In this document: positions 1 to 64,000 of the stretch, piece by piece | How positions within the stretch are numbered: position 1 is the first letter of the stretch | Layout: the number at the start of each line of letters is the position of its first letter | From: an uncultured Roseibium sp. | GTDB lineage: Bacteria; Pseudomonadota; Alphaproteobacteria; Rhizobiales; Stappiaceae | DNA: 64,000 nt | Reading direction: 5' to 3' | Assembly: GCF_947499295.1 (NCBI RefSeq) | Contig: NZ_CANMNP010000001.1 | Span: 496,001 to 560,000, forward strand | Made by a program: the position numbers and the translations under genes | Notes under the pieces: model-generated | What the model saw: only the letters and a program-made list of their open reading frames with translations | Told to the model about the DNA's origin: nothing | Databases searched by the model: none

Positions 1-410
1 GCCTCGACACTTTCGATGCCGGCGAAAAGAGCCTTTTGAGCATTTGCACTGTCTTCACCGCGAGCACGGTCCAGACTGAATTTGACATCCTCGGCAGTCA
101 AGTCGGACCCGTCATGGAACTTCACACCCTCATGAAGTTTGAACGTATAGGTCTTGCCGTCTTCGGAGATGCTCCAGCTTTCCGCCAGCCCCGGGTTGAC
201 CGAACCATCCGGTCCGAAGCGCGTAAGCCCCTCGAAGACATTGGAATAAAGAACGGAATCGATTGCTCCGGCAGCAGCACTGGTCGGGTCCAGATGCGGC
301 GGCTCCAGTTGCATGGCAACGACGATGTCGCTCTTGGCATGTGCCATGGAAATACCCGCGGCCAATGCCAGGACGCTGATCAGTCCACTCCCTAACTTCG
401 TCAAACGCAT
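1..410 (-). CDS. Oligopeptide/dipeptide-type ABC transporter substrate-binding protein (N-terminal part, cut by window edge)
   Basis: Only about 136 N-terminal residues are inside the window; the frame stays open to base 1. An ATG at 410 starts a signal peptide (MRLTKLGSGLISVLALAAG, cleavage probably after AHA), followed by the opening typical of family-5 periplasmic binding proteins (VVAMQLEPPHLDPTSAA, then LYSNVFEGL). Family-5 proteins deliver peptides, nickel or glycosides to an inner-membrane ABC importer. It lies 32 bases downstream of the M20 peptidase on the same strand, so import of a peptide or acylated amino acid followed by hydrolysis is a natural inference. The ligand cannot be told. 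Confidence 0.85.
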   Translation of the reverse strand, partial: MRLTKLGSGLISVLALAAGISMAHAKSDIVVAMQLEPPHLDPTSAAAGAIDSVLYSNVFEGLTRFGPDGSVNPGLAESWSISEDGKTYTFKLHEGVKFHDGSDLTAEDVKFSLDRARGEDSANAQKALFAGIESVE

Positions 411-442
411 AGCTCTCCCCTTTTTCAGTGCCGCAACGAACG

Positions 443-1726
443 TTACGGCCTTGCAAGAAGCTCCAACAGCGAAAGGCCCATAACCTTTGCTGAATCGAGC
501 ATATCTTCCACGCCTACATATTCATCCGGCTTGTGCGCCAAATCCAATATTCCGGGCCCATAGGCAATGCAGTTTTTCAATTTGCCGATCCGGTCAATGT
601 GTTTTTGATCGTAAGTTCCTGGACTTACGACATATTCCGCTTCCTTCCCCATTGTCTGCGCGATCGCCTTTGCGACCGTCTTGACCACAGGTGCGTCCTT
701 GTCGGTCATTGTCGGCAGAACACGATGCAACTCTTTCAAGTCATATCGAAAGTTTTCTCTTTTCTTTTCAACGCCTTCAAGTAGGTCTCTGATCTCAGCC
801 TGAACATCTTCAATATTTTCTTCAAGCAAAAAACGACGATCTATCACTACGCGGCAACTGTCCGGCACACATGGGCTCGGAAGGCCCGTGAAATCTTCGT
901 CACCTTCTGACTGACCACCATGGATGGAATTTATGTTGAGAGTCGATTGCCGCGCCCCTTCGGGAACTACCGGCATATCGGTTCGTTTCTGGGCAAGAGC
1001 AGGAAAGAGGTTCTCTTCCATCTCCTCCAGGACAGCGCCCATATGCCGGACGGCACAGTCGCCGAGAAACGGCATCGATCCATGTGCGATCTCGCCGTGC
1101 GTTTCGATCTCCGCCCACCACACGCCCCGATGCCCAAGGCAAATGCGATCCTTGTTGAGCGGCTCTGGAATAATCACGTGCTGAACGCGTTCTGGGCTGA
1201 AATATCCCTTTTCAGCCAAATAAGCGACGCCCCCATAGCCACCGGATTCTTCATCCGCTGTTCCACTGATTTCAATTGAGCCTGAAAAGTCGGGGCTAAC
1301 TGCCAGGAAAGCCTCCGCCGCAACAATGCTTGCGGCCAGCCCTCCTTTCATGTCGCAGGCTCCACGCCCGTAGATTTTTCCATCGACGAGTTCGCCGCCG
1401 AACGGGTCTCTGGTCCACCCGTGCCCGACATCCACGACATCGATGTGGCTGTTGAAATGAACGCATTCGCCAGGACGCTTCCCCTCGCGACGCGCAATCA
1501 TGTTCCAGCGTGGATACTTCTCGCTGTCGCCTGGAGTTCCATGCGCACGGATCAACTCGACCGTAAATCCAGAACCTCTCAATCGGTTAGAAAGGTATTC
1601 GCAAATTTCCAGATAGTTTTCGCCAGGCGGGTTCAGCGTCGGTATACGCAGCAGATCCTGGGTCAATGCAATCAGATCTTCACGTCTGGCATCGATTTCC
1701 GCGTTCAGCTGATCCGGCAACGGCAT
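443..1726 (-). CDS. M20 family metallopeptidase (ArgE/DapE type)
   Basis: This 427-residue protein belongs to the ArgE/DapE/CPG2 family of zinc amidohydrolases. The first metal-ligand motif is at residues 92-96 (NSHID, H94 and D96). D125 in RGACDMKGG is the bridging aspartate, and E159-E160 in TADEESGG supply the catalytic and metal glutamates. A late histidine in DLAHKPDE completes the site. Length is normal. The ATG at 1726 is the only good start. It is probably cotranscribed with the binding protein downstream and divergent from the PAS-LuxR regulator. The substrate (acetylornithine-like, N-acyl amino acid or dipeptide) cannot be assigned from sequence alone. Confidence 0.9.
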   Translation of the reverse strand: MPLPDQLNAEIDARREDLIALTQDLLRIPTLNPPGENYLEICEYLSNRLRGSGFTVELIRAHGTPGDSEKYPRWNMIARREGKRPGECVHFNSHIDVVDVGHGWTRDPFGGELVDGKIYGRGACDMKGGLAASIVAAEAFLAVSPDFSGSIEISGTADEESGGYGGVAYLAEKGYFSPERVQHVIIPEPLNKDRICLGHRGVWWAEIETHGEIAHGSMPFLGDCAVRHMGAVLEEMEENLFPALAQKRTDMPVVPEGARQSTLNINSIHGGQSEGDEDFTGLPSPCVPDSCRVVIDRRFLLEENIEDVQAEIRDLLEGVEKKRENFRYDLKELHRVLPTMTDKDAPVVKTVAKAIAQTMGKEAEYVVSPGTYDQKHIDRIGKLKNCIAYGPGILDLAHKPDEYVGVEDMLDSAKVMGLSLLELLARP

Positions 1727-1778
1727 TCAGGGTTCATCCTTTGCTGGTCCTGTAAAGTTTTACTATGCTATCGTCTGA

Positions 1779-1798
1779 CTACGGTGCCAATACCGTAG
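1779..1798. promoter_or_regulatory. 20-bp dyad between divergent M20 peptidase and LuxR-type regulator
   Basis: The sequence has perfect 7-base arms, CTACGGT and ACCGTAG, separated by six bases, giving a 20-bp dyad like the sites of many LuxR-type HTH proteins. A promoter reading right fits TTGCTG at 1741-1746 with TATGCT at 1764-1769 (17-base spacer), placing the dyad at its start point. A promoter reading left would have its -35 (TTGGCA) inside the dyad. It is likely the binding site of the adjacent regulator; this is inference. Confidence 0.55.
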
Positions 1799-1811
1799 GA
1801 ACACGGTAACC

Positions 1812-2372
1812 ATGAACCTTCTTGATGAACTCGCCTTCGATTGTGCCCCAATGGGTCTGGCCTTGACGGAGCACCGCGTTATCCGCACATGCAACGACAC
1901 ATTTGCCCACATGTTCGGCTATCAAAAACCAGATCTGGTCGGACAAAGTTTCCGTCTGCTTTATGGAACGGATCAGGAGTTTCATCAGATCAGAGACATC
2001 GGGCTTGAACCCTTGCGCCGGTCCCTGCCTTATACGGATGAGCGATTGATGCGCCGCGCGGACGGCTCAGCCATCTGGTGCCGATTTCGTGCCCGAACAC
2101 TGACACCGGAGACCCCTCTCGCTCGCATCGTCTTGAGCTTCGCACTCATCGACAACACACCAAACGGACCACAGCTGACGCCTCGGGAACGCGACGTTCT
2201 GCTGCTCCTGTCACAAGGTCAGACGAGCAAGGAAATGGCGCAGGTTCTGGGCCTCTCACCCCGAACTGTCGAAGATGTTCGCGCCCGCCTCTTGAAGAAG
2301 TTTCAGGTCAAGAACGTTGCGGTTCTTCTCAGCCGATTTTCCGGCAGGCAAAGTCACAAGGCGGCAGGCTAG
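1812..2372 (+). CDS. PAS domain-LuxR HTH transcriptional regulator
   Basis: This 186-residue protein has a PAS-like sensor in about residues 10-110 (around MFGYQKPDLVGQSF and RADGSAIWCRFRAR) and a C-terminal LuxR/FixJ-type helix-turn-helix at about 118-178 (LTPRERDVLLLLSQGQT, then SPRTVEDVRARLLKKF). There is no receiver domain, so it probably senses a small ligand or cofactor directly. The ATG at 1812 follows the 20-bp dyad by 13 bases. It is divergent from the M20 peptidase and binding-protein genes, which are its obvious candidate targets. Ligand unknown. Confidence 0.88.
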   Translation: MNLLDELAFDCAPMGLALTEHRVIRTCNDTFAHMFGYQKPDLVGQSFRLLYGTDQEFHQIRDIGLEPLRRSLPYTDERLMRRADGSAIWCRFRARTLTPETPLARIVLSFALIDNTPNGPQLTPRERDVLLLLSQGQTSKEMAQVLGLSPRTVEDVRARLLKKFQVKNVAVLLSRFSGRQSHKAAG

Positions 2373-2439
2373 ATACTTTGTATCCAGCGAAATTGAGCGA
2401 CCTTTGACCCGGTTTTCCCTGGATTACCAAGTGATGTGA

Positions 2440-3966
2440 CTACATCACGGCACCGATCTGCCAGGGAACGAATTCGACACCACCAAATCCAAGTTCTTCG
2501 CTTTTCGACCTTTCGCCTGAAGCAACCCTTATGATCGTTTCGAAGATCTCGTCCCCCTTGGTCTCCAGACTGACATTTTCAGAAACGATGTCACCACAAT
2601 TGATGTCCATGTCTTCAGACATCCGGCCATACATCTCGCTGTTTGTCGCCAGTTTGATGCAGGGCGTGGGCATATACCCGGAAACAGAGCCCCGACCGGT
2701 GGTAAAGACGATGATGTTCGCACCCGATGCGATTTGCCCCGTCACCGAACAGGGGTCAAATCCAGGGCTATCCATGAAGACAAAGCCCTTCTTGTCGATG
2801 CTCTCACCGAACTTGTAGACATCGACCAGGGGGGCCGCTCCCCCCTTGGCTGCAGCGCCGAGCGACTTTTCAAGGATGGTCGTCAGCCCGCCGCGTTTGT
2901 TGCCAGGCGACGGATTGTTGTCCATTTCACCACCGTTTCTGGCTGTATAGTCTTCCCACCAGCGCACGCGTTCAATCAGCTTTTCGCCGACATCGACGGA
3001 GACGGCCCGACGCGTCAAAAGATGCTCCGCACCGTAAATCTCCGACGTTTCCGACAAGATCGTCGTACCGCCATGGCGCACCAGCATATCGGAGGCCAGC
3101 CCGAGTGCCGGGTTGGCCGTTATGCCGGAATAGCCATCCGATCCACCGCATTGCATACCAACGGTTATCTCTGAAATCGGAGCAGGCGAGCGAACGGCCT
3201 CGTTGGCAAGTCCGGCGAGCGCCTTCAATTCGGCTAGCCCTGCTTCGATGGTCTTTCGGGTTCCGCCGCTCTGTTGAATGGTCATGTAACGGAGATCGCC
3301 ACCCGTCCGTATTTTCCGATCACCGATCAGGTCAGCGATCTGCATCACTTCACAGCCCAGACCGATCAAAAGAATTGCCGCGAAATTCGGATGCTGGGCG
3401 TAGCCAGAAAGGGTGCGGAACAAGGTTGCATAGCCTTCATCGCGTGAAGACATGCCACAACCGGTACCGTGCACAATCGGCACGATGCCATCGACATTCG
3501 GGTAGGCGTCCAGCAATCCGGACTTTTCGGCCGCCTCGGCTATGAACCTTGCGACCGACCCTGAGCAGTTCACCGATGTCAGTATGCCAATATAGTTGCG
3601 TGTGCCGACCTTGCCTGTCGAGCGCCGGTATCCCATGAACGACCGCTCGCTGCTTGCGGCAGGGAGCGGCTGTGACGCTTCTGCGTGCTGGTAGTCTCGA
3701 TTGTGCTGACCCATTCCAAGATTATGGGTGTGCACATGTTCGCCGGTTCGGATATCCCGCGTTGCCTGCCCGATGATCTGGCCATAGCGGATGATGTGGT
3801 CACCCGAAGAAATATCCTTGCAGGCAATCTTGTGCCCCTGCTTAATCTGACCAGGCAGCGGTTTGTCGACATGTGTTGCCAAATTCCCCGCTTCAATGTC
3901 CTGCAGGGCAACAACGACGGTGTCCTGGGCGTTTAAAAGGATCGTATTCGGCCGAGCTTGCGCCAC
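2440..3966 (-). CDS. UxaA family dehydratase/lyase (altronate dehydratase-like)
   Basis: At 508 residues this matches full-length UxaA-family proteins: an N-terminal SAF domain (about residues 1-100) joined to the large C-terminal domain with conserved stretches HGTGCGMSS, MQCGGSDGYSG and TGRGSVSGYMPTP. The family removes water from altronate or galactarate, or sulfite from sulfolactate when split as SuyA/SuyB; here both halves are fused, as in sugar-acid dehydratases. The start is a GTG at 3966 with GGAGA seven bases upstream. It is divergent from a GntR regulator with a shared palindrome. No uronate isomerase or reductase accompanies it, so the substrate is open. Confidence 0.88.
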   Translation of the reverse strand: MAQARPNTILLNAQDTVVVALQDIEAGNLATHVDKPLPGQIKQGHKIACKDISSGDHIIRYGQIIGQATRDIRTGEHVHTHNLGMGQHNRDYQHAEASQPLPAASSERSFMGYRRSTGKVGTRNYIGILTSVNCSGSVARFIAEAAEKSGLLDAYPNVDGIVPIVHGTGCGMSSRDEGYATLFRTLSGYAQHPNFAAILLIGLGCEVMQIADLIGDRKIRTGGDLRYMTIQQSGGTRKTIEAGLAELKALAGLANEAVRSPAPISEITVGMQCGGSDGYSGITANPALGLASDMLVRHGGTTILSETSEIYGAEHLLTRRAVSVDVGEKLIERVRWWEDYTARNGGEMDNNPSPGNKRGGLTTILEKSLGAAAKGGAAPLVDVYKFGESIDKKGFVFMDSPGFDPCSVTGQIASGANIIVFTTGRGSVSGYMPTPCIKLATNSEMYGRMSEDMDINCGDIVSENVSLETKGDEIFETIIRVASGERSKSEELGFGGVEFVPWQIGAVM

Positions 3967-4021
3967 GATTGTCTCTCCAAGTCTTCTCAGGCGTGAACAC
4001 CTTTCGGTTTTGACGGTTATC

Positions 4022-4054
4022 TTGACAGAGCGGCCGCGTCAACTAACATGTTAG
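4022..4054. promoter_or_regulatory. Divergent promoter region with 12-bp GntR-type palindrome
   Basis: A perfect palindrome, CTAACATGTTAG, occupies 4043-4054. Reading right, TTGACA (4022-4027) and TAACAT (4044-4049) form a promoter whose -10 lies in the palindrome. Reading left, TTGACG (complement of 4037-4042) abuts it as a -35 for the UxaA-like gene. The placement predicts that the FadR-type regulator represses both itself and the dehydratase. Confidence 0.6.
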
Positions 4055-4074
4055 CATTCAAATACGGAACTCTC

Positions 4075-4788
4075 ATGTCCCCAAACGCTGAACGCGACCT
4101 GCCGCCTTACATCCTGCCCGATATCAGAAAGCTCAGAGGTTCATTGGCCCAGCGCGTTTATGAAGCCCTGCGCACTGCCATACTGGCCATGGAGCTGCCG
4201 CCCGACACGCTGTTGAAAAAACCGGAAATTTGCGCGCAGCTTGGCGTTTCCAGGTCACCTGTGACCGAAGCGATTACCAGGCTCGCCGGTGAAGGGCTGG
4301 TGGAGGTGGTGCCCCAATCCGGCTCGCGCGTCACCCGGTTTTCCATGCCTGAAATTCGCGAAGGTGCATTCCTGCGCGAAGCGATAGAACTCGCCGCCGT
4401 TGCGCGCGTTGCCGCCAGCCGAACCGAGGAACAACTCTCGGAGCTGAACAGAAATCTCCGCCTTCAGTCACTTTGTCTGGAAGACAGGGATGAAGCTGGT
4501 TTTTACCGGGAAGACCAGCAGATGCATGATCTGATTTTCGAATTTACCGGCTATCCGAAACTGAATGCGATTGCAGCTTCCGGATGGGTTCAGGTCAATC
4601 GCGCACGCCGCTTGCTGCTGCCGATCCCGGGCCGCTCGCGCCAGGCATTTGACGAACACTGTCAGATCATCGAAGCAATACAGCAACGAGACCCTGAAAA
4701 GGCCCGCAACGCGATGCTGAAACATCTGCGCGATCTTGTGGCGCGACTCGAACCGCTCAGGCAGTCGAGACCTGACCTTTTTGATTAG
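4075..4788 (+). CDS. GntR family transcriptional regulator (FadR/FCD subfamily)
   Basis: This 237-residue regulator has a winged helix-turn-helix at about residues 15-80 (LAQRVYEALRTAILAMELPP, CAQLGVSRSPVTEAI) and an all-helical FCD ligand domain behind it, with metal-site-like residues such as H in EDQQMHDLIFEFTGY. An upstream in-frame ATG at 4048 lies inside the operator palindrome, so the ATG at 4075 is preferred. FCD regulators commonly bind organic or sugar acids, which suits control of the divergent UxaA-family gene 108 bases away. Confidence 0.88.
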   Translation: MSPNAERDLPPYILPDIRKLRGSLAQRVYEALRTAILAMELPPDTLLKKPEICAQLGVSRSPVTEAITRLAGEGLVEVVPQSGSRVTRFSMPEIREGAFLREAIELAAVARVAASRTEEQLSELNRNLRLQSLCLEDRDEAGFYREDQQMHDLIFEFTGYPKLNAIAASGWVQVNRARRLLLPIPGRSRQAFDEHCQIIEAIQQRDPEKARNAMLKHLRDLVARLEPLRQSRPDLFD

Positions 4789-4878
4789 ATTGCACCAATT
4801 CAGGGAACCCGCTGGGGCGCTCCCCTCTTCCGCTTGTCTTTACGGCATTTCGGCCAAGAGGTTACAGTTCGTGTGATG

Positions 4879-5886
4879 TCAGACCAGATCTGGCGCGACC
4901 CGGATCAAACACGCTTCGGAAGTTCCTTTGTCCAACTGACGAAAAGCTTCCTCCACCATAAGGTCTGCGCGCTGGCGGACCATGCGCAGCGGAAACCGCG
5001 ACAGTGTTGCGAAAGGGTCGTGGTCAAAACAGCCGAACGTGGATCGAGAGATATCCCCCTCCGGCAAGCGCGAGAGAAAACGCAGAACTCCTTCAAAACA
5101 GCCGATCGAATTGACAAAAAGACCTGCAGGCAATTGCCCGAGCCTCGAATAGAGATCGGAAAGTGCCTCCTCGGCCTTTTCGCTTTCATAGCCGCAGGCC
5201 AAAATCTGGCCCGGATCAAACAGAACTTTCGCTGCTTCAGCTTGCTGGCGGAACCCATGGATACGGTCTGCCGAAGCAGGAAGGCTCGATTCACCACCGA
5301 GAAAATAGAGCCACGTCGTCGGATCGGTTTCCGATGGCATGTCCATCTCATCCAGAAGCGTCTTCGTGAGCATTGCAGCACCACCCGTGTTGTCGGTGAC
5401 AATGGAGGGCGCTTCGCTGCAGGGATGGTCGACAAAAACATGTCTTATGCGTGCCTTGCTGCAGGCACTGGCCAAGCTCAGAGGTTCAGTCGCACCTGCG
5501 ATCATCAGCAGGTCGACAGAATAGGCAATCAGGCTTTCGACTGATGTGAGCTGAGCGTCCGCATCACGTCCCGCATGCACAATTGCCGGGCATAGACCGC
5601 GCGCATGCGCCTCTTTCGCAAATTGCTGACTAAGCTCTGCAAAAAACCGGTTTTCATGGTCCGGCAAAACCATGCCGGCAAGCCCGGACTCCGCTTTCCG
5701 CAACCCGCGCGCCTGAAGGTTGGCCATATAGCCCTCTTCCTGCGCGATCCGCTGGATCCTGTCGACTGTTTCTTTCTTCAGTCGTCGCTGTTTCCATTTG
5801 CCATTCAAAGCTGCAGACACCGCTGACGGAGAGGCGCCGGCTTTCTGTGCGATGTCGTAGATCGTGCTCTTCTGCCTGGATTTCAC
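4879..5886 (-). CDS. LacI family transcriptional regulator of the CUT2 sugar operon
   Basis: The 335-residue protein has the LacI headpiece (STIYDIAQKAGASPSAVSAA) followed by a periplasmic-binding-protein fold (GLAGMVLPDHENRFFAELSQ, LLMIAGATEPLS). An ATG at 5970 would extend it, but that codon lies inside the putative operator and the extra 28 residues are unlike LacI proteins. I use the GTG at 5886, which has AAGGG upstream. It is divergent from the sugar ABC operon and presumably represses it until the sugar or a phosphorylated product binds. Confidence 0.88.
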   Translation of the reverse strand: MKSRQKSTIYDIAQKAGASPSAVSAALNGKWKQRRLKKETVDRIQRIAQEEGYMANLQARGLRKAESGLAGMVLPDHENRFFAELSQQFAKEAHARGLCPAIVHAGRDADAQLTSVESLIAYSVDLLMIAGATEPLSLASACSKARIRHVFVDHPCSEAPSIVTDNTGGAAMLTKTLLDEMDMPSETDPTTWLYFLGGESSLPASADRIHGFRQQAEAAKVLFDPGQILACGYESEKAEEALSDLYSRLGQLPAGLFVNSIGCFEGVLRFLSRLPEGDISRSTFGCFDHDPFATLSRFPLRMVRQRADLMVEEAFRQLDKGTSEACLIRVAPDLV

Positions 5887-5922
5887 GCGACAGTGCCCTT
5901 CAATTATTGCGTCACGAGCAGC

Positions 5923-5951
5923 TTGACTGAACTTTTCTTTCTGCCTAACAT
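5923..5951 (+). promoter_or_regulatory. Sigma-70-like promoter of the CUT2 sugar operon
   Basis: TTGACT at 5923-5928 and TAACAT at 5946-5951 are spaced by exactly 17 bases. The predicted start point, about 5957-5958, falls in the centre of the 20-bp dyad that follows. The binding-protein ATG is about 100 bases downstream. Confidence 0.55.
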
Positions 5952-5970
5952 TGCTACATCGATTGAGCAA
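5951..5970. promoter_or_regulatory. 20-bp LacI-type operator
   Basis: The site is an imperfect palindrome with arms TTGCT and AGCAA around a central ATCGAT, with a two-base mismatch on each side. Length, symmetry and central CG match classical LacI-family operators. It overlaps the predicted transcription start of the sugar operon and lies between the two divergent genes, so it is the likely site for the regulator at 4879-5886. Confidence 0.65.
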
Positions 5971-6057
5971 CTTGTTTTTTGCCCAGTCGAGCTCTGGCCC
6001 AATCGGATTGGACCGGATGACTTTGCGGTACCCGCGTGCCGCGCATGGGAGGAAAAC

Positions 6058-7041
6058 ATGAACAAACTAAAGTACGTCACAGCAGCGATTGCCTTGGTGG
6101 CCTGCGCAAGCACTGCCAATGCAGAAACTTCGATGGGTATCGTCGTCAAGATCGGTGGCATCCCCTGGTTCAACGCAATGGAAGAAGGCATCAAAGAGCG
6201 CGCAGCAGAACTTGGTGTCAGTGCGGAAATGATCGGGCCAACCTCGGCTGACCCGGCGCTGCAAGTCCGTGCTATCGAGGATCTTATCGCCAAGGGTGTC
6301 GATGTCATCGGCGTGGTGCCGAACGACGAAGCCGCACTTGAGCCGGTTCTGAAAAAAGCAATGGATGCCGGTATCAAGGTTGTCGCGCATGAGGGACCCG
6401 GCCTGAACAATGTCGACTGGAACTTCGAGCTGGCATCGGCAGACGGTTTTGGTGAGGCCCATGCCAAACTCTTGTGCGAAAAGACAAATGAGCCAGGCAC
6501 ATACGCAGTATATGTCGGATCCCTCACCGTCCCCCTCCACAATGCTTGGGCCGATGCCGGAATCAAGTGGATCGCCGAAAACTGCGCAGACAAGCTGCAG
6601 CCGGTCGGTGACCGTTACGGCGTGGCTGAAAGTGTCGATGACAGCCGCTCGACGGCACTCGACCTGATCGCGGCCAACCCGGATCTGCGTGGCTTCCTTG
6701 CCTTTGGCAGCCAGGGGCCCATTGGCGCAGGTCGGGCCATCGAGGAGCGTCGACTGGGCGGCAAGGTCCATGTCATGGGACCGTTCTCGCCCGGCCAGGG
6801 CCAGAAACTCCTCAAGGACGACGTAATCTCAGGCGGTTTCATGTGGAATCCGGCTGAAGCCGGTCGAGTGTTTGTCACGATGGGCAATATGCTGGTCAAC
6901 GGTGACGAAATCGCCAGTGGCACCGAAATCGAAGGCCTCGGCGTTGTTGAGCCCGACGCGGAAACCCGCAACATCATCACGGACAACCTGCTTGAGATCA
7001 ACAAAAGCACCGTGGATGAGCTGGCCGCTAAGGGTCTTTAA
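6058..7041 (+). CDS. CUT2 sugar ABC transporter periplasmic substrate-binding protein
   Basis: The 327-residue protein starts at the ATG at 6058, behind GGGAGG. It has a signal peptide (MNKLKYVTAAIALVACAST, cleavage after ANA). The mature part is a type-I periplasmic binding protein of the RbsB/LsrB/RhaS kind (MGIVVKIGGIPWFNAMEEG, IEDLIAKGVDVIGVVPND). It delivers a monosaccharide to the ABC components encoded next. The long upstream reading frame from 5893 has no coding support because it runs through the promoter. Related proteins bind rhamnose, autoinducer-2 or ribose; the ligand here is not determined. Confidence 0.92.
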   Translation: MNKLKYVTAAIALVACASTANAETSMGIVVKIGGIPWFNAMEEGIKERAAELGVSAEMIGPTSADPALQVRAIEDLIAKGVDVIGVVPNDEAALEPVLKKAMDAGIKVVAHEGPGLNNVDWNFELASADGFGEAHAKLLCEKTNEPGTYAVYVGSLTVPLHNAWADAGIKWIAENCADKLQPVGDRYGVAESVDDSRSTALDLIAANPDLRGFLAFGSQGPIGAGRAIEERRLGGKVHVMGPFSPGQGQKLLKDDVISGGFMWNPAEAGRVFVTMGNMLVNGDEIASGTEIEGLGVVEPDAETRNIITDNLLEINKSTVDELAAKGL

Positions 7042-7061
7042 GACCTTTTGACGCTGAACCT

Positions 7062-7088
7062 GGGGACCCCGCGCAAAGCGGGTTCCCC
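7062..7088 (+). terminator. Intercistronic hairpin after binding-protein gene
   Basis: Arms of 11 bases (7062-7072 GGGGACCCCGC, 7078-7088 GCGGGTTCCCC; one mismatch) enclose a 5-base loop, 20 bases after the binding-protein stop. No U-tract follows. It more likely stabilises the upstream mRNA or acts as a partial terminator than a full one, because the ATPase gene follows 20 bases later. Confidence 0.6.
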
Positions 7089-7108
7089 GTCAGGCGCTGA
7101 AAACAATC

Positions 7109-8614
7109 ATGACAACAGTTTCCGATACAGCCCACGCGCTGCGGCTTCGTTCCGTTTCGAAGACCTTCGGCGGCGTGAAAGCCCTGCAGTCTGTCGATTT
7201 CGAGGTGCGTGCGGGTGAGGTCCACTGCCTTGCCGGTGAAAACGGCTGCGGAAAGTCGACGCTGATCAAGATCGTGACCGGTGTATACACCCCCGATGCG
7301 GGCGGCGAAATCGAGCTGTTTGGCGAACGCGTCGGCACAACCTCGCCAACCAAGGCCAGAGCCCTCGGGATTGCCGTAATCTGGCAAGACCTTGCCCTTT
7401 TTCCGCACATGACCGTTGCTGAAAACATTGCGTTCGACGAGATGGTGGGTGTGGCGCCTCGCCTTGCCTTCGGTGGGCGCTACAAGGGCCGCGTCAGAAA
7501 GGTTCTGGACCGGCTGAATGTGTCACTTGACCTGGACACTCGGCTTGGCGACCTGCCGATTGCACAACGCCAAGTTGTTGCAATTGCCAGAGCATTGATG
7601 GGCGATGCCCGGCTTGTCTTCATGGACGAGCCGACCGCGTCCCTGACGCAAAGCGAGACCGACGCGCTTTTGAAAGTTGTGCGTACGCTTTCCGCGCAAG
7701 GTGTCGCTGTGGTTTTCGTCAGTCACAGGTTGGCAGAGGTGATCGACATTTCTGAAAGAGTAACCGTCCTGCGCGATGGCAAGCTTGTAGGCGTTTATCC
7801 GACTGATGGCATGACCCAGTATCGCCTTGGAGAACTGATGACCGGAGCTCAGTTGGAAAATGTCGTCCGGGCACAAGACCGGTCGACCGCCCTACCTGTT
7901 TTGGAAGTCAAAGCCCTTTCACGCCATGACGAGTTCAAGGATATAGATCTTATAATTCGACAGGGAGAAGTGCTCGGCCTCACAGGGTTGATCGGAGCCG
8001 GTCGGAGTGAACTGGCACATGCCCTGATTGGTATGAATGCACCCGACAAAGGCGAAATCCGTCTTGGGGGATCCCCAATCCGCCTCCGGTCGATCCGCGA
8101 CGCAATCGCACGCGGTGTGGCCTATGTATCGGAAGATCGATTGTCTCTGGGGCTGATCCAGCCGCAATCAATTGCCGACAACACCGTCATTTCGGTGCTT
8201 GATCGCATTCTCGGTGCATTTGGCTTGATCTCTCCAGCGCGACAATCACGGCTGGTGCGGCACTGGATCGAAGAGCTGGCCGTCAAGATCGGAAAACCGG
8301 ACGACGCTGTCTCGACCCTTTCGGGCGGCAACCAGCAGCGGGTCGTACTCGCCAAATGGCTGGCGACCGAACCGCGCCTCCTGATCCTCGACAGCCCGAC
8401 TGTCGGTGTCGATGTGGGGGCACGGGCAGGAATATTTCGTATTGTTCGAAGGCTCGCAGATGAGGGTCTTGCGATACTGTTGATCTCTGACGAGGTGAGC
8501 GAAGTCATGTTCAACGCAGACCGCGTTTTGCACATGGCCGACGGCAAGATTGTGGGAGAATACGATCCTCACGCTACCAGTGTGCAAGACCTGGAGGCGC
8601 TCATCTATGCGTGA
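7109..8614 (+). CDS. CUT2 sugar ABC transporter ATP-binding protein (RbsA/MglA type)
   Basis: The 501-residue protein has two fused nucleotide-binding domains. The first has Walker A GENGCGKST (residues 43-51), a signature-like PIAQRQVVAIARAL and Walker B VFMDEPTAS. The second has the degenerate P-loop GLIGAGRSE usual in this family, signature LSGGNQQRV and Walker B LLILDSPTVGVD, where serine replaces the usual catalytic glutamate. Domain 2 ATPases in this family are often impaired, so this may sharpen the asymmetry. Its end overlaps the first permease start by 8 bases. Confidence 0.93.
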   Translation: MTTVSDTAHALRLRSVSKTFGGVKALQSVDFEVRAGEVHCLAGENGCGKSTLIKIVTGVYTPDAGGEIELFGERVGTTSPTKARALGIAVIWQDLALFPHMTVAENIAFDEMVGVAPRLAFGGRYKGRVRKVLDRLNVSLDLDTRLGDLPIAQRQVVAIARALMGDARLVFMDEPTASLTQSETDALLKVVRTLSAQGVAVVFVSHRLAEVIDISERVTVLRDGKLVGVYPTDGMTQYRLGELMTGAQLENVVRAQDRSTALPVLEVKALSRHDEFKDIDLIIRQGEVLGLTGLIGAGRSELAHALIGMNAPDKGEIRLGGSPIRLRSIRDAIARGVAYVSEDRLSLGLIQPQSIADNTVISVLDRILGAFGLISPARQSRLVRHWIEELAVKIGKPDDAVSTLSGGNQQRVVLAKWLATEPRLLILDSPTVGVDVGARAGIFRIVRRLADEGLAILLISDEVSEVMFNADRVLHMADGKIVGEYDPHATSVQDLEALIYA

Positions 8615-9620
8615 CCTCTTCCGCATATACCCTGTTGAAGCCCGCCTTTCGGTTGTCCTTTTTTTGATGATCCTCGGCCTCTCGCTGGCAACAGACACAT
8701 TCCTGACACTCGGCAATATCACTTCGCTTCTGAACAACAACGCCGTCAATCTGATCTGGGCCGTCGGCCTTCTCGTGGTTCTGATTGCGGGAGGCATCGA
8801 CATCTCGTTCGCGGTCGCTGCCTCGGTTGTCCAATACGTCGCGGCACAGATTTTCATGGGGATCGGCGGTGGCAGTTGGGCCATCGGCTTTTTGGTCGCG
8901 GCGGCGTTGGGGATTGGCCTGGGGATGGTCAACGCTCTTTTAATCCATGGTTTCCGCGTGATATCCATCGTCATCACCATTGCGACGTTCAACGCGTTTT
9001 TCGGCCTCTTGATGTTCTTCACCAAGGGGCGAAACATTTACAATCTTCCCGATTGGTGGACTGACCGCATCTTCATTTTCGAACGCCAGGCACCGGATGG
9101 AAGCTGGTCGGAACTGAACCTGTCTGTTGCGGTCATGATCGCTTGCGTTCTGGCAACATGGGCACTGATCCGGCTGACAACACTCGGTCGTCAACTCTAC
9201 GCTTTCGGAGACAATCCTGAAGGGGCGCGACGCTCCGGCGTCAACATCTGGCAAATGCAGATCGTGGCCTTCGGCTGGTGCGGCATGATGGCGGGAATTG
9301 GCGGACTAATGCAGGTTAACATCGCCCAGGAAATCGTGCCCAACGCGCTTTACGGCCGGGAACTGGACGTACTGGCGGCGGTCGTTTTGGGCGGGGCACG
9401 CCTTGGCGGCGGACGTGGAACGGTTGTCGGCTGTGTATTGGGTGTGATGTTCGTGGCAATCACACAAAATGGATTGAACCTTCTCGGCATATCTCCCTTC
9501 GCGTTCCAGATGATTATCGGTGCCACAATCCTGGTGGCGATTTCGTCTTCAAACTTGTCCTTCAAACTCTGGAACAGGTCTCGAGACACCGAAGCGCGCT
9601 TGAAGGAAAACACCACATGA
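8607..9620 (+). CDS. CUT2 sugar ABC transporter permease 1
   Basis: This 337-residue inner-membrane protein of the RbsC type has about 8-10 hydrophobic segments and the conserved cytoplasmic-loop region GRQLYAFGDNPEGARRSG followed by LAAVVLGGARLGGGRG. The ATG at 8607 (GGAGG at 8592-8596) overlaps the ATPase end; the longer frame from 8550 is rejected. Two different permeases are encoded in tandem, so the channel is probably a heterodimer. Confidence 0.9.
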   Translation: MRDLFRIYPVEARLSVVLFLMILGLSLATDTFLTLGNITSLLNNNAVNLIWAVGLLVVLIAGGIDISFAVAASVVQYVAAQIFMGIGGGSWAIGFLVAAALGIGLGMVNALLIHGFRVISIVITIATFNAFFGLLMFFTKGRNIYNLPDWWTDRIFIFERQAPDGSWSELNLSVAVMIACVLATWALIRLTTLGRQLYAFGDNPEGARRSGVNIWQMQIVAFGWCGMMAGIGGLMQVNIAQEIVPNALYGRELDVLAAVVLGGARLGGGRGTVVGCVLGVMFVAITQNGLNLLGISPFAFQMIIGATILVAISSSNLSFKLWNRSRDTEARLKENTT

Positions 9621-10609
9621 GCCTAAGAGAGCGCATTCATGCCGTCGCCGGCGCAGAAACGTTGCCGCTTCTGATTTTTCTCGGAATAGTGTTCCTGGCA
9701 TTCTCATTGGCAACACCGTTGTTTCTTACCGGGGCAAACCTGAGATCCATGGCATTTCAGATGCCAGTGCTGGGTCTGCTGACACTGGCCATGCTGGTAC
9801 CCATTCTATCAGGCGGTCTGAACCTGGCGATCATCTACCAGGCCAACATTTCCGGCCTGGCTCTTGCATGGACGTTGATCCAGTTCGGCGGACCCGATGC
9901 GGGCATCGGTGCTTTTATCCTTGGTGTCACGCTTGCCGTACTTGCCGGCGCCTTGTCTGGCGCCGTCATGGGGGCAGTCGTTGCCTATGTGGGCGCACAT
10001 CCTATTCTTGTTTCGCTTGCCATGATGATTTTTCTGCGCGGGCTGGGAGAGTTCCTCACAAGAGGCGGCGACATTTCAGGGTTCCCGGAATTCGTGAACA
10101 TCCTCGGTCACGGCAGCATTGCCGGTATTCCGGTTCCAATGATCATCTTCATACTCGCCGCGATCGTCTGGCACATCATGTTGAAGCGCACGCGGCATGG
10201 GTTTTCGGTCTATATGGTCGGCTCGAACATCAAGGCCTCCGAATATTCCGGCATCCATACCCGCAAAACCCTGGTCACGATCTATGCCATCTCGGGCGTA
10301 ATTTGCGCGATTGCCGGGATCGTGATGGCGGCACGTTTCAACTCGGTTCGTGTCGGCCATGGCGAGGCTCTTTTGCTTGTTACGGTTCTGGCATGTTTTC
10401 TGGGAGGCATCGATCCCTTCGGTGGCTTCGGCCGCGTCCTCCCCGTGGCCGTTGCCCTGATAATCCTTCAGGCGCTGTCATCAGGTCTGAACCTGATCGG
10501 GGCAAACCAACATCTTTCAACCGCAGTCTGGGGCTTGTTTCTGATCGGCGTTATGGCGCTCAGGTGGGTCGGGTTGCGATGGCGGAGCAGACAACGAAAA
10601 GGAACATGA
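9617..10609 (+). CDS. CUT2 sugar ABC transporter permease 2
   Basis: The 330-residue second RbsC-type permease overlaps the first by 4 bases (ATGA). It has multiple hydrophobic segments and the family's coupling region (FSVYMVGSNIKASEYSGI; VLACFLGGIDPFGGFG). A paired-permease arrangement is typical of autoinducer-2/rhamnose-type CUT2 systems and unlike ribose systems with a single permease. Confidence 0.9.
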   Translation: MSLRERIHAVAGAETLPLLIFLGIVFLAFSLATPLFLTGANLRSMAFQMPVLGLLTLAMLVPILSGGLNLAIIYQANISGLALAWTLIQFGGPDAGIGAFILGVTLAVLAGALSGAVMGAVVAYVGAHPILVSLAMMIFLRGLGEFLTRGGDISGFPEFVNILGHGSIAGIPVPMIIFILAAIVWHIMLKRTRHGFSVYMVGSNIKASEYSGIHTRKTLVTIYAISGVICAIAGIVMAARFNSVRVGHGEALLLVTVLACFLGGIDPFGGFGRVLPVAVALIILQALSSGLNLIGANQHLSTAVWGLFLIGVMALRWVGLRWRSRQRKGT

Positions 10610-11460
10610 CCGTGGAAGGTTTCGGCGTACATACAAGCATGTGGACCATGCATTGGGACCGCGCGGGCGCAGAAAGAACAATACCGGCTGCCGCGGCCTA
10701 CAAAATGGATTTCATCGAGATCGCGCTTCTGGACACAAGCGTCGTCGACGCGCAGCACACACGCGATCTTCTGGCCAAGCACGACATGCGGGCCGTCTGC
10801 TCGCTGGGTCTGCCGCAGGAAAACTGGGCCTCGGTGAACCCGGACGGTGCCATCGAGCATCTGATCGATGCAATGAACATGACCAAGGCCATGGGTGCGG
10901 AAGCGCTGTCTGGAGTGACCTATGGCGGGATAGGCGAGCGCACCGGCGTGCCGCCAACCCAGACCGAATACGACAATATCGCCCGTGCCCTGGAGGCCGC
11001 GGCGAAACATGCCAAGAACCTTGGTATCGACTTCGGGATCGAACCGGTGAACCGTTATGAAAACCACCTGATCAACACGGGCTGGCAGGCGAAGGACATG
11101 ATTGAGAAGGTGGGAGCCGACAACATCTTCATTCACCTCGACACGTATCACATGAACATTGAGGAAAAAGGCGCGGGCAACGGGATCCTCGATGCGCGTG
11201 ACCATCTGCGTTACATCCACCTGTCGGAAAGTGACAGGGGAACGCCGGGCGAAGGAACCTGCGACTGGGATGAAATCTACGCCACTCTGGCGGCGATCGG
11301 CTTCAAGGGAGGGTTGGCGATGGAAAGTTTCATCAACATGCCGCCCCAAGTGGGATACGGCCTTGCTATCTGGAGGCCTGTCGCCAACTCTTTCGAGGAA
11401 GTGATGGACAAGGGCCTCCCCTTCCTGCGCAACAAGGCAAAGCAGTATCGTTTGATATGA
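10606..11460 (+). CDS. Sugar isomerase/epimerase, D-tagatose/D-psicose 3-epimerase-like TIM barrel
   Basis: This 284-residue protein belongs to the xylose-isomerase-like TIM-barrel family. The metal and catalytic residues of ketose 3-epimerases are recognisable: E in FGIEPVNRYENHLINT, D and H in HLDTYHMNIEE, H in IHLSESDRG and E in LAMESF. The ATG at 10606 overlaps the permease stop (ATGA) with AAAAGGA upstream. Frames extending to 9868 or 10579 are artefacts of a second open frame across the permease. It probably converts the imported ketose to its C3 epimer before phosphorylation. Confidence 0.85.
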   Translation: MTVEGFGVHTSMWTMHWDRAGAERTIPAAAAYKMDFIEIALLDTSVVDAQHTRDLLAKHDMRAVCSLGLPQENWASVNPDGAIEHLIDAMNMTKAMGAEALSGVTYGGIGERTGVPPTQTEYDNIARALEAAAKHAKNLGIDFGIEPVNRYENHLINTGWQAKDMIEKVGADNIFIHLDTYHMNIEEKGAGNGILDARDHLRYIHLSESDRGTPGEGTCDWDEIYATLAAIGFKGGLAMESFINMPPQVGYGLAIWRPVANSFEEVMDKGLPFLRNKAKQYRLI

Positions 11461-12095
11461 GCGTGGAAATCTCAGAAGCCGCCCTGGCAGACCATCTGCT
11501 GGGCATGACCTCAGGGCAACGCATCATCTGCGCGGTTGCCGGTGCACCCGGATCAGGCAAATCGACACTGGCACAATCCCTTGTTGATCGCATGAACGCA
11601 GGCCAGCCCGGTATTGCTGAAGTGTTTCCAATGGACGGGTTTCACTATGACGACCTGTATCTCGTGCCGGCTGGCCTGCGTCCGCGAAAAGGCGCTCCAG
11701 ACACCTTTGATGTCGGCGGGCTTGCTTCCATGCTCGCCCGGCTCCGTGACAACAAAGAACCGGATGTGGCAGTTCCCGTTTTCGATCGGGAGATTGAAAT
11801 CGCACGCGCAGGAGCGCGCCTGATTGACAATTCGGTTCGTATTCTGGTGGCAGAAGGAAACTACCTTCTTCTGGACAAAACTCCGTGGAAAGACCTGCTT
11901 CCCTTTTTCGACGTCACGGTATCGCTGGACGTTCCTGAAAGCGAGCTTCGCAAAAGACTCAGCGAACGCTGGCAGGCTTTTCAGCTTAGTGAGGCCGAAA
12001 TCGATGCCAAAGTCGAGGAGAACGATCTGCCAAATGGACGGCTTGTTCGGGAGCATCAAACTTCAGCCAACTTCGTAATTCGATATCGGGAATGA
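11457..12095 (+). CDS. P-loop sugar/nucleoside kinase (uridine kinase/FrcK-like)
   Basis: The 212-residue kinase carries Walker A GAPGSGKST (residues 29-37), the MDGFHYDD stretch typical of uridine kinase/phosphoribulokinase-fold enzymes, and VAEGNYLLLD. Homologues in rhizobial sugar operons such as frcBCAK are found beside CUT2 transporters. It overlaps both neighbours by 4 bases. Its exact acceptor is unclear because an FGGY kinase follows at once. Confidence 0.82.
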   Translation: MSVEISEAALADHLLGMTSGQRIICAVAGAPGSGKSTLAQSLVDRMNAGQPGIAEVFPMDGFHYDDLYLVPAGLRPRKGAPDTFDVGGLASMLARLRDNKEPDVAVPVFDREIEIARAGARLIDNSVRILVAEGNYLLLDKTPWKDLLPFFDVTVSLDVPESELRKRLSERWQAFQLSEAEIDAKVEENDLPNGRLVREHQTSANFVIRYRE

Positions 12096-13516
12096 CCGGC
12101 AAGGGCAAAATCGCGGTCCTCGATGTTGGTAAAACCAACGTTGACCTTTGGGTGGCGGATCCAGCGGGACACTTGCTTGAGAACCGGTCGACGCCGAACA
12201 AAGTATCGGACGGCCCTCCCTGGCGGCACCATGACCTCAAGACACTTGGCGATTGGTTGGGAGAAACGCTTGCAGCTATCTGCCTGCACCACCCGATCGA
12301 GCTCCTGATACCGGTCGGACACGGCGCGGGAGGTGTTCTTGTGGGTGGGGACCCTTCTAGCGAACACATGGGCGCGATGCTGCCCATGATTGACTATGAA
12401 GAAAGCTGCCCGGAAGACATCAACACTGAATATCTCGGCATAAGCGGCACATTCGAGGATCGCGGAAGCCAGGTGATGATGGCCTCGACCCACGCGGCGC
12501 GGCAACTGCTTCTTATGCAAAGGGCAAATCCAAAAACCTTTGCAAAGGCAAGCCACTATTTGAACATTGCCCAGTACTGGGGATGGTGGCTGACCGGCGT
12601 TGCCGCTTCGGAATTTTCTGCCATGGGGGCTCAATCGCATCTGTGGAATGTTCCTCGACGACAGTGGAGCCCCATCGTGGATGCCCAGAGCTGGCGCGGG
12701 CTTATGCCCGACTTCCGGCCGGCATGGTCAAAACTCGGCAATATTCGCCCCGAGTTGCAGAGCCGATACGGCTTGCCAGACACAATTGGCGTTCTGACCG
12801 GTGCTCATGATTCCAGCTCGAACTTTTACCGTTACATTGCCGCTGGACTTGAAGACTTCACACTGGTTTCGACCGGAACCTGGGTCGTTGCGATGTCGAG
12901 GGAAGCCAACACGGCAACACTGAATCACGATCGAGGCACGACGATTAACGCCGACATGAGCGGAATGCCTGTTGGCGGTGCACTGGTGATGGCAGGACGT
13001 GAGTTTTCGGCAATTGCCGGCCCCACCTGGCACGGCGACGGCGCGAAGCTTGAGGCGCTCGCCCATATCGTGAATCAAGGCACTTTGGCCCTTCCCAGCT
13101 TCAGCAACAATGACGGCCAGTTTCCCGGCAGCGCCGGCCGTGGCAAAATTATTGGGCCGATGCCGGAAACCGCAGCAGACCGAACGGCTCTCGCGGTGTT
13201 GCAGGCTGCCCTGCTGACGGTCAACTGCGCGGATGTTCTGGACGGTGGTCGCCGCTTGATGCTCGACGGCACCTTTTTGAAGGAACCTTTATATGCGCCA
13301 CTGGTCGCAGCTCTGCGCCCCGATGACAAAACAGAGCTGTCAGAAGAAAAAAATGGTGTCGTGATAGGTGCGCTTTGCCTGGCAGCACAAGAATTGGGTG
13401 GGCAGCCCATTGATCTCAGCCTGAAACCGGTGGAACCCGCGGTTATTCCAGGTCTTGCGACCTATGCCAGTGACTGGCGCACGGCCGCCGAGGCAAACGC
13501 CAGCAAGGCACAATGA
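12092..13516 (+). CDS. FGGY-family carbohydrate kinase
   Basis: The 474-residue protein has the FGGY ATPase-fold start (KIAVLDVGKTNVDLWV), the GAHDSSSNFYRYIAAG region, the phosphate-binding STGTWVVAMS and a C-terminal nucleotide-binding half (VLDGGRRLMLDGTF). It most resembles the L-fuculokinase/rhamnulokinase side of the family. It is the last gene of the operon. Together with the P-loop kinase it gives two potential sugar phosphorylation steps in one operon. Confidence 0.87.
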   Translation: MTGKGKIAVLDVGKTNVDLWVADPAGHLLENRSTPNKVSDGPPWRHHDLKTLGDWLGETLAAICLHHPIELLIPVGHGAGGVLVGGDPSSEHMGAMLPMIDYEESCPEDINTEYLGISGTFEDRGSQVMMASTHAARQLLLMQRANPKTFAKASHYLNIAQYWGWWLTGVAASEFSAMGAQSHLWNVPRRQWSPIVDAQSWRGLMPDFRPAWSKLGNIRPELQSRYGLPDTIGVLTGAHDSSSNFYRYIAAGLEDFTLVSTGTWVVAMSREANTATLNHDRGTTINADMSGMPVGGALVMAGREFSAIAGPTWHGDGAKLEALAHIVNQGTLALPSFSNNDGQFPGSAGRGKIIGPMPETAADRTALAVLQAALLTVNCADVLDGGRRLMLDGTFLKEPLYAPLVAALRPDDKTELSEEKNGVVIGALCLAAQELGGQPIDLSLKPVEPAVIPGLATYASDWRTAAEANASKAQ

Positions 13517-13812
13517 GCGGATTTTCATTTTCCGGTATTGTGACATCACGACAGAGTTCACTCGCCAAGTGATGCGCTACTGACGCTTTTAAGCGCCGCA
13601 TTAAAAGAGAGGTGCGTATTTCCAGTTGTCTGCATCTGGCGTGACCTCATCAAGGTCATAACCTGCTCTTTGCAGACGTTTGGTGATCTCCAGACCGTCA
13701 CAGCTTGAGTTAGGCAAAACGGATCGCCGACACATTCGAACGGTTCAATCGCCGATGAGACTGTGATCGGACGCCGGAACGGCACTCTTGAGCGCTGTTC
13801 CGGCAATTGGCG
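13517..13812. other. Non-coding gap between convergent sugar kinase and peroxiredoxin genes
   Basis: I see no credible gene in this stretch. The one structured element is a hairpin with perfect 8-base arms (GCCGGAAC at 13773-13780, GTTCCGGC at 13797-13804), 9 bases beyond the peroxiredoxin stop. It could terminate that gene although no T-run follows. Confidence 0.5.
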
Positions 13813-14463
13813 TTAGGCCGGAACCTTGGTTTTGCGCAGGTACGGCAGAACGGTCTCGAAAGAACCGAATTTTGCCTTGGCATCTTCGTCACTTACGGTC
13901 GCCGGGATAATCACGTCCTGACCAACTTCCCAGTTGGCCGGTGTTGCAACACCCTTGCCTGTTGTCTGCAGTGCATCAAGCGCACGCAACACTTCGGCAA
14001 AGTTACGGCCGACAGTCATCGGGTATGTCATCGACAGTTTCAGCTGCTTGTCCGGTCCGATAATGAAAACCGAACGCACAGTCGCGCTGTCCGCAGGTGT
14101 ACGGCCATCCGGCAGATACGCTTCTGACGGCAACATGTCGAAGGCCTTTGAAACTTCCAGCCCCTCATCGGCAATGATCGGAAATCCGGCAGCGGCACCG
14201 CCAACCTTTTCGATATCGGCTTTCCACTTCTTATGATCGTCTGCGCTGTCTACCGACACGCCGATCACCTTCGTGCCACGCTTTTCCCATTCCGCAGCAA
14301 GCTGCGCCACTGCGCCGAACTCAGTCGTGCACACCGGGGTAAAGTCTTTGGGGTGACTGAAGAGGATCGCCCAATTGTCGCCGATCCAGTCATGGAAAGT
14401 GATCTGACCATGGTCGGTTTCAGCGGTGAAATTCGGAACAATATCGTTGATGCGAAGCGACAT
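13813..14463 (-). CDS. 1-Cys peroxiredoxin (Prx6/AhpC-TSA family)
   Basis: The 216-residue protein reduces hydroperoxides. The peroxidatic motif PKDFTPVC places Cys45 as the active cysteine, with Thr42 and Pro38 in the PxxxTxxC pattern. No resolving cysteine is evident downstream, and the C-terminal extension and length fit the Prx6 class. It is a monocistronic gene unrelated to the neighbouring sugar operons. Confidence 0.93.
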   Translation of the reverse strand: MSLRINDIVPNFTAETDHGQITFHDWIGDNWAILFSHPKDFTPVCTTEFGAVAQLAAEWEKRGTKVIGVSVDSADDHKKWKADIEKVGGAAAGFPIIADEGLEVSKAFDMLPSEAYLPDGRTPADSATVRSVFIIGPDKQLKLSMTYPMTVGRNFAEVLRALDALQTTGKGVATPANWEVGQDVIIPATVSDEDAKAKFGSFETVLPYLRKTKVPA

Positions 14464-14770
14464 GTGATGTGTCCTTTCAGTCTTCGGGGATCAGGGGCGG
14501 AAGGCGGATGTTCAGCCCTGCGTGATGAGCTCAGCTTGATGTTTAGTGCATGTTCGGCACTTGGTCCAATGCGGCAATGAGTACCTGTACAGACAAAAAC
14601 TCTGCCGCACTGAAGTACCCAAGGAACTGGCTTTGGTCCGTTTCCCCTCGATATGCTTTCTCAGCCAAACACTTTCAAGGAACCAGTCGCGCAAAGACGA
14701 CGATTTAAGAGCGCCCGGCCGATTTGAACCAGCAACGGCAGCCGAGACCCGTGAAGAGAACCCAATAGGC
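14464..14770. other. Intergenic region upstream of peroxiredoxin
   Basis: About 300 bases hold the peroxiredoxin promoter (reading left) and the end of the catabolic operon. I could not identify a convincing terminator, OxyR site or small gene. Open frames here have no recognisable product. Confidence 0.4.
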
Positions 14771-15466
14771 TCACGTTCGCGCCTTTTCGAACGCGGTCCA
14801 TGCTGCTTGAAATTTCTCGAAATTGAACCCTGGTTCGCGTGCAGGGCCCAAAACCAGCATTTCAGTCTCAAGGAGCTTTCGGATGGCGCCGGCAAGGTTC
14901 GGCACGACCGCGTCCGGTATCACAAGTGCACCGTGGCGATCTGCGTGCACAAGTTCACCGGGGTGAATTTCAAGGCCGAAGATCTTCACCGGAGTGTCGA
15001 TTTCTTTCACATGCACATATCCGTGGCTGGGGCCAATGGATCCGGCGACAACTGGAAACCCTTCTGGCAAGTCACCGAGGTCGCGCATGACGCCATTGGT
15101 GAGCGTGCCGGCCAGATCAAACCCCTTGTGTACCGTCGTGTTGATCTCGCCCCAGAAGGCTCCAATTGCATTTGGATAGTCGAGGTCCTCGACAACTGTA
15201 ATCGCCGGGCGTGGACCTTCCGACATATAGCGGTAGTAGTCCATCCGCCGAGCCTTGATAACTTCAGCCGGCTCTGTTGGCGGCGCCAAGGCGGAGATCT
15301 TTGCCGTTCTTGCGATCCCGACCATTGCACCATCCTCTGGTGCGGAACACAGCATTGTGCCGCGCGTGAAACGATTGAAACCGCGCCGCCCTTCGGCGAC
15401 TTCAATTGCGTTGCAGACAGTCGGTGTGTCGACGGATTTCAGGAGGTCGATGAGATCAATGTCCAT
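14771..15466 (-). CDS. RraA-like protein / HMG-type aldolase family
   Basis: The 231-residue protein has the RraA/4-hydroxy-4-methyl-2-oxoglutarate aldolase fold signature: LTNGVMRDLGDL with the catalytic Arg-Asp pair, FPVVAGSIGPSHG, and PGELVHADRHGALVIP. In catabolic clusters such proteins are usually pyruvate-type aldolases or oxaloacetate decarboxylases rather than RNase E inhibitors. It is the last gene of the long minus-strand operon and overlaps the hydrolase by one base, so it may release pyruvate in the final step; that is inference. Confidence 0.83.
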   Translation of the reverse strand: MDIDLIDLLKSVDTPTVCNAIEVAEGRRGFNRFTRGTMLCSAPEDGAMVGIARTAKISALAPPTEPAEVIKARRMDYYRYMSEGPRPAITVVEDLDYPNAIGAFWGEINTTVHKGFDLAGTLTNGVMRDLGDLPEGFPVVAGSIGPSHGYVHVKEIDTPVKIFGLEIHPGELVHADRHGALVIPDAVVPNLAGAIRKLLETEMLVLGPAREPGFNFEKFQAAWTAFEKART

Positions 15467-16158
15467 CAGAGTTCCAGCCAGGTTTTGAACGCCTCATTGA
15501 CAGCGTCAGGTTGTTCAAGTGTCGGGAGATGCCCAGCGCCCTCCACGATCGTCAATGTCGATCCGCTTATGAGGTCATGCATCAGTTCATGTCGATCGAG
15601 CGGGCAAAGCCTGTCCTCGGCACCCATGAGAACGAGGGTCGGACATGTGACCCCAGCCAGAGTGTCCTGCTGATCGGGCCGTGTCTGCAATGCCCGCGAC
15701 TGACGCTCGAACACACCAGCACCAAGATCCAGCGCCATGTCCATGCACAAGTCCAGGACATCCTGACGGCGCGGTCCGTTCGCCAGATAGTTGGGCTTCA
15801 ATTCGTCTCTCATGACGTCCTTGAGGCTGCCGGCCCGAACCTTGTCTATCTGCGGTTCCCGGCCTTTCTTGACCTCATCAAGTTCGGCACGCGGATTGGT
15901 GTCGAGCAACGCAAGCCGGACAACGCGCTCAGGCGCTTGGCGAACGACTTCCATCGCCACAATGCCACCCATTGAAAGGCCGGCGAGCGCGAAGCGAGGA
16001 GGAGCATTTTGCAGGAGATCTTCCGCAAGCTCGCGAATGCTCTCGTGCCCGGTCACGGGCGCCAGATGTAACGGCACTTCACCGGACAATTCTGCTATTT
16101 GCGGCCCATAAAGGCGTGCATCACACATCATGCCGGGCAATAGAACCAAAGGGGTCAC
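15466..16158 (-). CDS. Alpha/beta hydrolase
   Basis: The 230-residue hydrolase shows a catalytic triad: nucleophile serine in GLSMGG, acid in GAEDRLCP and histidine in GAGHLPTLE. Size and motifs fit the 3-oxoadipate enol-lactonase/esterase-like group. The start is a GTG at 16158 overlapping the stop of the MetE-like gene (GTGA), so translation is coupled. It probably opens a lactone or thioester formed upstream; substrate unknown. Confidence 0.85.
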   Translation of the reverse strand: MTPLVLLPGMMCDARLYGPQIAELSGEVPLHLAPVTGHESIRELAEDLLQNAPPRFALAGLSMGGIVAMEVVRQAPERVVRLALLDTNPRAELDEVKKGREPQIDKVRAGSLKDVMRDELKPNYLANGPRRQDVLDLCMDMALDLGAGVFERQSRALQTRPDQQDTLAGVTCPTLVLMGAEDRLCPLDRHELMHDLISGSTLTIVEGAGHLPTLEQPDAVNEAFKTWLEL

Positions 16159-17288
16159 GCACGCTCTCCAGCGATGGCAGCCCCTTCAGCAAGAGCGCCG
16201 AGCTTGGCATACGCAATCTCAGGATCAACGGCGCCAAAACCTGCAAATGTCCCGAAACCACAATCGGAGCCTGCGATCACCCTGTCAGCGCCAACAATGT
16301 CGACAAACCGGTCGAGACGCTGTGCAACGGCCTCCGGGTGTTCGACAAAATTCGTCGTGGTGTCGACAACACCCGGCACAAGGATCTTGTCTTCGGGAAT
16401 TTCTGATTTTCGATCCCGGAAGACGCTCCATTCATGCGCGTGGCGCGGGTTCGACGTTTCGAAGAGAACATACCTTGCACGTGCGGACATCAGCGTGGAA
16501 AAAACCTTGTCCATCGAAATATCGCACACGTGCGGTCCTTCGTAGTTGCCCCAGCAAATGTGAATACGCACATTCGCCGGATCAATGTTCTGAAGGGCAT
16601 GGTTCAAGGCCTCGATATGGCTTGCGGCAATCTTGATAAACTCTTCGTCGGACAGGTCGGTGAAGAGCATGTGCCGCGACAGGGCGAGGTCGGGACAGTC
16701 CAACTGCAGATCGAGCCCTGCTCCAACGATTGTCTCGTATTCCGCTTTCATGACCTCGGCCAGGGCTTCAAGGTAAGCCTCACGCGAAGGATAAAAGTCG
16801 TTCTGCAAAAAGAGTGAGATCACACCAGGAGACGCTGCATTCATAAAGCCGCGCTCGACCCCATTGGCGGCCATCGCCGCCTTCAGATTGGCGATGTCCT
16901 TTTCCAGTTCCCCCTGCCCTTTTGAACGAACTTCACCAGTGCACATCGGCCGGGCGTATTTTGGAGTGCCGCCGCTTTCTGCGATGCGTTTCAGGAAGCT
17001 CGGATAGAGCTTCAGATCCGCAGGCGCATTGCGCGGACTGTCACCTGAAAAGCCGGTGTATCGATCCTTCACGTAAGTTGCGTAAGATATCTTGGAAGTC
17101 TCGCCGTCGCTCACAATGGAGACACCGGCGTCCACCTGTTTGCGCACGGTTTCATTGACGGCTTCCGTCATTGCCGCGTCAAACGCCGCAGTTTCATAGT
17201 CGTCACCATTTTCCCGGGCGAATATGTAGTCGACGACTTTTTGCGTGCGTGGCAGCGATCCCACGTGCGTGACTTCGATTTTGCTCAT
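16155..17288 (-). CDS. MetE C-terminal-like zinc methyltransferase family protein (cobalamin-independent methionine synthase II-like)
   Basis: The 377-residue protein matches the C-terminal catalytic barrel of MetE: VTHVGSLPRTQ at the start, zinc ligands H and C in HICWGNYEG, E in FETSNPRH and C in SDCGFGTF. It lacks the N-terminal MetE half. This zinc site activates thiols, and the family includes methyltransferases and epoxyalkane:coenzyme M transferase. ATG 17288 is chosen over 17294 for its better spacing from AAGGGGG. Its presence with a GST and SDR suggests thiol chemistry on the substrate. Confidence 0.85.
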   Translation of the reverse strand: MSKIEVTHVGSLPRTQKVVDYIFARENGDDYETAAFDAAMTEAVNETVRKQVDAGVSIVSDGETSKISYATYVKDRYTGFSGDSPRNAPADLKLYPSFLKRIAESGGTPKYARPMCTGEVRSKGQGELEKDIANLKAAMAANGVERGFMNAASPGVISLFLQNDFYPSREAYLEALAEVMKAEYETIVGAGLDLQLDCPDLALSRHMLFTDLSDEEFIKIAASHIEALNHALQNIDPANVRIHICWGNYEGPHVCDISMDKVFSTLMSARARYVLFETSNPRHAHEWSVFRDRKSEIPEDKILVPGVVDTTTNFVEHPEAVAQRLDRFVDIVGADRVIAGSDCGFGTFAGFGAVDPEIAYAKLGALAEGAAIAGERA

Positions 17289-17338
17289 GTGCATTTCCCC
17301 CTTGCGGAACAGGTTGACCTGTCCTTCAAAACCCTTGG

Positions 17339-18304
17339 TCAGCCGATCCAGGTTGGACCTGCGGGGTCGTCTGTGTTCATCACTCTGAAGAGGCTGGCTT
17401 CTCCGCTCATCGAGGGTTCCAGACTATGCTCCAGTTCCGGCGGAACAGCGCAGGTGTCCCCCGGGGCCAGCACCTTTTCGCCACCCGTCCAACTGAGTTT
17501 CCAATGGCCGCGCATGACCATCAGGATCTCGTGGCAGTTCAGCCTGTAAGCGGTTTCGGGGATCGATCCGCGGGTCAGGAATTCGACTTCAAAACCTGGC
17601 TTGTCCTTGAGCAGCGCATTCTCACCAATCACCTTGCAAGGATTGCCCGCCGCAAGCGCCATCATGTCCCAATACCGGGCGATATAATCCCGAACGACAA
17701 TGTCGTTGCGCAGTTCCGGAAACGCCTTCAGCTCTTCTTCACTCAAGAGCGGCATCGGATTGACTTCAGCAGGCAGAGACTGACCCTTTTTTGTGTCATA
17801 AAGGACGCCGTTTTCCCCCAGCACAAGGCCATGATCTGCGGCGTCTTCGATGACCTGCGGCGCCCATGTCACCCCTCCGCCGGCATCGTCACCACCCAGG
17901 ATCGCCATGATCATTCCGTAGTCCGTGCCGATATTTTCAAAGCCTCGGAAAATCCCGGTGGGGATATTGAAGATGTCGCCTTCTTCAAGCACCATTTCTC
18001 CGGCCTTGCCCCAGCGGCCCCAGAAGAAACGCCACCGCCCTTTCAAGACATAAAAGACTTCGGCCGTTGTGTGCGAGTGAAGTGAATTCCGGCATTTTGG
18101 CGGTTGTCCGGCCGCACCGATGTTAAAGCCCGGTGTCTCCTTGATATGGACGTGCTGGTCCGGGCTTTCGGAAACACCGCCACCAATGATCGTGAAGTTT
18201 TCCTTTTGATCGGACCCGGGTGTATGAGCATCGATAAAGGCCGTACGGCAGGGTTTCAAATCGCCGTATCGGACGATCCGTGTTTCCATTTGTTCAGGGG
18301 TCAT
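17339..18304 (-). CDS. Bicupin protein (gentisate dioxygenase-like fold)
   Basis: The 321-residue protein has two cupin barrels. The first has an H-x-H pair and glutamate (SLHSHTTAEVFYVLKG), but the usual second-motif histidine is replaced in FRGFENIG. The second has CHEILMVMRGHW and GDTCAVPPELEHS. Bicupins include gentisate dioxygenase, oxalate decarboxylase and sugar isomerases. Partial loss of metal ligands makes a binding or non-oxygenase role possible. It lies 50 bases upstream of the MetE-like gene in the same operon. Confidence 0.8.
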   Translation of the reverse strand: MTPEQMETRIVRYGDLKPCRTAFIDAHTPGSDQKENFTIIGGGVSESPDQHVHIKETPGFNIGAAGQPPKCRNSLHSHTTAEVFYVLKGRWRFFWGRWGKAGEMVLEEGDIFNIPTGIFRGFENIGTDYGMIMAILGGDDAGGGVTWAPQVIEDAADHGLVLGENGVLYDTKKGQSLPAEVNPMPLLSEEELKAFPELRNDIVVRDYIARYWDMMALAAGNPCKVIGENALLKDKPGFEVEFLTRGSIPETAYRLNCHEILMVMRGHWKLSWTGGEKVLAPGDTCAVPPELEHSLEPSMSGEASLFRVMNTDDPAGPTWIG

Positions 18305-18334
18305 GACGGAACCTGTTGGTGTTGCGGCTGGCTA

Positions 18335-19303
18335 TCAGCCTGTTTTCAGGACAATCTGTTTCCAGATCGCCGTTTCATCAAAAAGTACGTATTCCCGGCG
18401 CAGACCCCATGGACCGAATTCGGCATGTGCGGCACCCATCACGTGGACGTCGGCACCAGATGGTTCGCCGAAGGCACCCCAGCCGTCATGGGTGCCGTGG
18501 AGCGACCAACGCAGCGCCGCGCGCGGCGGCATCATCGGGTCATCGCGGCCAATCTGATGCTCGATCTTGAATTCTGCAGACGGAAAGCTTGCACGCAGCC
18601 CCATCCAGAACCGGTCTGCATCACTCCAGGAACAACCGGCAACACCACCTGGATAGGCAAGCTGGCAGGCCCGATCATATTCGGCTTCAATTGCTGACAT
18701 GTCGGCGTTCATAAGGCGGGCTAGAATGTCGGCGTATTTAGCGCCCCACTCATTGTCATTGCCCTTGCCCTTGTATGGGCCCGGTTGATCAATGGCAGGC
18801 GTGAATGGCCGCACGCATTCCTTTGGGCCACCCTCGCGAGTGATGAGGTTTCGCGCATAGTCCGCCGGATCCCATCCCATCTGACGCACGATCGCACCCT
18901 GGTCCCGGATCAGCCACTCGTCATTGATCTGATTGTTGATCGCGTGGCAGTCGGCAATGATCCGGTATTGCAGTTTCTTGCCGCTCGCCTTGCCGTAGAC
19001 ACCGTCCCCGAGATGGGTCGCTGTTGAAATGATCCGGTGAGACGACAGCATGCCTTCTTCAGGTGAACCGGACCAAATGACATCTTCGCCCAGAAGCGTG
19101 CGATTGGGAAATTCGGCAAGTGTCGCCATTGTCGCCCCGATGACGTCCTGGTTGCCTACAACGAGTGAACCAGGCGAACGAACGACGATATCGTCAGAAT
19201 AGTAGTGATGAAGCGTGGCGATCTTTCGCTCTTCCCAGATCTCTCGGGTGATCCCGATAATGTAGTCGGGAAAGTCCTTCCAGTGCGGGTCAAAGCCTTT
19301 CAT
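18335..19303 (-). CDS. SnoaL/NTF2-like double-domain protein (divergent member)
   Basis: The 322-residue protein has two cone-shaped NTF2-like domains of the SnoaL/ester-cyclase type. The first covers about residues 5-150 (LHHYYSDDIVVRSPGSLVVG), the second about 190-320 (RASFPSAEFKIEHQIG, ALRWSLHGTHDGWGAFGEPS). Family members catalyse cyclisation, hydration or isomerisation or only bind ligands. ATG 19303 with GGAAGGA upstream is preferred to 19324; it overlaps the LacI gene end by 14 bases. It is the most divergent of five such proteins in this cluster. Confidence 0.75.
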   Translation of the reverse strand: MKGFDPHWKDFPDYIIGITREIWEERKIATLHHYYSDDIVVRSPGSLVVGNQDVIGATMATLAEFPNRTLLGEDVIWSGSPEEGMLSSHRIISTATHLGDGVYGKASGKKLQYRIIADCHAINNQINDEWLIRDQGAIVRQMGWDPADYARNLITREGGPKECVRPFTPAIDQPGPYKGKGNDNEWGAKYADILARLMNADMSAIEAEYDRACQLAYPGGVAGCSWSDADRFWMGLRASFPSAEFKIEHQIGRDDPMMPPRAALRWSLHGTHDGWGAFGEPSGADVHVMGAAHAEFGPWGLRREYVLFDETAIWKQIVLKTG

Positions 19304-20321
19304 TCGGCCATCCTTCCGGTACACGTGCGGACCCGCGGATCATGAGCGGCCCATCTATCTTGATTTTCTGAACGTCCTTGCTGCCTTCCTCGATCCAGCC
19401 AAGCAGCGTGGAAACCGTCGCTTCCACCATCCGGTTGGAAGGCTGGCGCAACGTTGTCAGGTCGTAGGCGGGCCAGGACGAAAGAGGCACATCATCGTAG
19501 CCAACGACCGAAACATCGCCCGGTACATCCAGCTTCAACTCAAACCGCAGGACATCCATGACAGCGAAAGCCATGTGATCGTTGCCGACGAAAACCGCGT
19601 CAGGGCGATCCCCGCCCTTGAACATGTCGAGCGCTGCAGCGGCAGCGGTCTCGCGCCTGTACATTCCGTCAACACAGGCCAAAAGTTCCTGACCGGCTGC
19701 TTCCAACCCGGCACGGAAGCCTGCTTCACGGTCTCGCCCCGTTGAAGACCCAGCCCATCCGGCAATATGCGCTATGCGCTTGTGACCACCGGCCACAAGG
19801 AATTCGGCAATCTTTCGGCCGCCCTCGAAATTGTTGGAGGTCACCTGATTAAGGCGCTCGTCGTCCTGTCCACGGTTGAAAAGCACCACCGGAACCCCGG
19901 CGTTTGAGCAACGTGAGGCAAGCTCGTTCGACATGCCGACCGAGGCGGTGATGATGCCGTCGACCTGGTAGTCGAGCAATTCACCCATCACCTTGTCGAT
20001 ACCAGCATCATCATTCGACACCATGAAAACCAGAATGTGATACCCGTGAGCCTGAAGGGCATTTGAAAGCTTTTCCAGAGCGTCCGGGTAGAACTGGTTT
20101 TCCAGATAGGCCACAACGAGGCCGATGATGCGAGAGCGCCCCGTGATCAGTGAGCGGGCGAGAACATTTGGCCGATACCCAAGCTCTTCAGCTGCCTTCA
20201 GGACCTTGTCCGCCATTTTAGGAGACACGGAGGCACCCGGTGTGAAGACACGGCTGACCGCCGACTGGCTGACACCGGCATGCCGTGCAACTTCAACGGA
20301 TGTGACTTTTTCGCTGCCCAT
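19290..20321 (-). CDS. LacI family transcriptional regulator of the SnoaL/ABC catabolic cluster
   Basis: The 343-residue protein has a LacI headpiece (VTSVEVARHAGVSQSAVSRV) and a ligand-binding domain (IIGLVVAYLENQFYPDALEK, DVSVVGYDDVPLSSWPAYDL). The ATG at 20321 overlaps the SDR stop (ATGA); the 20336 start is less likely. Being embedded in the operon, it would autoregulate. The three TGCAT palindromes at 24155, 30149 and 30204 have the symmetry and size of LacI-family sites and are its probable operators. Confidence 0.88.
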   Translation of the reverse strand: MGSEKVTSVEVARHAGVSQSAVSRVFTPGASVSPKMADKVLKAAEELGYRPNVLARSLITGRSRIIGLVVAYLENQFYPDALEKLSNALQAHGYHILVFMVSNDDAGIDKVMGELLDYQVDGIITASVGMSNELASRCSNAGVPVVLFNRGQDDERLNQVTSNNFEGGRKIAEFLVAGGHKRIAHIAGWAGSSTGRDREAGFRAGLEAAGQELLACVDGMYRRETAAAAALDMFKGGDRPDAVFVGNDHMAFAVMDVLRFELKLDVPGDVSVVGYDDVPLSSWPAYDLTTLRQPSNRMVEATVSTLLGWIEEGSKDVQKIKIDGPLMIRGSARVPEGWPNERL

Positions 20322-21088
20322 CAGTCTGCCGTCCAACCTCCGTCAACCAGAAGGGAGGTTCCGGTCACGAGGGACGAGGCATCACTTGCCAGATAAAGCA
20401 CTGCGCCCATGATGTCTTCCACAACACCAGTGCGACCCAGCTTGATCTTTTGTTCGATCCACTTGACCCGCTCGGGATTGTCGAAGGTCTGTTCGGTAAA
20501 AGGTGTTCGTATGAAGGTTGGGCAAATAGTATTGACCCGCACCTGTTTCGGACCGAATTCCAGGGCCATCGCCTTGGTGAACCCTTCAACTGCAAACTTC
20601 GATGCGCAATAGACAGCACGATCGATGCCACCGACATGGGCCATCTGAGATGACATGTTGATCAGGGAACCGGGTCTTCCCGCCTCGATCAGCCCCTTGG
20701 CGACACACTGCGTGATGAAATAGGCCCCCCTGAGATTGACATTCATCACCGCGTCAAAATCTTCAGGCGTGGTTTGTGTCGCCGGGGTGTGCCTTGCAAG
20801 GCCTGCACTGTTTACGAGCACGTCAAACGGCCCGTGTCTTTCCACGCTCACCTGCACTTCCAGCACATCGGCAATATCGAGCTGCAAGGCAGATGCCTTC
20901 CAGCCTCGTCCATTGAGCGCTGAGACTGCCTCTTTCAGCTTTTCCTCACGCCGGGCAGCCAGGACAACCTCGCCGCCAGCTTCCGCCAATACTGTGGCAC
21001 AGGCCAGCCCGATACCGGAGGAAGCACCTGTAACAAGGACGCGTTTACCGGCAAGAGAAAAACTTGGGGTGGAAGGAAGCTCGATCAT
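20321..21088 (-). CDS. Short-chain dehydrogenase/reductase (SDR)
   Basis: The 255-residue classical SDR has the cofactor motif VTGASSGIGLACA, the NSAG motif (VLVNSAG), and active-site serine with YCASK (Tyr-x3-Lys). It likely oxidises or reduces a hydroxyl on the cluster's substrate with NAD(P). It overlaps both neighbours (SnoaL upstream, LacI downstream) by 1-4 bases, so it is cotranscribed. Confidence 0.9.
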   Translation of the reverse strand: MIELPSTPSFSLAGKRVLVTGASSGIGLACATVLAEAGGEVVLAARREEKLKEAVSALNGRGWKASALQLDIADVLEVQVSVERHGPFDVLVNSAGLARHTPATQTTPEDFDAVMNVNLRGAYFITQCVAKGLIEAGRPGSLINMSSQMAHVGGIDRAVYCASKFAVEGFTKAMALEFGPKQVRVNTICPTFIRTPFTEQTFDNPERVKWIEQKIKLGRTGVVEDIMGAVLYLASDASSLVTGTSLLVDGGWTAD

Positions 21089-22140
21089 TGAAAGGCCACT
21101 CCGGTGTCTGGGTCAAAGCCGGCGCGGGCCTTGTTGAATTCCCGGAGCCTCTGGAAAACGTCAACACCGAGCTGCGCATAGGCGTCCAAGAGGTCGACCA
21201 GCACCCAGTTTTCACGGATCAGGCCGTTCTCCAGTCTCCAGAAATCCAGACTGCGCATGGTGATCTTCTTGCCAGATGGGGCAATTCCCATCCAACCGTC
21301 GTGCGAAACGGTCTGGATCATGTTCGGCCAACCAGTCACGGCGGCAAAATTTCTGTCGCCAAAGAAGTGATACTGGACCTGATCCACGTATTGTCCACGG
21401 TCCGGCATTCCGTTCAGGAAGGGGATCTGGTGCCATTTGCGAAATCCCTCGATGCCGCGCCCAGTCCCGATACCGGAAGGACCGTACCAGCTCATCCTAG
21501 GGTGCCAGAACCTTGGCATTTCCATGACTTCAGGGCCGCCTTGCGACGGATGCCGCTTCATGTATGTGAGCATATCGATAATGTGCTGACAGGTGACTTT
21601 GCCGGCACCTGCGTCGTAGGGACCTGGTACGATGCCATCGGCAGTGGCAGGGCCCGGCACTTGCCACTCCCGACCAAGGCTTGGAGCCATTGGCCAGGCG
21701 CTGGCCTGCATCATGACTTCCGGAATGTCCCAAAGCGCCTGAAACTCGACCACCTTGCCGTCGGCAAAACGAAAAAACTCATGAAAACGCATGGCAACCT
21801 GGTGCCTGGTCGCCGGGATATCGAGCCATGGATTTTCGAAGGAACCGGTGTAATACCCACCGCATCCGACCCAATCATTGCCTTCCGGTGTCGAGCCGGC
21901 CATCACGATGGTATCCCGGCGCTCCAGATCAGGTATTGCCTTGAACAAGGCCGCATAGGCCTTGTCATAAAAAGCGTCGCTTCCTGTCGTTTCGCCAATT
22001 GGATGGCAAAGACGAAACACGGCATCCGGAGAACAAAGCTCGGTGAGTGCCTTGCGGACACTCACCTCCTCAAAATCGTACATCGCTTCGCGCAAGGAGG
22101 CGATGCGCGCTTTGTGCTGCGTATGCGTGTCCAACGTCAT
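21085..22140 (-). CDS. SnoaL/NTF2-like double-domain protein
   Basis: The 351-residue protein has two NTF2/SnoaL-like domains. The C-terminal half carries WYGPSGIGTGRGIEGF, FAAVTGWPNM and RENWVLVDLLD, shared with the proteins at 24753-25763 and 30265-31251. The conserved aspartate/glutamate and histidine positions resemble polyketide-cyclase-type active sites, but no reaction is known for this double-domain group. ATGA overlaps on both sides tie it to the GST and SDR genes. Confidence 0.78.
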   Translation of the reverse strand: MTLDTHTQHKARIASLREAMYDFEEVSVRKALTELCSPDAVFRLCHPIGETTGSDAFYDKAYAALFKAIPDLERRDTIVMAGSTPEGNDWVGCGGYYTGSFENPWLDIPATRHQVAMRFHEFFRFADGKVVEFQALWDIPEVMMQASAWPMAPSLGREWQVPGPATADGIVPGPYDAGAGKVTCQHIIDMLTYMKRHPSQGGPEVMEMPRFWHPRMSWYGPSGIGTGRGIEGFRKWHQIPFLNGMPDRGQYVDQVQYHFFGDRNFAAVTGWPNMIQTVSHDGWMGIAPSGKKITMRSLDFWRLENGLIRENWVLVDLLDAYAQLGVDVFQRLREFNKARAGFDPDTGVAFQ

Positions 22141-22769
22141 GCGCCGGGCACCTTCATCGGCCAGAAGTCGATCATGACATTCTTCTGATAAGCAGGTCGT
22201 TCACACAGCCTGTCGTAATAAGCCTTGAGCCCCGGCAGGTCCGCGCGGTCGAACTCCAGCTCATAGTATCGGTACAACAGACCTCCGATCTGAAAATCGG
22301 CAAGGTTGAGCGCATCGCCGCCGATATAAGGACCCTTTATCAACTGTTCGACAATTGTCATGGCTTGTTTGAGAGCTGCCTCGGCAGCGGCGATTGCGGC
22401 TGAGTTCCGGTCTTCGACAGTGGTGCGCACGAACTGTATGAAAATGGTCGGGATGAGCGGCACATAGATGTGCTGCCTCGACATATCCGCCCAGCGCTCG
22501 ATCTGCGCTGCAGCCATGGGATCGGTGGGATGATCGCCATATTTGCGTATCAGGTACCGCAATATGGTCATGGCCTCAGAAAGGGTTTCGCCACCATCTT
22601 CCAGCACGGGCACAAGGCCCAGCGGGTTCATTGAAAGAAATTCCGCAGTGTCGTTGCCGCCGAACGGCCCGCCGACATCAAGACGCTCATAAGAAAGGCC
22701 CAGCTCTTCCAGGCACCAGACGACGGGCTGAACATTGGCGGATGTCAGGCGTCCATGGACTTTTATCAT
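22137..22769 (-). CDS. Glutathione S-transferase
   Basis: The 210-residue protein has the thioredoxin-like N-domain ([40 protein letters not shown], where ESmTI-like residues bind glutathione) and an all-helical C-domain. It resembles proteobacterial beta/theta-type GSTs. Placement between the HisD-like dehydrogenase and a SnoaL protein, both overlapping by 4 bases, suggests glutathione conjugation or thiolytic cleavage is part of the pathway rather than general stress defence. Confidence 0.88.
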
Positions 22770-24076
22770 TCTGCTGCTTCTCCATAAGGTACATTGCCGC
22801 CTCCATAGCGGCGCACCCGGATATTGGCCTGTTCGGCATGGCCAACGAAACCCTCAAGCATGCAAAGACGGGAACAATAGGCACCAATTTCAGCCGCAGC
22901 CTCGTCCGTCAGTACTTTTTGGTAGGAGTGCGTCTTCAGGAACTTCCCAACCCAGAGACCTCCTGTGTAGCGGCCTGCCTTCTTTGTCGGCAGCGTATGA
23001 TTCGTTCCGATAACCTTGTCACCATTTGCAACGTTGGTACGGGCCCCCAGGAACAGCGCACCGTAACAAGTCATGTTTTCCAGGAACCAATCGTCCCTGT
23101 CCGTCATCACCTGCACATGTTCGGAGGCAATATCGTCAGCGACCGCCAGCATCTCTTCGTAGCTGTCGCACAGGACAACCTCGCCATAGTCTTCCCAGGA
23201 TTTCGCTGCAGTCTCTGCAGTCGGCAAGATCTCAAGGAGGCGGTCGATTTCCGCCAAAGTCTCTGTGGCAAGCTTGCGGGAGTTTGTGACGAGGACAGCC
23301 GGGGAATTATAGCCGTGCTCTGCCTGCCCCAGGAGATCCGTCGCGCACATTTCCGCATCAACTGTTTCATCCGCAATGACCATAGTTTCTGTTGGTCCTG
23401 CAAAGAGATCGATCCCGACACGGCCGAAGAGTTGCCTCTTGGCTTCGGCGACAAATGCATTTCCAGGTCCAACCAGCATATGCACAGGGTCAATGGTTTC
23501 GGTCCCGATCGCCATTGCGCCGACCGCCTGAATACCGCCAAGCACGTAGATCTCATGAGCACCACCCAGATGCATGGCCGCGATGACCGCAGGGTTAGGC
23601 GCTCCTTTGAAGGGGGGCGTCGCGGCAACGATACGTGGCACTTTCGCCACGGATGCGGTCGCGACGGACATATGCGCTGAAGCGACCATCGGAAACTTGC
23701 CGCCCGGCACATAGCAACCGACCGACTGCACCGGGATGTTCTTGTGACCGAGAATGACACCGGGCAGCGTTTCCACCTCGATGTCGAGCATGGAATCGCG
23801 TTGTGCCTGAGCAAATTTCCGCACCTGCTCTTGCGCAAATTTGATGTCAGCCATGTCGCGTGGCGACACTTGATTCATCAAGGCTTCAATTTCAGACGGA
23901 GACAGGCGGAAGGACGGTGGTGCATAATTATCGAACTTCTCCGAAAGCTCGCGCACGGCGGCGTCGCCTCGTGTCTCGATTTCGTGCAACGTTCCCTCGA
24001 CGATTGAACGAACCTTGGCGTCATCCTCAGACCGTTCGGCTTCAGGCTTGCCACGCTTGAGATATTCAATCGCCAT
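22766..24076 (-). CDS. Histidinol dehydrogenase-family oxidoreductase
   Basis: The 436-residue protein is a HisD paralogue. HisD zinc and catalytic positions are visible: [11 protein letters not shown], the E-H pair in [11 protein letters not shown] and H in [14 protein letters not shown] and H in [11 protein letters not shown]. HisD-family enzymes oxidise an alcohol to an acid in two NAD steps; paralogues outside histidine biosynthesis include the sulfopropanediol dehydrogenase HpsN. No his genes are nearby, so a catabolic role is inferred. It is first in its transcription unit, 79 bases from the TGCATACGTATGCA operator. Confidence 0.85.
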
Positions 24077-24154
24077 GTTTCTTCCCTTTCAAAGCGCCGG
24101 CGAAGGTCTTGTTCCGGCCTTCTACCGCTTGCACAAAATTGTCAATTCTCAATT

Positions 24155-24168
24155 TGCATACGTATGCA
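24155..24168. promoter_or_regulatory. LacI-type operator, copy 1 (upstream of HisD-like operon)
   Basis: TGCATACGTATGCA is a perfect 14-bp palindrome with central CG, flanked by T-rich sequence on the left. It lies in the 143-bp gap before the HisD-like gene, the only sizeable gap in the minus-strand run 30.1-14.8 kb besides the region between binding protein and neighbours. It matches the two sites at 30149 and 30204. Confidence 0.7.
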
Positions 24169-24219
24169 GAACAATCAAGACGCTTATTCAGATTGCTCTG
24201 GAAGTTGTCTGCGGCCCGG

Positions 24220-24756
24220 TTAGGCCGCCTTGCCAGGAACGGGGGGTTGACGGTTTCCGCGGTCGAAGGCCTCCCACCCTTCCCCGTTGAAAACATCTAT
24301 TCCGAGCTGAGCCAGGACATGCGGAAAGTCGACCATGACCCAGTTGTCGACAATCTTGCCGTCTACCACTTTCCAGAAGTCCATATAGCGGATCTCAACC
24401 CGTTTTCCGGTCGGCTCGACGCCCATGAATGCACCGGAATGTGTTGCTTCCTGCCTCCCGAATGCAGCCGCCCACTCGCCCATGTAGAGCCGTGCTTCGT
24501 CCACGCAAACCTTTTCCGAAAAGGCCGCCTGAAACGGCTTTTGCCAGTTGTCCTGAAATTCCTTAAGTCCGGTTTTGGTGCCGCAGCCGGTGTTGCCGAG
24601 CCAACGAAAACCTTCGGAGAAGAATTCTCCAATGTCGGCGATCCGGTGGTCATTGAGGCCATCTACCATTGTCTCGATGACACGTTTCGTCTCATCGGTT
24701 TTGCTCATATCCGTATCGCGGCTCAAAACAGCCTGTTCAGGACGAGATCCCTTCAT
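24220..24756 (-). CDS. SnoaL/NTF2-like single-domain protein
   Basis: The 178-residue protein is one NTF2-like domain resembling the C-terminal half of the larger paralogues (MGVEPTGKRVEIRYMDFWKV, DNWVMVDFPHVLAQLGIDVF). ATG 24756 overlaps the upstream gene's stop (ATGA). It is the last gene of the transporter-led unit. It may pair with a double-domain paralogue or act as an ester-cyclase-like enzyme; function unknown. Confidence 0.78.
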   Translation of the reverse strand: MKGSRPEQAVLSRDTDMSKTDETKRVIETMVDGLNDHRIADIGEFFSEGFRWLGNTGCGTKTGLKEFQDNWQKPFQAAFSEKVCVDEARLYMGEWAAAFGRQEATHSGAFMGVEPTGKRVEIRYMDFWKVVDGKIVDNWVMVDFPHVLAQLGIDVFNGEGWEAFDRGNRQPPVPGKAA

Positions 24757-25763
24757 GTCCGGCCTCTGTTCATTTCTTCAAAAACATCAAAACCCAACTG
24801 CAAAAGCACGTGTGGCACATCGACAAAGACCCAGTTCTCCATCAACTTGTCACCTTCGCGCCGCCACCAGTCGCACACGCGCATATAGAGACGATCTCCT
24901 TTGGACGGCTGCCCCAGAAATGGCTTCGCCTGAACCGCGTTCAGTGACGGCCATCCGCCCGAGCAGACATAATTGCCGTCGCCAAAACGCGTGAAATGCC
25001 GGGTGCGGCTGCCTTCGACAGCTCCGCCGATCCATTCACTGAATGTGTTCTCGAAAGGCACCTGAAATCCGGCAAAGCCTTCCAGACCCGCAAAGCTCCC
25101 GAAGGCTGCGGGGCCATACCAGAGCATGTTTTCGTGCCAGTACGGCCGCCACAGTTCGTCCTTGGTCGCGAGCTTGCGCAGCATGTGCGTAACCATCTTC
25201 AAGGAAACCGCACTTACCGCCGGATCATTGTGGTGCCACTGCAAACCATCCTGGGTCACAGGGCCGGGCAGATACCCGGTATATCCGCGGGTTGCTCCCG
25301 GTGAAACGGCAATTGGCCATTGACTGGCCGCAATCATCAGCTCTGGGATATCGAGATAGATGTAGCTCTCGACAGCGCGCCCATTTTCCATTCGGTGGAA
25401 TTCCCCAAATCGGAGATAAGCTAGCGCTCCCGTCGGTCTGATGCCAAGCCAGGGTGACTTGAAATTCCCAAAATAGTAGCCTGTCGAAGTTACCCAGCCT
25501 GCCTCCTCAAAGCTTCCACCGAAAGCGATATAGTCGGACCGCCCAAGTCCGCTGAAAGCTTGTTTGAGGGGCCCCAGGAACCGATCGACATAGTTGCCCG
25601 GTCCGACTATCTCGTTCAAAGGATGCACAAGATTGATGACCGCATCTTCAGCGAAAAAACGATGCGTTGCTGCAACTGCCCCACCGGCATGTCCCAATCT
25701 GCAGGCGTCCACATACGCCTTCAGGGCAGCCTTGTTTGCCGGTATGGGGGACACCTGGTTCAC
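24753..25763 (-). CDS. SnoaL/NTF2-like double-domain protein
   Basis: The 336-residue protein shares WYGPAAFGSFAGLEGF, YVCSGGWPSL and MENWVFVDVPHVLLQLGFDV with paralogues in this cluster. The N-terminal domain also is SnoaL-like (AEDAVINLVHPLNEIVGPG). The start is a GTG at 25763, three bases beyond the permease stop, so translation probably depends on coupling. Its position directly after two permease genes links it to the imported compound. Confidence 0.78.
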   Translation of the reverse strand: MNQVSPIPANKAALKAYVDACRLGHAGGAVAATHRFFAEDAVINLVHPLNEIVGPGNYVDRFLGPLKQAFSGLGRSDYIAFGGSFEEAGWVTSTGYYFGNFKSPWLGIRPTGALAYLRFGEFHRMENGRAVESYIYLDIPELMIAASQWPIAVSPGATRGYTGYLPGPVTQDGLQWHHNDPAVSAVSLKMVTHMLRKLATKDELWRPYWHENMLWYGPAAFGSFAGLEGFAGFQVPFENTFSEWIGGAVEGSRTRHFTRFGDGNYVCSGGWPSLNAVQAKPFLGQPSKGDRLYMRVCDWWRREGDKLMENWVFVDVPHVLLQLGFDVFEEMNRGRT

Positions 25764-25766
25764 CGA

Positions 25767-26648
25767 TCAGCCCTTCACCGCTCCGGCGGTCAGTCCGGAG
25801 ACAATCTGACGCTGGAACAGCATCACGAGCAGGAACAACGGTGCAGTGGCGGACACAACAGCTGCAACAGCGAACATCACGTTACCCTCGGTATAGGTCG
25901 TTCCAAGGAACGCCGCGATTTTCGGCACCATGGTCCGGTTCTGCTCGTTCAGCAGCATCGTGGTTACAGCAAAATCGTTGTAAGCCAGCAGGAAACTGAA
26001 CAATCCGGTCGTGATTACACCGGGCCACATCACCGGAATGATGACATAGCGAAAGGCCTGAAACTGCGTGCACCCATCAACCTTCGCGCTTTCATCAAGA
26101 TCGATCGGGATCTTCTTGAAGAACGAATGCAGCATCCAAAGGGTGAATGGCTGATTGATCGCCACAAGCACGATGATCGCTGTCGGCAGATACCCCCAAA
26201 GGTTCCAGGCAAAAAACGGTGGCAGATACCCCGAAACCAGTGTGATTTGGGGCATGGCGCGGAAAATCAGCGCAGCTATCAGGAGCCAGAAGACATAATT
26301 GTAGTTGGAGCGGCTGAGCGCGTATCCACCAAGCGTGCCAATCGTCAATGAGGTGACGACGACAAATACGCAGACGATGCCGGTATTCAACGCAGCGCGC
26401 CAAAACTCTTCCTGTACCCAGGCACCATAGTATCCGGCCCCGGTAAAGGTCGAACCATGCGTTTCTTCGGTCAGCTTGCCGGTGATGGCATTGGTCCAGT
26501 CGGCGATCGAAAAGAAATCGAGTTCGACCTTGAAGGATCCCCACAGCGTCCAGAAGAAGGGAAACGCTGCCAGCACAAGCCAGAAAACGATGAATAAGGT
26601 CGAGGCAACCTTGAGGGAAACCGGTGCCTGTCTGGCAGATGAACTCAT
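25767..26648 (-). CDS. CUT1 ABC transporter permease (MalG type)
   Basis: The 293-residue inner-membrane permease has about six transmembrane segments and the coupling-loop motif of MalG-like subunits (SFFKKIPIDLDESAKVDGCT). It follows its partner permease by three bases. Together they form the channel for the cluster's CUT1 importer. Confidence 0.92.
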   Translation of the reverse strand: MSSSARQAPVSLKVASTLFIVFWLVLAAFPFFWTLWGSFKVELDFFSIADWTNAITGKLTEETHGSTFTGAGYYGAWVQEEFWRAALNTGIVCVFVVVTSLTIGTLGGYALSRSNYNYVFWLLIAALIFRAMPQITLVSGYLPPFFAWNLWGYLPTAIIVLVAINQPFTLWMLHSFFKKIPIDLDESAKVDGCTQFQAFRYVIIPVMWPGVITTGLFSFLLAYNDFAVTTMLLNEQNRTMVPKIAAFLGTTYTEGNVMFAVAAVVSATAPLFLLVMLFQRQIVSGLTAGAVKG

Positions 26649-26651
26649 GGC

Positions 26652-27677
26652 TCAAGCCTTCCCTTTAAAGTCGCGCCAAGTGCGCACAAGAACCGGCGAC
26701 AGCAAAATGGCCACCCCGATAATCGTCAGAACGGACGTGGTTGCAGCCGCTGACAGCTGGTTGGTCTCTCCGCTTAGATCGTTGAAAATGATCCACGAAA
26801 GCGACGTCGCATGAGCGGAGGCATTGAAACCGATGATCGGCTCAAACACGCGGAAATTGTCCATGAGCTGGATAAGCGCCACAAATGTCACGAGCGGCGT
26901 CAGATGCGGAAGCACAACATATCTGGTCTGCTGCCAGCGTGTTGCGCCGTCGATCTGCGCGCTTTCCAGCGTGTCTTGCGGCACGGTCTGTAGTCCGGCG
27001 TAAAAAACAACGAATGCAAAAGGTGCCGAGTGCCAAATGCCGTAAACCATCAATGCGATCCACATCAACGGTGTCGAGGCCTTCAGCGAAAGATCCGGGC
27101 TGCCTGCAACATATTGGATGAACTCACCAATGACGCCGCGACTGTCGATCATCCAATAAAGGGTCAGCGATCCGATCAGCGGTGTAACGATCATTGGCAG
27201 AAGCGAAAAGAAGATGACAAAGCCGCGAATTCTGCGGTTCAGCGAATTTACCGCTAGCGCAATCACAAATCCGAGGGCGATGAGCAGAGGCGTCACAACA
27301 AATGTGTAAGTCAGCGTGAACGCCATTGCCCGATAGAAGGGGAGATCGCCGACATCGCTAAAGAACTCGCCGATGCTCTGGCTAGTGGTCCAGGCTTCGC
27401 TCACCTCTGCAAAAGCCAGGTGCCCGCGATCCAGATAGATCCCAAGTCCCGCAAACCGCCCAAGCGGCTCGGCTTCACGCAGTTCAGCTGTTGCTTCCTG
27501 GTCGATCACCACACTCTTGGTGCAGCCAAAGGGACCACAGTTTTCCGTCTCAACCAGAACGGCTTCATGAGGTACGAACAGCGACTGGATCACGACCGAC
27601 CCTATTGGCGCTGCGATGAAGATCAGCATTGCAAGTGCTGTCGGTAGAAAAAACCAAAAGAAGGTCCTGTGTTTCAT
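26652..27677 (-). CDS. CUT1 ABC transporter permease (MalF type)
   Basis: The 341-residue permease has a hydrophobic N-terminal anchor, an extended periplasmic segment (residues about 30-105, with two cysteines in ENCGPFGCTKS) and the coupling loop LQTVPQDTLESAQIDGAT. The two-cysteine periplasmic insertion is less usual and might form a disulfide. It starts 73 bases after the binding-protein stop, beyond a strong hairpin. Confidence 0.9.
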   Translation of the reverse strand: MKHRTFFWFFLPTALAMLIFIAAPIGSVVIQSLFVPHEAVLVETENCGPFGCTKSVVIDQEATAELREAEPLGRFAGLGIYLDRGHLAFAEVSEAWTTSQSIGEFFSDVGDLPFYRAMAFTLTYTFVVTPLLIALGFVIALAVNSLNRRIRGFVIFFSLLPMIVTPLIGSLTLYWMIDSRGVIGEFIQYVAGSPDLSLKASTPLMWIALMVYGIWHSAPFAFVVFYAGLQTVPQDTLESAQIDGATRWQQTRYVVLPHLTPLVTFVALIQLMDNFRVFEPIIGFNASAHATSLSWIIFNDLSGETNQLSAAATTSVLTIIGVAILLSPVLVRTWRDFKGKA

Positions 27678-27711
27678 ACCGTTGCCCGATCATCTGGTTG
27701 ATTGGAGAAAA

Positions 27712-27739
27712 TGGAGTGCGTCCAGTTGGACGCACTCCA
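27712..27739 (-). terminator. Intercistronic hairpin after binding-protein gene
   Basis: Perfect 13-base inverted repeat (27712-27724 and 27727-27739) with a GT centre, effectively an AGTT tetraloop closed by C-G pairs. It begins 11 bases after the binding-protein stop and lies before the MalF-type permease. No T-run follows, so I read it as an mRNA stabiliser or partial terminator. Confidence 0.75.
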
Positions 27740-27750
27740 GGCGGTCCCGA

Positions 27751-28986
27751 TTAAAGGAAGCCTTTTTCCTTGGCAGCAGCTGTGTAAGCAGCTTCCACAT
27801 CCTTGAGCGCCTGCTCAGCGCTTTCCTTACCCTGCATGAAGTCAGTCAATTCAGCGCCAAGTGCTGTGTGCATCAGGCCCATGTATGGGAAAGTCGGGTA
27901 AGGGATCGTACCCTTGTTGGCGGCATCGAAAACACCGGTTGCTGCAGCTGTCGGCTCATAGCCGTCAATCAGCCATACGGCCTGGATCGCAACACCGTCG
28001 TCATTAAGAATGGACGGATCGATTGCATTTTTCATTGCAACGAAAGTCGCCTCTGCATCTTCGTCGGAAATGTTCTTTGCAACGGTCCAGCCATCCCACC
28101 AAAGTGTCGAAGCCGGCGTTGAGCCACCGCCAACGGTCATCGGACCGGAAATGGCGAAGCCGTCAACAACTTCCTGTGGCACACCATCCGCTGTGGTCAA
28201 AGTAGCTGCGCGCGACCCCCACATGTTCATCAACGCAACGTTGCCGGCACGATATTCGGCATTTGTGGCGTTTGAATCATGGGTCAGAAAGTCCGGGTTC
28301 ATGTATTCGCTGAGTGCCTTCATCATTTCCAGAGCCTTGACGCCGGCTTCGGAATTGACGTTCGGTTCTGCGGTGCCCGGTTTGAAGAACTCACCGCCAA
28401 AGCCCAGGAACATGTTGTTAAATTCCTGAGCAAGGTTCCAACCCGCGGCATAGGCACCGCCGACAGGGTTTTCCATGATGCCCTTCTCGCGGATCATTTG
28501 CGCGATGCCGAGCATGTCTTCATAGGTTTTCGGCGGCTCGACGCCAAGTTCATCAAGGACGTCCTTGCGGTAAACCAGATGCTGCGCATTGGCCATGAAG
28601 GCAACTGCCATGACCTTGCCGTCGATTGTGATCAGCTGGTTCTTGCTCAACCCGTCGCCATGCTTGGCAACAAGATCGTCCAGCGGGCGGATAAGATCAT
28701 CGTTCATCAAGGCGACGATGGACGAGTTGGCAATGATGGCTGTGGTGTACTCGGCCGGATTTCCGCTCATGCCAGCAACATTGAGCTTCTGATGGTCGGC
28801 TGTAAGGTTCGATTTGACTTCAACCGTGTCCGAAGCACATTCCTGAGCGCCCGCTCCAACGGTTTGAATTGCCGGGAATTCGTTGCCGATGATACTGATC
28901 CGGCCGTTTTCGACGCCGCATTCAGCATATGCAGCGGTTGCCATCAATGACATGGCACCTGCCAACAATAGTCTTTTCACAAGCAT
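27751..28986 (-). CDS. CUT1 ABC transporter extracellular solute-binding protein
   Basis: The 411-residue protein has a signal peptide (MLVKRLLLAGAMSLMATAAY, cleavage after AYA) and a family-1 binding-protein body (MSGNPAEYTTAIIANSSIVA, LVYRKDVLDELGVEPPKTYE). Family-1 proteins usually bind oligosaccharides, glycerol phosphates or polyols. It starts 72 bases after the ATPase stop. The ligand is unknown, and the enzyme set nearby does not look like a sugar pathway. Confidence 0.9.
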   Translation of the reverse strand: MLVKRLLLAGAMSLMATAAYAECGVENGRISIIGNEFPAIQTVGAGAQECASDTVEVKSNLTADHQKLNVAGMSGNPAEYTTAIIANSSIVALMNDDLIRPLDDLVAKHGDGLSKNQLITIDGKVMAVAFMANAQHLVYRKDVLDELGVEPPKTYEDMLGIAQMIREKGIMENPVGGAYAAGWNLAQEFNNMFLGFGGEFFKPGTAEPNVNSEAGVKALEMMKALSEYMNPDFLTHDSNATNAEYRAGNVALMNMWGSRAATLTTADGVPQEVVDGFAISGPMTVGGGSTPASTLWWDGWTVAKNISDEDAEATFVAMKNAIDPSILNDDGVAIQAVWLIDGYEPTAAATGVFDAANKGTIPYPTFPYMGLMHTALGAELTDFMQGKESAEQALKDVEAAYTAAAKEKGFL

Positions 28987-29058
28987 ATTTGTCCTCCTGC
29001 TATTCCTTGCGCCGATGACGCATCTCTGGAAACCGGCTGTGCCGGGTATGGACAGGCT

Positions 29059-30114
29059 TTAGGCGTCGAGACGCGCGCCTGTCTCGTGATGAAAAAGGTG
29101 ACAGATCTCCGGCGGAATATGCAGACCGACGGTCTCATCAATCTCAATTCGATAGTCTTTGCTTGCCTTCACAGAGATCAGCGCACCACCCGCCTTGACC
29201 GTGATCATTGTGGCGTCGCCGAGAAGCTCCATCGTGTAGACCGGCGCGTTGATCTCCGCTTCAGCGCTAGACTGAGCAACGGCTGCATCTTCGGCGCGAA
29301 AACCCAGGGTCACGGGTCCGTCCGGGCCGTTCAACCCGCCAATTTCGACATGCTCACCGGAAAACGTGCCACCCTTTAACGTGCCGTTCATGAGGTTCAT
29401 TGCGGGGGAACCGATAAATCCCGCCACGAACGTATTGGCAGGCTTGTCGTAGATATCAGTGGGGGTGCCAACCTGCTGAATGATGCCGCGCTGCATCACG
29501 ACGACCCGATCGGCAAGCGTCATTGCTTCGATCTGGTCATGTGTCACGTAGATCGTGGTGACCTGGAGCTCGTGCTGCAGGTTCTTGATCTGTGCCCGTG
29601 TGGACACACGCAACTTGGCGTCAAGGTTGGAAAGCGGCTCGTCCATCAGGAAGACATTCGGTTCGCGCACAATGGCGCGGGCAAGCGCGACGCGCTGACG
29701 CTGACCGCCTGAAAGTTCCGCCGGCTTGCGATGTAAAAACTCCCGCAGCTCAACCATATCGGCAGCGCGCATGACCCTTTCGTCATGCGTCGAGGGATCG
29801 ACCTTGCGCACTTTCAGCGGAAAGCGAATATTGTCATAGACATTCATGTTCGGATAAAGGCCATAGGACTGAAAGACCATGGCGATATCCCGGTCCTTGG
29901 GCTCGAGATTGTTGACCACCCGGTCACCAATAACAATTTCACCGCCCGAGGCATCCTCAAGGCCGGCGATCATCCGCATCGTTGTGGTCTTGCCGCAACC
30001 GGAGGGCCCCAGAAGCACAAGGAATTCTCGATCCGCGATCGTCAAGTTGAAGTTGTCGACGCCGACAAAGGCCCCCCAACGTTTTGACACGTTTTTCAGC
30101 TGAATCTCAGCCAC
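29059..30114 (-). CDS. CUT1 ABC transporter ATP-binding protein (UgpC/MalK type)
   Basis: The 351-residue ATPase has Walker A GPSGCGKTT, signature LSGGQRQRVALARAIV, Walker B VFLMDEPLSNLD, switch histidine in VTHDQIEAM and a C-terminal TOBE/regulatory domain. The GTG at 30114 is the start, behind GGGAGGGG. It is the first gene of the transporter operon and sits just downstream of the operator at 30149. Confidence 0.92.
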   Translation of the reverse strand: MAEIQLKNVSKRWGAFVGVDNFNLTIADREFLVLLGPSGCGKTTTMRMIAGLEDASGGEIVIGDRVVNNLEPKDRDIAMVFQSYGLYPNMNVYDNIRFPLKVRKVDPSTHDERVMRAADMVELREFLHRKPAELSGGQRQRVALARAIVREPNVFLMDEPLSNLDAKLRVSTRAQIKNLQHELQVTTIYVTHDQIEAMTLADRVVVMQRGIIQQVGTPTDIYDKPANTFVAGFIGSPAMNLMNGTLKGGTFSGEHVEIGGLNGPDGPVTLGFRAEDAAVAQSSAEAEINAPVYTMELLGDATMITVKAGGALISVKASKDYRIEIDETVGLHIPPEICHLFHHETGARLDA

Positions 30115-30144
30115 AGCGCCCCTCCCGAACCGTTCGCAAACTCA

Positions 30145-30221
30145 TTTTTGCATTCCTATGCAAAATAAGTAGACACACTTATCATTCTTTGGCAATGATT
30201 TTTTGCATACGAATGCAAAAA
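30145..30221. promoter_or_regulatory. Divergent promoter region with two LacI-type operators (copies 2 and 3)
   Basis: Two palindromes, TGCATTCCTATGCA (30149-30162) and TGCATACGAATGCA (30204-30217), both with T-rich left and A-rich right flanks, are centred 55 bases apart. Candidate promoters lie between: leftward TTGCCA (complement of 30190-30195) with TACTTA (complement of 30166-30171); rightward TAGACA (30170-30175) with AATGAT (30194-30199); both spacers are 18. Each operator therefore sits just downstream of one -10. Confidence 0.7.
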
Positions 30222-30264
30222 TGACATCAAGCCACGTTCAGCTCTTCATCTCAAAGGTTTGGAA

Positions 30265-31251
30265 ATGCCCGATTTTCGGATACCCCCGCATCAATTTCTG
30301 AATGCGGTTCATACGGTCTCGGCTTCTCAGGCAAAGGACCTGTTTGACCGTCATCTGGCAGAAGACGCTGTCTTTGACGTCGCCTTTCCGGTCAACCGCC
30401 TCAAAGGCCGCGATGCCGTTGTTGCCGGCTTCTTCGATCCGCTGACAAACGCTTTGAAAGATGTTCGCCGCCGCGACGAAATCTTCATTGGAGGTCCAAA
30501 CGGGCGTGCGCCTGGAGGGCATTGGCTGGCAAGTGTTGTGCATTATGTCGGCAATTTCGAGGAGCCGCTTTTCGGTGTCAAACCGTCAGGCCACCTCGCC
30601 TTTCTGCGCGCGGGAGAGTTTTACCGCGTGGAGCCTGACGGACGAATATCGGAAGCGAAGATAATCATCGACCTGCTGGACCTGATGCGCCAGTCGGGCG
30701 GATTGCCTCTGCCGAAGATGCTGGGTACGGAAATGCTGTTCCCGGGCCCGGCCACGCATGACGGTGTGTTGCCCACCGAACAGGCTGACGGAGAAAAAAC
30801 GCTGGACCTGTGCGAGGCAATGCTGGCCGACCTCAAGGCGTTCGACCCTGATACTTTCACATCAAAGGGCCAGACAGGTGACGACGGCTACTGGCATGAC
30901 GACATGCTCTGGTACGGACCCGGTGGAATCGGTTCCAACTATCGCTGGAGCGGCTTTGAAAAAGACCACCGGGCGTCTTTCCTGACCGCTTTTCCAGACC
31001 GTGTTGGCGGTGATCACTATTGCCGGATCGGTGATGGCAATTACGCAGCTGTCAGCGGCTGGCCTTCCATGACGATGACGCATGCAGGCGACTATCTGGG
31101 CGTAGCGGCCTCCGGTCGGTCCCTCACCCTCCGCGTCATGGATTTTTATCGCTGTGCAAATGGAAAGATCATGGAAAACTGGGTCTTGCTGGACTACCTG
31201 GATCTATTTCAGCAAATGGGCCGGGACTTGATCGCCGAACAGTCCGGCTGA
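30265..31251 (+). CDS. SnoaL/NTF2-like double-domain protein
   Basis: The 328-residue protein shares WYGPGGIGSNYRWSGF, YAAVSGWPSM and MENWVLLDYLDLFQQMG with the paralogues at 21085 and 24753. ATG 30265 follows AAAGG by seven bases; the upstream TTG at 30259 is ignored. It is the only gene of the cluster on the plus strand and has its own operator copy, so it is co-regulated with the transporter but transcribed separately. Confidence 0.8.
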   Translation: MPDFRIPPHQFLNAVHTVSASQAKDLFDRHLAEDAVFDVAFPVNRLKGRDAVVAGFFDPLTNALKDVRRRDEIFIGGPNGRAPGGHWLASVVHYVGNFEEPLFGVKPSGHLAFLRAGEFYRVEPDGRISEAKIIIDLLDLMRQSGGLPLPKMLGTEMLFPGPATHDGVLPTEQADGEKTLDLCEAMLADLKAFDPDTFTSKGQTGDDGYWHDDMLWYGPGGIGSNYRWSGFEKDHRASFLTAFPDRVGGDHYCRIGDGNYAAVSGWPSMTMTHAGDYLGVAASGRSLTLRVMDFYRCANGKIMENWVLLDYLDLFQQMGRDLIAEQSG

Positions 31252-31347
31252 CGTTTGCTTTCAACAAATCGGAGGGCGCGTTTGTGCGCTTGAGAGCCTC
31301 CCAGCCGTAGACTGCAAGCAGGGCATGAGCCTACCTTGCTATGGTCA

Positions 31348-31424
31348 CCTCGGATCTGCAGGATTGGTGCAGATCTGAGGAAGAACGGTCTTGTGGGAGG
31401 GGCTTAGTAGGCAGAAAAGACCGT
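31348..31424. repeat. Two consecutive inverted repeats between SnoaL gene and dehydrogenase remnant
   Basis: The first has 13-base arms (31348-31360 CCTCGGATCTGCA, 31368-31380 TGCAGATCTGAGG; one mismatch) with a 7-base loop. The second has perfect 8-base arms ACGGTCTT (31385-31392) and AAGACCGT (31417-31424) with a 24-base loop. The first could end the SnoaL transcript. Neither has a T-run. Confidence 0.5.
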
Positions 31425-31437
31425 CATTTCAAAGTTC

Positions 31438-31872
31438 ATGCACGAAGCAGCTCTTGAGGCATTTCGCCCGGCAATTGACGTTTGCTATGACCCGACGTTG
31501 GTTGACGATACCGAGCGTCTGCACCGGGACCTCGCGCAAGCAGATGCATTGATCGTGAGAAATAGAACGCGGGTTGACCTGGCTCTTCCGGACGCCGCAC
31601 CAGGCCTTCGCGTCATTGGCCGTCTCGGGGTCGGACTGGAGAATATCGACTTTGAGGCTTGTGCAGAGAGAGGCGTCAGCGTCAAACCCGCGACCGGCGC
31701 CAACACACAGTCGGTCGTGGAGTGTGTGATCGGCGCGATGCTGGTTCTCCGGCGGGGCGTCTTCGCATCAACTCCGGAGTTCTGGCAGATGATTGGCAAT
31801 CTCTGGGGACAATTCTTCGGGCGTCCATTGTCCATGGCGATCATTGCGCTGACGCTGATCACATTTTTCTAA
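31438..31872 (+). pseudogene. 2-hydroxyacid dehydrogenase N-terminal fragment fused to a TctA-like tail
   Basis: Residues 1 to about 113 match the substrate domain and start of the nucleotide domain of D-isomer 2-hydroxyacid dehydrogenases (ALIVRNRTRVDLALPDAAP, VIGRLGVGLENIDFEACAER). Then the match stops before the NAD-binding GxGxxG. The last 30 residues (GQFFGRPLSMAIIALTL) look like the membrane-embedded end of a TctA tricarboxylate transporter subunit. Homology seems to extend upstream (KTVISKF in frame) to a TAG at 31408, so the native start may also be lost. It reads as a deletion fusion. Confidence 0.6.
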
Positions 31873-31959
31873 TCCTTTCTGCCGCGTCTGAAGCATATAT
31901 TCTCCCGATGCGAAGTAAGGCCTGCACATGATCGCGAACGCGCAGCAAGACCCGCAATA

Positions 31960-32395
31960 GTGCGCGATCTGATTGCGCTTCTGGTTGCGCTTCTGGTTGC
32001 TGGCGGGATCGCCCTGCTCACTCTTCAGCAGTCGGCGCATCTCAATCCTGAAGCCGCCGTGTTCCGCCCGAACGATCGCAATGGCAATGACAGCGCTCGT
32101 TTGTTTCGCTCTTCTCCGGCTTGCCCTAACAAGGCACGTAACCGAGTTCGATGTGGAAGGCTCCTGGCTCCGAATAACAGCGTTGCCCATAGCCATGCAC
32201 GGCGCGATGTTCCTCTTTCCCATACTCGGATTTGGAATTGCGGCAATTCTCCTTGGCCTTGTTCTGACAATCATTGCACAGCACGACCGGTACTCGGCGA
32301 AGAGGTGGGCGATCCTGCAATTGAGCGTCACCGGAGTTATCGTTTCATGCATAGTGGTGTTCAGCGAGGTTTTGTCGGTGCCGTTGCCGGAATTG
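31960..32395 (+). pseudogene. TctB-like membrane protein remnant with frameshift
   Basis: A GTG at 31960 begins VRDLIALLVALLVAGGIALL and runs to NPEAAVF, then the coding signal jumps frame near 32063-32068 to ARTIAMAMTALVCFALLRL and continues through hydrophobic segments to SEVLSVPLPE. Size (about 145 residues), four hydrophobic segments and the VPLP ending fit TctB, the small subunit of tripartite tricarboxylate transporters. One extra base explains the shift. Alternatively an intact small membrane protein starts at the ATG at 32081. Confidence 0.5.
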
Positions 32396-32706
32396 GGCAC
32401 TTGTTGCGATTGGGGGAAAAGACTGAGATCCCAAAGCTGCATGTCGCTGCTGGTGCGATCACCTCTCCGCACCGCATTCTCGTTCACGAAGCGCACAGCT
32501 GTTCGACAGGCGCATTCACACTGGCAAACTTTGGCAGGACACCATGTCCGTGTCTGATCCTCCATCTTCCAGTTGCAGAATGCAAATGCGGAATTTCCGA
32601 AAGGCAGCCAAAAATGCGCGAGAAATTCAAAGAAGGCTCCACTTTAGAAAAGTGGAACCTTCGACAGGTGTTCTTGAGGTCTTCCGGCGTTCTGACACGC
32701 CAAGAT
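32396..32706. other. Degenerate non-coding stretch before TRAP operon end
   Basis: No recognisable gene. The open frames here give low-complexity, cysteine-rich or basic translations with no family features. It ends with the TRAP operon terminator hairpin at 32632-32662. Confidence 0.45.
32632..32662 (-). terminator. Probable Rho-independent terminator of dctPQM operon
   Basis: A 14-base stem (32632-32645 with 32649-32662, one mismatch) and a 3-base loop lie 44 bases after the DctM stop. On the minus strand it is followed by a T-rich run (TTTGAATTTC). Confidence 0.6.
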
Positions 32707-33987
32707 CTACTGCCGGTAAAGAACTTCGGGCAGATAAAGCGTCAGCGAAGGCACGAAGGTCAGAAGGAGCAACACGCCTATCAAAGGCACCAGGAACGGC
32801 ACCGTTGCTTTGACACATCTTTCAAATGGTACGTTCGAGACCTTCGAGAGGACAAAAAGCACCATGCCAACGGGCGGTGTCAAAAGTCCGATCATCAGGT
32901 TCAAAATTACAATGATGCCCAGGTGCACAGGGTCGACACCAATTTGCTGTGTTACGGGCAAAAGAACCGGAACCAGAATGGAAATAGCCGCAATCGTTTC
33001 CATGAACAGGCCGACCACCAGGACGACCAGAGTGATCAATAGCAAAATCAGGTATTTGTTTTCGGTCAGTGACAACAGCCCTTGCGCGAAAAGGGCCGCG
33101 GCCTGATTGGCTGTTAAGATCCAGGCGAACACGCTTGCCGCGCCAACAATCAGGAGGATGGAGGCCGTCATTTCGATCGTTTCCATCGCGGCCGTGGCCA
33201 AGCGCTTGGCATTTAGTGTGCCGTAAACAAAAAGCCCCAGTCCCATGGCATACGCAGCAGCGCAAACCGCCGCTTCCGTTGGCGTGAAAGCGCCCGAGAC
33301 AATGCCACCAACAATAATGACCGGTGTCATTAGCGGCAAAAAGGCACGTTTGAACGTTTTCCAGACATTCCCCAGCCGGAATTCGGTATCCCTCGGATAG
33401 TTCCGACGGCGCGAATAGAACCAGACCATGACCATCAGTGACAACGCCATCAGCAGCCCTGGTACGATGCCTGCAACAAACAATTCGCCGATTGAGACGG
33501 ACGCCATCACGCCAAAGATCACAAGCGGAAGAGAAGGAGGAATAATCGGGCCGATTGTTGACGAAGCTGCCGTCACACCAACGGAAAAGTCGTCGTCGTA
33601 GCCTGCGTCCCGCATCGCGCGGATTTCAATTGCGCCGAGCCCACCAGCATCGGCAACGGCGGCGCCTGACATCCCTGCGAAAATGATGCTCGCGCCGATG
33701 TTCACATGGCCAAGGCCACCATGCATCCATCCGACAATAGAACGCGCGAAATCGAATATGCGTGAGGTGATGCCGGCCGAGTTCATCAAAGCCCCGGCGA
33801 GTATGAAAAATGGAACGGCCAGAAGGGGAAAACTGTCCATACCAGCGATCATGTTGTGCGGTAGGACGACGGATGGCAGCCCTTCAACCAGAATGTAGCC
33901 CAGAGACGACAGTCCGAGCGCGACGGCTATCGGTACGCGCAACAGCATCAACGCGAAAAGGCTCGCAAACAAAAGGATGATTGTCAT
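32707..33987 (-). CDS. dctM: TRAP transporter large permease DctM
   Basis: The 426-residue, strongly hydrophobic protein has the DctM features: MIAGMDSFPLLAVPFFILAG near residues 45-65, PIIPPSLPLVIFGV and ITLVVLVVGLFMETIAAISI. It forms the sodium-coupled translocation subunit. ATG 33987 overlaps the DctQ stop (ATGA). Confidence 0.93.
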   Translation of the reverse strand: MTIILLFASLFALMLLRVPIAVALGLSSLGYILVEGLPSVVLPHNMIAGMDSFPLLAVPFFILAGALMNSAGITSRIFDFARSIVGWMHGGLGHVNIGASIIFAGMSGAAVADAGGLGAIEIRAMRDAGYDDDFSVGVTAASSTIGPIIPPSLPLVIFGVMASVSIGELFVAGIVPGLLMALSLMVMVWFYSRRRNYPRDTEFRLGNVWKTFKRAFLPLMTPVIIVGGIVSGAFTPTEAAVCAAAYAMGLGLFVYGTLNAKRLATAAMETIEMTASILLIVGAASVFAWILTANQAAALFAQGLLSLTENKYLILLLITLVVLVVGLFMETIAAISILVPVLLPVTQQIGVDPVHLGIIVILNLMIGLLTPPVGMVLFVLSKVSNVPFERCVKATVPFLVPLIGVLLLLTFVPSLTLYLPEVLYRQ

Positions 33988-34508
33988 TTGAAGAGTGTCC
34001 GAAAAGCCCTTGTCAACTGCACAAGCTGGAGGCAGACGATGGCGACGATTGACGCCAAAAGAACGTAGTAGAGATAGTATTTGGGGAACGGCAGCGACAC
34101 CATGTGCTGAAAGCTCGTCTTTTCGATCAGTTCAAGCAGGGAGTAGCCGCAGAAAGCAAAAAACACCGTCGTGGCAATCAGTGCAAAAAACTTCAGATAC
34201 TTTGCTTGCCTGGGTAGCCAGTGATCGACGAATTCCAACCTGATGTGGAGGTCGAGCTGTTGGCACTTAAACGCTCCCGCAAATCCGAGTATGATAAGCA
34301 GATAACGCGCAGCTTCCTCAGTCCAGGCTATGGAGTCGTTGAGGACATAGCGGGTGAAGAACTGCAGAAACACAACAACAAACAGCGTTAGGAAAATGGC
34401 CAGAAGCACGTAGTCTGTCAGGGAAAGCCGGTTTCCTTCGGCAGCTTTTGTCTGTTCCGCTTCCTGTTCCTGTAGCAGCTTTTCAATGCTTGCCGGGTCC
34501 ACAGCCAT
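33984..34508 (-). CDS. dctQ: TRAP transporter small permease DctQ
   Basis: The 174-residue protein has four transmembrane segments and the DctQ motif DSIAWTEEAARYLLIILGFA. A hydrophilic N-terminal extension (residues 1-28, rich in E and Q) precedes the first helix. It partners DctM. A perfect hairpin separates it from the upstream binding-protein gene. Confidence 0.9.
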   Translation of the reverse strand: MAVDPASIEKLLQEQEAEQTKAAEGNRLSLTDYVLLAIFLTLFVVVFLQFFTRYVLNDSIAWTEEAARYLLIILGFAGAFKCQQLDLHIRLEFVDHWLPRQAKYLKFFALIATTVFFAFCGYSLLELIEKTSFQHMVSLPFPKYYLYYVLLASIVAIVCLQLVQLTRAFRTLFK

Positions 34509-34526
34509 TTGCCGTCCTTTCGCTAG

Positions 34527-34554
34527 TTGGTTTGCCCCAGTTGGGGCAAACCAA
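34527..34554 (-). terminator. Intercistronic hairpin between dctP and dctQ
   Basis: A perfect 13-base inverted repeat (34527-34539, 34542-34554) with GT centre forms an AGTT tetraloop closed by C-G pairs, the same architecture and 28-base length as the one at 27712-27739. It begins 26 bases after the DctP stop. It should stabilise dctP mRNA or attenuate dctQM. Confidence 0.75.
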
Positions 34555-34580
34555 TACTCGCTACCATAATCCCGGTTGGG

Positions 34581-35564
34581 TTATTTGATCGCCTGAAGCT
34601 TGTCGTAGAGCTCCGCCGAGAACGGTGTTTCATCGCCCTTCAGGTGCGGCGCTACTGCTGCGATAAAGGGCGCCCGGTCAACTTCATTGACTGTTACACC
34701 CTGTTCGCGGAACCAACCGGCAAGGTTGTTCTCTGATTCAACAATTTTTCCCGACGCCCAATCTGATGATTCACCCAGGATCTTTTGAAGAACCGCATAG
34801 TCGTCACCGAGTTTCTGCGCAGTAATCGGCGAGACCAGTACAGCCAGAGAATTGGTGATGTGCCCGGTCAGGTTGATGTTCGATTGAACCTCGTAGAACT
34901 TTTTGAACTGAATCGTCGGAAGTGGGTTTTCCTGAGCGTCGACGACACCTTGCTGAAGCGCGAGATAAACCTCAGAAAATGCCATCGGTGTCGGGTTTGC
35001 GCCGGTTGCCTTTGGGAACAACTGGTATGCAGGTGCATTTGGCGTACGGATCTTGAGACCGGCCATGTCTTCAGGCTTCAGGATCGACTTGTTCGACGTG
35101 ACGTGACGTGCCCCATAATACGTCATCGAGGCAACCAGATTGCCCGTTACTTTCGTATATTCGCCGGCCAGCTCACGGAACAAATCCGAAGTGGCATACG
35201 CCTTCCAATGGTCATATCCACGCAGTGTAAAGGGATAGTCTGAAATGGAGATTGGCGGGTAACTTTGGCCCATGAACCCCATGCCGGTGTAGATAATATC
35301 CACGGTACCGAGAGACAATCCTTCGTTCAACGCGACTTCTTTGCCGAGCTGAGACGCAGGAAACACTTCGATTTTGAACCTGCCGTCAGTCGCCTTTTCA
35401 AATTCGGCTGCGGTCCGGAGCGCTGCTTCATGGTACGGAGTGGCCGCCTCGTAAACGTGTCCGAACTTCAAAACGTCTTGAGCCTGAACAGCGCTTGCCC
35501 CCAAAGCAGCAGTTGCACTGATTATGGACGTGGCCAACAGGCGATTCATAGATTTCTTGAACAT
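34581..35564 (-). CDS. dctP: TRAP transporter substrate-binding protein DctP
   Basis: The 327-residue protein begins at ATG 35564 behind GGAAGGAG; the longer frame from 35633 reads through the promoter. Its signal peptide (RLLATSIISATAALGASA, cleavage after VQA) precedes a DctP body (VLKFGHVYEAATPYHEAA) with the family's carboxylate-binding arginine region GLKIRTPNAPAY. DctP proteins bind C4 dicarboxylates, sugar acids or keto acids. The divergent GntR regulator and the neighbouring sugar-acid operon suggest a sugar acid, by inference. Confidence 0.92.
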   Translation of the reverse strand: MFKKSMNRLLATSIISATAALGASAVQAQDVLKFGHVYEAATPYHEAALRTAAEFEKATDGRFKIEVFPASQLGKEVALNEGLSLGTVDIIYTGMGFMGQSYPPISISDYPFTLRGYDHWKAYATSDLFRELAGEYTKVTGNLVASMTYYGARHVTSNKSILKPEDMAGLKIRTPNAPAYQLFPKATGANPTPMAFSEVYLALQQGVVDAQENPLPTIQFKKFYEVQSNINLTGHITNSLAVLVSPITAQKLGDDYAVLQKILGESSDWASGKIVESENNLAGWFREQGVTVNEVDRAPFIAAVAPHLKGDETPFSAELYDKLQAIK

Positions 35565-35710
35565 TGTGTCTCCTTCCTCGACCAGACCTCCATCCAGCCG
35601 CACACTTCTATGTTCAAAATTTATAAAAGACACACACCCCTTGAGAAGATGTTTTTAAAAATATAAAACAGATATTAAGAACACTCAGAATTCCAGCAGC
35701 GGAGCTTGGA

Positions 35711-36610
35711 ATGGCACGAACCGACAAAACATTTAAGCTGTCATACAATGAATCGCTGAAGTTGTGCCGGGAAGGAAAACTTCCATCGACCATTCAAGGC
35801 CTCGCCCTAACTCTGGGAGTAAGCCGGACGACAGCGCGAAAAGTGTTGGCCCACCTGGAAAAAAACAAAATCATCGCAAGGAGCGATGATGGAGTTCATT
35901 TCTTACAACCTGTCAAAGGCTCCGATTTTTTTTCACCCGTTTTGACGAAGCCCACGCGCGAAGTCGCTGAAACACGGTTTTTCAATTGGCTTTTGGATGA
36001 GAAGATCGCGAGAGGAGCCCGGATCGCCGAAAATCACGTCGCCGCTCAGATCAACGTACCGATCGCGACACTCCACCAAATCTTTGTAAGCTTCAGCCGT
36101 TTCGGGTTTCTCAGCAAGGAGCAACACAGAAACTGGACTTACCACGGCTTCACCAGAGAACTGGCTGATACCCTTTTTGATTTTCGGTATTACTGCGAGA
36201 TGTCGGCATTGGACAAACTTGTCGAGTTGCCAGACGACTCTGAGTTCTGGCAACATCTGGACGCAGCGCAACAGCTGCACAGGTCCTACCTCGATGCACC
36301 CGAAGAGTCGTCCCAGAATGTTGCCGAGATGGATGCAGCCTTCCACCGCCTGCTGTTGCGGTACTCAAGCAGCATTCTGTTACTAGTCAACGAAGCTGCT
36401 TTGTCGCTGATATTCTATTTCAGGTTCCACGAAAGCTGGCGCGAGCACAACACGGAACGGCGGCTTATTGCACTCAGCGACCATCTGGAAATCATTGACG
36501 CTCTTCGGGCACGCGAATGCGGTGCGGCCAGGGCTGTCATGCGCCGCCATCTCGAGCATGCATGGCACTCAGTCCTCGAACGTTTCCAGGAAAAGCCGCA
36601 GGTATCCTGA
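35711..36610 (+). CDS. GntR-type regulator with two tandem winged-helix segments and FCD-like domain
   Basis: The 299-residue protein has a winged HTH at about residues 18-65 (LALTLGVSRTTARKVLAHLE), a second HTH-like segment at about 80-135 (AAQINVPIATLHQIFVSFSR) and a helical FCD-like ligand domain to the end (SALDKLVELPDDSEFWQHLD, ARAVMRRHLEHAWHSVLERF). Usual FCD regulators are about 220-250 residues with one HTH. It is divergent from the TRAP operon across a 146-bp AT-rich gap and presumably controls it. Confidence 0.82.
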   Translation: MARTDKTFKLSYNESLKLCREGKLPSTIQGLALTLGVSRTTARKVLAHLEKNKIIARSDDGVHFLQPVKGSDFFSPVLTKPTREVAETRFFNWLLDEKIARGARIAENHVAAQINVPIATLHQIFVSFSRFGFLSKEQHRNWTYHGFTRELADTLFDFRYYCEMSALDKLVELPDDSEFWQHLDAAQQLHRSYLDAPEESSQNVAEMDAAFHRLLLRYSSSILLLVNEAALSLIFYFRFHESWREHNTERRLIALSDHLEIIDALRARECGAARAVMRRHLEHAWHSVLERFQEKPQVS

Positions 36611-36694
36611 TTACCCGCCCGAAGTTCGGCTTGGGATCGTTTAGGAACATCTTCGGTTTGCAAGAAAACTCTGATCTGCACAGCAGCGATCAGG

Positions 36695-37528
36695 CTATTC
36701 GATCCCGTAAAATTTCCGCGCCGTATCGCCCATTATCTTGTTCACGTCGCGCTCCGGCAGGTTTGACAGGAGTGAACGGGCAGTTGTTACCCAGGATGCA
36801 TAATCACTTGCAAGATTTACGACCGGCCAATCGCTCCCGAACATCACCCGATCAGGCCCAAAGCAATCAAGGACCGTTTGCGCAAATGGCTGCAGGTCCT
36901 GCAATGTCCAGTCGGGTCCTATTTCCGTAACCATGCCAGAGAGTTTGCAAAAGACATTGGGCCTCGCCGCGAGGTGCTCCATGCCCGTCCGCCAGAAATG
37001 ATCAGGTTCGCGCCCTTCCCCCATTTCAGGTTTGGCCAGATGGTCGATTACAATCGCCAAATCCGGGTGGCGTTCTGCCAGTTCGTGCAGATGCGGCAGA
37101 TGACGCGGCTGGATCAACGCATCAAACCGCAATCCGACACTGGCCATATGCGTCAGAACGGTTGCAGCACGATCTTGCAAAATCCAGTCTGCCTGCTCAA
37201 TTCCCTGCAGCATGGGTCTGAGCCCCTTGAGCTGCGGGTTCTTCGCAAGTTCCTGCACCGTGCTGACCGCCTTATCCGACGCAAAGTCGACCCATCCGAC
37301 CACAGCTGCGATGCGATCTGATTTGTCTGCCAAATCGAGTAGAAACCTTGTTTCATCGACACTATCGGTCGCCTGGACCAAAACTGTGCGGTCAACGCCG
37401 GCGGCGACAAGCAACGGCTCCAGATCTTGTGGTGAGAAATCCTTGAAGATCGGTGCGACGCTTTCATTCGGCCAGGCGTAGTCCCCTCTTGCCAGCGACC
37501 AGAAATGCTGATGGGCGTCAACAATCAT
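36695..37528 (-). CDS. Amidohydrolase family protein, sugar lactonase-like
   Basis: The 277-residue protein belongs to the amidohydrolase-2 group with L-fucono-1,5-lactonase and 2-pyrone-4,6-dicarboxylate lactonase: MIVDAHQHFWSLARGDYAWP at the start (HxH metal motif), LVIDHLAKP-like AIVIDHLAKPEMGE in the middle and VMFGSDWPVVN with the catalytic Asp. It would open a sugar lactone made by a dehydrogenase. It is last in the operon and overlaps the aldo/keto reductase gene by 4 bases. Confidence 0.88.
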   Translation of the reverse strand: MIVDAHQHFWSLARGDYAWPNESVAPIFKDFSPQDLEPLLVAAGVDRTVLVQATDSVDETRFLLDLADKSDRIAAVVGWVDFASDKAVSTVQELAKNPQLKGLRPMLQGIEQADWILQDRAATVLTHMASVGLRFDALIQPRHLPHLHELAERHPDLAIVIDHLAKPEMGEGREPDHFWRTGMEHLAARPNVFCKLSGMVTEIGPDWTLQDLQPFAQTVLDCFGPDRVMFGSDWPVVNLASDYASWVTTARSLLSNLPERDVNKIMGDTARKFYGIE

Positions 37529-38490
37529 TCTCTCTCTCCAATGAAACCGGCCTGCCTCAGATCACCCCACAAAGACTCGGGCAAAGGGGTCTTGAATTGC
37601 TCGATGTTTTTCATCAATGAACTTGTCCTGGCCGTCCCGATCAGGGTCGACGCAACCAGGGGATTGCGTGCTGGATACTGGAGTGCGGCCGCAGCAAGCG
37701 GAACATTGTGGCTTTTACAAATAGCTTCGATTTCAGACACCTTCTTCAACACGCGGTCCGAAGCCGGCGCATAGTCATAGTGCGCGCCCTTTACCGGACC
37801 TGTTGCCAGAATTCCGGAGTTGAACACACCGCCAACAACCAGACGGACGCCTTTCTTTTCAATTGTCGGAAACAGCTCATCCCGTGCGGATTGATCCAGC
37901 AGAGTGTATCGGCCCGCAAGCAGAATTTGATCAAGGTCCATCTCCGGGACAAGCTCACGGCAGATCGCCGTGTGATTGACGCCCAGTCCAACAGTCTTGA
38001 CGACGCCGCTAGACTTTAATTCGTGAAGAGCCACCTGCCCTCCGTTAAGCAGCTGCTTCTTGTGACCGGCCGTGTCGGTACCAGCGTTTGGGTCGCCAAT
38101 ATCGTGAACATAGAGCGTATCGATCCGGTTCAGGCCCAGCCTGTGAAAGCTTGCCTCGACGGACCGCATAATGCCCTCGTAGGAAAAGTCGAAATGCTGG
38201 TCGAAAGGAAGTGGATTGTGGAAACCGTTGACAACATCGGCTGCATCGGCGGCAGGTGTCAGGACACGGCCGACTTTTGTTGAAAGAACCCATCCCTCCT
38301 TCTGCCTGAGGAAATCGCCAAGGCGCCGCTCGGACATTCCATTTCCATAGTGGGGAGCCGTGTCAAACGAACGGATGCCGTGTGCCCAGGCCGCCCAGAG
38401 CACTGAGTTGGCGGCGTCCGTGTCGCAAGGACGATAAAGTCCCGCGAGTGCAGAAGCGCCAAAAGAAAGAGCGCGAACAGCCTCAGTCAC
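37525..38490 (-). CDS. Aldo/keto reductase (L-fucose/D-threo-aldose dehydrogenase-like)
   Basis: The 321-residue protein shows the catalytic tetrad context of aldo/keto reductases (GIRSFDTAPHYGNGMSERRL with Asp and Tyr; VLSTKVGR with Lys; YVHDIGDP with His). The closest functional group I recognise oxidises free aldoses to lactones. GTG 38490 overlaps the alcohol dehydrogenase stop by 8 bases. Paired with the lactonase-like gene downstream, aldose oxidation to an aldonate is likely. Confidence 0.86.
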   Translation of the reverse strand: MTEAVRALSFGASALAGLYRPCDTDAANSVLWAAWAHGIRSFDTAPHYGNGMSERRLGDFLRQKEGWVLSTKVGRVLTPAADAADVVNGFHNPLPFDQHFDFSYEGIMRSVEASFHRLGLNRIDTLYVHDIGDPNAGTDTAGHKKQLLNGGQVALHELKSSGVVKTVGLGVNHTAICRELVPEMDLDQILLAGRYTLLDQSARDELFPTIEKKGVRLVVGGVFNSGILATGPVKGAHYDYAPASDRVLKKVSEIEAICKSHNVPLAAAALQYPARNPLVASTLIGTARTSSLMKNIEQFKTPLPESLWGDLRQAGFIGERE

Positions 38491-39520
38491 GGCTTGATGC
38501 TTCGGGTTGCGCTATGATGAACTTTGTCACCGCATTGGGGTCGTCTTCCCAAAGCTGAAGCGCGGTATCGGCATCTTCGAAGTCGAAAACTCTGGTGATG
38601 GTCGCATCAGCTGGATAGCTACCCGCCTCAACATAGTTTACCGCGTCCTCGAAATCCTGCTGCAACGCTCCGCGGGACCCCATAATATCCAGCTCCTTGG
38701 TCAGGATTTTTTTGGTGTCGTAAGACACTGGCGCCTGGGAATACCCGATATAGACCACGCGCCCGGCCGGAGCGGCCACATCGACGCAATCAACAAATGT
38801 CTGGGGGTGGCCCACGGCCTCGATTGCAAGATCCATCCCGTCACCGCGGGTATAATCCTTTGCAAATTCGATGACATCCTGAGACCTGCTGTTGATTGTC
38901 GCGGCAGCCCCAACAGCATGTGCAATTTCCAGTTTCCGGTCGACAATATCGACCGCCACAACCTCTGCGCCCGCCCGCACGCAGCCGGCAATAACCCCAA
39001 GCCCGATAGCACCGCAGCCGAAAACGATGACCTTGTCCGTCTTTCGGGCCCGACCGCGCCGGACTGCATGAAAGCCGACGGCCATCGGCTCGATGAGCGC
39101 AAGATGATTTAGCTCCTTGACGGATGCCTTTATGATCCGCTCCCAGGGAACCGCGATGACTTCAGTTAAGGCACCTTCGCGCTGGACACCCATGGTCTGG
39201 TTGTTTCGGCAGGCATTGATGCGCCCTTTGCGGCATGCCGGGCACTCACCACAATTCTTGTAAGGGTTCAAAGTAACAAGTTGACCGGGTTGAATTGAGC
39301 CCGGAACCTTTGTGCCGACCTTCACGATCTCACCGGCGATCTCGTGCCCTGGAATGCGCGGATAGCTGACAAGCGGATTACGGCCTCGGTATGTATTCAG
39401 ATCTGATCCGCACAAGCCAACCCTTTGAACTTTCAGAAGAACCTCGTTCTCTTTCATCTCAGGCGGTGTTGCGGTCCCGAAGCGGGTAACTCCGGGGCTG
39501 TCAATGTAAAATGCTCTCAT
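38483..39520 (-). CDS. Zinc-dependent medium-chain alcohol dehydrogenase (sugar-acid type)
   Basis: The 345-residue MDR enzyme has catalytic zinc ligands (VGLCGSDLNTYRG, GHEIAGEIVKVG), the structural four-cysteine zinc loop (NCGECPACRKGRINACRNNQ) and Rossmann motif GCGAIGLGVIAG. It resembles L-gulonate/L-galactonate 5-dehydrogenases. The role would be oxidation of an aldonate or polyol in this operon. Confidence 0.9.
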   Translation of the reverse strand: MRAFYIDSPGVTRFGTATPPEMKENEVLLKVQRVGLCGSDLNTYRGRNPLVSYPRIPGHEIAGEIVKVGTKVPGSIQPGQLVTLNPYKNCGECPACRKGRINACRNNQTMGVQREGALTEVIAVPWERIIKASVKELNHLALIEPMAVGFHAVRRGRARKTDKVIVFGCGAIGLGVIAGCVRAGAEVVAVDIVDRKLEIAHAVGAAATINSRSQDVIEFAKDYTRGDGMDLAIEAVGHPQTFVDCVDVAAPAGRVVYIGYSQAPVSYDTKKILTKELDIMGSRGALQQDFEDAVNYVEAGSYPADATITRVFDFEDADTALQLWEDDPNAVTKFIIAQPEASSRD

Positions 39521-39523
39521 TCT

Positions 39524-40291
39524 TTAAAATCCGCTAAGGGCTCCACCATCGACGACCAGCACATGGCCGTTCACAAAGGCTGCGGCATCGGAGACCAGAT
39601 AAGTCGCTGCCCAGCCGATATCTTCCGGCTTGCCCATGGTCTTCATCGGTGTTCTTGAAATAATCTTGTTCTTGCGTTCCGGATCGTTGTCCAGTGCCTT
39701 CGCCGTCATGGGCGTCTCGATCCATCCTGGCGCAATTCCATTTATGCGGATGCCTTGCAAGCTGATTTCCGCCGCTATTCCCCGGACAAGCCCGAGAACG
39801 GCGGATTTTGCCACCGTATATCCGATGACCTGCGGTACGGAGAGATATGAAGCCATCGATGCGATAAAAAGGATGGAGCCGCCCCCCCGAGCGCTCATAG
39901 CCGGAACCGCACTGCGGCTCAACTCGAATGCCGCCAGAACATGGGTGTCCAGAATGGCTTGAATATCCTCCACTTCCGTTTCAAGGAGTGGTTTCTTGAC
40001 GTGGTTTCCAGCGTTGTTGACCAGTATGTCGAGGCCCCCATAACGCTCAACACAGGTGCTGATCAATTCGCGTGCCGCACCTTGTGAGGTAATGTCGGCA
40101 ACATGATAGGAGGCGCATTCGCCAAGTTCCGAAACCGCAGCCTGCAGCTTCGCCTCTGTCTTGCCCGCGATCAGGACCTTGGCACCGGAAGCAACATAAC
40201 AACGGGCCATGGCCAACCCCAATCCGCTTCCCCCGCCCGTGATCAAGGCTACTTTCCCGTCCAGGCGGAAAGGCGTTTCAATTGTCCTCAT
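39524..40291 (-). CDS. Short-chain dehydrogenase/reductase (SDR)
   Basis: The 255-residue SDR has ITGGGSGLGLAMA, NNAG (ILVNNAGNHVKK), catalytic Ser and YTVAK. Similar enzymes act as gluconate 5-dehydrogenase or 2-keto-3-deoxy-aldonate dehydrogenase. ATG 40291 overlaps the ATPase stop (ATGA) and it ends 3 bases before the MDR dehydrogenase start. Confidence 0.9.
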   Translation of the reverse strand: MRTIETPFRLDGKVALITGGGSGLGLAMARCYVASGAKVLIAGKTEAKLQAAVSELGECASYHVADITSQGAARELISTCVERYGGLDILVNNAGNHVKKPLLETEVEDIQAILDTHVLAAFELSRSAVPAMSARGGGSILFIASMASYLSVPQVIGYTVAKSAVLGLVRGIAAEISLQGIRINGIAPGWIETPMTAKALDNDPERKNKIISRTPMKTMGKPEDIGWAATYLVSDAAAFVNGHVLVVDGGALSGF

Positions 40292-41799
40292 GCCATCAAT
40301 CTCCCGATCCCACGGCTCAAAGTGTCGTAGGTCTGCCCGGGCTCAGCGATGCCCGGAACCACGCCCGTAATGCGCTTTTCCTTGAAAACTAGTATCCGGC
40401 TGGCCAGTGAAATCATTTCCGGCATGTCTGAGGAAATCAGGATAATCGATTTCTTCTCAACTTTGGCAAGATCCCAAATGAGCTTGTGAATCATGGCCTT
40501 CGCGCCAATATCGACGCCAACCGACGGTTCGTCGATGATCAGGATATCGCAATTGGCGGCAAGCCATTTTGCAATCGATATCTTCTGCTGATTGCCCCCG
40601 CTCAGATTGCCGACGCGCTGGTCGATGCCCGTCGCGCGCACATCCAGCGCCGTCATCAACCCGTTTGCGACATTGCGTTGCTCAGTCATGTTGATGGCGC
40701 GCGTTACCGGATGCTGGATTTTCTTCCAGATCGCCATCGTCATATTTGTTTCGATATCAAAATCGAGAAAGAGGCCGTCTTCCTTGCGGTTCTCCGACAC
40801 GTAACCGATGTTGTGCACTTTGATGCAGTCCGCGACGCTTCGGATCTTGACATCGCGTCCATGGACGGAAAGCGCTCCGGCACTGACGGGAAAGTGGCCG
40901 ATAATCGTCTTGGCAAGTTCGGTTCGCCCGGAACCAACCAATCCGTAAAAGCCCAAAATCTCACCGCGCCGAAGATCGAACGATGCGTTTTCGAACAGAC
41001 CTTTCGACGACAATTCTTTTGCCTTCAAGACCAGATCATCTGGATCGGTATCAAGTCTGGCGAAGTTTTCGATCTGAATTTTCCGGCCGATCATCAATTC
41101 GATGATCGTTTCCTTGTCCAGCTCCGAGATACATCGCGTCCCGACATGGCGGCCATCGCGGAGCACGGTTACCTGATCACAGATCTCAAGCACCTCCTCA
41201 AGCTTGTGGGACACAAAGATCAAAGTGTAGCCCTTGGCCTTGAGGTCTTCGATCACCTCGAACAGTTTGGTGACTTCATTTGCGGTAATGGATGAAGTCG
41301 GTTCGTCGAACAAAATGACAGTCGCCTTGCTGGAGAGCGCTTTGGCAATTTGTACAAGTTGCTTCTGCGCGGCACTCAGCCCCCCAATGGGTGTCTCCGG
41401 GTCGATCTCAAGTCCGACCAGCTCTAGATATTCCAGGGCATCGGCATTGAGACGCTTCCAGGAAATCCCGCCAAAACTGCGGTACTTTTCAAGTTTGTCG
41501 ATCATGATATTTTCGGCGACGCTGCTCTCCGAAAACACCTGGATTTCCTGGTTCACGATAGTGATGCCGTGACGCATACCGTCCTTCAGGGACGACAGGT
41601 TGAGTGGGACACCTTCCAACGAGATCGTGCCTTGGTCGGCCCTTTGAATGCCGCAGATGGCCTTGATCAAGGTACTCTTGCCCGCGCCGTTTTCACCGAG
41701 CAACGCATGAACCTCGCCCGGTTTGAATGTGACCGACACATCGTCCAAGGCTCTCACACCGGGAAAGGACTTGCTTATGTTTCTGAGCTCGAGCGTCAT
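40288..41799 (-). CDS. CUT2 sugar ABC transporter ATP-binding protein (RbsA type)
   Basis: The 503-residue double ATPase has GENGAGKST, SAAQKQLVQIAKAL and VILFDEPTSS in domain 1, and GLVGSGRTE, LSGGNQQKISIAKWLA and LIIDEPSVGVD in domain 2. Unlike the other RbsA-type protein in this window, the second Walker B keeps its glutamate. It overlaps permease and SDR genes by 4 bases each. Confidence 0.93.
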   Translation of the reverse strand: MTLELRNISKSFPGVRALDDVSVTFKPGEVHALLGENGAGKSTLIKAICGIQRADQGTISLEGVPLNLSSLKDGMRHGITIVNQEIQVFSESSVAENIMIDKLEKYRSFGGISWKRLNADALEYLELVGLEIDPETPIGGLSAAQKQLVQIAKALSSKATVILFDEPTSSITANEVTKLFEVIEDLKAKGYTLIFVSHKLEEVLEICDQVTVLRDGRHVGTRCISELDKETIIELMIGRKIQIENFARLDTDPDDLVLKAKELSSKGLFENASFDLRRGEILGFYGLVGSGRTELAKTIIGHFPVSAGALSVHGRDVKIRSVADCIKVHNIGYVSENRKEDGLFLDFDIETNMTMAIWKKIQHPVTRAINMTEQRNVANGLMTALDVRATGIDQRVGNLSGGNQQKISIAKWLAANCDILIIDEPSVGVDIGAKAMIHKLIWDLAKVEKKSIILISSDMPEMISLASRILVFKEKRITGVVPGIAEPGQTYDTLSRGIGRLMA

Positions 41800-42770
41800 G
41801 ACTTTCCAGCCTTGCGGCTCCAGACCTCACGTGCCCGGTCGAGCAATATCGTCAGGAGGATGATCGATCCCAAAAACGCCTGTTCGAAGTAGACATTTGC
41901 CTGTACCAGGATGAGGCCATTCTTGATCAGTACCATGATCAGGCCGCCACAGAAGAGGCCGATGGCAGTGATACGGCCACCAGCAAGCGCTGTTCCACCG
42001 ATGATCGCGACTGCAAATGAAATCAGAAGCCAATTTTGACCGATGGCGGGCTGAGCCGACCCTAGTCGGGACACCCAAAGCAACCCACCGACGCCAGCAA
42101 AGAACGCCGACAGGAGATTGGCTCCCATGATGATGCGGCCGGTGTTGATGCCGGAGAGTTTTGCGGCTTCCAGATTGCTGCCTGTCGCAAGCACCTGCCG
42201 CCCGAAAACAGTGTACCGGAACATGTACCAGACGGCGATCAAGGTCCCGACCATGAGGTAGAACAGATAGGGCAGCCCCAGAAAGTTGCCGCGGCCAATC
42301 CTGACAAAATCCGCCGGGATCTCCCGGTAGGAATAGCCTTCCGAAATTCCATAGACGAACCCGGTGAAGATGAAGAGGGTCGACAAGCTCACGATAAATG
42401 AGTTCACACCGAGAACGGTCATGACGAACCCGTTAAAGGCACCTGCGAGCAAGGCAACGCCCAATGCAATCAGCAGAGCCAGCGGCCATCCGAGATCGAG
42501 CGTGTCGACGGAATAACCGAATATCACCGCAGTCAGTCCTGCAATCGCCCCTACTGAAAGGTTCATGTTACCGGTGGCGAGCATCACCGCCTGAGAAAGA
42601 GCGACAAAGATGTAAAGTGACTGCGTACGCGTGAGATTGAACAGATTGTATTGGGTCAGAAAACTGTCTGAAGAGAGCGTGAATAAAATCACCAGGATCA
42701 AGGCGGCACCAATGATGCCTGACTCTGCTCCCGTGATGATCTTTCCCGACTTTAGTCTGGTGAGAAACAC
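41796..42770 (-). CDS. CUT2 sugar ABC transporter permease
   Basis: The 324-residue RbsC-type permease has about nine hydrophobic segments, GNMNLSVGAIAGLTAVIFGY near the middle and the coupling region RQVLATGSNLEAAKLSGINT. It starts with GTG at 42770. This operon has a single permease, so the channel is a homodimer, unlike the first CUT2 system. Confidence 0.9.
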   Translation of the reverse strand: MFLTRLKSGKIITGAESGIIGAALILVILFTLSSDSFLTQYNLFNLTRTQSLYIFVALSQAVMLATGNMNLSVGAIAGLTAVIFGYSVDTLDLGWPLALLIALGVALLAGAFNGFVMTVLGVNSFIVSLSTLFIFTGFVYGISEGYSYREIPADFVRIGRGNFLGLPYLFYLMVGTLIAVWYMFRYTVFGRQVLATGSNLEAAKLSGINTGRIIMGANLLSAFFAGVGGLLWVSRLGSAQPAIGQNWLLISFAVAIIGGTALAGGRITAIGLFCGGLIMVLIKNGLILVQANVYFEQAFLGSIILLTILLDRAREVWSRKAGKS

Positions 42771-42803
42771 AGCTGGGGTCCTGTCGTTGACATATGAGCA
42801 TGG

Positions 42804-42833
42804 CTCGCGGAACCGGAAGACCGGCTCCGCGAG
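42804..42833 (-). terminator. Intercistronic hairpin after binding-protein gene
   Basis: Thirteen-base arms (42804-42816, 42821-42833; one mismatch) enclose an AAGA/TCTT loop. It begins 14 bases after the binding-protein stop and lies before the permease start. Same position and size as the three other binding-protein hairpins in this window. Confidence 0.65.
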
Positions 42834-42847
42834 GTGTTTCAGCTGGA

Positions 42848-43840
42848 TCAGTTGGTCAGATATTTGCTGTCGAGATTGTCGATGATGTTTTTGGTCAGTG
42901 CAGAGATATCTGCCTGATAGGTATCGATGTTATCAGCGGTTACAGGGACGACACCGGCATCGATTGAATGCACGCCTTCACGAGGCTTGTAGCCTTCGGA
43001 CAGTTTTTTCAGCAATACCATTGGAATGTAGCCATGCCCGAATGGGTTTTGCGCCATCGTGCCATCAATGTGGCCGGCCCGGATCGCGTCGAGAACAACG
43101 GCATCCGTGTCGATACCGTAGAAGTGGATGCGTTCGCCGCCATTTTCATGGTACTCGGTCAGCAACTGGGCGATTGCAACGGTCGGCGTGTAACCGGTCG
43201 CGATCATACCATCGATGTTGCCAAGATTTGCGGCAATGGCGTTTTGGACCTTCTCGACACTGTCTTCAATTGAAGAAAGGTCACCGACAGTCTGGATAAT
43301 CTTGACGTCGGGATACTTGGCGACGACCTCCTCGACGCCCTCCTGACGCAAGCGGGTGTTGTCCCCGGGAACTTCCAGAACGTTGATGATGTTGCCCTTG
43401 CCGCCCATGGATTTGATCAGCTCTTCAGTGGCGAGCATCGCCGCCTCTTTCAACTGGGTCCCGACGTAAAAGGCAGCCGGTGTAGGCTCCTTGGTTGCCT
43501 GGCCAAAATCCACGATGGTGACGCCTTGCTCGGCAAGCTCTTCATAAAGCCCCCTGGCGCCTGACACATCCGACGGAAAAATGCTGAACGCATTGAAACC
43601 CTGCGCCGCCATGGCAGCAACGTTTTCGTTCTGATTGTCTTGCGTCCAATCCTGACCGAGGCGCTTTGTGACCTCGACGCCGAAGTCTTCGGAAAATTTG
43701 TCGACGCCTTTTTGCACCTCGTCGAAATAAGGATGCACTGTTGACGCATACCAAGCGTAACGGGCGTCTTCAGCGGCGGCTGAAACTATGGTCATTGCGC
43801 TCAGCGCGGCACCAGTTACGAGTTTTGCGATCAGTTTCAT
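42848..43840 (-). CDS. CUT2 sugar ABC transporter periplasmic substrate-binding protein
   Basis: The 330-residue protein has a signal peptide (MKLIAKLVTGAALSAMTIVS, cleavage after AAA) and a type-I binding fold (YAWYASTVHPYFDEVQKGVD, GNIINVLEVPGDNTRLRQEG). It follows the enolase-superfamily gene by 56 bases in the same operon. Sugar ligand not determined. Confidence 0.92.
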   Translation of the reverse strand: MKLIAKLVTGAALSAMTIVSAAAEDARYAWYASTVHPYFDEVQKGVDKFSEDFGVEVTKRLGQDWTQDNQNENVAAMAAQGFNAFSIFPSDVSGARGLYEELAEQGVTIVDFGQATKEPTPAAFYVGTQLKEAAMLATEELIKSMGGKGNIINVLEVPGDNTRLRQEGVEEVVAKYPDVKIIQTVGDLSSIEDSVEKVQNAIAANLGNIDGMIATGYTPTVAIAQLLTEYHENGGERIHFYGIDTDAVVLDAIRAGHIDGTMAQNPFGHGYIPMVLLKKLSEGYKPREGVHSIDAGVVPVTADNIDTYQADISALTKNIIDNLDSKYLTN

Positions 43841-43896
43841 GGTTTACTTCCTCCCTTTTCGATTATTCCGTCCGCTTCCTCCTGCGTCGGCGATAA

Positions 43897-45021
43897 TCAG
43901 TTGCTGTAGCTGCGATGAGATACGCAGTTTTCATCGACGAGATCCCAGTCGATATCCACGCCAAGCCCATGCCCCTCAGGAGCATGAATGTCGCCATTTT
44001 CGTCGATGAAGTCGTAGTAGCTCTGGCGCATGGGAGCCTGAAAAATGTCTTCTGGAACAAAGAGTTCGAAGAAGTCGCAGTTTCGAACCGCGCAAGAGAC
44101 ATGAACGTTCGCCATGTCCATGGGTCCCATAGTTGTTGTATGCAGCTCACAGTTCATCCCGTGAGCCTCAGCCAGATGACAGGATTTCAACGTCCCCGTG
44201 ATCCCTGCTTTCCAGGAAACATCTGCACGGACGGTGTTAACCGCATCGAACTTGATTGCTTGAGCAATTCCCCAGGGGCCACCCCGAGTGGTTTCGGTTC
44301 CAACGATTTCAATATCAGTGGCGCGAGTAAGCTTGGCGTATTTGTCGAGCTCGTAGTCACGGAATGGCTCCTCGAGCCATCTGTAGTTGAGATCCTCGAG
44401 TTGCCTGGCCACTTTGATCGCTTCGGAGAGGGTGTATTCGGACACCGGGTCGGACATCAGGATCATGTCCTCGCCAACAGCGGCGCGCACTGCTGTGTGA
44501 ATTTCCATGTCCATATCGGACGGACCGCAAGGATGAACCTTGTAGGCCTTGAAGCCTTTCGATTTGTATTTCAGCGCCTCATCCACGTAAGCCTGGACCG
44601 AATCCAGCCAAAGACTGCTGGCATAAACGGGAAGTTTCTGCCGGTAGCTGCCGATAAACCTGTGCAAGGGGAGTTCTACGGTCTTTGCCGCCGCATCCCA
44701 GAGAGCAACATCGATGGGCCCCGGCAGGAAGACGGGAAAAAAAGCTCCGTGCCGGTCGATGTTCCAGAAATCGTGCCAGATACGTTCGCGGTCTGAAATG
44801 TTGCGACCGAGAATAACCGGAGCGATTACGTCCTGCAGGTACGCATCGGTAACAGCGCCGGAGCGTGCGGCCCAGAAGGTAGCGAGGCCCTCGACACCGT
44901 CGCTTGTCACAATTTTTCCGACACCATAGTCCCAAGGCATTGGGGCAGCGCCTTCACGGGCCTCGTCGAACACCCCGTGCCCCCGCTTGCATATCCAGGT
45001 CTCGAATTTCTCGATCCTCAT
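43897..45021 (-). CDS. Enolase-superfamily (mandelate racemase type) sugar-acid dehydratase
   Basis: The 374-residue protein has an N-terminal capping domain (GLATFWAARSGAVT) and a barrel with the KxH motif (KAYKVHPCGPSD), metal-ligand Asp/Glu residues in LMSDPVSEY, RWLEEPF and VGTETT, and a general-base histidine region (CELHTTTMGP). ATG 45021 with GGAGGA upstream replaces the longer frame from 45084. Family members dehydrate aldonates to 2-keto-3-deoxy acids. It is the first gene of the operon, divergent from AraC. Confidence 0.87.
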   Translation of the reverse strand: MRIEKFETWICKRGHGVFDEAREGAAPMPWDYGVGKIVTSDGVEGLATFWAARSGAVTDAYLQDVIAPVILGRNISDRERIWHDFWNIDRHGAFFPVFLPGPIDVALWDAAAKTVELPLHRFIGSYRQKLPVYASSLWLDSVQAYVDEALKYKSKGFKAYKVHPCGPSDMDMEIHTAVRAAVGEDMILMSDPVSEYTLSEAIKVARQLEDLNYRWLEEPFRDYELDKYAKLTRATDIEIVGTETTRGGPWGIAQAIKFDAVNTVRADVSWKAGITGTLKSCHLAEAHGMNCELHTTTMGPMDMANVHVSCAVRNCDFFELFVPEDIFQAPMRQSYYDFIDENGDIHAPEGHGLGVDIDWDLVDENCVSHRSYSN

Positions 45022-45172
45022 TGGTCCTCCCAGAGCGTCGATGCCTTCAAATACTTGGAAAATACAGCCTGCGAGACGCCTCACTGTCTATGCATCAATG
45101 TTTCATTTTTTTGCACCTATTTCCCATTTTTGAAAAAATCTCTTTATTTAAAACCAATTATCATTCACTGAT

Positions 45173-46006
45173 GTGATCTCTTTTATTCCAAATGTGAGCA
45201 GATCTTTGGATATCAGCGGCCTGGAAATCGTGCTGTTTCACTCCGACAACTCGGACTACCTCACCGAGTGGAACGGCACCCGTCTGAATGACGACTATCA
45301 CCGGCTCTATTTCATTGCCGGAGGCTCTGCTGAGGTGACTTACGACGGCCACCATTGCCAGCTTGCAGAGGGGCGGACTTATCTCTTCCCGACAACGCGA
45401 CGTTTCGACTATTCGTGTCCGTCGCATCTCAGATTGTTAAATGTTTGTTTTAAAATGACTGTTCAGGGCGGCATTGACGTGCTGGACCTCTATCCCTGGA
45501 GCTTCGAAATTCAAGCGCAATCAGCGTCGGAAACATTTCGGTCCATGACGATGATTGACGAAAATCTGACCAGCGAATTCTTTGCGGATCAAATCCTCGT
45601 CCGCAGCCGGATTCTATCCCTGCTCTCTCCCCATTTCAGAACCCGTGCGAAACACCGGGATCTCAAGCGCCAGCGCGACGTCCGGCGCATGGCGCCGGTG
45701 CTCCGGCATATCGCAGACAATCTCCGCACGGGTGTGAAAATCTCGGAACTGCACCTTCTGGCTGGCATGAGCCGCTCGCATTTTGTCCGGAAATTCCAGG
45801 CAACATTCGACGTCTCTCCGCAAGATTATGTCCGGAAGAAACGGATTACATTGGTCAAGAACGAATTGCACTCATCAGACTTGCCACTATCGATCCTGGC
45901 CGAAGACCTTGGCTTCAGCAGCTCGTCTCATATGTCACGGGAATTCAAGCACTACACCGGCTACTCGCCCAAGAAATTCAGAGCTCTGGACAAGATCTAC
46001 GGCTAG
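45173..46006 (+). CDS. AraC family transcriptional regulator
   Basis: The 277-residue protein has a cupin-like N-terminal sensor (LYFIAGGSAEVTYDGHHCQL) and two C-terminal HTHs (ISELHLLAGMSRSHFVRKF; LSILAEDLGFSSSSHMSREF then GYSPKKFR). No ATG is available near the start; GTG 45173 is used. It is divergent from the dehydratase-led operon across a 151-bp AT-rich gap and is probably its sugar-responsive activator. Confidence 0.88.
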   Translation: MISFIPNVSRSLDISGLEIVLFHSDNSDYLTEWNGTRLNDDYHRLYFIAGGSAEVTYDGHHCQLAEGRTYLFPTTRRFDYSCPSHLRLLNVCFKMTVQGGIDVLDLYPWSFEIQAQSASETFRSMTMIDENLTSEFFADQILVRSRILSLLSPHFRTRAKHRDLKRQRDVRRMAPVLRHIADNLRTGVKISELHLLAGMSRSHFVRKFQATFDVSPQDYVRKKRITLVKNELHSSDLPLSILAEDLGFSSSSHMSREFKHYTGYSPKKFRALDKIYG

Positions 46007-46051
46007 GCCTGCGCAAACACCGATAAAAATCAAATAGCTGTCAAAAAGAAA

Positions 46052-46141
46052 TGGCGGAGAGGAAGGGATTCGAACCCTCGATACCGTTCCCGGTATACTC
46101 CCTTAGCAGGGGAGCGCCTTCAGCCACTCGGCCACCTCTCC
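46052..46141 (-). tRNA. tRNA-Ser (anticodon GCT)
   Basis: The minus strand folds as a class II tRNA of 90 bases including an encoded CCA (46052-46054). Acceptor arms GGAGAGG and CCTCTCC pair perfectly; the anticodon stem CTCCC/GGGAG holds loop CTGCTAA with anticodon GCT; a long variable arm (TATACCGGGAACGGTA) and T loop GGTTCGAATCC follow. It reads AGC/AGU serine codons. Confidence 0.97.
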
Positions 46142-46525
46142 GGTAAGCTCCGTGTACGAACAAAAACCTCGGAGTTCAAGGCGTTTTTTTGAACGCCCAT
46201 TCGTTTTCCCCATTGGCTACCATGGGCTTGCATGTTGGATAGCCCGTCAGAAGTGAGCGCGGCAATGCGGATTGGTCTTTGTCTCGCAAGCAAGGCAGGC
46301 GCCCGTCAGCTTTTGGAATTGAGCGCAATTGCCTTTTCGTGAAAGGCAAACATTTTGCACAGATAAAGGTTGCACGATATCCAAGCCTTCCATACTTCAG
46401 CCGCACTCCTTTGGTGAGCTTGCCACGTCTTTTGGTCAGGTTCGGAGCGTGACATTTATAGTCCACCTGCCCCTGCTGCACTCTCTCATCTCATCGCAAC
46501 CCGGTTCGACTGGGTCTGCGCCGTA
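46142..46525. other. Intergenic region upstream of tRNA-Ser and DUF930 gene
   Basis: This 384-base region holds the tRNA promoter (possible TTGAAC -35 reading left) and a small hairpin (GGCGTT/AACGCC, about 46180-46198). A 101-codon open frame on the minus strand has basic, featureless composition and I do not accept it. Confidence 0.4.
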
Positions 46526-47137
46526 TTGTTGCATCTTGCTGTTTTTAGTTTTCTGACAGGAGCCGGCTACTGGCCGCCCCAACAGACCTCTCCCCAAGAA
46601 ACCGTGGAAGTGCAATTGGTTCGAGCGCCAGCAGCGGCCAGAGGAACCTTGGACATCGCAGGCCTTCCAAATGGAAGCGCTTTGACGGGTGAAAGCGAAG
46701 AAGGCGTTCCTGAAACGCCTCAAACAGAACCAGCCAATCCTTTGGCTGACAGCTGGGTTACCGCCACATCTTTCCTGGCTGCGGATGTCTTAAGAAGCCC
46801 CCGGTCCAGCCAGGCGCGCGTGGCACTTGCCTCATTGACGGGTGCCGACAAACACGAACAGGTATGCGCGCTTGAAGCGATGGAACAACTCCGTCAAGAC
46901 AAGCCGGATTTTCGTCCGACGCGACTTGCACCGCATGCTTTCAGGAACGGATTTTCAAAAGGAAATACGCTTCATGTCACGGCAGGAGCCGTCAGAAGCA
47001 ATCGTATCTGGTACGAAATTGCCTATCGGTGCCGCCTTGAAAAAGGCAGTCAAAAAATCATCGGCTTTGAATATGCACTCGGTGCGGAAATCGAAAGATC
47101 GCTCTGGGATGAGCATGGGCTAGCGCCAGTTCACTAA
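46526..47137 (+). CDS. DUF930 domain protein with N-terminal membrane anchor
   Basis: The 203-residue frame has a hydrophobic start (HLAVFSFLTGAGYWPP), a proline/glutamate-rich linker and a C-terminal DUF930 domain (EQVCALEAMEQLRQDKPDF, AGAVRSNRIWYEIAYRCRLE, GAEIERSLWDEHGLAP). The usual TonB-like anchor would extend upstream (RFDWVCAV is in frame) but no ATG or GTG exists before the TGA at 46415, so the start is uncertain: TTG 46526 or an upstream ATT at 46454. Function unknown. Confidence 0.72.
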   Translation: MLHLAVFSFLTGAGYWPPQQTSPQETVEVQLVRAPAAARGTLDIAGLPNGSALTGESEEGVPETPQTEPANPLADSWVTATSFLAADVLRSPRSSQARVALASLTGADKHEQVCALEAMEQLRQDKPDFRPTRLAPHAFRNGFSKGNTLHVTAGAVRSNRIWYEIAYRCRLEKGSQKIIGFEYALGAEIERSLWDEHGLAPVH

Positions 47138-47262
47138 CCCCATTCCGGCTGAGCTTACGACAATTTCGACCAAGATCCGGACGCGGCAGACTGAAATGCG
47201 ACTGCCGCGTCAGATGGGTGTTTGCGGTTGAGGTGCCGTATGGCCGGCAGCCTTTGACCAGC

Positions 47263-47532
47263 TCAATGCATTGACAGCCATTCACGGGCGGAGCGCTGAG
47301 CTTCAGCAATTTCTGATGGGCTCATTTCACCGGAGATTTCCTTACGGTACTGAACCGCATCCCGGTTGCCTTTGAGAGCTGCAATGTTGAACCACTTGTG
47401 TGCGGTGACCAGATCAGTCGCGCCGTTGCGGCCGCAAGCGCTGTCCAGACCCATCTGAAACAGAATGTCAGCTGTAACGGGCTTGCCGCCCATGATGGCC
47501 ATATCAGCCGAATGAATTTCAAAACGAGCCAT
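47263..47532 (-). CDS. Small Sel1-like repeat protein
   Basis: The 89-residue protein (from ATG 47532, AAGGGGAG upstream) has one SEL1-type helical pair (LVTAHKWFNIAALKGN) followed by a conserved C-terminal stretch (EIAEAQRSAREWLSMH). Short proteins of this exact plan are common single-copy genes in Hyphomicrobiales; the role is unknown, perhaps protein interaction. Confidence 0.82.
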   Translation of the reverse strand: MARFEIHSADMAIMGGKPVTADILFQMGLDSACGRNGATDLVTAHKWFNIAALKGNRDAVQYRKEISGEMSPSEIAEAQRSAREWLSMH

Positions 47533-47940
47533 GATGCTCCCCTTTCCTACTCTGTTTTTCCAGAAGCTTCTCTTGGTTCCGTGGAACACCAGATGCTTCC
47601 CCCTGCTTGCCGGTCGGACCGGAGCGAAAACACTCCTTTATTGCGACCGAAGAAACGTAAGCTTTCTTGTAGCTTTCCCCTTCGTTTCTTGAGGTGTACT
47701 TCAGCAGGAGCAGTTAAATGGCCAGTTAAGATACAGGTTTAACGTAATGCGAACAAAAATTTAAATATCTCTGAAATTTACTTGCCGGTAAGCATGCAGT
47801 TGCGAATTCCTCTTTAATATCAGTGACATTCTCACAAAATTTGAAAGGACCTCTCAACGTTCTGTTCACCAAACGGGAAATTCAGTGCAGTCTTGGCTGA
47901 AATTTTTGGGAAAACCATCGCTGCTTCGGAGTGAAAGAAA
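47533..47940. other. AT-rich intergenic region
   Basis: About 400 bases between divergent genes. Bases 47700-47860 are markedly AT-rich and probably contain both promoters. No gene, repeat or RNA fold is recognisable. Confidence 0.4.
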
Positions 47941-48717
47941 ATGCCAAAACCGCCAATCGTCCTCCTGCATGGCACCAATGCCCAACCCTGGACCATGGAA
48001 ACGTTCAAGTCTTATTTTGAGAACGCAGGATTTGAGTGCCATACGCCAAGCTATCGTGGGCATGGGCTTCCCGAAGGGGACGCCAGGAATGATGCGCTGA
48101 CGGGGGCCAGCATTGCGGACTATGTTGAGGACATTGCCCACTACATTAGGGAGATGGAGCAGCGCCCCATTGTCATTGGTCACTCTCTCGGAGGACTGAT
48201 TGCTCAGCTGTTATCCCCACGCGAACTAATTGAGGCCGGCGTTCTGATAAACAGCAGCATTATTCACGGCACTCTGCCTACGACCGAAATGGAGCGGGCA
48301 CTTGGCAAGATGTTCATGTCGGCAGGGCGTTTTTGGGAAATGGTGCCGGGGCAGGACTTTGAATTGCTTGCCGCTTATGGTCTCAACACCATGCCGGAGC
48401 GAAAACAGCACGAAATTTGCGATCGGTTGGGTACGGAGTCCGGAGCCGTACTCTTCGAACTGTTTTTCTGGATGTACGATGTCAACCAGACCACCAAGGT
48501 CGACTTCGCCAACGCAAAAGCGCCATTGCTGTTTTTGTCCGGAAGTGAAGACAAAGTCGTTCCCCCCTCCACCGCCCTCACCATGGCTGACCGATATGGG
48601 AGCCTGGCAACCTTCGAAGTGATTGAAGGACGCTGCCACTACATGCAGCTCGAAGATGGCTGGGAAGACATCGCCGCCAAAAGCATGAAATGGATTGAAA
48701 ACATGCCCCGGGTTTGA
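47941..48717 (+). CDS. Alpha/beta hydrolase
   Basis: The 258-residue hydrolase has an oxyanion motif near the start (VLLHGTNAQPWTM), nucleophile serine in GHSLGGLIAQ, an acid in GSEDKVVPP and histidine in RCHYMQLED. The overall look is of a lipase/carboxylesterase-like soluble enzyme. It stands alone with no clear operon partners. Confidence 0.87.
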   Translation: MPKPPIVLLHGTNAQPWTMETFKSYFENAGFECHTPSYRGHGLPEGDARNDALTGASIADYVEDIAHYIREMEQRPIVIGHSLGGLIAQLLSPRELIEAGVLINSSIIHGTLPTTEMERALGKMFMSAGRFWEMVPGQDFELLAAYGLNTMPERKQHEICDRLGTESGAVLFELFFWMYDVNQTTKVDFANAKAPLLFLSGSEDKVVPPSTALTMADRYGSLATFEVIEGRCHYMQLEDGWEDIAAKSMKWIENMPRV

Positions 48718-48800
48718 GTTCACAATTTGTGAGCAGATGGAAAAAGTCCGCCAGGTGACGTGGGGACACGGGTTTTCAGCAGGCTTTCAAAGCATATACA

Positions 48801-48820
48801 TTCCGTTTCCGTAAACGGAA
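48801..48820. promoter_or_regulatory. 20-bp dyad overlapping promoter of DUF2147 gene
   Basis: Perfect 8-base arms TTCCGTTT and AAACGGAA flank CCGT. It directly follows a -10-like TATACA (48795-48800), so it covers the expected transcription start and is a good operator candidate. The gene's GGGAGG and ATG lie 14-26 bases beyond. No regulator gene is adjacent. Confidence 0.5.
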
Positions 48821-48845
48821 GCTTATTCCGCATTGGGAGGACTTA

Positions 48846-49268
48846 ATGCTGAAATCCATGATCGCGGCGGCTGCCTTGGCCGCCGGTGTTGTTGCCGCAT
48901 CTTCCACGCTGTCTCTTGCCGCAGACGCGAAGGGAGACTGGGTGCGCCCGAACGGGGCCTCAAAAATCCGCATCAGTTCGTGCGGTGCCGCTCTTTGCGG
49001 CAAACTGATCTGGCTGAAAACGCCACGCAAAGACACCAACAATCCCGATACTTCTTTGCGTGAGCAGCCCTTGCTCGGTGCTCAGATCGTCAAATCGATG
49101 ATACCCACGGCCAAATTCAACCAGTGGAAGGGCAAGGTTTACAACGCTGAAGACGGCAAGACATACACCGGTTTCATTGAACTGACCTCAGCCGACAAGC
49201 TGAAACTTGAAGGCTGCGTGATGGGCGGGTTGATCTGCAAGGGTGAAACCTGGACCCGCGCCAATTAG
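48846..49268 (+). CDS. DUF2147 family secreted protein
   Basis: The 140-residue protein has a signal peptide (MIAAAALAAGVVAASSTLSL, cleavage near LAA) and a DUF2147 domain (GDWVRPNGASKIRISSCGAA, WKGKVYNAEDGKTYTGFIEL, GCVMGGLICKGETW) with paired cysteines that may form disulfides. DUF2147 is a lipocalin-like periplasmic family of unknown function. Confidence 0.85.
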   Translation: MLKSMIAAAALAAGVVAASSTLSLAADAKGDWVRPNGASKIRISSCGAALCGKLIWLKTPRKDTNNPDTSLREQPLLGAQIVKSMIPTAKFNQWKGKVYNAEDGKTYTGFIELTSADKLKLEGCVMGGLICKGETWTRAN

Positions 49269-49377
49269 ACAAAACTGTGCTGTTTGCCAAATCCTGGTGA
49301 TTTGGCCATTGCCCCGTCGCATTTGCTGGTAAAAAATTGTGGCGCAATCTTCATCGGCATCGCGGCGGGGTATTTCC

Positions 49378-49848
49378 GTGACATCTCTTTCATATTTCAG
49401 TTTGCTCCGGTTTCTATTTAAATCCGCATTCGGGATCGCAATCCCGGTTTTGTTTTTCCTGGCAGCCCCTCCTGCAACTGCAGCTCCCGACATATCAGGT
49501 AATTGGAAGACACCGGCCGGGGCCATCATCAACATCAGCACCTGCGGCAGTGCGCCTTGCGGGAAAATCGTGCGGTTCACGCCGCCCAAGGGCTATACGA
49601 TGAAAAACACGCCGGATCTGAAAAACAGGGATGCCAGCAAACGCGGCCGCAAGATCCTGGGACTCAAGGTGCTCTGGCGGATGAAGTCGCAGCCCAACGC
49701 CTGGAAGGGGCGGGTCTATGATCCACGCAGGGGCTTCAGCGCCAACGCGACCATACGCAAGAAGGGTGGTTCAGCGCTCGAAGTTCAAGGCTGTGTTCGG
49801 GTTGTATTCAATGTTTGCGAAAAGGAAGTCTGGCGCAAAGTCAATTGA
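49378..49848 (+). CDS. DUF2147 family secreted protein (tandem paralogue)
   Basis: The 156-residue protein begins at GTG 49378, giving a good signal peptide (FGIAIPVLFFLAAPPATA); GTG 49339 is an alternative without a visible ribosome site. The domain matches its neighbour (GNWKTPAGAIINISTCGSAP, WKGRVYDPRRGFSANATI, QGCVRVVFNVCEKEVW). It is 109 bases downstream of the first copy and shares its cysteine pattern, suggesting an old tandem duplication. Confidence 0.83.
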   Translation: MTSLSYFSLLRFLFKSAFGIAIPVLFFLAAPPATAAPDISGNWKTPAGAIINISTCGSAPCGKIVRFTPPKGYTMKNTPDLKNRDASKRGRKILGLKVLWRMKSQPNAWKGRVYDPRRGFSANATIRKKGGSALEVQGCVRVVFNVCEKEVWRKVN

Positions 49849-49885
49849 GTAACAGGCAGGACCACTTTTATTCGATCAGGTAGCC

Positions 49886-50599
49886 TTACCGCGCCTTTTG
49901 CCCGAACAGGACGCTTTGGGCCGCCTTGTCCTTCTCAATCACCAGCGTTTTCTGCTGATCTGCACCGACAGCGAGACCGCGTTGAACGGCGTCGCGCGCC
50001 TCCAACCGCAACCGCCAATCTCTGACATTGGGAAACTCTTCCAAGTCGATATTCTGTCGTTGCCAGCGCTGCGCCCATCCGAAGGTTGCAATATCCGCAA
50101 TGGTATATTCGTCAGCGGCAATGAACGCCCGTCCTTCCAGCCGCCTGTTCAAAACGCCATAGAGCCGATGGGTCTCATTGGAGTATCGCTCGATCGCGTA
50201 AGGCACTTCTTCCGGCGCATAATGGCGGAAATGGTGGTTTTGTCCCAGCATTGGCCCAAATCCGCCCATCTGCCACATCAGCCACTCTTCCGTCTCCACG
50301 CGCTTGCGTTCGTCGTCAGGATAGAATTTCTGAAACTTCCGGCCGAGATATTGAAGAATTGCGCCGGACTCAAATACGGATATCGGTTCACCGCCGGGAC
50401 CTTCTGGGTCAAGAATGGCCGGCATCCGGTTGTTGGGGGAAATCGCAAGAAATTCGGGGGCGAACTGATCGCCCTTGCCGATATTGACCAGGTGCAGGTT
50501 ATAGGGAACCCCGAGCTCCTCTAGCATGATGCTCGCTTTCCAGCCATTCGGCGTCGGCCAAAAATAGAGCTCGATCGGTTGTTCCTGCGATATGGTCAT
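49886..50599 (-). CDS. Glutathione S-transferase (YghU/Ure2-like)
   Basis: The 237-residue protein has the N-terminal thioredoxin fold of the nu/YghU group (LYFWPTPNGWKASIMLEELG, SPNNRMPAILDPEGPGGEPI, VFESGAILQYLG) and a helical C-domain (EWLMWQMGGFGPMLGQNHHF). The family uses two glutathiones and has disulfide-bond reductase activity. ATG 50599 is preferred over 50644. It is monocistronic. Confidence 0.9.
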   Translation of the reverse strand: MTISQEQPIELYFWPTPNGWKASIMLEELGVPYNLHLVNIGKGDQFAPEFLAISPNNRMPAILDPEGPGGEPISVFESGAILQYLGRKFQKFYPDDERKRVETEEWLMWQMGGFGPMLGQNHHFRHYAPEEVPYAIERYSNETHRLYGVLNRRLEGRAFIAADEYTIADIATFGWAQRWQRQNIDLEEFPNVRDWRLRLEARDAVQRGLAVGADQQKTLVIEKDKAAQSVLFGQKAR

Positions 50600-50725
50600 G
50601 GAAGTTCCTGTTTGAAGGTAAGATGCCGAGGGCACTGCTACCACAGTGAAGCAACTAGGGTTTGTTCTGGCAAGCCCGTTAGCTGGCGATTGCGATTTCG
50701 GCAGCGAGCATCTTTGTGAGCTGCC

Positions 50726-51190
50726 TCACATCATCATTTTCTTGTAACCGAGGTGGCTCTGGTCGTAGCCGAGCTGACGGTAGAAATGATGAGAGCCTTC
50801 ACGCTCCTTGTTGGAGGTCAGCTGAATGATGCAGGCATCCACCGAGCGCGCCAGGTCCTCCGCATGTTTCATCATGGTGCGGCCAACGCCTTTGCCACGC
50901 TGATCGGCGCGCACATGAACGCTTTCCAATTCCACGCGTGGCCGACCCTTGAAGGCAATGCCTTTCAGGAAATGGATTTGATAGGTTCCGACAACCGCAC
51001 CCGCCTCATCCAATGCCACGTAGATGTCGCACTCAGGTGCGTCCCTTAAAGCATCAAAGGCGGAGCGATAGTTTTGCCATTCTCCAAATTCCTTGTTCTT
51101 GCGAACGGAAGTCGCCCCGGCATTGATGATCTCGACAATCTCCATCAAGTGATCAGGAGACGCTTTTTCAATTTGGATCGTGGAGCTCAT
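50726..51190 (-). CDS. GNAT family N-acetyltransferase
   Basis: The 154-residue enzyme has the acetyl-CoA pyrophosphate-binding motif in VRADQRGKGVGRTMMKHAED and an ending (HHFYRQLGYDQSHLGYKKMM) typical of amino-acid or aminoglycoside-like GNATs. ATG 51190 is the first good start. Substrate unknown. Confidence 0.87.
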   Translation of the reverse strand: MSSTIQIEKASPDHLMEIVEIINAGATSVRKNKEFGEWQNYRSAFDALRDAPECDIYVALDEAGAVVGTYQIHFLKGIAFKGRPRVELESVHVRADQRGKGVGRTMMKHAEDLARSVDACIIQLTSNKEREGSHHFYRQLGYDQSHLGYKKMMM

Positions 51191-51237
51191 ACTGATTTCT
51201 CTGTCCAGGGCATGTTTCAGTTGGTCGTAGCAGGTCA

Positions 51238-52779
51238 CTATCTGCAAATCGTCTGATCCGGGTCCAATTCAGCAACGCCCCACCAGGTTGTTCTCCAACC
51301 CTGACGCTTCCAAAGATGAGGCCAATTGCCGGTCAAATAGCGCGCTGACTTCGGATCCGCCGCATCCCAATAGGCGTTTTTGCTGAAACGATCCTGGGAA
51401 GGCAACTCCGGCTCCCGGTCACCTTCCTCCCAGATATAGAAACACTTTCCGCGCGGCGGCACCCGCGCCGGTATGGCTTTGGTGACAATTCTCGCATCAG
51501 GGAAAAGCACTCTCATGTTGCCGCCCGTATATCCGTCGTCTGCAATCAAGGTCGCTTCAGCTGCACCCAATTCAGAGAGCGGCGCCTGCAGATCTGCATA
51601 TGGCTTCATGTGCCGGCACTTGCCGCCGCACCAGAACTTGTCGGGCGCGATGAGGCCTGGAACACGGGCGAGAAACGCAACAGCCACCACGGCCAGCATG
51701 ACAACCGCAAGCCAGCGCCAACGGCTTTTGAATTCAAAACGCTCCAGGTCGGCAAACAGATAGATCGGCAACAGCAGCAACAGCGGATGCATGTGCCGCT
51801 CTTTGACATAGGTCGCCCCGGTCACCACGATCAGCAAAGCTGTAAGTACGATCATCACCAGCACGGTCCGCCCGCACAGGCGTGCGACCGCGTTGAGTGA
51901 AGCTCCGTCAGGCTGGATACGCCGCAGATACCTCGGCCAGAACAACAAGATCAGAAGCGGGACGAGCGGCACGGAAAACCCAACAAGTCCGAAAGTGAGT
52001 TTTCCCAGCCCTTCGCCTGCCCTCGCAATATGCGGAGTTTGTGCGGTTACCCCCATGGTGTCGGATACGGAGGCGAGCAACTTCAAGCCTTCGCTCAAGA
52101 TCCAGAGAGCATAGGGGCTGTAGACAAATGCCGCAGCGACCGGCACCAGACACAAGCCAGCCCAACGGAACCGCCCGCGCCAATGGGCGTCGCTCAACGC
52201 GGCAAGAACAAGGGCAAGTGCGAAGAGCGGATAGGAATGCTTACCCAAAAGCCCGGCACCGGCAACTGCTCCGAACAGCAGGTAAAAGGCCAGCTTTTCA
52301 GTTTCCAGCGCCTTAAGAAAAAAGAACGCGCTTGCCGCGCAAGCTGTTGTCAGAACGACAGTGTGGGTCACACCCTCATGAAGGTTCCAGCCAAATTGAT
52401 AGTAAAGCGAATAGGAAAATGCGCAGAGCGCGGCCAATCTCGGATCAAAGAGCGCTTTGCGTGCGATCAGGAACAAGAACAACGCCGCTAGTGATATCAG
52501 TCCATACTTGATGAACAGCGCGGCCCAGATTGTCGGTCCGAAAACCTGTTGTGCCGACCACAAAAGCCATTCGTAAAGTGGTGGCTGGCGTAGCATGTAG
52601 CCAGGCTCAAGCGTCTGAACCAGCACGTTCTCGAACATATCGTCCGTTCCGAGAACCGGTGTCGACAGCGCGCGCAACAGCAGGTGTGACAAGCCCCAGA
52701 GAGCCACGATAGCCCACACGCCCACGGGTGTGGCATAGAATGGCGCCTTAGAAGAGCTGGTGTCGAAACGAGCGGTCAT
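51238..52779 (-). CDS. GT39/ArnT-like dolichyl-phosphate-mannose-type glycosyltransferase, membrane protein
   Basis: The 513-residue protein has about ten transmembrane segments. The first periplasmic loop has acidic residues (GTDDMFENVLVQ) and PPLYEWLLWSAQQVFG, the pattern of GT-C fold PMT_2/ArnT glycosyltransferases that use polyprenyl-phosphate sugars. The soluble C-terminal part follows LIADDGYTGGNMRVLF. ATG 52779 is used rather than TTG 52800. It probably glycosylates an envelope lipid or protein; acceptor unknown. Confidence 0.8.
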   Translation of the reverse strand: MTARFDTSSSKAPFYATPVGVWAIVALWGLSHLLLRALSTPVLGTDDMFENVLVQTLEPGYMLRQPPLYEWLLWSAQQVFGPTIWAALFIKYGLISLAALFLFLIARKALFDPRLAALCAFSYSLYYQFGWNLHEGVTHTVVLTTACAASAFFFLKALETEKLAFYLLFGAVAGAGLLGKHSYPLFALALVLAALSDAHWRGRFRWAGLCLVPVAAAFVYSPYALWILSEGLKLLASVSDTMGVTAQTPHIARAGEGLGKLTFGLVGFSVPLVPLLILLFWPRYLRRIQPDGASLNAVARLCGRTVLVMIVLTALLIVVTGATYVKERHMHPLLLLLPIYLFADLERFEFKSRWRWLAVVMLAVVAVAFLARVPGLIAPDKFWCGGKCRHMKPYADLQAPLSELGAAEATLIADDGYTGGNMRVLFPDARIVTKAIPARVPPRGKCFYIWEEGDREPELPSQDRFSKNAYWDAADPKSARYLTGNWPHLWKRQGWRTTWWGVAELDPDQTICR

Positions 52780-52843
52780 GCGGCTCAGCGGTTTGATCAA
52801 GACTGTCAGCCGTTTAGCCTATTGAGACTTGGTTGCCTAGCGA

Positions 52844-53464
52844 TCAGCTGCGATAGGTCGCCAGCTTGAAGGCAGCAAAGGTGAAAAACACGCCGAGCCC
52901 AGCTTCAATCACACGGCGTGAGCGACGATAAAGCGTAACGACCGGCTGCGTGGAGAAGGTGACAGCATACGCCAGATGAGCCAGAACGGACATGATCGTG
53001 CAGCTAACGATGAGCACGAACCCGACCCAGAGTGGCGCGTTCGGTCCCAGACCGACGCCAACAATCGCGATCCAGTGCAGGGCTGCTTTGGGGTTGGTCA
53101 TCTGAATGGCCAGTCCTTGCAACAGGAGCCGGTCACCTCTGGCTGCTTTGACGGCGATGTGACCGTTTCTACTGGCGGCAGAACGGAACGCTTTGAAAGC
53201 AAGCCAGATCAAGTAGGCAGCGCCCAGAATTTTCAGAACGGTGATCGCATAGGCAAAGGCGGCAATCAGCGCGGTAAGGCCAGCAACGGTGAGTGTTGCC
53301 CAGATGCCGGACCCCAGACCAACGCCCAGCGCCAAACGGGCACCCGACCGGCGCCCACGTTCCATGGACGTGCCGATGATGGCGAGAATGTTGGGGCCAA
53401 TGCTCACAAAGCCAACGGCGAATATGCCAAGGGCCAGCAGCAGGCTCGAAAGATCCGCGTTCAT
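52844..53464 (-). CDS. LysE/RhtB family amino-acid exporter
   Basis: The 206-residue membrane protein has six hydrophobic segments and family motifs VGFVSIGPNILAIIGTSMER (consensus GPN near the N-terminus), LGAAYLIWLAFKAFRSA and MTNPKAALHWIAIVG. It exports amino acids or related metabolites. ATG 53464 chosen over 53488. Confidence 0.87.
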   Translation of the reverse strand: MNADLSSLLLALGIFAVGFVSIGPNILAIIGTSMERGRRSGARLALGVGLGSGIWATLTVAGLTALIAAFAYAITVLKILGAAYLIWLAFKAFRSAASRNGHIAVKAARGDRLLLQGLAIQMTNPKAALHWIAIVGVGLGPNAPLWVGFVLIVSCTIMSVLAHLAYAVTFSTQPVVTLYRRSRRVIEAGLGVFFTFAAFKLATYRS

Positions 53465-53555
53465 CGAAGCTCCTGGAAATCGCGACAACCGGCAGAACTC
53501 AGGTGCCCTGCTTCAACTATCAAAGACAAAGGATATCAGGTGAAACCGTCAAAGC

Positions 53556-53951
53556 TCAATCCAGAAACGTCCAGGTTTCCGCCCCATCGAATTTGCGATG
53601 TCCGATGGCTTCGATTGTTCCGGGTTCTGCAAGGCGCAGGTTGACTGCCAGTCGGCCCAAGGCCTCACCCTTCACGGCTTCCCAATGTGTGGTCGAACCG
53701 CAAGTCCTGCAGGTGTGGAAAGCCAGTTCTTTCTCGCCACGAAAATATCTGATTGTCGCTTCAGGGGCGGCGTGAATGGTTGTTTCGGCCCCCTGCCCGT
53801 GCCCCCAAACTGTTCCAAGACTTCTGCAGATCGAACAGTTGCATTCAACCGCGTATCGAGGAACAGCGTTCATTTCAAAAGAGACGGCACCGCAGTGGCA
53901 CGAACCGGTAATCGGCAATGCCACATTCGATTGCGGAGCATCTGTGGACAT
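53556..53951 (-). CDS. GFA (glutathione-dependent formaldehyde-activating-like) zinc protein
   Basis: The 131-residue protein has the GFA/CENP-V zinc-binding cysteines: GSCHCGAVSF, CNCSICRSLG and CRTCGSTTHWEA. Members bind two zinc ions and often glutathione. It starts 3 bases after the gatB stop, so it is likely cotranscribed with gatB, without an obvious functional link. Confidence 0.88.
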   Translation of the reverse strand: MSTDAPQSNVALPITGSCHCGAVSFEMNAVPRYAVECNCSICRSLGTVWGHGQGAETTIHAAPEATIRYFRGEKELAFHTCRTCGSTTHWEAVKGEALGRLAVNLRLAEPGTIEAIGHRKFDGAETWTFLD

Positions 53952-53954
53952 GGC

Positions 53955-55436
53955 TTATTCCAGACCGATTTTCTGCTTCAGCAGATCGTTCACTGCCTGC
54001 GGGTTGGCCTTGCCTTTCGAGGCTTTCATGACCTGACCCACAAACCATCCTACGAGGTTCGGCTTTTCCTTGGCCTGTTCGACCTTGTCCGGGTTCGCGG
54101 CGAGGATTTCATCGACAATCGCTTCGATAGCGCCAAGGTCCGTAACCTGCTTCATGCCCCGATCTTCAACGATCTGTGCGGGATCACCACCTTCTGTCCA
54201 CACGATCTCGAACAGATCCTTGGCAATCTTGCCCGAAATCGTTCCGGCCTTGATCAGATCGACAATCCCGCCAAGCTGCGCAGCGGAAACGGGGCTTTCG
54301 GAAAGATCCTTGCCTTCCTTGTTCAGTCGGCCAAATAGCTCGTTGATCACCCAGTTGGCGGACAGTTTCGCATCGCGTCCCTTGGCAACATCCTCGAAGA
54401 AATCAGCGGATGCCTTCTCGACGACAAGAATATCCGCATCATAGGCCGTGAGCCCGTAGTCAGCCACGAAACGGCTTTTTTTGTCATCCGGCAATTCCGG
54501 AAGGTGGCCTGCCAGTTCATCAACAAAGCCCCGGGTGAATTCCAGCGGCAGCAGATCCGGGTCCGGGAAATAGCGATAGTCATGCGCTTCCTCTTTGGAA
54601 CGCATAGACCGCGTTTCACCCTTCACGGCATCAAACAGGCGTGTTTCCTGATCGATCTCGCCGCCGTCTTCCAGGATCGCGACCTGGCGGCGGGCTTCAT
54701 ATTCAATGGACTGACCAACAAATCGGATCGAGTTGACATTCTTGATTTCGCAGCGCGTACCGAATTCACCGCCTGGGCGGCGAACAGAAACGTTGACGTC
54801 AGCGCGCATGGAACCCTGGTCCATGTTGCCGTCGCAGGTGCCGAGATACCTCAAGATTGTGCGTAGCTTGGTCAGATAGGCCTTGGCTTCCTCCGAGGAG
54901 CGCAGGTCGGGTTTGGACACGATCTCCATCAAAGCAACACCTGATCGGTTCAGATCGACGAAGGACATGGAGGGATGCTGATCGTGCAGCGACTTGCCGG
55001 CATCCTGTTCCAGATGAAGGCGCTCAACACCAATCTCGACTTGCTCTTCCGGCATGTCCAGCAGGACTTGCCCTTCGCCCACGATCGGCTGCTTGAACTG
55101 CGAGATCTGATAGCCTTGCGGCAAATCCGGATAAAAATAGTTTTTGCGATCAAAAACCGATTTCAGATTGATCTCGGCTTTCAAGCCAAGACCAGTGCGG
55201 ACCGCCTGTCGCACGCACTCTTCGTTGATGACCGGCAACATGCCTGGCATGGCCGCGTCAACGAGGCTGACGTTGTTATTGGGATCCTTGCCGAATTCAG
55301 TAGAGGCACCGGAAAAAAGCTTGGCTTCGGACGTGACCTGGGCATGAACTTCCATGCCGATCACGATTTCCCAGTCGCCGGTCGCGCCCTTGATGAATTT
55401 CTTCGGATCGGGTGTGCGTACGTCGACAATCGTCAT
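53955..55436 (-). CDS. gatB: Aspartyl/glutamyl-tRNA amidotransferase subunit B
   Basis: The 493-residue protein is Gat[41 protein letters not shown] and the C-terminal Yqey-like tail ending in [20 protein letters not shown]. It activates misacylated Glu-tRNA(Gln) or Asp-tRNA(Asn) for amidation with GatA and GatC, which are not in this window. ATG 55436 is preferred over TTG 55445. Confidence 0.97.
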
Positions 55437-55622
55437 TTTCGTCAAGAATCCTGTTTTTCGGTTGCGCCCTTTGAAAAGCAGCCCGGAAGACTATGCTGCG
55501 GCGCGAATATGTAGCTGTCTTGTTGACCTAATCGGGAATTGCTTCTGCTGCAAGGTTTTCCTTGCTCCAGCCATGCGCTTTCGCACAGTCGGTCACGAGG
55601 TGAAGAGGAGACCCGTTGGACT

Positions 55623-55916
55623 TCAGGACGGTCCGGGTTCTTCAGGCGGGTTCTGCGCTTGCCCGGTGCGCATGATGAAGCCAATCATGACAGCGACCGC
55701 CTGATATAGTTCTATCGGAATTTCCTGGTCGATTTCTATCTGCGAGAGTGCCTCGGCCATCATCGGGTTTTCCTCAATGGGGATGCCTGCCTCCCGCGCG
55801 ATCTGTTCAATTTGCTCGGCAACCGTTCCGGCACCCTTGGCCGTGACTATGGGCGCACCCTCATTTTCGTACTGGAGGGCAATTGCCAGCTTTTTATCTT
55901 TGCTCTGATCGCTCAT
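55623..55916 (-). CDS. FlhB C-terminal-domain-like protein (FhlB/YlqH type)
   Basis: The 97-residue protein corresponds to the cytoplasmic C-terminal domain of FlhB (AIALQYENEGAPIVTAKGAG, GIPIEENPMMAEALSQIEI, IPIELYQAVAVMIGFI) without the membrane part or the NPTH autocleavage site. It follows fliK by 13 bases. Such stand-alone proteins may substitute for part of FlhB in export-substrate switching. Confidence 0.88.
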   Translation of the reverse strand: MSDQSKDKKLAIALQYENEGAPIVTAKGAGTVAEQIEQIAREAGIPIEENPMMAEALSQIEIDQEIPIELYQAVAVMIGFIMRTGQAQNPPEEPGPS

Positions 55917-55929
55917 CGGACAGCCATCC

Positions 55930-58299
55930 TCAAGACTGACGATCGATCAACGCGCCGTAGCGGGCAGCAGTTCTCGGCGGCAGTCCGCGGATAAGCCGGA
56001 ATTCCTGAAGATCGAGCCCGGCATCGGCAAATGCGGCTTCCATGGTCTCCCGCAACGAATTCAGATTGTCGAAGGTCTCCTTGCGGTCAACCCACAAGCT
56101 GGCGTAGGTGCCGCCACCACGCAGACTGATCGCAGCCTCCAAAGGTCCGGTTGCAGTTAAATCCAGCGCAAATCGCAGCCGCCATGCCAGCTCATGGTCG
56201 TCTTCCTGGTGCGAACCATTTCCATCCCTGCCAATTTGCATCTGCATGATGGCCGTTTCCTGTCCCAGTGCGAGCGGCAGTTCCAGCACAACATCCATCG
56301 GGCGTGAAGCTGCCCTTGGTCCCTCCTCGCCTGCAAGGCCCGAATTGACCAGCTGGTTGAGCCGAAGCCGAGCGAGCGAGGCATCTGTATCCTTTAACAA
56401 GGCCTGCAAGTTCTGCGCAGCTGCACCAGCCCAAAACCCGCTTGCGGCTTGCGGTGCCTGCCCCTGCGGTGAACCGTGCCGCGCAGGCGGCGCCGCTTGT
56501 CCGGCAGGTCTGGAAATCTGCTCCTCCGCTCCCATAGATCGCAACAGCGACTTGAAGGACAAAAGTACTGATTTCAAATCAGGCAGAGGCATATTTCCAC
56601 CGACGGATCTGGCCAGGCCAGCCTCATGAAACTGACCAGACTGGCTCACGGCCTGCTGCAAAGACTGCGCAGTCGGCGGTTGTCCCGCATTCAATCGCAA
56701 GCCCAAGATCTGTTGCATCGCCTTGACGACCGCATCCGGCATGGAAACTTTGCCCGCTGTTTGCGCACTCATGAGACTGCCAATTTGCGCGAACAGTGCG
56801 CTGTAGCTGGCCTGTTGTTCCGTCAGCGGTTTTTGCAGTTGAGCAGCGGCCTGGACCACAGGCTGCTGAAAAACCCTTTGTTGAGTGGCAGCGGTCTGCC
56901 CTGCCGGTGATCCGACCGTCGCCGTAGCGTAGGCTTGCGATGCGGGCGTACGCGATGCTGCTGCTTTCGTATTGGTTCCAAGGCTGGTGCTTGTTGCCAC
57001 CTGTGACGGGACTGAATTCGGATGGGCCGGCGCACGTCCTCCTGAGACGGGAGCAGAGGCGGACTGCGCGCGTGCAGGCACAGTTGGGCCAACCTGTCCC
57101 GATTGAGGCGTGTTGCTTGGCAAAGGCGACGCGGGTAGCACCCCTCCGGCACCTAATTTTGGCGCAGACGACAGACCCGAGTTTATCGCGGCGGAAGCGG
57201 TTTGAGTTTGTACCGTTTGACCGGTCAGTGTTTGTCGTGGTTCCACCACATTGGGGATAGGCACTCCTTGGTTGCCGGTGGCAGCCGGTTGGGACGGTGT
57301 CGCTTGTGTTCCCTGCCCACCTGGGTTTGCGCCTGCCGTCTGAACCTGCTGAGGGTTGGCCGACTGTTGACCTGTTGCCTGAGGTGCGCTCAAAGACTGT
57401 CGTGGCGCACCCATGACCTGTTCGGAACCGAATACCTGTGCAGGGCTTTGAGCACTGCCGGGTGCTGTGTTTACCGGTAGAGACGGCGGGGCAACCGTTG
57501 CCAACTGTCCGCTTGCCGGACCAGCCAATTGACCGGAAATCTGAACACTGGACCGGCCGCCAACCTGTAAAGAGCCCGGTGCCCCGGCACTGGGTGTGGG
57601 CGCGTTTACGGGATTTTGAGCTCCTGTCAATTGACCGGTGCCCGGAACCCGGGGCGATACCTGAAATGATGTGCCCGATTGCGTCGTTGTGAATTGCGAA
57701 GAGGTGCTGCCGCGAGGTTCCGCGCTTGGTAACGATCCAGATGCCGACATTGGCGGTTTCACACCGCTTTCTGAAGGTTGCAGCTGAAGCGGTGAAGAAA
57801 TGGACGGACGAGTTCGAGGAGCGGTACTTTGCGCCAGTGGCGGTACACCGGGTCTCAACGCTGCGGAACCGGCTTCAGATTGGGGCGCAGGCGGCGCAAC
57901 CGATTGCAGCATATGAGCCATTGTCGGAGCAGGTCGCAGCGCCGTTCCGATTGATACACCCGACCCCTGAGCTGTCGGTGGTGCAGAGGCACCATTGCCC
58001 GGCGTCGTCGGCTGTTGTCCTGTAGAATTCGCAACCTGTCCGCCCTCCGGAAGGGTCGATATCTGGATCAAGGGTTGCTGACGGCTGCCGGAAACTGTGA
58101 CTGTCACATCCGCACCAACAGGAAGCGGAGCCGGCACACGAAGGTCCAGTTTCGTTTCTGCCGTAGCCAAACGAACAACGCCCCCAGGCATGTTCTGCTC
58201 GACTTTGGCTTTCAGCTCGGTGCCTGGCTCCAGCCCTTTGGCAGATGATGAACCGCTTGCACCTTGTGGGAGCGTCTGCGCGCTCACCGTTTCAACCAT
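55930..58299 (-). CDS. fliK: Flagellar hook-length control protein FliK-like
   Basis: The 789-residue protein has a long low-complexity middle rich in Gln, Pro, Ser, Gly and Ala (about residues 75-480) and a conserved C-terminal Flg_hook domain (about 680-780: ELPLALGQETAIMQMQIG, AWRLRFALDLTATGPLEAAI, WVDRKETFDNLNSL). FliK is a secreted molecular ruler that acts with FlhB. ATG 58299 (GGAGA upstream) is preferred to GTG 58302. No other flagellar structural genes are in this window. Confidence 0.82.
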   Translation of the reverse strand: MVETVSAQTLPQGASGSSSAKGLEPGTELKAKVEQNMPGGVVRLATAETKLDLRVPAPLPVGADVTVTVSGSRQQPLIQISTLPEGGQVANSTGQQPTTPGNGASAPPTAQGSGVSIGTALRPAPTMAHMLQSVAPPAPQSEAGSAALRPGVPPLAQSTAPRTRPSISSPLQLQPSESGVKPPMSASGSLPSAEPRGSTSSQFTTTQSGTSFQVSPRVPGTGQLTGAQNPVNAPTPSAGAPGSLQVGGRSSVQISGQLAGPASGQLATVAPPSLPVNTAPGSAQSPAQVFGSEQVMGAPRQSLSAPQATGQQSANPQQVQTAGANPGGQGTQATPSQPAATGNQGVPIPNVVEPRQTLTGQTVQTQTASAAINSGLSSAPKLGAGGVLPASPLPSNTPQSGQVGPTVPARAQSASAPVSGGRAPAHPNSVPSQVATSTSLGTNTKAAASRTPASQAYATATVGSPAGQTAATQQRVFQQPVVQAAAQLQKPLTEQQASYSALFAQIGSLMSAQTAGKVSMPDAVVKAMQQILGLRLNAGQPPTAQSLQQAVSQSGQFHEAGLARSVGGNMPLPDLKSVLLSFKSLLRSMGAEEQISRPAGQAAPPARHGSPQGQAPQAASGFWAGAAAQNLQALLKDTDASLARLRLNQLVNSGLAGEEGPRAASRPMDVVLELPLALGQETAIMQMQIGRDGNGSHQEDDHELAWRLRFALDLTATGPLEAAISLRGGGTYASLWVDRKETFDNLNSLRETMEAAFADAGLDLQEFRLIRGLPPRTAARYGALIDRQS

Positions 58300-58514
58300 C
58301 ACACCATCTCCTGGTGTTGTGTGCCGAAAAGATTCTCAAGAGCTGATTATGGCCGCAAACAAGTTGCCTGCCCAGCCTTGATACGGATCAAGGCCTATGT
58401 GGCGGTGATCAGGCAGTGTTTGCCAACTTGCCGGTCTGCGCCTGCCACCGCCCGGCCTCAAGAACAATAAGCGGCAAATGTCCGCTACGAGTCCCGGCAG
58501 AAGGAGACAAAAGC

Positions 58515-58766
58515 GTGAACTGGATGGACCGTTTGAACGAACGCGCTGACCTGATGGGAAGAATGCTGGAAACCATCGGCGCTATGAAGAAGATACCCGC
58601 TGGCCCCCCGAGCAAAATTGCAATCCGGTCTGCTGCATTCCGATGTATCAATTGCTCGGAGACTGAAAAATGCAAAAACTGGCTGGATAAGCACACTGAC
58701 GGTGCTGACAAAGCCCTGTCCGAATGCCCGAATGCGCATCTTTTCAACAGCTGGCTGGACGACTGA
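58515..58766 (+). CDS. DUF6455-type small cysteine-rich protein
   Basis: From GTG 58515 (AAGGAG eight bases upstream) the product is 83 residues: an N-terminal helix (MDRLNERADLMGRMLETIGA) and a cysteine cluster (CINCSETEKCKNWLD, SECPNAHLF) with four cysteines that could bind a metal. It resembles the DUF6455 family of alphaproteobacteria. Function unknown. Confidence 0.75.
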   Translation: MNWMDRLNERADLMGRMLETIGAMKKIPAGPPSKIAIRSAAFRCINCSETEKCKNWLDKHTDGADKALSECPNAHLFNSWLDD

Positions 58767-58773
58767 GTTCCGC

Positions 58774-59076
58774 TCAGCTCCTTTGACGATGCCTGCCGAT
58801 CCAATAAGTGAGTGCACCGGCTAGGGCACCACCGACAAAGCGGAACGGAAACATGGCCAGCGCGCCGGCGTCCTGCGAGACCGGCAGCGGTATCTGAAGC
58901 ATTCCGACTGCGGCCTCAAGTATCAAGGAGAGTGCTGCGGCGGCAAAACCAGCGATCCACAATTTGCCAGTGCGATCTGCGCGCCATCCAAGATACCCTC
59001 CAATCAGAAGTGCAAACGGATTAAGCAGGCCTGACAGACCGAGCAGGTCGAACCAAGTGTCTGATAGCATTGTCAT
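58774..59076 (-). CDS. Small integral membrane protein
   Basis: The 100-residue protein has three hydrophobic segments (LLNPFALLIGGYLGW, AGFAAAALSLILEAAVGML, FRFVGGALAGALTYWI) and a short basic tail. Composition and phase support a real gene, but I recognise no family. It is convergent with the DUF6455 gene. Confidence 0.65.
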   Translation of the reverse strand: MTMLSDTWFDLLGLSGLLNPFALLIGGYLGWRADRTGKLWIAGFAAAALSLILEAAVGMLQIPLPVSQDAGALAMFPFRFVGGALAGALTYWIGRHRQRS

Positions 59077-59328
59077 GTGCTCCTCTTACTTCCGCCTGTC
59101 AAAAAAAGCGAGAGGCATCTCGTATACAAAGACCTTGGATTTCAAGCGAAAACTGGCAACACATTCATTCTTCAATGTTTCAGGCGTCTCAAGGCAAATA
59201 TGGGCCGCCAAGATCACCCTTCGTCGAGTGCTTTGCTAAAGCCGTTCGTAACGAAGATTTCTAATTTGCTATTTGTTGGCGCAATTTTCTGAACAGATCT
59301 TATCCTTGCCGCAGAGCTGGTTAGTGTC

Positions 59329-59922
59329 ATGTCCATGAATTGTTATTCATTATTTACATCAGTTGACGGAGAACCGACGTCGCGCGATCTGGAATTGCGC
59401 ATTACAGATGATATGCGCCTTGTCTGGGGCAAGGACCCGGTCCGTGACGCGCGACCGCTTGCCGAGGTCATAGAAATCAGGCTCTGGGCGGAAAAGCCGA
59501 AGATCGCCGATCCTGCAGGCCGAGCCCTGATTAAGTTTACTGACGGCATGTCAGTAAAGGTCAGCGGGGCATTTGCGACCGGCGCACCCGACACGATCCG
59601 CGCTCGGACATATCTTGAATTCCTGCGTCACCTGCATCGTTGTCTGGCCCCGGGGCATAAAAGAAACATCCGGTTTTTGCGGGGGACCGCAAACGGTTCT
59701 CCAGCCAAAGGGTGGACGGTGTTCGCCGTCAGCGCTGGTATCGATGTCGCACTCTTTGTATTTCTCTGGATGAACATGCGAGCCGATGCACAATGGTTCG
59801 TGCGCCCCGGTCTTATCATTTTCGCGCTGTTAGGTCTGGTTGCCGCGGCAAGCTTTGGTCAGGCCACTTACGGACGAAGATACGATCCCGACAGGATACC
59901 CCGAGACCTTACTCCGTCGTGA
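59329..59922 (+). CDS. Hypothetical protein with two C-terminal transmembrane segments
   Basis: The 197-residue protein has a soluble N-terminal domain of about 120 residues (ELRITDDMRLVWGKDPVRDA, AEVIEIRLWAEKPKIADPAG, KFTDGMSVKVSG) and two membrane segments (VFAVSAGIDVALFVFLW, PGLIIFALLGLVAAASF). No family recognised. ATG at 59329 or 59335. Confidence 0.68.
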   Translation: MSMNCYSLFTSVDGEPTSRDLELRITDDMRLVWGKDPVRDARPLAEVIEIRLWAEKPKIADPAGRALIKFTDGMSVKVSGAFATGAPDTIRARTYLEFLRHLHRCLAPGHKRNIRFLRGTANGSPAKGWTVFAVSAGIDVALFVFLWMNMRADAQWFVRPGLIIFALLGLVAAASFGQATYGRRYDPDRIPRDLTPS

Positions 59923-60111
59923 TTTGTTGAGTTTCACTCGGTTGAGCGAAGAACCTCTTTGTACACCAAACGCCGGTAAACACTGCCGAAAGGATCGAAG
60001 CAGGGATGGCGTCGTGTGCCCATTGAGATGATATGACCCGAGACCGCTAAACGAGGCGCTTATAAAAACTGAGCGACCTGCCGCGTAGCCCGGCCAAGTG
60101 TTACAAAGCCG

Positions 60112-60885
60112 TTATTGAGCGCGATTGTGCAAAACACCACTCATCCAACCCACGAATGCTTCGAGCCGTCCTGCAAAATACTCAGGCTCCGCTACGGGTT
60201 CCCGGGCCTGCTGAAAAAAATATTGCAGTTCGTCGCGATGATCTGGAAAAAGGCCCTGAAAGCGGGCGACATGCTCCTCAAGCGTGTCTGGCCAATCGAT
60301 GTCCCGATCTTTCCTGAGCATATTGGTTGAACGTATCAATTTGCGCGAGGCCTCTCTCACGAGCCTGCCGTTGTTGGACGCCGGTCTAGAGACAAGGAGC
60401 AAGCGGTGATATTTTCCCAGCACCTGTTCAAAATCGCCGTTCACCTCAAGGGCAAGCGACCGAGACGGCCGGAACAGCGGGATGTCTTCAGCCAGGTCCT
60501 CGCCTGCGATGCACCGACAATGATGTTTGAGCCAATAACGCCACGCCAAACTTGCATCCACCGACACAATGTCCTCAAGAAATCCGATACCGAAATCGAC
60601 TTTACTTACAATGGGATTGGCAATCTCAAAATTTCGCCTCTTGCTTTCGATTAGGTCACTGTCGTGCTTCGATGGCGCTTTGTTCAGGATCAATGTCAGA
60701 TCTAGATCGGATCGACCCGCAACAGCCTTTCCAGTCGCAATACTTCCGTAGATATAGACGCTGTGGACTAACGTAAGGGTCTGGGGAGAAAACCTGTCCC
60801 GCACTTCTTGCAACAAAGAGTGGAAGTCTGTTTGGAAGGGCTGATCTCCCACCACACCAATATATCCATGCTGGTCAACACTCAT
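60112..60885 (-). CDS. Nucleotidyltransferase-domain protein
   Basis: The 257-residue protein has a polymerase-beta-like nucleotidyltransferase motif (VYIYGSIATGKAVAGRSDLD, the GS...SDLD pattern with catalytic aspartates) at about residues 40-75 and a helical C-terminal domain (LLLVSRPASNNGRLVREASR). The arrangement resembles antibiotic adenylyltransferases and other minimal NTases. ATG 60885 preferred over 60909. Substrate unknown; no toxin-antitoxin partner is adjacent. Confidence 0.8.
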   Translation of the reverse strand: MSVDQHGYIGVVGDQPFQTDFHSLLQEVRDRFSPQTLTLVHSVYIYGSIATGKAVAGRSDLDLTLILNKAPSKHDSDLIESKRRNFEIANPIVSKVDFGIGFLEDIVSVDASLAWRYWLKHHCRCIAGEDLAEDIPLFRPSRSLALEVNGDFEQVLGKYHRLLLVSRPASNNGRLVREASRKLIRSTNMLRKDRDIDWPDTLEEHVARFQGLFPDHRDELQYFFQQAREPVAEPEYFAGRLEAFVGWMSGVLHNRAQ

Positions 60886-61199
60886 CTGACAACGAACCTT
60901 CCGGTCCAACGCCGGGCTGAGTGTGCATGGTCATCAATGGCGTCTCGGAACGCACAGCATTTGCCTGTTATCGTTGCAATCATTTACGTGCCTCAAGTCA
61001 AGGCATCCATTGCATCCCAACACACCTTATTCGGTGCTAGAAGACTTGATTCCGGGAGACTTCGAGGCAGAACCGAACAAAACTCAAATAGTCGCATGAA
61101 CCCCGGACCAGATATTGGGCAAACTCCAACGTAAATTGCATTAGTAATCCATTTGGATCACCAAAGTGGAGCAAGTGGCAACTTTTCTAAATCAACACA
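60886..61199. other. Intergenic region, no gene seen
   Basis: About 310 bases before the zinc-ribbon-like frame. Open frames are short and featureless, and I find no strong hairpin or operator. Confidence 0.4.
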
Positions 61200-61523
61200 G
61201 TGTGCTACCTTGAATATCCGGATTTTTACCGATCCCATGCAGATTTTCAGCTAGACAAGTTTGTTACCATGGCATTGCGCGCTACCGTCGACGCCGACGA
61301 TCCCACTATTGACACCTTGGCTCAGTCTGACAAGCGGCTTGGCATTCGGTGCGACTATTGCGGTCGTTTTCGCTACTTGAAGATCTCAAAATTTTCCGGT
61401 TCTCAAAAGGTCTCCGATCTTAGCAGCGGTTTGACTTGCGCCAAATGCGGAGCGGCAGAAGTCAACGCAGTTGTCGTTTCCAGAGATCCAGAAAGCGGCT
61501 ACTGGCCTGCCGAAAGCAGCTGA
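61200..61523 (+). CDS. Small zinc-ribbon-like protein
   Basis: The frame encodes 107 residues from GTG 61200, or 84 from ATG 61269. It contains two CxxC pairs (CDYCGRFRYL and CAKCGAAEVN) about 32 residues apart, as in zinc ribbons, with a serine-rich segment between. Neither start has a good ribosome site. No family recognised. Confidence 0.55.
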   Translation: MCYLEYPDFYRSHADFQLDKFVTMALRATVDADDPTIDTLAQSDKRLGIRCDYCGRFRYLKISKFSGSQKVSDLSSGLTCAKCGAAEVNAVVVSRDPESGYWPAESS

Positions 61524-61671
61524 TCTGATTGCTGATTTGCAACAGCTGCTTCAAATCCGGCCCTTCTTTCAATTCCGACTTGAGCTCCTGATTGTCTTGA
61601 GCGGCATGGCGTGCTAGGCGCAAGCTTCCAATTGAGAGGTTTTATGCGCGGATTTTCAGAGTCCCGGTAAT

Positions 61672-61693
61672 CCCCGGCTGATCTTTGCCGGGG
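61672..61693 (+). terminator. Short GC-rich hairpin between small genes
   Basis: Seven-base arms CCCCGGC and GCCGGGG enclose an 8-base loop, about 150 bases after the zinc-ribbon frame. No T-run follows, so termination is uncertain. Confidence 0.4.
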
Positions 61694-61768
61694 TCATGCA
61701 CACCAGCACTGCAGGCGTTTTGCGGCAGTGACTGACTAACTGCATCAAAATTCAGGCTTCTCACTTCA

Positions 61769-62026
61769 ATGGACATTTCGAAAGCCGAGCAGCGGGTTCT
61801 TCACCTGCTGGCTCAAGGTGGCTGTATTCTCGTGGAAAAGGACGAGCACGGTCATATTCTCAATCAGGAAACGGTTACGCGGGACGGATGGTATTGGGGC
61901 GGGTGCTCTTTGCGACTTTTCCGCAAACTCAAATACAAGCGCCTTATCGCATCCAAGAACAGTGGACCATATCGTATTACTCAGCTGGGTTTAAAGCGTG
62001 TCCGTTCACAACTGAACAATCGATAA
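61769..62026 (+). CDS. yjhX: YjhX family (UPF0386) small protein
   Basis: The 85-residue protein matches the YjhX family across its length: KAEQRVLHLLAQGGCI at the start, FRKLKYKRLIASKNSGPYRI in the middle and GLKRVRSQLNNR at the end. It is a small winged-helix-like fold. In E. coli YjhX is described as a toxin paired with the acetyltransferase YjhQ; no such partner is adjacent here, so a toxin role is doubtful. Confidence 0.85.
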   Translation: MDISKAEQRVLHLLAQGGCILVEKDEHGHILNQETVTRDGWYWGGCSLRLFRKLKYKRLIASKNSGPYRITQLGLKRVRSQLNNR

Positions 62027-62053
62027 GGAGAGTACCTCTGGTACGAGAAACAA

Positions 62054-62084
62054 AAGCGCGCCGGTTTCCGGCGCGCTTCTTTTT
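62054..62084. terminator. Bidirectional Rho-independent terminator
   Basis: An 11-base perfect stem (62054-62064, 62068-62078) with a 3-base loop is followed by CTTTTT on the plus strand and by TTTTG on the minus strand. It sits between the convergent YjhX-like and PhoX genes and can serve both. Confidence 0.85.
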
Positions 62085-62104
62085 CACGCTGAGTTTGTCC
62101 GGCG

Positions 62105-64000
62105 CTAGCCGATCAGCGCATTGTCTGCACGCTTTACCGCGATGACGGACGAGCGAGCCAATTTGCCTTCACCGTCAGGGAACGGTGCTGCTGGGTGCTG
62201 CACGCCGACAAAGAGCGTACGCCGGTCGGCCGACCATGTAATTCCAGTGACTTCAGATCCATAAGGAACAGTCATGAAGCGCTCGATCTGGCCGGTAACC
62301 GGATCGCCAACCAGCATCTGGTTGTTGCCCATGCCGGCAAAGTCGCCCTCATTCTTGTAGTTTCCGTCAGTCTGTATCCACAAGAGACCGGAAGAGTCGA
62401 ACATCATGCCGTCCGGCGAGTTGAACATGTTACCCGCGTTGACATTGTCCGAGCCGGCATATGGGGTTCCGGCATGGACATCCGGGTTCCCGGCCATAAC
62501 ATAAAGATCCCATTTGAATTTGGTATCTGCATGATCATCGTTTTCGGGATACCAACGGACGATCTGGCCGAAGTTGTTCTCCTCACGCGGGTTCGGACCG
62601 TTAACCGCGGTGTCGTCACCGCCGGCATTCGGCTTCACGCCCCTGTTCTTGTTGTTGGTCAGCGCGCAATACGCTTCAACGGCAACCGGATTGACGGCAA
62701 CCCATTCAGGACGGTCCATTGTTGTCGCCCCCACCTTGGAAGCGGCCATCCGGGTGAAGACCGAGATTTCCTCAAGACTCATTTCGGTCGTTTCCGGGGT
62801 CAGGGCCATCCACTCGCCAGTTCCGTCATCTGCAAATTTGGCAACGTGCAGGACACCATCATCCAAAAGGCCGTCTGTCGGCACGCCCGGTGTGTAGGTG
62901 CCGTTGGAGACAAACTTGTAAAGAAACTCACCCCGCTCATCATCTCCCATATAGACGATGACCTGGCCGTTGGGTGCCAGCGCACAAGCCGCATTTTCGT
63001 GTTTGAAACGTCCAAGCGCCGAGCGTTTTACAGGCGTTGATGCCGGATCAGAGGGATCAATTTCGACGATATAGCCAGCACGGCGCGGCTCGTTGATGTT
63101 TTTGGAAATGTCGAAGCGATCATCGAACTTCTCGTAGGAATAGCGGCTTTCCGCTGCAATACCATAACGTTTGAAGTCTTCGGGAAGCTCAATCTCAGGA
63201 TCTGTGGACCCGAAATAGCCGTTGAAGTTTTCCTCGCAGGTCAGATAAGTGCCCCACGGCGTCTTGCCTGCACCGCAATTGTTGAAGGTTCCGAGAGACC
63301 GGGTTCCAGTCGGATCGGCCTCCGTCTTCAATAGATCATGACCAGCAGCCGGACCGGAAATCGCCATTTCCGTGTTGTGCGTGATGCGGCGGTTGAACGG
63401 GCTGTCGACGACCACGCGCCAGCCATTTTCGTCTTCTTCCACCTCCATTACGGTAACGCCTTGGAAGTTTTGAAGCATGCGGACATCTTCCGCCGTTTGC
63501 GGTGTGCCATCTTCGGTATGCGGCAGATTGATCTTCGGGTTCACATACTCGCTGTTCACCGCGATGATCTGCTTGTCGCCGATGGCAAAAAGCTCCATGC
63601 CATCAGTGTTTTCACCGAAAACCTTGTCAGAAGAACTGATCGGGACACCGGCCTCATGCGAGAAATCATGCGCGTCGGAAACGAGCTTGTCTCCCCATTT
63701 CACCAGAATGTCCCATGTGTAACCTTCAGGAACATGAACCGTGCTGTCGGTCGCAATGCCAACCGGGCTGAATGCGAAACGTCCGGCATCCTGTGCCCTT
63801 GCGGAGGTGGAATTCATGAGGCTCGCACCAGTGCCAAGGCCCATGACGGCGGCGCCGGACCCGAATGCCACCAGGCCCCCGAGAAAACCGCGCCGAGAAA
63901 GACCGGATTCGACGACCTTGTCAAAATCTGTCGTTTCAGAGGTAGGACGAACCATTTCGTCCCATTCGTCCCAGGAAAGATCGTCCTTGTTGATATGATC
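62105..64000 (-). CDS. phoX: PhoX family alkaline phosphatase (5' end beyond window)
   Basis: At least 631 residues are present. The frame stays open to base 64000: 15 codons precede the internal ATG at 63955 (INKDDLSWDEWDEMV), which fits the usual PhoX N-terminus, so the true start is just outside. A twin-arginine signal (SRRGFLGGLVAFGSGAAVMG) precedes the DUF839/PhoX beta-propeller with CxEN-like GTYLTCEENFNGYFG and ALGRFKHENAACAL. PhoX is a calcium/iron-dependent periplasmic phosphomonoesterase important for marine phosphate supply. Confidence 0.92.
   Translation of the reverse strand, partial: DHINKDDLSWDEWDEMVRPTSETTDFDKVVESGLSRRGFLGGLVAFGSGAAVMGLGTGASLMNSTSARAQDAGRFAFSPVGIATDSTVHVPEGYTWDILVKWGDKLVSDAHDFSHEAGVPISSSDKVFGENTDGMELFAIGDKQIIAVNSEYVNPKINLPHTEDGTPQTAEDVRMLQNFQGVTVMEVEEDENGWRVVVDSPFNRRITHNTEMAISGPAAGHDLLKTEADPTGTRSLGTFNNCGAGKTPWGTYLTCEENFNGYFGSTDPEIELPEDFKRYGIAAESRYSYEKFDDRFDISKNINEPRRAGYIVEIDPSDPASTPVKRSALGRFKHENAACALAPNGQVIVYMGDDERGEFLYKFVSNGTYTPGVPTDGLLDDGVLHVAKFADDGTGEWMALTPETTEMSLEEISVFTRMAASKVGATTMDRPEWVAVNPVAVEAYCALTNNKNRGVKPNAGGDDTAVNGPNPREENNFGQIVRWYPENDDHADTKFKWDLYVMAGNPDVHAGTPYAGSDNVNAGNMFNSPDGMMFDSSGLLWIQTDGNYKNEGDFAGMGNNQMLVGDPVTGQIERFMTVPYGSEVTGITWSADRRTLFVGVQHPAAPFPDGEGKLARSSVIAVKRADNALIG

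Follow-up and report, generated by a model that had tools for sequence, protein, structure and literature searches.

The locus at positions 14,771 to 31,251 of the window, that is, the whole 64,000-nucleotide stretch of an uncultured Roseibium sp. genome that was analysed, raises the question of what is achieved by 16 minus-strand genes and one divergent gene in which an ABC importer is combined with a HisD-family dehydrogenase, a MetE-like protein, a bicupin and SnoaL/NTF2-like proteins. An initial annotation, made from the DNA letters, proposed one dedicated catabolic system. Every gene that it named was found at the given position with support from Pfam or NCBIfam models (Table 1), but its gene list was incomplete, because the LacI-family regulator had been left out. 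The overlaps of 1 to 4 bases that it described are present, with 1 bp shared by the RraA and alpha/beta hydrolase (ABH) genes and 4 bp at five junctions (ABH/MetE-like, SDR/SnoaLx2_C, SnoaLx2_C/GST, GST/HisD and SnoaL1/SnoaLx2_D). Its statement that no standard route uses this set also holds, in that none matched among the routes that we could name.

Table 1. Genes and predicted operators of the cluster, with positions in the window.
Feature	Position	Strand	Support or occurrence
RraA-like aldolase/decarboxylase	14771..15466	-	PF03737, 7.7e-16; 32/42 CUT1-type loci
Alpha/beta hydrolase (ABH)	15466..16158	-	nearest are PcaD-type enol-lactonase models, far under cut-offs; 34/42
MetE-like zinc protein	16155..17294	-	PF01717, folate domain lacking; 35/42 CUT1-type loci; orthologue of P. 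inhibens 'mes-like' PGA1_c27430
Bicupin	17339..18304	-	40/42 CUT1-type loci
SnoaLx2_B, tandem SnoaL/NTF2	18335..19324	-	37/42 CUT1-type loci
LacI-family regulator	19290..20336	-	PF00356, PF13377; 36/42 CUT1-type loci
SDR, KduD/gluconate dehydrogenase-like	20321..21088	-	41/42 CUT1-type loci
SnoaLx2_C, tandem SnoaL/NTF2	21085..22140	-	36/42 CUT1-type loci
GST, accessory	22137..22769	-	2/80 loci
HisD-family dehydrogenase, third clade, motif GKFPM	22766..24076	-	
Predicted LacI-type operator, 5' of hisD-like gene	24154..24169	.	one mismatch
SnoaL1, single SnoaL/NTF2	24220..24756	-	33/42 CUT1-type loci
SnoaLx2_D, tandem SnoaL/NTF2, accessory	24753..25763	-	4/80 loci
CUT1 permease, MalG-like	25767..26648	-	PF00528
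CUT1 permease, UgpA-like	26652..27677	-	PF00528
Solute-binding protein, family 1	27751..28986	-	PF13416/PF01547
MalK/UgpC-type ATPase	29059..30114	-	PF00005, TOBE_2; UgpC subfamily model 447.7 bits, cut-off 432
Predicted LacI-type operator, divergent promoter copy 1	30148..30163	.	one mismatch
Predicted LacI-type operator, divergent promoter copy 2	30203..30218	.	no mismatch; 55 bp from copy 1
SnoaLx2_E, tandem SnoaL/NTF2, divergent	30259..31251	+	38/80 loci by clustering

The cluster is real, conserved and apparently self-regulated, comprises about 15 genes, and is common to many marine and some soil bacteria. Among 80 loci around close relatives of the HisD-like dehydrogenase, of which 59 span at least 19 kb, the gene set is conserved far above chance, and a complete CUT1 importer is encoded in 42 of the 59 long loci; such importer-type clusters occur in Roseibium, many Rhodobacterales, some Rhizobiales and others. 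The per-gene counts in Table 1 for CUT1-type loci depend on identity thresholds that we chose gene by gene, and by this measure SnoaLx2_E is under-counted (22/42). The GST and SnoaLx2_D lie outside the conserved core, and membership of the GST in the pathway is not supported. In an independent sample of 385 alphaproteobacterial genomes, 29 carry the bicupin as a strong match, with 30 copies in total, 26 of which have a close HisD relative no more than 12 kb away. The four exceptions are a contig that starts in mid-cluster (G406), a cluster whose hisD is on another contig (G169), a genome with a MetE-ABH-RraA group at the start of a different contig (G144), and G134. A diverged version is retained in two alphaproteobacterial genomes of 1.4–1.6 Mb (L155 and L156), and minimal relatives (G009 and G026) keep the operator, hisD, SDR and lacI. 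No description of the cluster was found in the literature searched, which takes in few subscription papers.

Regulation of the cluster is probably exerted by the local LacI-family protein, whose proposed target is the palindrome TTGCATWCGWATGCAA. As in LacI-type regulons, the sites are palindromic with a central CG and lie near the genes that they would regulate; the 6.4-Mb genome contains three of them, all within the cluster, where 0.10 would be expected by chance in the window. The palindrome is present in 23 of 28 divergent regions (absent from L008, L018, L054, L062 and L065), and the spacing of the twin operators at the divergent promoter recurs in relatives, with pairs 54–56 bp apart in 12 of the 30 genomes reached through the loci; six of these 30 have no site at two mismatches, and a backwards control matched in four. 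Across 61 genomes, including that of the window and 37 from one genus, the site accompanies the bicupin in 16 of 17 genomes, the exception (G057) having no site at one mismatch, and occurs in 4 of the 44 genomes without a bicupin, namely two minimal versions and two lone one-mismatch sites with no cluster adjoining (G002 and G024). A search for additional regulon members led from distant sites to a second CUT1 operon behind an identical operator (G023 and G032) and from lone sites to the minimal version (G009 and G026). One operator lies 78–93 bp upstream of the hisD-like gene, which makes it likely that one or more promoters exist inside the cluster and that the genes are not all read as a single transcript. 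The suggestion of a dedicated, co-conserved and apparently co-regulated catabolic system is therefore borne out by the importer-type loci, the private operators and the linkage of bicupin to HisD, and the contrary outcome envisaged in the initial annotation, orthologues scattered and not co-regulated, is contradicted by comparative genomics and the operator survey.

Judged by sequence, the dehydrogenase is neither HisD nor HpsN but belongs to a third clade of the HisD family. Its nearest sequences in the PDB are those of HpsN, the R-DHPS 3-dehydrogenase (8v35; PMC11382572, accessible part), with which it shares a Gln/His/His/Asp zinc site and a catalytic Glu-His pair; when residues were matched by eye, through an alignment, to those given for CpHpsN in that part of the article, the zinc and catalytic residues of the HisD/HpsN superfamily were in place, and Q251, H254, E319, H320, D353, K354 and H413 are kept in 81 of 81 rows of more than 80% identity, the window copy included. 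The same 81 rows carry the loop GKFPM, whereas the loop of HpsN is G-R-Y-A/S-H, with His126 holding the sulfonate (PMC11382572, accessible part), and Met replaces this histidine throughout. For the 59 HisD-like copies in the 385-genome sample, the loop reading covered 35 retrieved neighbourhoods. The clade labelled GK (52 rows) has a support of 98/98 and the three HpsN rows form their own clade (100/100); according to a warning of the tool, the joining of the long branches of HpsN and GRYPL may be false, and one row (L167_2), labelled GK by a regular expression only, groups with GRYPL. HisD of histidine biosynthesis has the family and zinc site in common with the cluster enzyme but differs in its GSAPL-type loop and setting, and among the three PF00815 genes of the genome L001 has the best HisD score and is the genome's own HisD. 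The importer is missing from 17 of the 59 long loci, in which the clade is accompanied by TRAP, hydantoinase, aminotransferase, amidase or AtuA genes. Because these settings are heterogeneous and unrelated, the substrate of the dehydrogenase is not necessarily unique to the route of the cluster.

The MetE-like protein (379 aa) consists of the catalytic domain alone, without the N-terminal folate domain. Its H245, C247, E279 and C345 align with H641, C643, E665 and C726 of E. coli MetE, which we take to be the zinc ligands; H245, C247 and C345 are invariant in 33 rows, E279 is nearly so, and the homocysteine-site residues are retained, which makes a zinc-thiol step plausible. Thr313, also invariant in 33 rows, occupies the position of His694, presumably the folate-protonating residue of E. 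coli MetE, and together with the missing folate domain this sets the protein apart from a full MetE methionine synthase. The protein presumably resembles 2-hydroxypropyl-CoM lyase, a MetE-like epoxide opener. At E≤1e-60 the family is present in 72 of 385 genomes and is thus wider than the cluster; ten relatives scanned outside it have mixed neighbours with no shared theme. Matches to PF08908 (MesX, DUF1852), the partner of the core methionine synthase MesD, number zero in this genome and likewise in the control genomes. Core-MetE/MesA-D and the Mes-like protein of P. inhibens, as described in the accessible parts of PMC7857596 and PMC12366255, are also MetE catalytic domains without the folate domain. 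The P. inhibens protein is the orthologue of that of the cluster, and the deletion primers given in PMC12366255 (accessible part) locate its gene within the cluster; the cluster protein differs from Core-MetE/MesA-D in its catabolic setting beside a bicupin.

Seven of the nine SnoaL-domain matches in the genome fall in the cluster, and all five NTF2 proteins of the initial annotation are present, four of them two-domain proteins, although SnoaLx2_D shows that not all are core. SnoaL1, to which the residue-level comparison was confined, has Val140 and Asp126, both invariant in 22 rows, in place of the catalytic Asp121 and His107 of SnoaL (PMC6830212, accessible part), so that the chemistry of a SnoaL-type polyketide cyclase is not supported for it. 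The best full-length matches to the predicted fold of SnoaLx2_C (pLDDT 86) include the tandem polyether epoxide hydrolases Lsd19 and MonBI-MonBII, at a TMq of about 0.3 and an rmsd of 15–18 Å, which means that single domains alone superpose. The NTF2 fold is common to SnoaL/AknH, Lsd19, MonBI-MonBII and the cluster proteins, and the two-domain build is that of Lsd19, whereas the domain arrangement differs and the setting is catabolic instead of polyketide biosynthesis. Because the map shows none of the SnoaL genes in some clusters (L010 and L041) and a single relative at 28–29% in others (L039, L063 and L082), the five proteins are not all essential steps. For the bicupin, a single-sequence search gave no PDB relative at E≤0.01, and a profile search gave acireductone dioxygenase alone (0.0016 over 41 positions). 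Its model (pLDDT 83), also compared by Foldseek, has quercetinases, oxalate decarboxylases, salicylate/gentisate dioxygenases and seed vicilins together (Z 17.6–19.3) among the 50 matches listed, and from so mixed a set no function can be derived. Several enzymes of the cluster probably carry misleading family names.

We therefore favour, at a probability of roughly 0.6 and on the strength of sequence comparisons, an inducible oxidative regulon through which a single sugar-like compound, once imported, is broken down. The importer has all the parts of a CUT1 system (family 1 binding protein, two permeases, and a MalK-type ATPase with TOBE) and would take up the compound, whose class is suggested by the transporter family; the PDB relatives of the binding protein are too distant (best 4.2e-9) for a substrate to be named. 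On arrival of an inducer, the LacI protein, which may loop the twin operators, would be released from the palindromes. The GKFPM enzyme would most likely convert a terminal CH(OH)-CH2OH into CH(OH)-COOH in two NAD-dependent steps, by analogy with HisD and HpsN on their own substrates, and the SDR may oxidise a secondary alcohol. Cofactor-free proton, epoxide or retro-aldol steps could be assigned to the tandem SnoaL/NTF2 proteins, and the MetE-like protein, beside which the bicupin may work, might transfer an alkyl, perhaps a methyl, group to a thiol bound to zinc, for instance homocysteine, or use that thiol to open an electrophile. The hydrolase would open an ester or lactone. The RraA and HpaI families carry out oxo-acid cleavage, and RraA, or in the smallest version an HpaI-type aldolase (the divergent gene of G009 is HpaI-like, slightly under the cut-off), could finally release a central C3 or C4 acid.

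A possible but rather doubtful alternative is that an ordinary sugar, polyol or sugar acid follows a non-phosphorylating oxidative route in which the SnoaL, MetE-like and bicupin proteins play conventional isomerase, lactonase or decarboxylase roles. It agrees with the importer and regulator types and palindromic sites, which are like those of CUT1/LacI carbohydrate operons, with an SDR nearest to KduD and gluconate dehydrogenases, with 24 loci in which the divergent gene encodes an amidohydrolase (the copy scanned, in L021, is nearest to an L-fucono-lactonase model, far under cut-off), and with single loci in which the bicupin is followed by a xylulokinase-like FGGY gene (under cut-off) and a gene with a sugar-isomerase domain (L010) or in which there is a GlcD-like oxidase (L017). 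However, the core has no kinase, its enzymes fit no named route, the MetE-like and SnoaL proteins match no sugar route that we know, and the binding protein is far from its PDB relatives. The original proposal, in which an oxygenated natural product or a lactone is taken up, undergoes thiol activation, has its ring opened and yields a C3 acid, is unlikely: the retained zinc-thiol site, a hydrolase nearest to enol-lactonase models, the presence of RraA and the Lsd19 and MonBI-MonBII matches are in its favour, but those matches are poor full-length superpositions, SnoaL1 lacks the SnoaL catalytic residues and the GST is unconserved. Lactone and thiol chemistry is thus supported at most partly, by a plausible zinc-thiol step.

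It is quite improbable that the MetE-like protein is a core methionine synthase in a loose mixture of biosynthetic and catabolic genes, as its fold, its zinc and homocysteine residues and the name Mes-like given to the P. inhibens gene (PMC12366255, accessible part) might suggest. The genome has a 1251-aa ORF with a MetH activation domain, each of the 17 copies with E≤1e-200 in the 385 genomes has the bicupin at most about 1 kb away, and, in the accessible part of PMC12366255, deletion of the P. inhibens gene left the shortening of the lag by DMSP in place, so that the gene is not involved. Still less probable, and largely refuted, is a second route in which an HpsN-like enzyme would act first on 2,3-dihydroxypropanesulfonate (DHPS) or a closely related sulfonate. 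HpsN is the nearest PDB relative, the Lys and Asp that touch R-sulfolactate (PMC11382572, accessible part) are kept, and hpsNO and the cluster both have an SDR gene nearby and an expected four-electron alcohol oxidation; against this stand the GKFPM motif and the separate clade. Of the HpsN context (hpsO, hpsP and a sulfolyase), only an SDR is found, with no MDR (HpsP) and, in Pfam and NCBIfam scans, no sulfolyase family assigned among the cluster genes, and a CUT1 importer is present, whereas a TRAP-hpsN-SDR-MDR operon lies elsewhere in the genome (L182). The dehydratase that accompanies this operon is presumably a member of SuyB's family.

Within the preferred reading of an oxidative regulon for a sugar-like compound, a narrower version can be offered tentatively: the zinc-thiolate MetE-like enzyme may dealkylate a sugar-like metabolite of marine origin, or open its epoxide or enone group, together with the bicupin and the tandem NTF2 proteins, while a dehydrogenase of a third functional class in the HisD family would make the carboxylate. 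If so, the pathway would be of a new type and the Phaeobacter gene called a core methionine synthase would be a catabolic enzyme. The published Mes-like gene now stands in a catabolic setting. The HisD family gains a third dehydrogenase clade, marked by a loop motif that can be tested, and the private operators make inducer screening in a laboratory strain of Phaeobacter straightforward. Because a diverged cluster is kept in such small genomes and the full one recurs at many loci of Rhodobacterales, the substrate may be a common source of carbon that has gone unrecognised.

By ORF calls, 16 genes of the region lie on the minus strand and a single divergent one on the plus strand, and searches with Pfam and NCBIfam confirmed the families listed in the initial annotation: an RraA-like protein, an alpha/beta hydrolase, a MetE catalytic domain, a two-cupin protein (bicupin), an SDR, a GST, a member of the histidinol-dehydrogenase family (HisD-like), SnoaL proteins and a complete CUT1 importer. 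The same searches added a LacI regulator that was missing from that list. Two NTF2 domains stand in tandem in four of the five SnoaL proteins (SnoaLx2_B to SnoaLx2_E, the last encoded by the divergent gene), and SnoaL1 has a single domain. If the starts given by the ORF tool are taken, six pairs of adjacent genes share 1-4 bases, and lacI overlaps its two neighbors by 16 and 35 bases. The view that these genes form a dedicated catabolic system proved right, and their conservation had even been underestimated; the natural product, lactone and C3 acid of the initial annotation are conjectural parts of its proposal. No description of the cluster was found in the literature searched. Among the neighboring features (see the table), the peroxiredoxin gene is without a relative on the 80 loci mapped (the best of 588), and the short ORF looks, from its sequence, like a truncated gene remnant adjoining the cluster.

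Coordinates of the cluster genes and associated features (G, genome searched; C, contig; L, locus around a HisD-family relative; window, G000:C1:496001-560000)
Feature	Location	Positions	Strand	Remark
Peroxiredoxin	window	13813-14463	-	AhpC/1-Cys type; directly downstream of cluster
RraA-like protein	window	14771-15466	-	
Alpha/beta hydrolase	window	15466-16158	-	
MetE-like protein	window	16155-17294	-	
Bicupin	window	17339-18304	-	
LacI regulator	window	19290-20336		
HisD-like protein	window	22766-24076	-	
Palindrome copies	window	24154-24169, 30148-30163, 30203-30218		<=2 mismatches
Short ORF	window	31438-31872	+	matches D-2-hydroxyacid dehydrogenases in N-terminal part alone, then matchless
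tRNA-Ser (GCT) gene	window	46052-46141	-	
DHPS-type operon	L182 (G000:C6, same genome)	4766-14904		LacI, TRAP, HpsN, SDR, MDR alcohol dehydrogenase, galactarate/altronate dehydratase-family gene, Ldh_2
SAM methyltransferase-family gene	L021	17021-17623		between bicupin and MetE-like genes
PF02574 homocysteine S-methyltransferase	L158	11211-12152		
Extra HisD-family copies	L063	16562-18169		loop GRYPL/GRFPL
	L082	18460-19929		
	L111	14837-16081		
	L167	18510-19877		

A contig scan with the HisD-like protein gave 588 confirmed stretches, of which the best 80 (best-segment identity 83-94%) were taken and the genes of the window mapped on them. The same cluster, with its order mostly kept, is present in Roseibium, many Rhodobacterales, some Rhizobiales and others. 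Among these 80, 59 loci span 19 kb or more, and 42 of the 59 carry the full importer, accompanied by the SDR (41), bicupin (40), SnoaLx2_B (37), LacI (36), SnoaLx2_C (36), MetE-like protein (35), hydrolase (34), SnoaL1 (33), RraA (32), SnoaLx2_E (22), SnoaLx2_D (3) and GST (1); the identity thresholds were chosen by us for each gene, and the flanks stop at 10 kb, so that outlying genes may be missed. SnoaLx2_E is under-counted in this tally because the script takes the best paralogue, and clustering finds it in 38 of the 80 loci. GST and SnoaLx2_D are accessories, and the earlier placing of GST in the core of the pathway is not borne out. The counts for the 17 loci without the importer are SDR 8, LacI 5, bicupin 5, SnoaLx2_B 4, SnoaLx2_C 3 and others 0 or 1.

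In an independent test on 385 alphaproteobacterial genomes, the HisD-like protein (E<=1e-150) was present in 56 genomes and the bicupin (E<=1e-50) in 29, with 30 copies, 26 of which lie within 12 kb of a HisD-like gene (Fisher p ~1e-21 at the genome level, uncorrected for relatedness). The four remaining copies are in genomes G406, G169, G144 and G134. In G406, the end of the contig falls in mid-cluster; in G169, the cluster (locus L204, G169:C1) lacks hisD beside SnoaL1, and a close hisD relative is on a different contig (G169:C77); in G144, the MetE-ABH-RraA genes (ABH, alpha/beta hydrolase) stand at the start of a different contig. All 17 MetE-like copies detected at E<=1e-200 are within ~1 kb of a bicupin gene. 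Conserved co-occurrence, which the initial annotation had left to comparative genomics, is found by both approaches. Two small genomes, G221 (L155, 1.6 Mb) and G319 (L156, 1.4 Mb), harbor a diverged form of the cluster, in which genes for the HisD-like protein, the bicupin, SnoaLx2_B and the MetE-like protein are present.

A LacI-type palindrome, TTGCATWCGWATGCAA, lies within the divergent promoter. When two mismatches are allowed, the window has three copies of it, and shuffled sequence gives an expectation of 0.10. At one mismatch, exactly these three occur in the whole 6.4-Mb genome, and the backwards control matches none. A CG-centred palindrome of the same kind is found in 23 of 28 divergent regions, that of the window included (the misses are L008, L018, L054, L062 and L065). 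Sites with one mismatch are present in 20 of 61 genomes, that of the window included, and the control matched in one; 17 of the 61 possess the bicupin, and all of these except G057 have the site. The site also occurs in four of the 44 bicupin-less genomes: G009 and G026 keep it with a minimal version of the cluster (operator, hisD-like, SDR and lacI), and no cluster adjoins the lone one-mismatch sites of G002 and G024. The divergent gene of G009 is an HpaI-like aldolase gene (350.4 bits vs a cut-off of 368.8), and G026 has a divergent ORF of similar size. Among the 30 genomes reached via the loci, which share part of their loci with the 28 divergent regions, sites at two mismatches are present in 24 and absent from six (control matched in four), and 12 of the 30 have two sites separated by 54-56 bp, the arrangement also seen in the window; this fixed spacing suggests DNA looping between twin operators. 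The LacI protein presumably binds these palindromes. In G023 and G032, a second CUT1 operon lies downstream of the same operator.

The MetE-like protein is the sole PF01717 match in the genome, which also encodes a 1251-aa ORF with a MetH activation domain. Its residues H245/C247/E279/C345 align with H641/C643/E665/C726 of E. coli MetE, which serve as zinc ligands, and S13/E65/D199 align with S433/E484/D599 of the homocysteine site; the position of H694 is occupied by T313, a threonine that is invariant. In nine loci, L021 among them, a SAM methyltransferase-family gene intervenes between those for the bicupin and the MetE-like protein, its family being read from the one member scanned. A PF02574 protein, from an unrelated second family, is encoded in L158, where its neighbors are an SDR and a HisD that belongs to the same clade as that of the cluster.

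According to a study of P. inhibens (PMC12366255), the 'mes-like' gene PGA1_c27430, a candidate core methionine synthase, was deleted, the mutant retained the shortening of the lag by DMSP, and the transcript was lower 15 min after DMSP. Of the deletion primers reported there, the upstream one encodes AFIDAH and matches the bicupin gene exactly in L022 and L024 and with 1-4 mismatches in L031, L048, L061 and L028, and the downstream one (IGAYWG in one complement frame) falls in the RraA gene of L022, L024, L028 and L061 with 2-3 mismatches. In L061, the junction between the MetE and hydrolase genes matches a third primer with 2 mismatches, and in L022 the RraA gene matches a verification primer with 3; no clear match was obtained for primers 12 and 15. 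Judged by these primer matches, PGA1_c27430 sits in this cluster.

The SnoaL-family proteins are NTF2 proteins, and seven of the nine PF07366 matches in the genome are in the cluster. SnoaL1 aligns with SnoaL (1sjw; 1.1e-11), whose catalytic residues are given as Asp121 and His107 in the literature (PMC6830212). These correspond to Val140 and Asp126, neither of which varies among 22 rows, and SnoaL1 was rejected as a SnoaL cyclase on these residues. The full-length structures that best match the predicted SnoaLx2_C model (pLDDT 86) are MonBI-MonBII and Lsd19, both tandem epoxide hydrolases, of which single domains alone superpose. The bicupin is highly conserved (mean column identity 78%, 30 rows); a single-sequence search found no relative in the PDB, and against its predicted model many bicupins tie in score.

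The closest solved relatives of the HisD-like protein are HpsN (R-DHPS 3-dehydrogenase) and, second, HisD. The HpsN loop is G-R-Y-A/S-H, in which the final His holds the sulfonate, and that of HisD is G-S-A-P-L, according to structural work on HpsN (PMC11382572). The loop of the HisD-like protein is G126-K-F-P-M130 in all 81 rows of more than 80% identity, and G-[KR]-[FY]-P-[MIL] in 35 more distant neighborhoods fetched. Q251, H254, E319, H320, D353, K354 and H413, which correspond by sequence alignment to the zinc ligands and catalytic residues of HpsN, are kept in 81/81 rows. In a tree of 60 rows, in which the tool flagged true HisD, CpHpsN and the GRYPL group as long branches, this GK clade (52 rows, 98/98) is apart from HpsN (3 rows, 100/100). 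The extra GRYPL/GRFPL copies, which adjoin related clusters, make up a fourth group; L167_2 bears a GK label from its motif, yet is placed within it.

A true HisD (L001) is encoded elsewhere in the genome, as is a DHPS-type operon that specifies an HpsN with the GRYSH loop, together with a dehydratase-family gene from the family that includes SuyB; DHPS is therefore probably served by this separate operon. For the cluster, the data establish which genes it contains, how they are conserved, its palindromes and the integrity of the active-site residues, and from these we infer the substrate class, the order of the reactions and the substrate of each enzyme; we are most confident that the GKFPM enzyme would carry out a four-electron oxidation of a terminal alcohol and least confident of the roles of the bicupin and the SnoaL proteins. 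Because the HisD clade is also found with other transporters and enzymes outside the cluster, its members may take part in several routes that have a kind of substrate in common.
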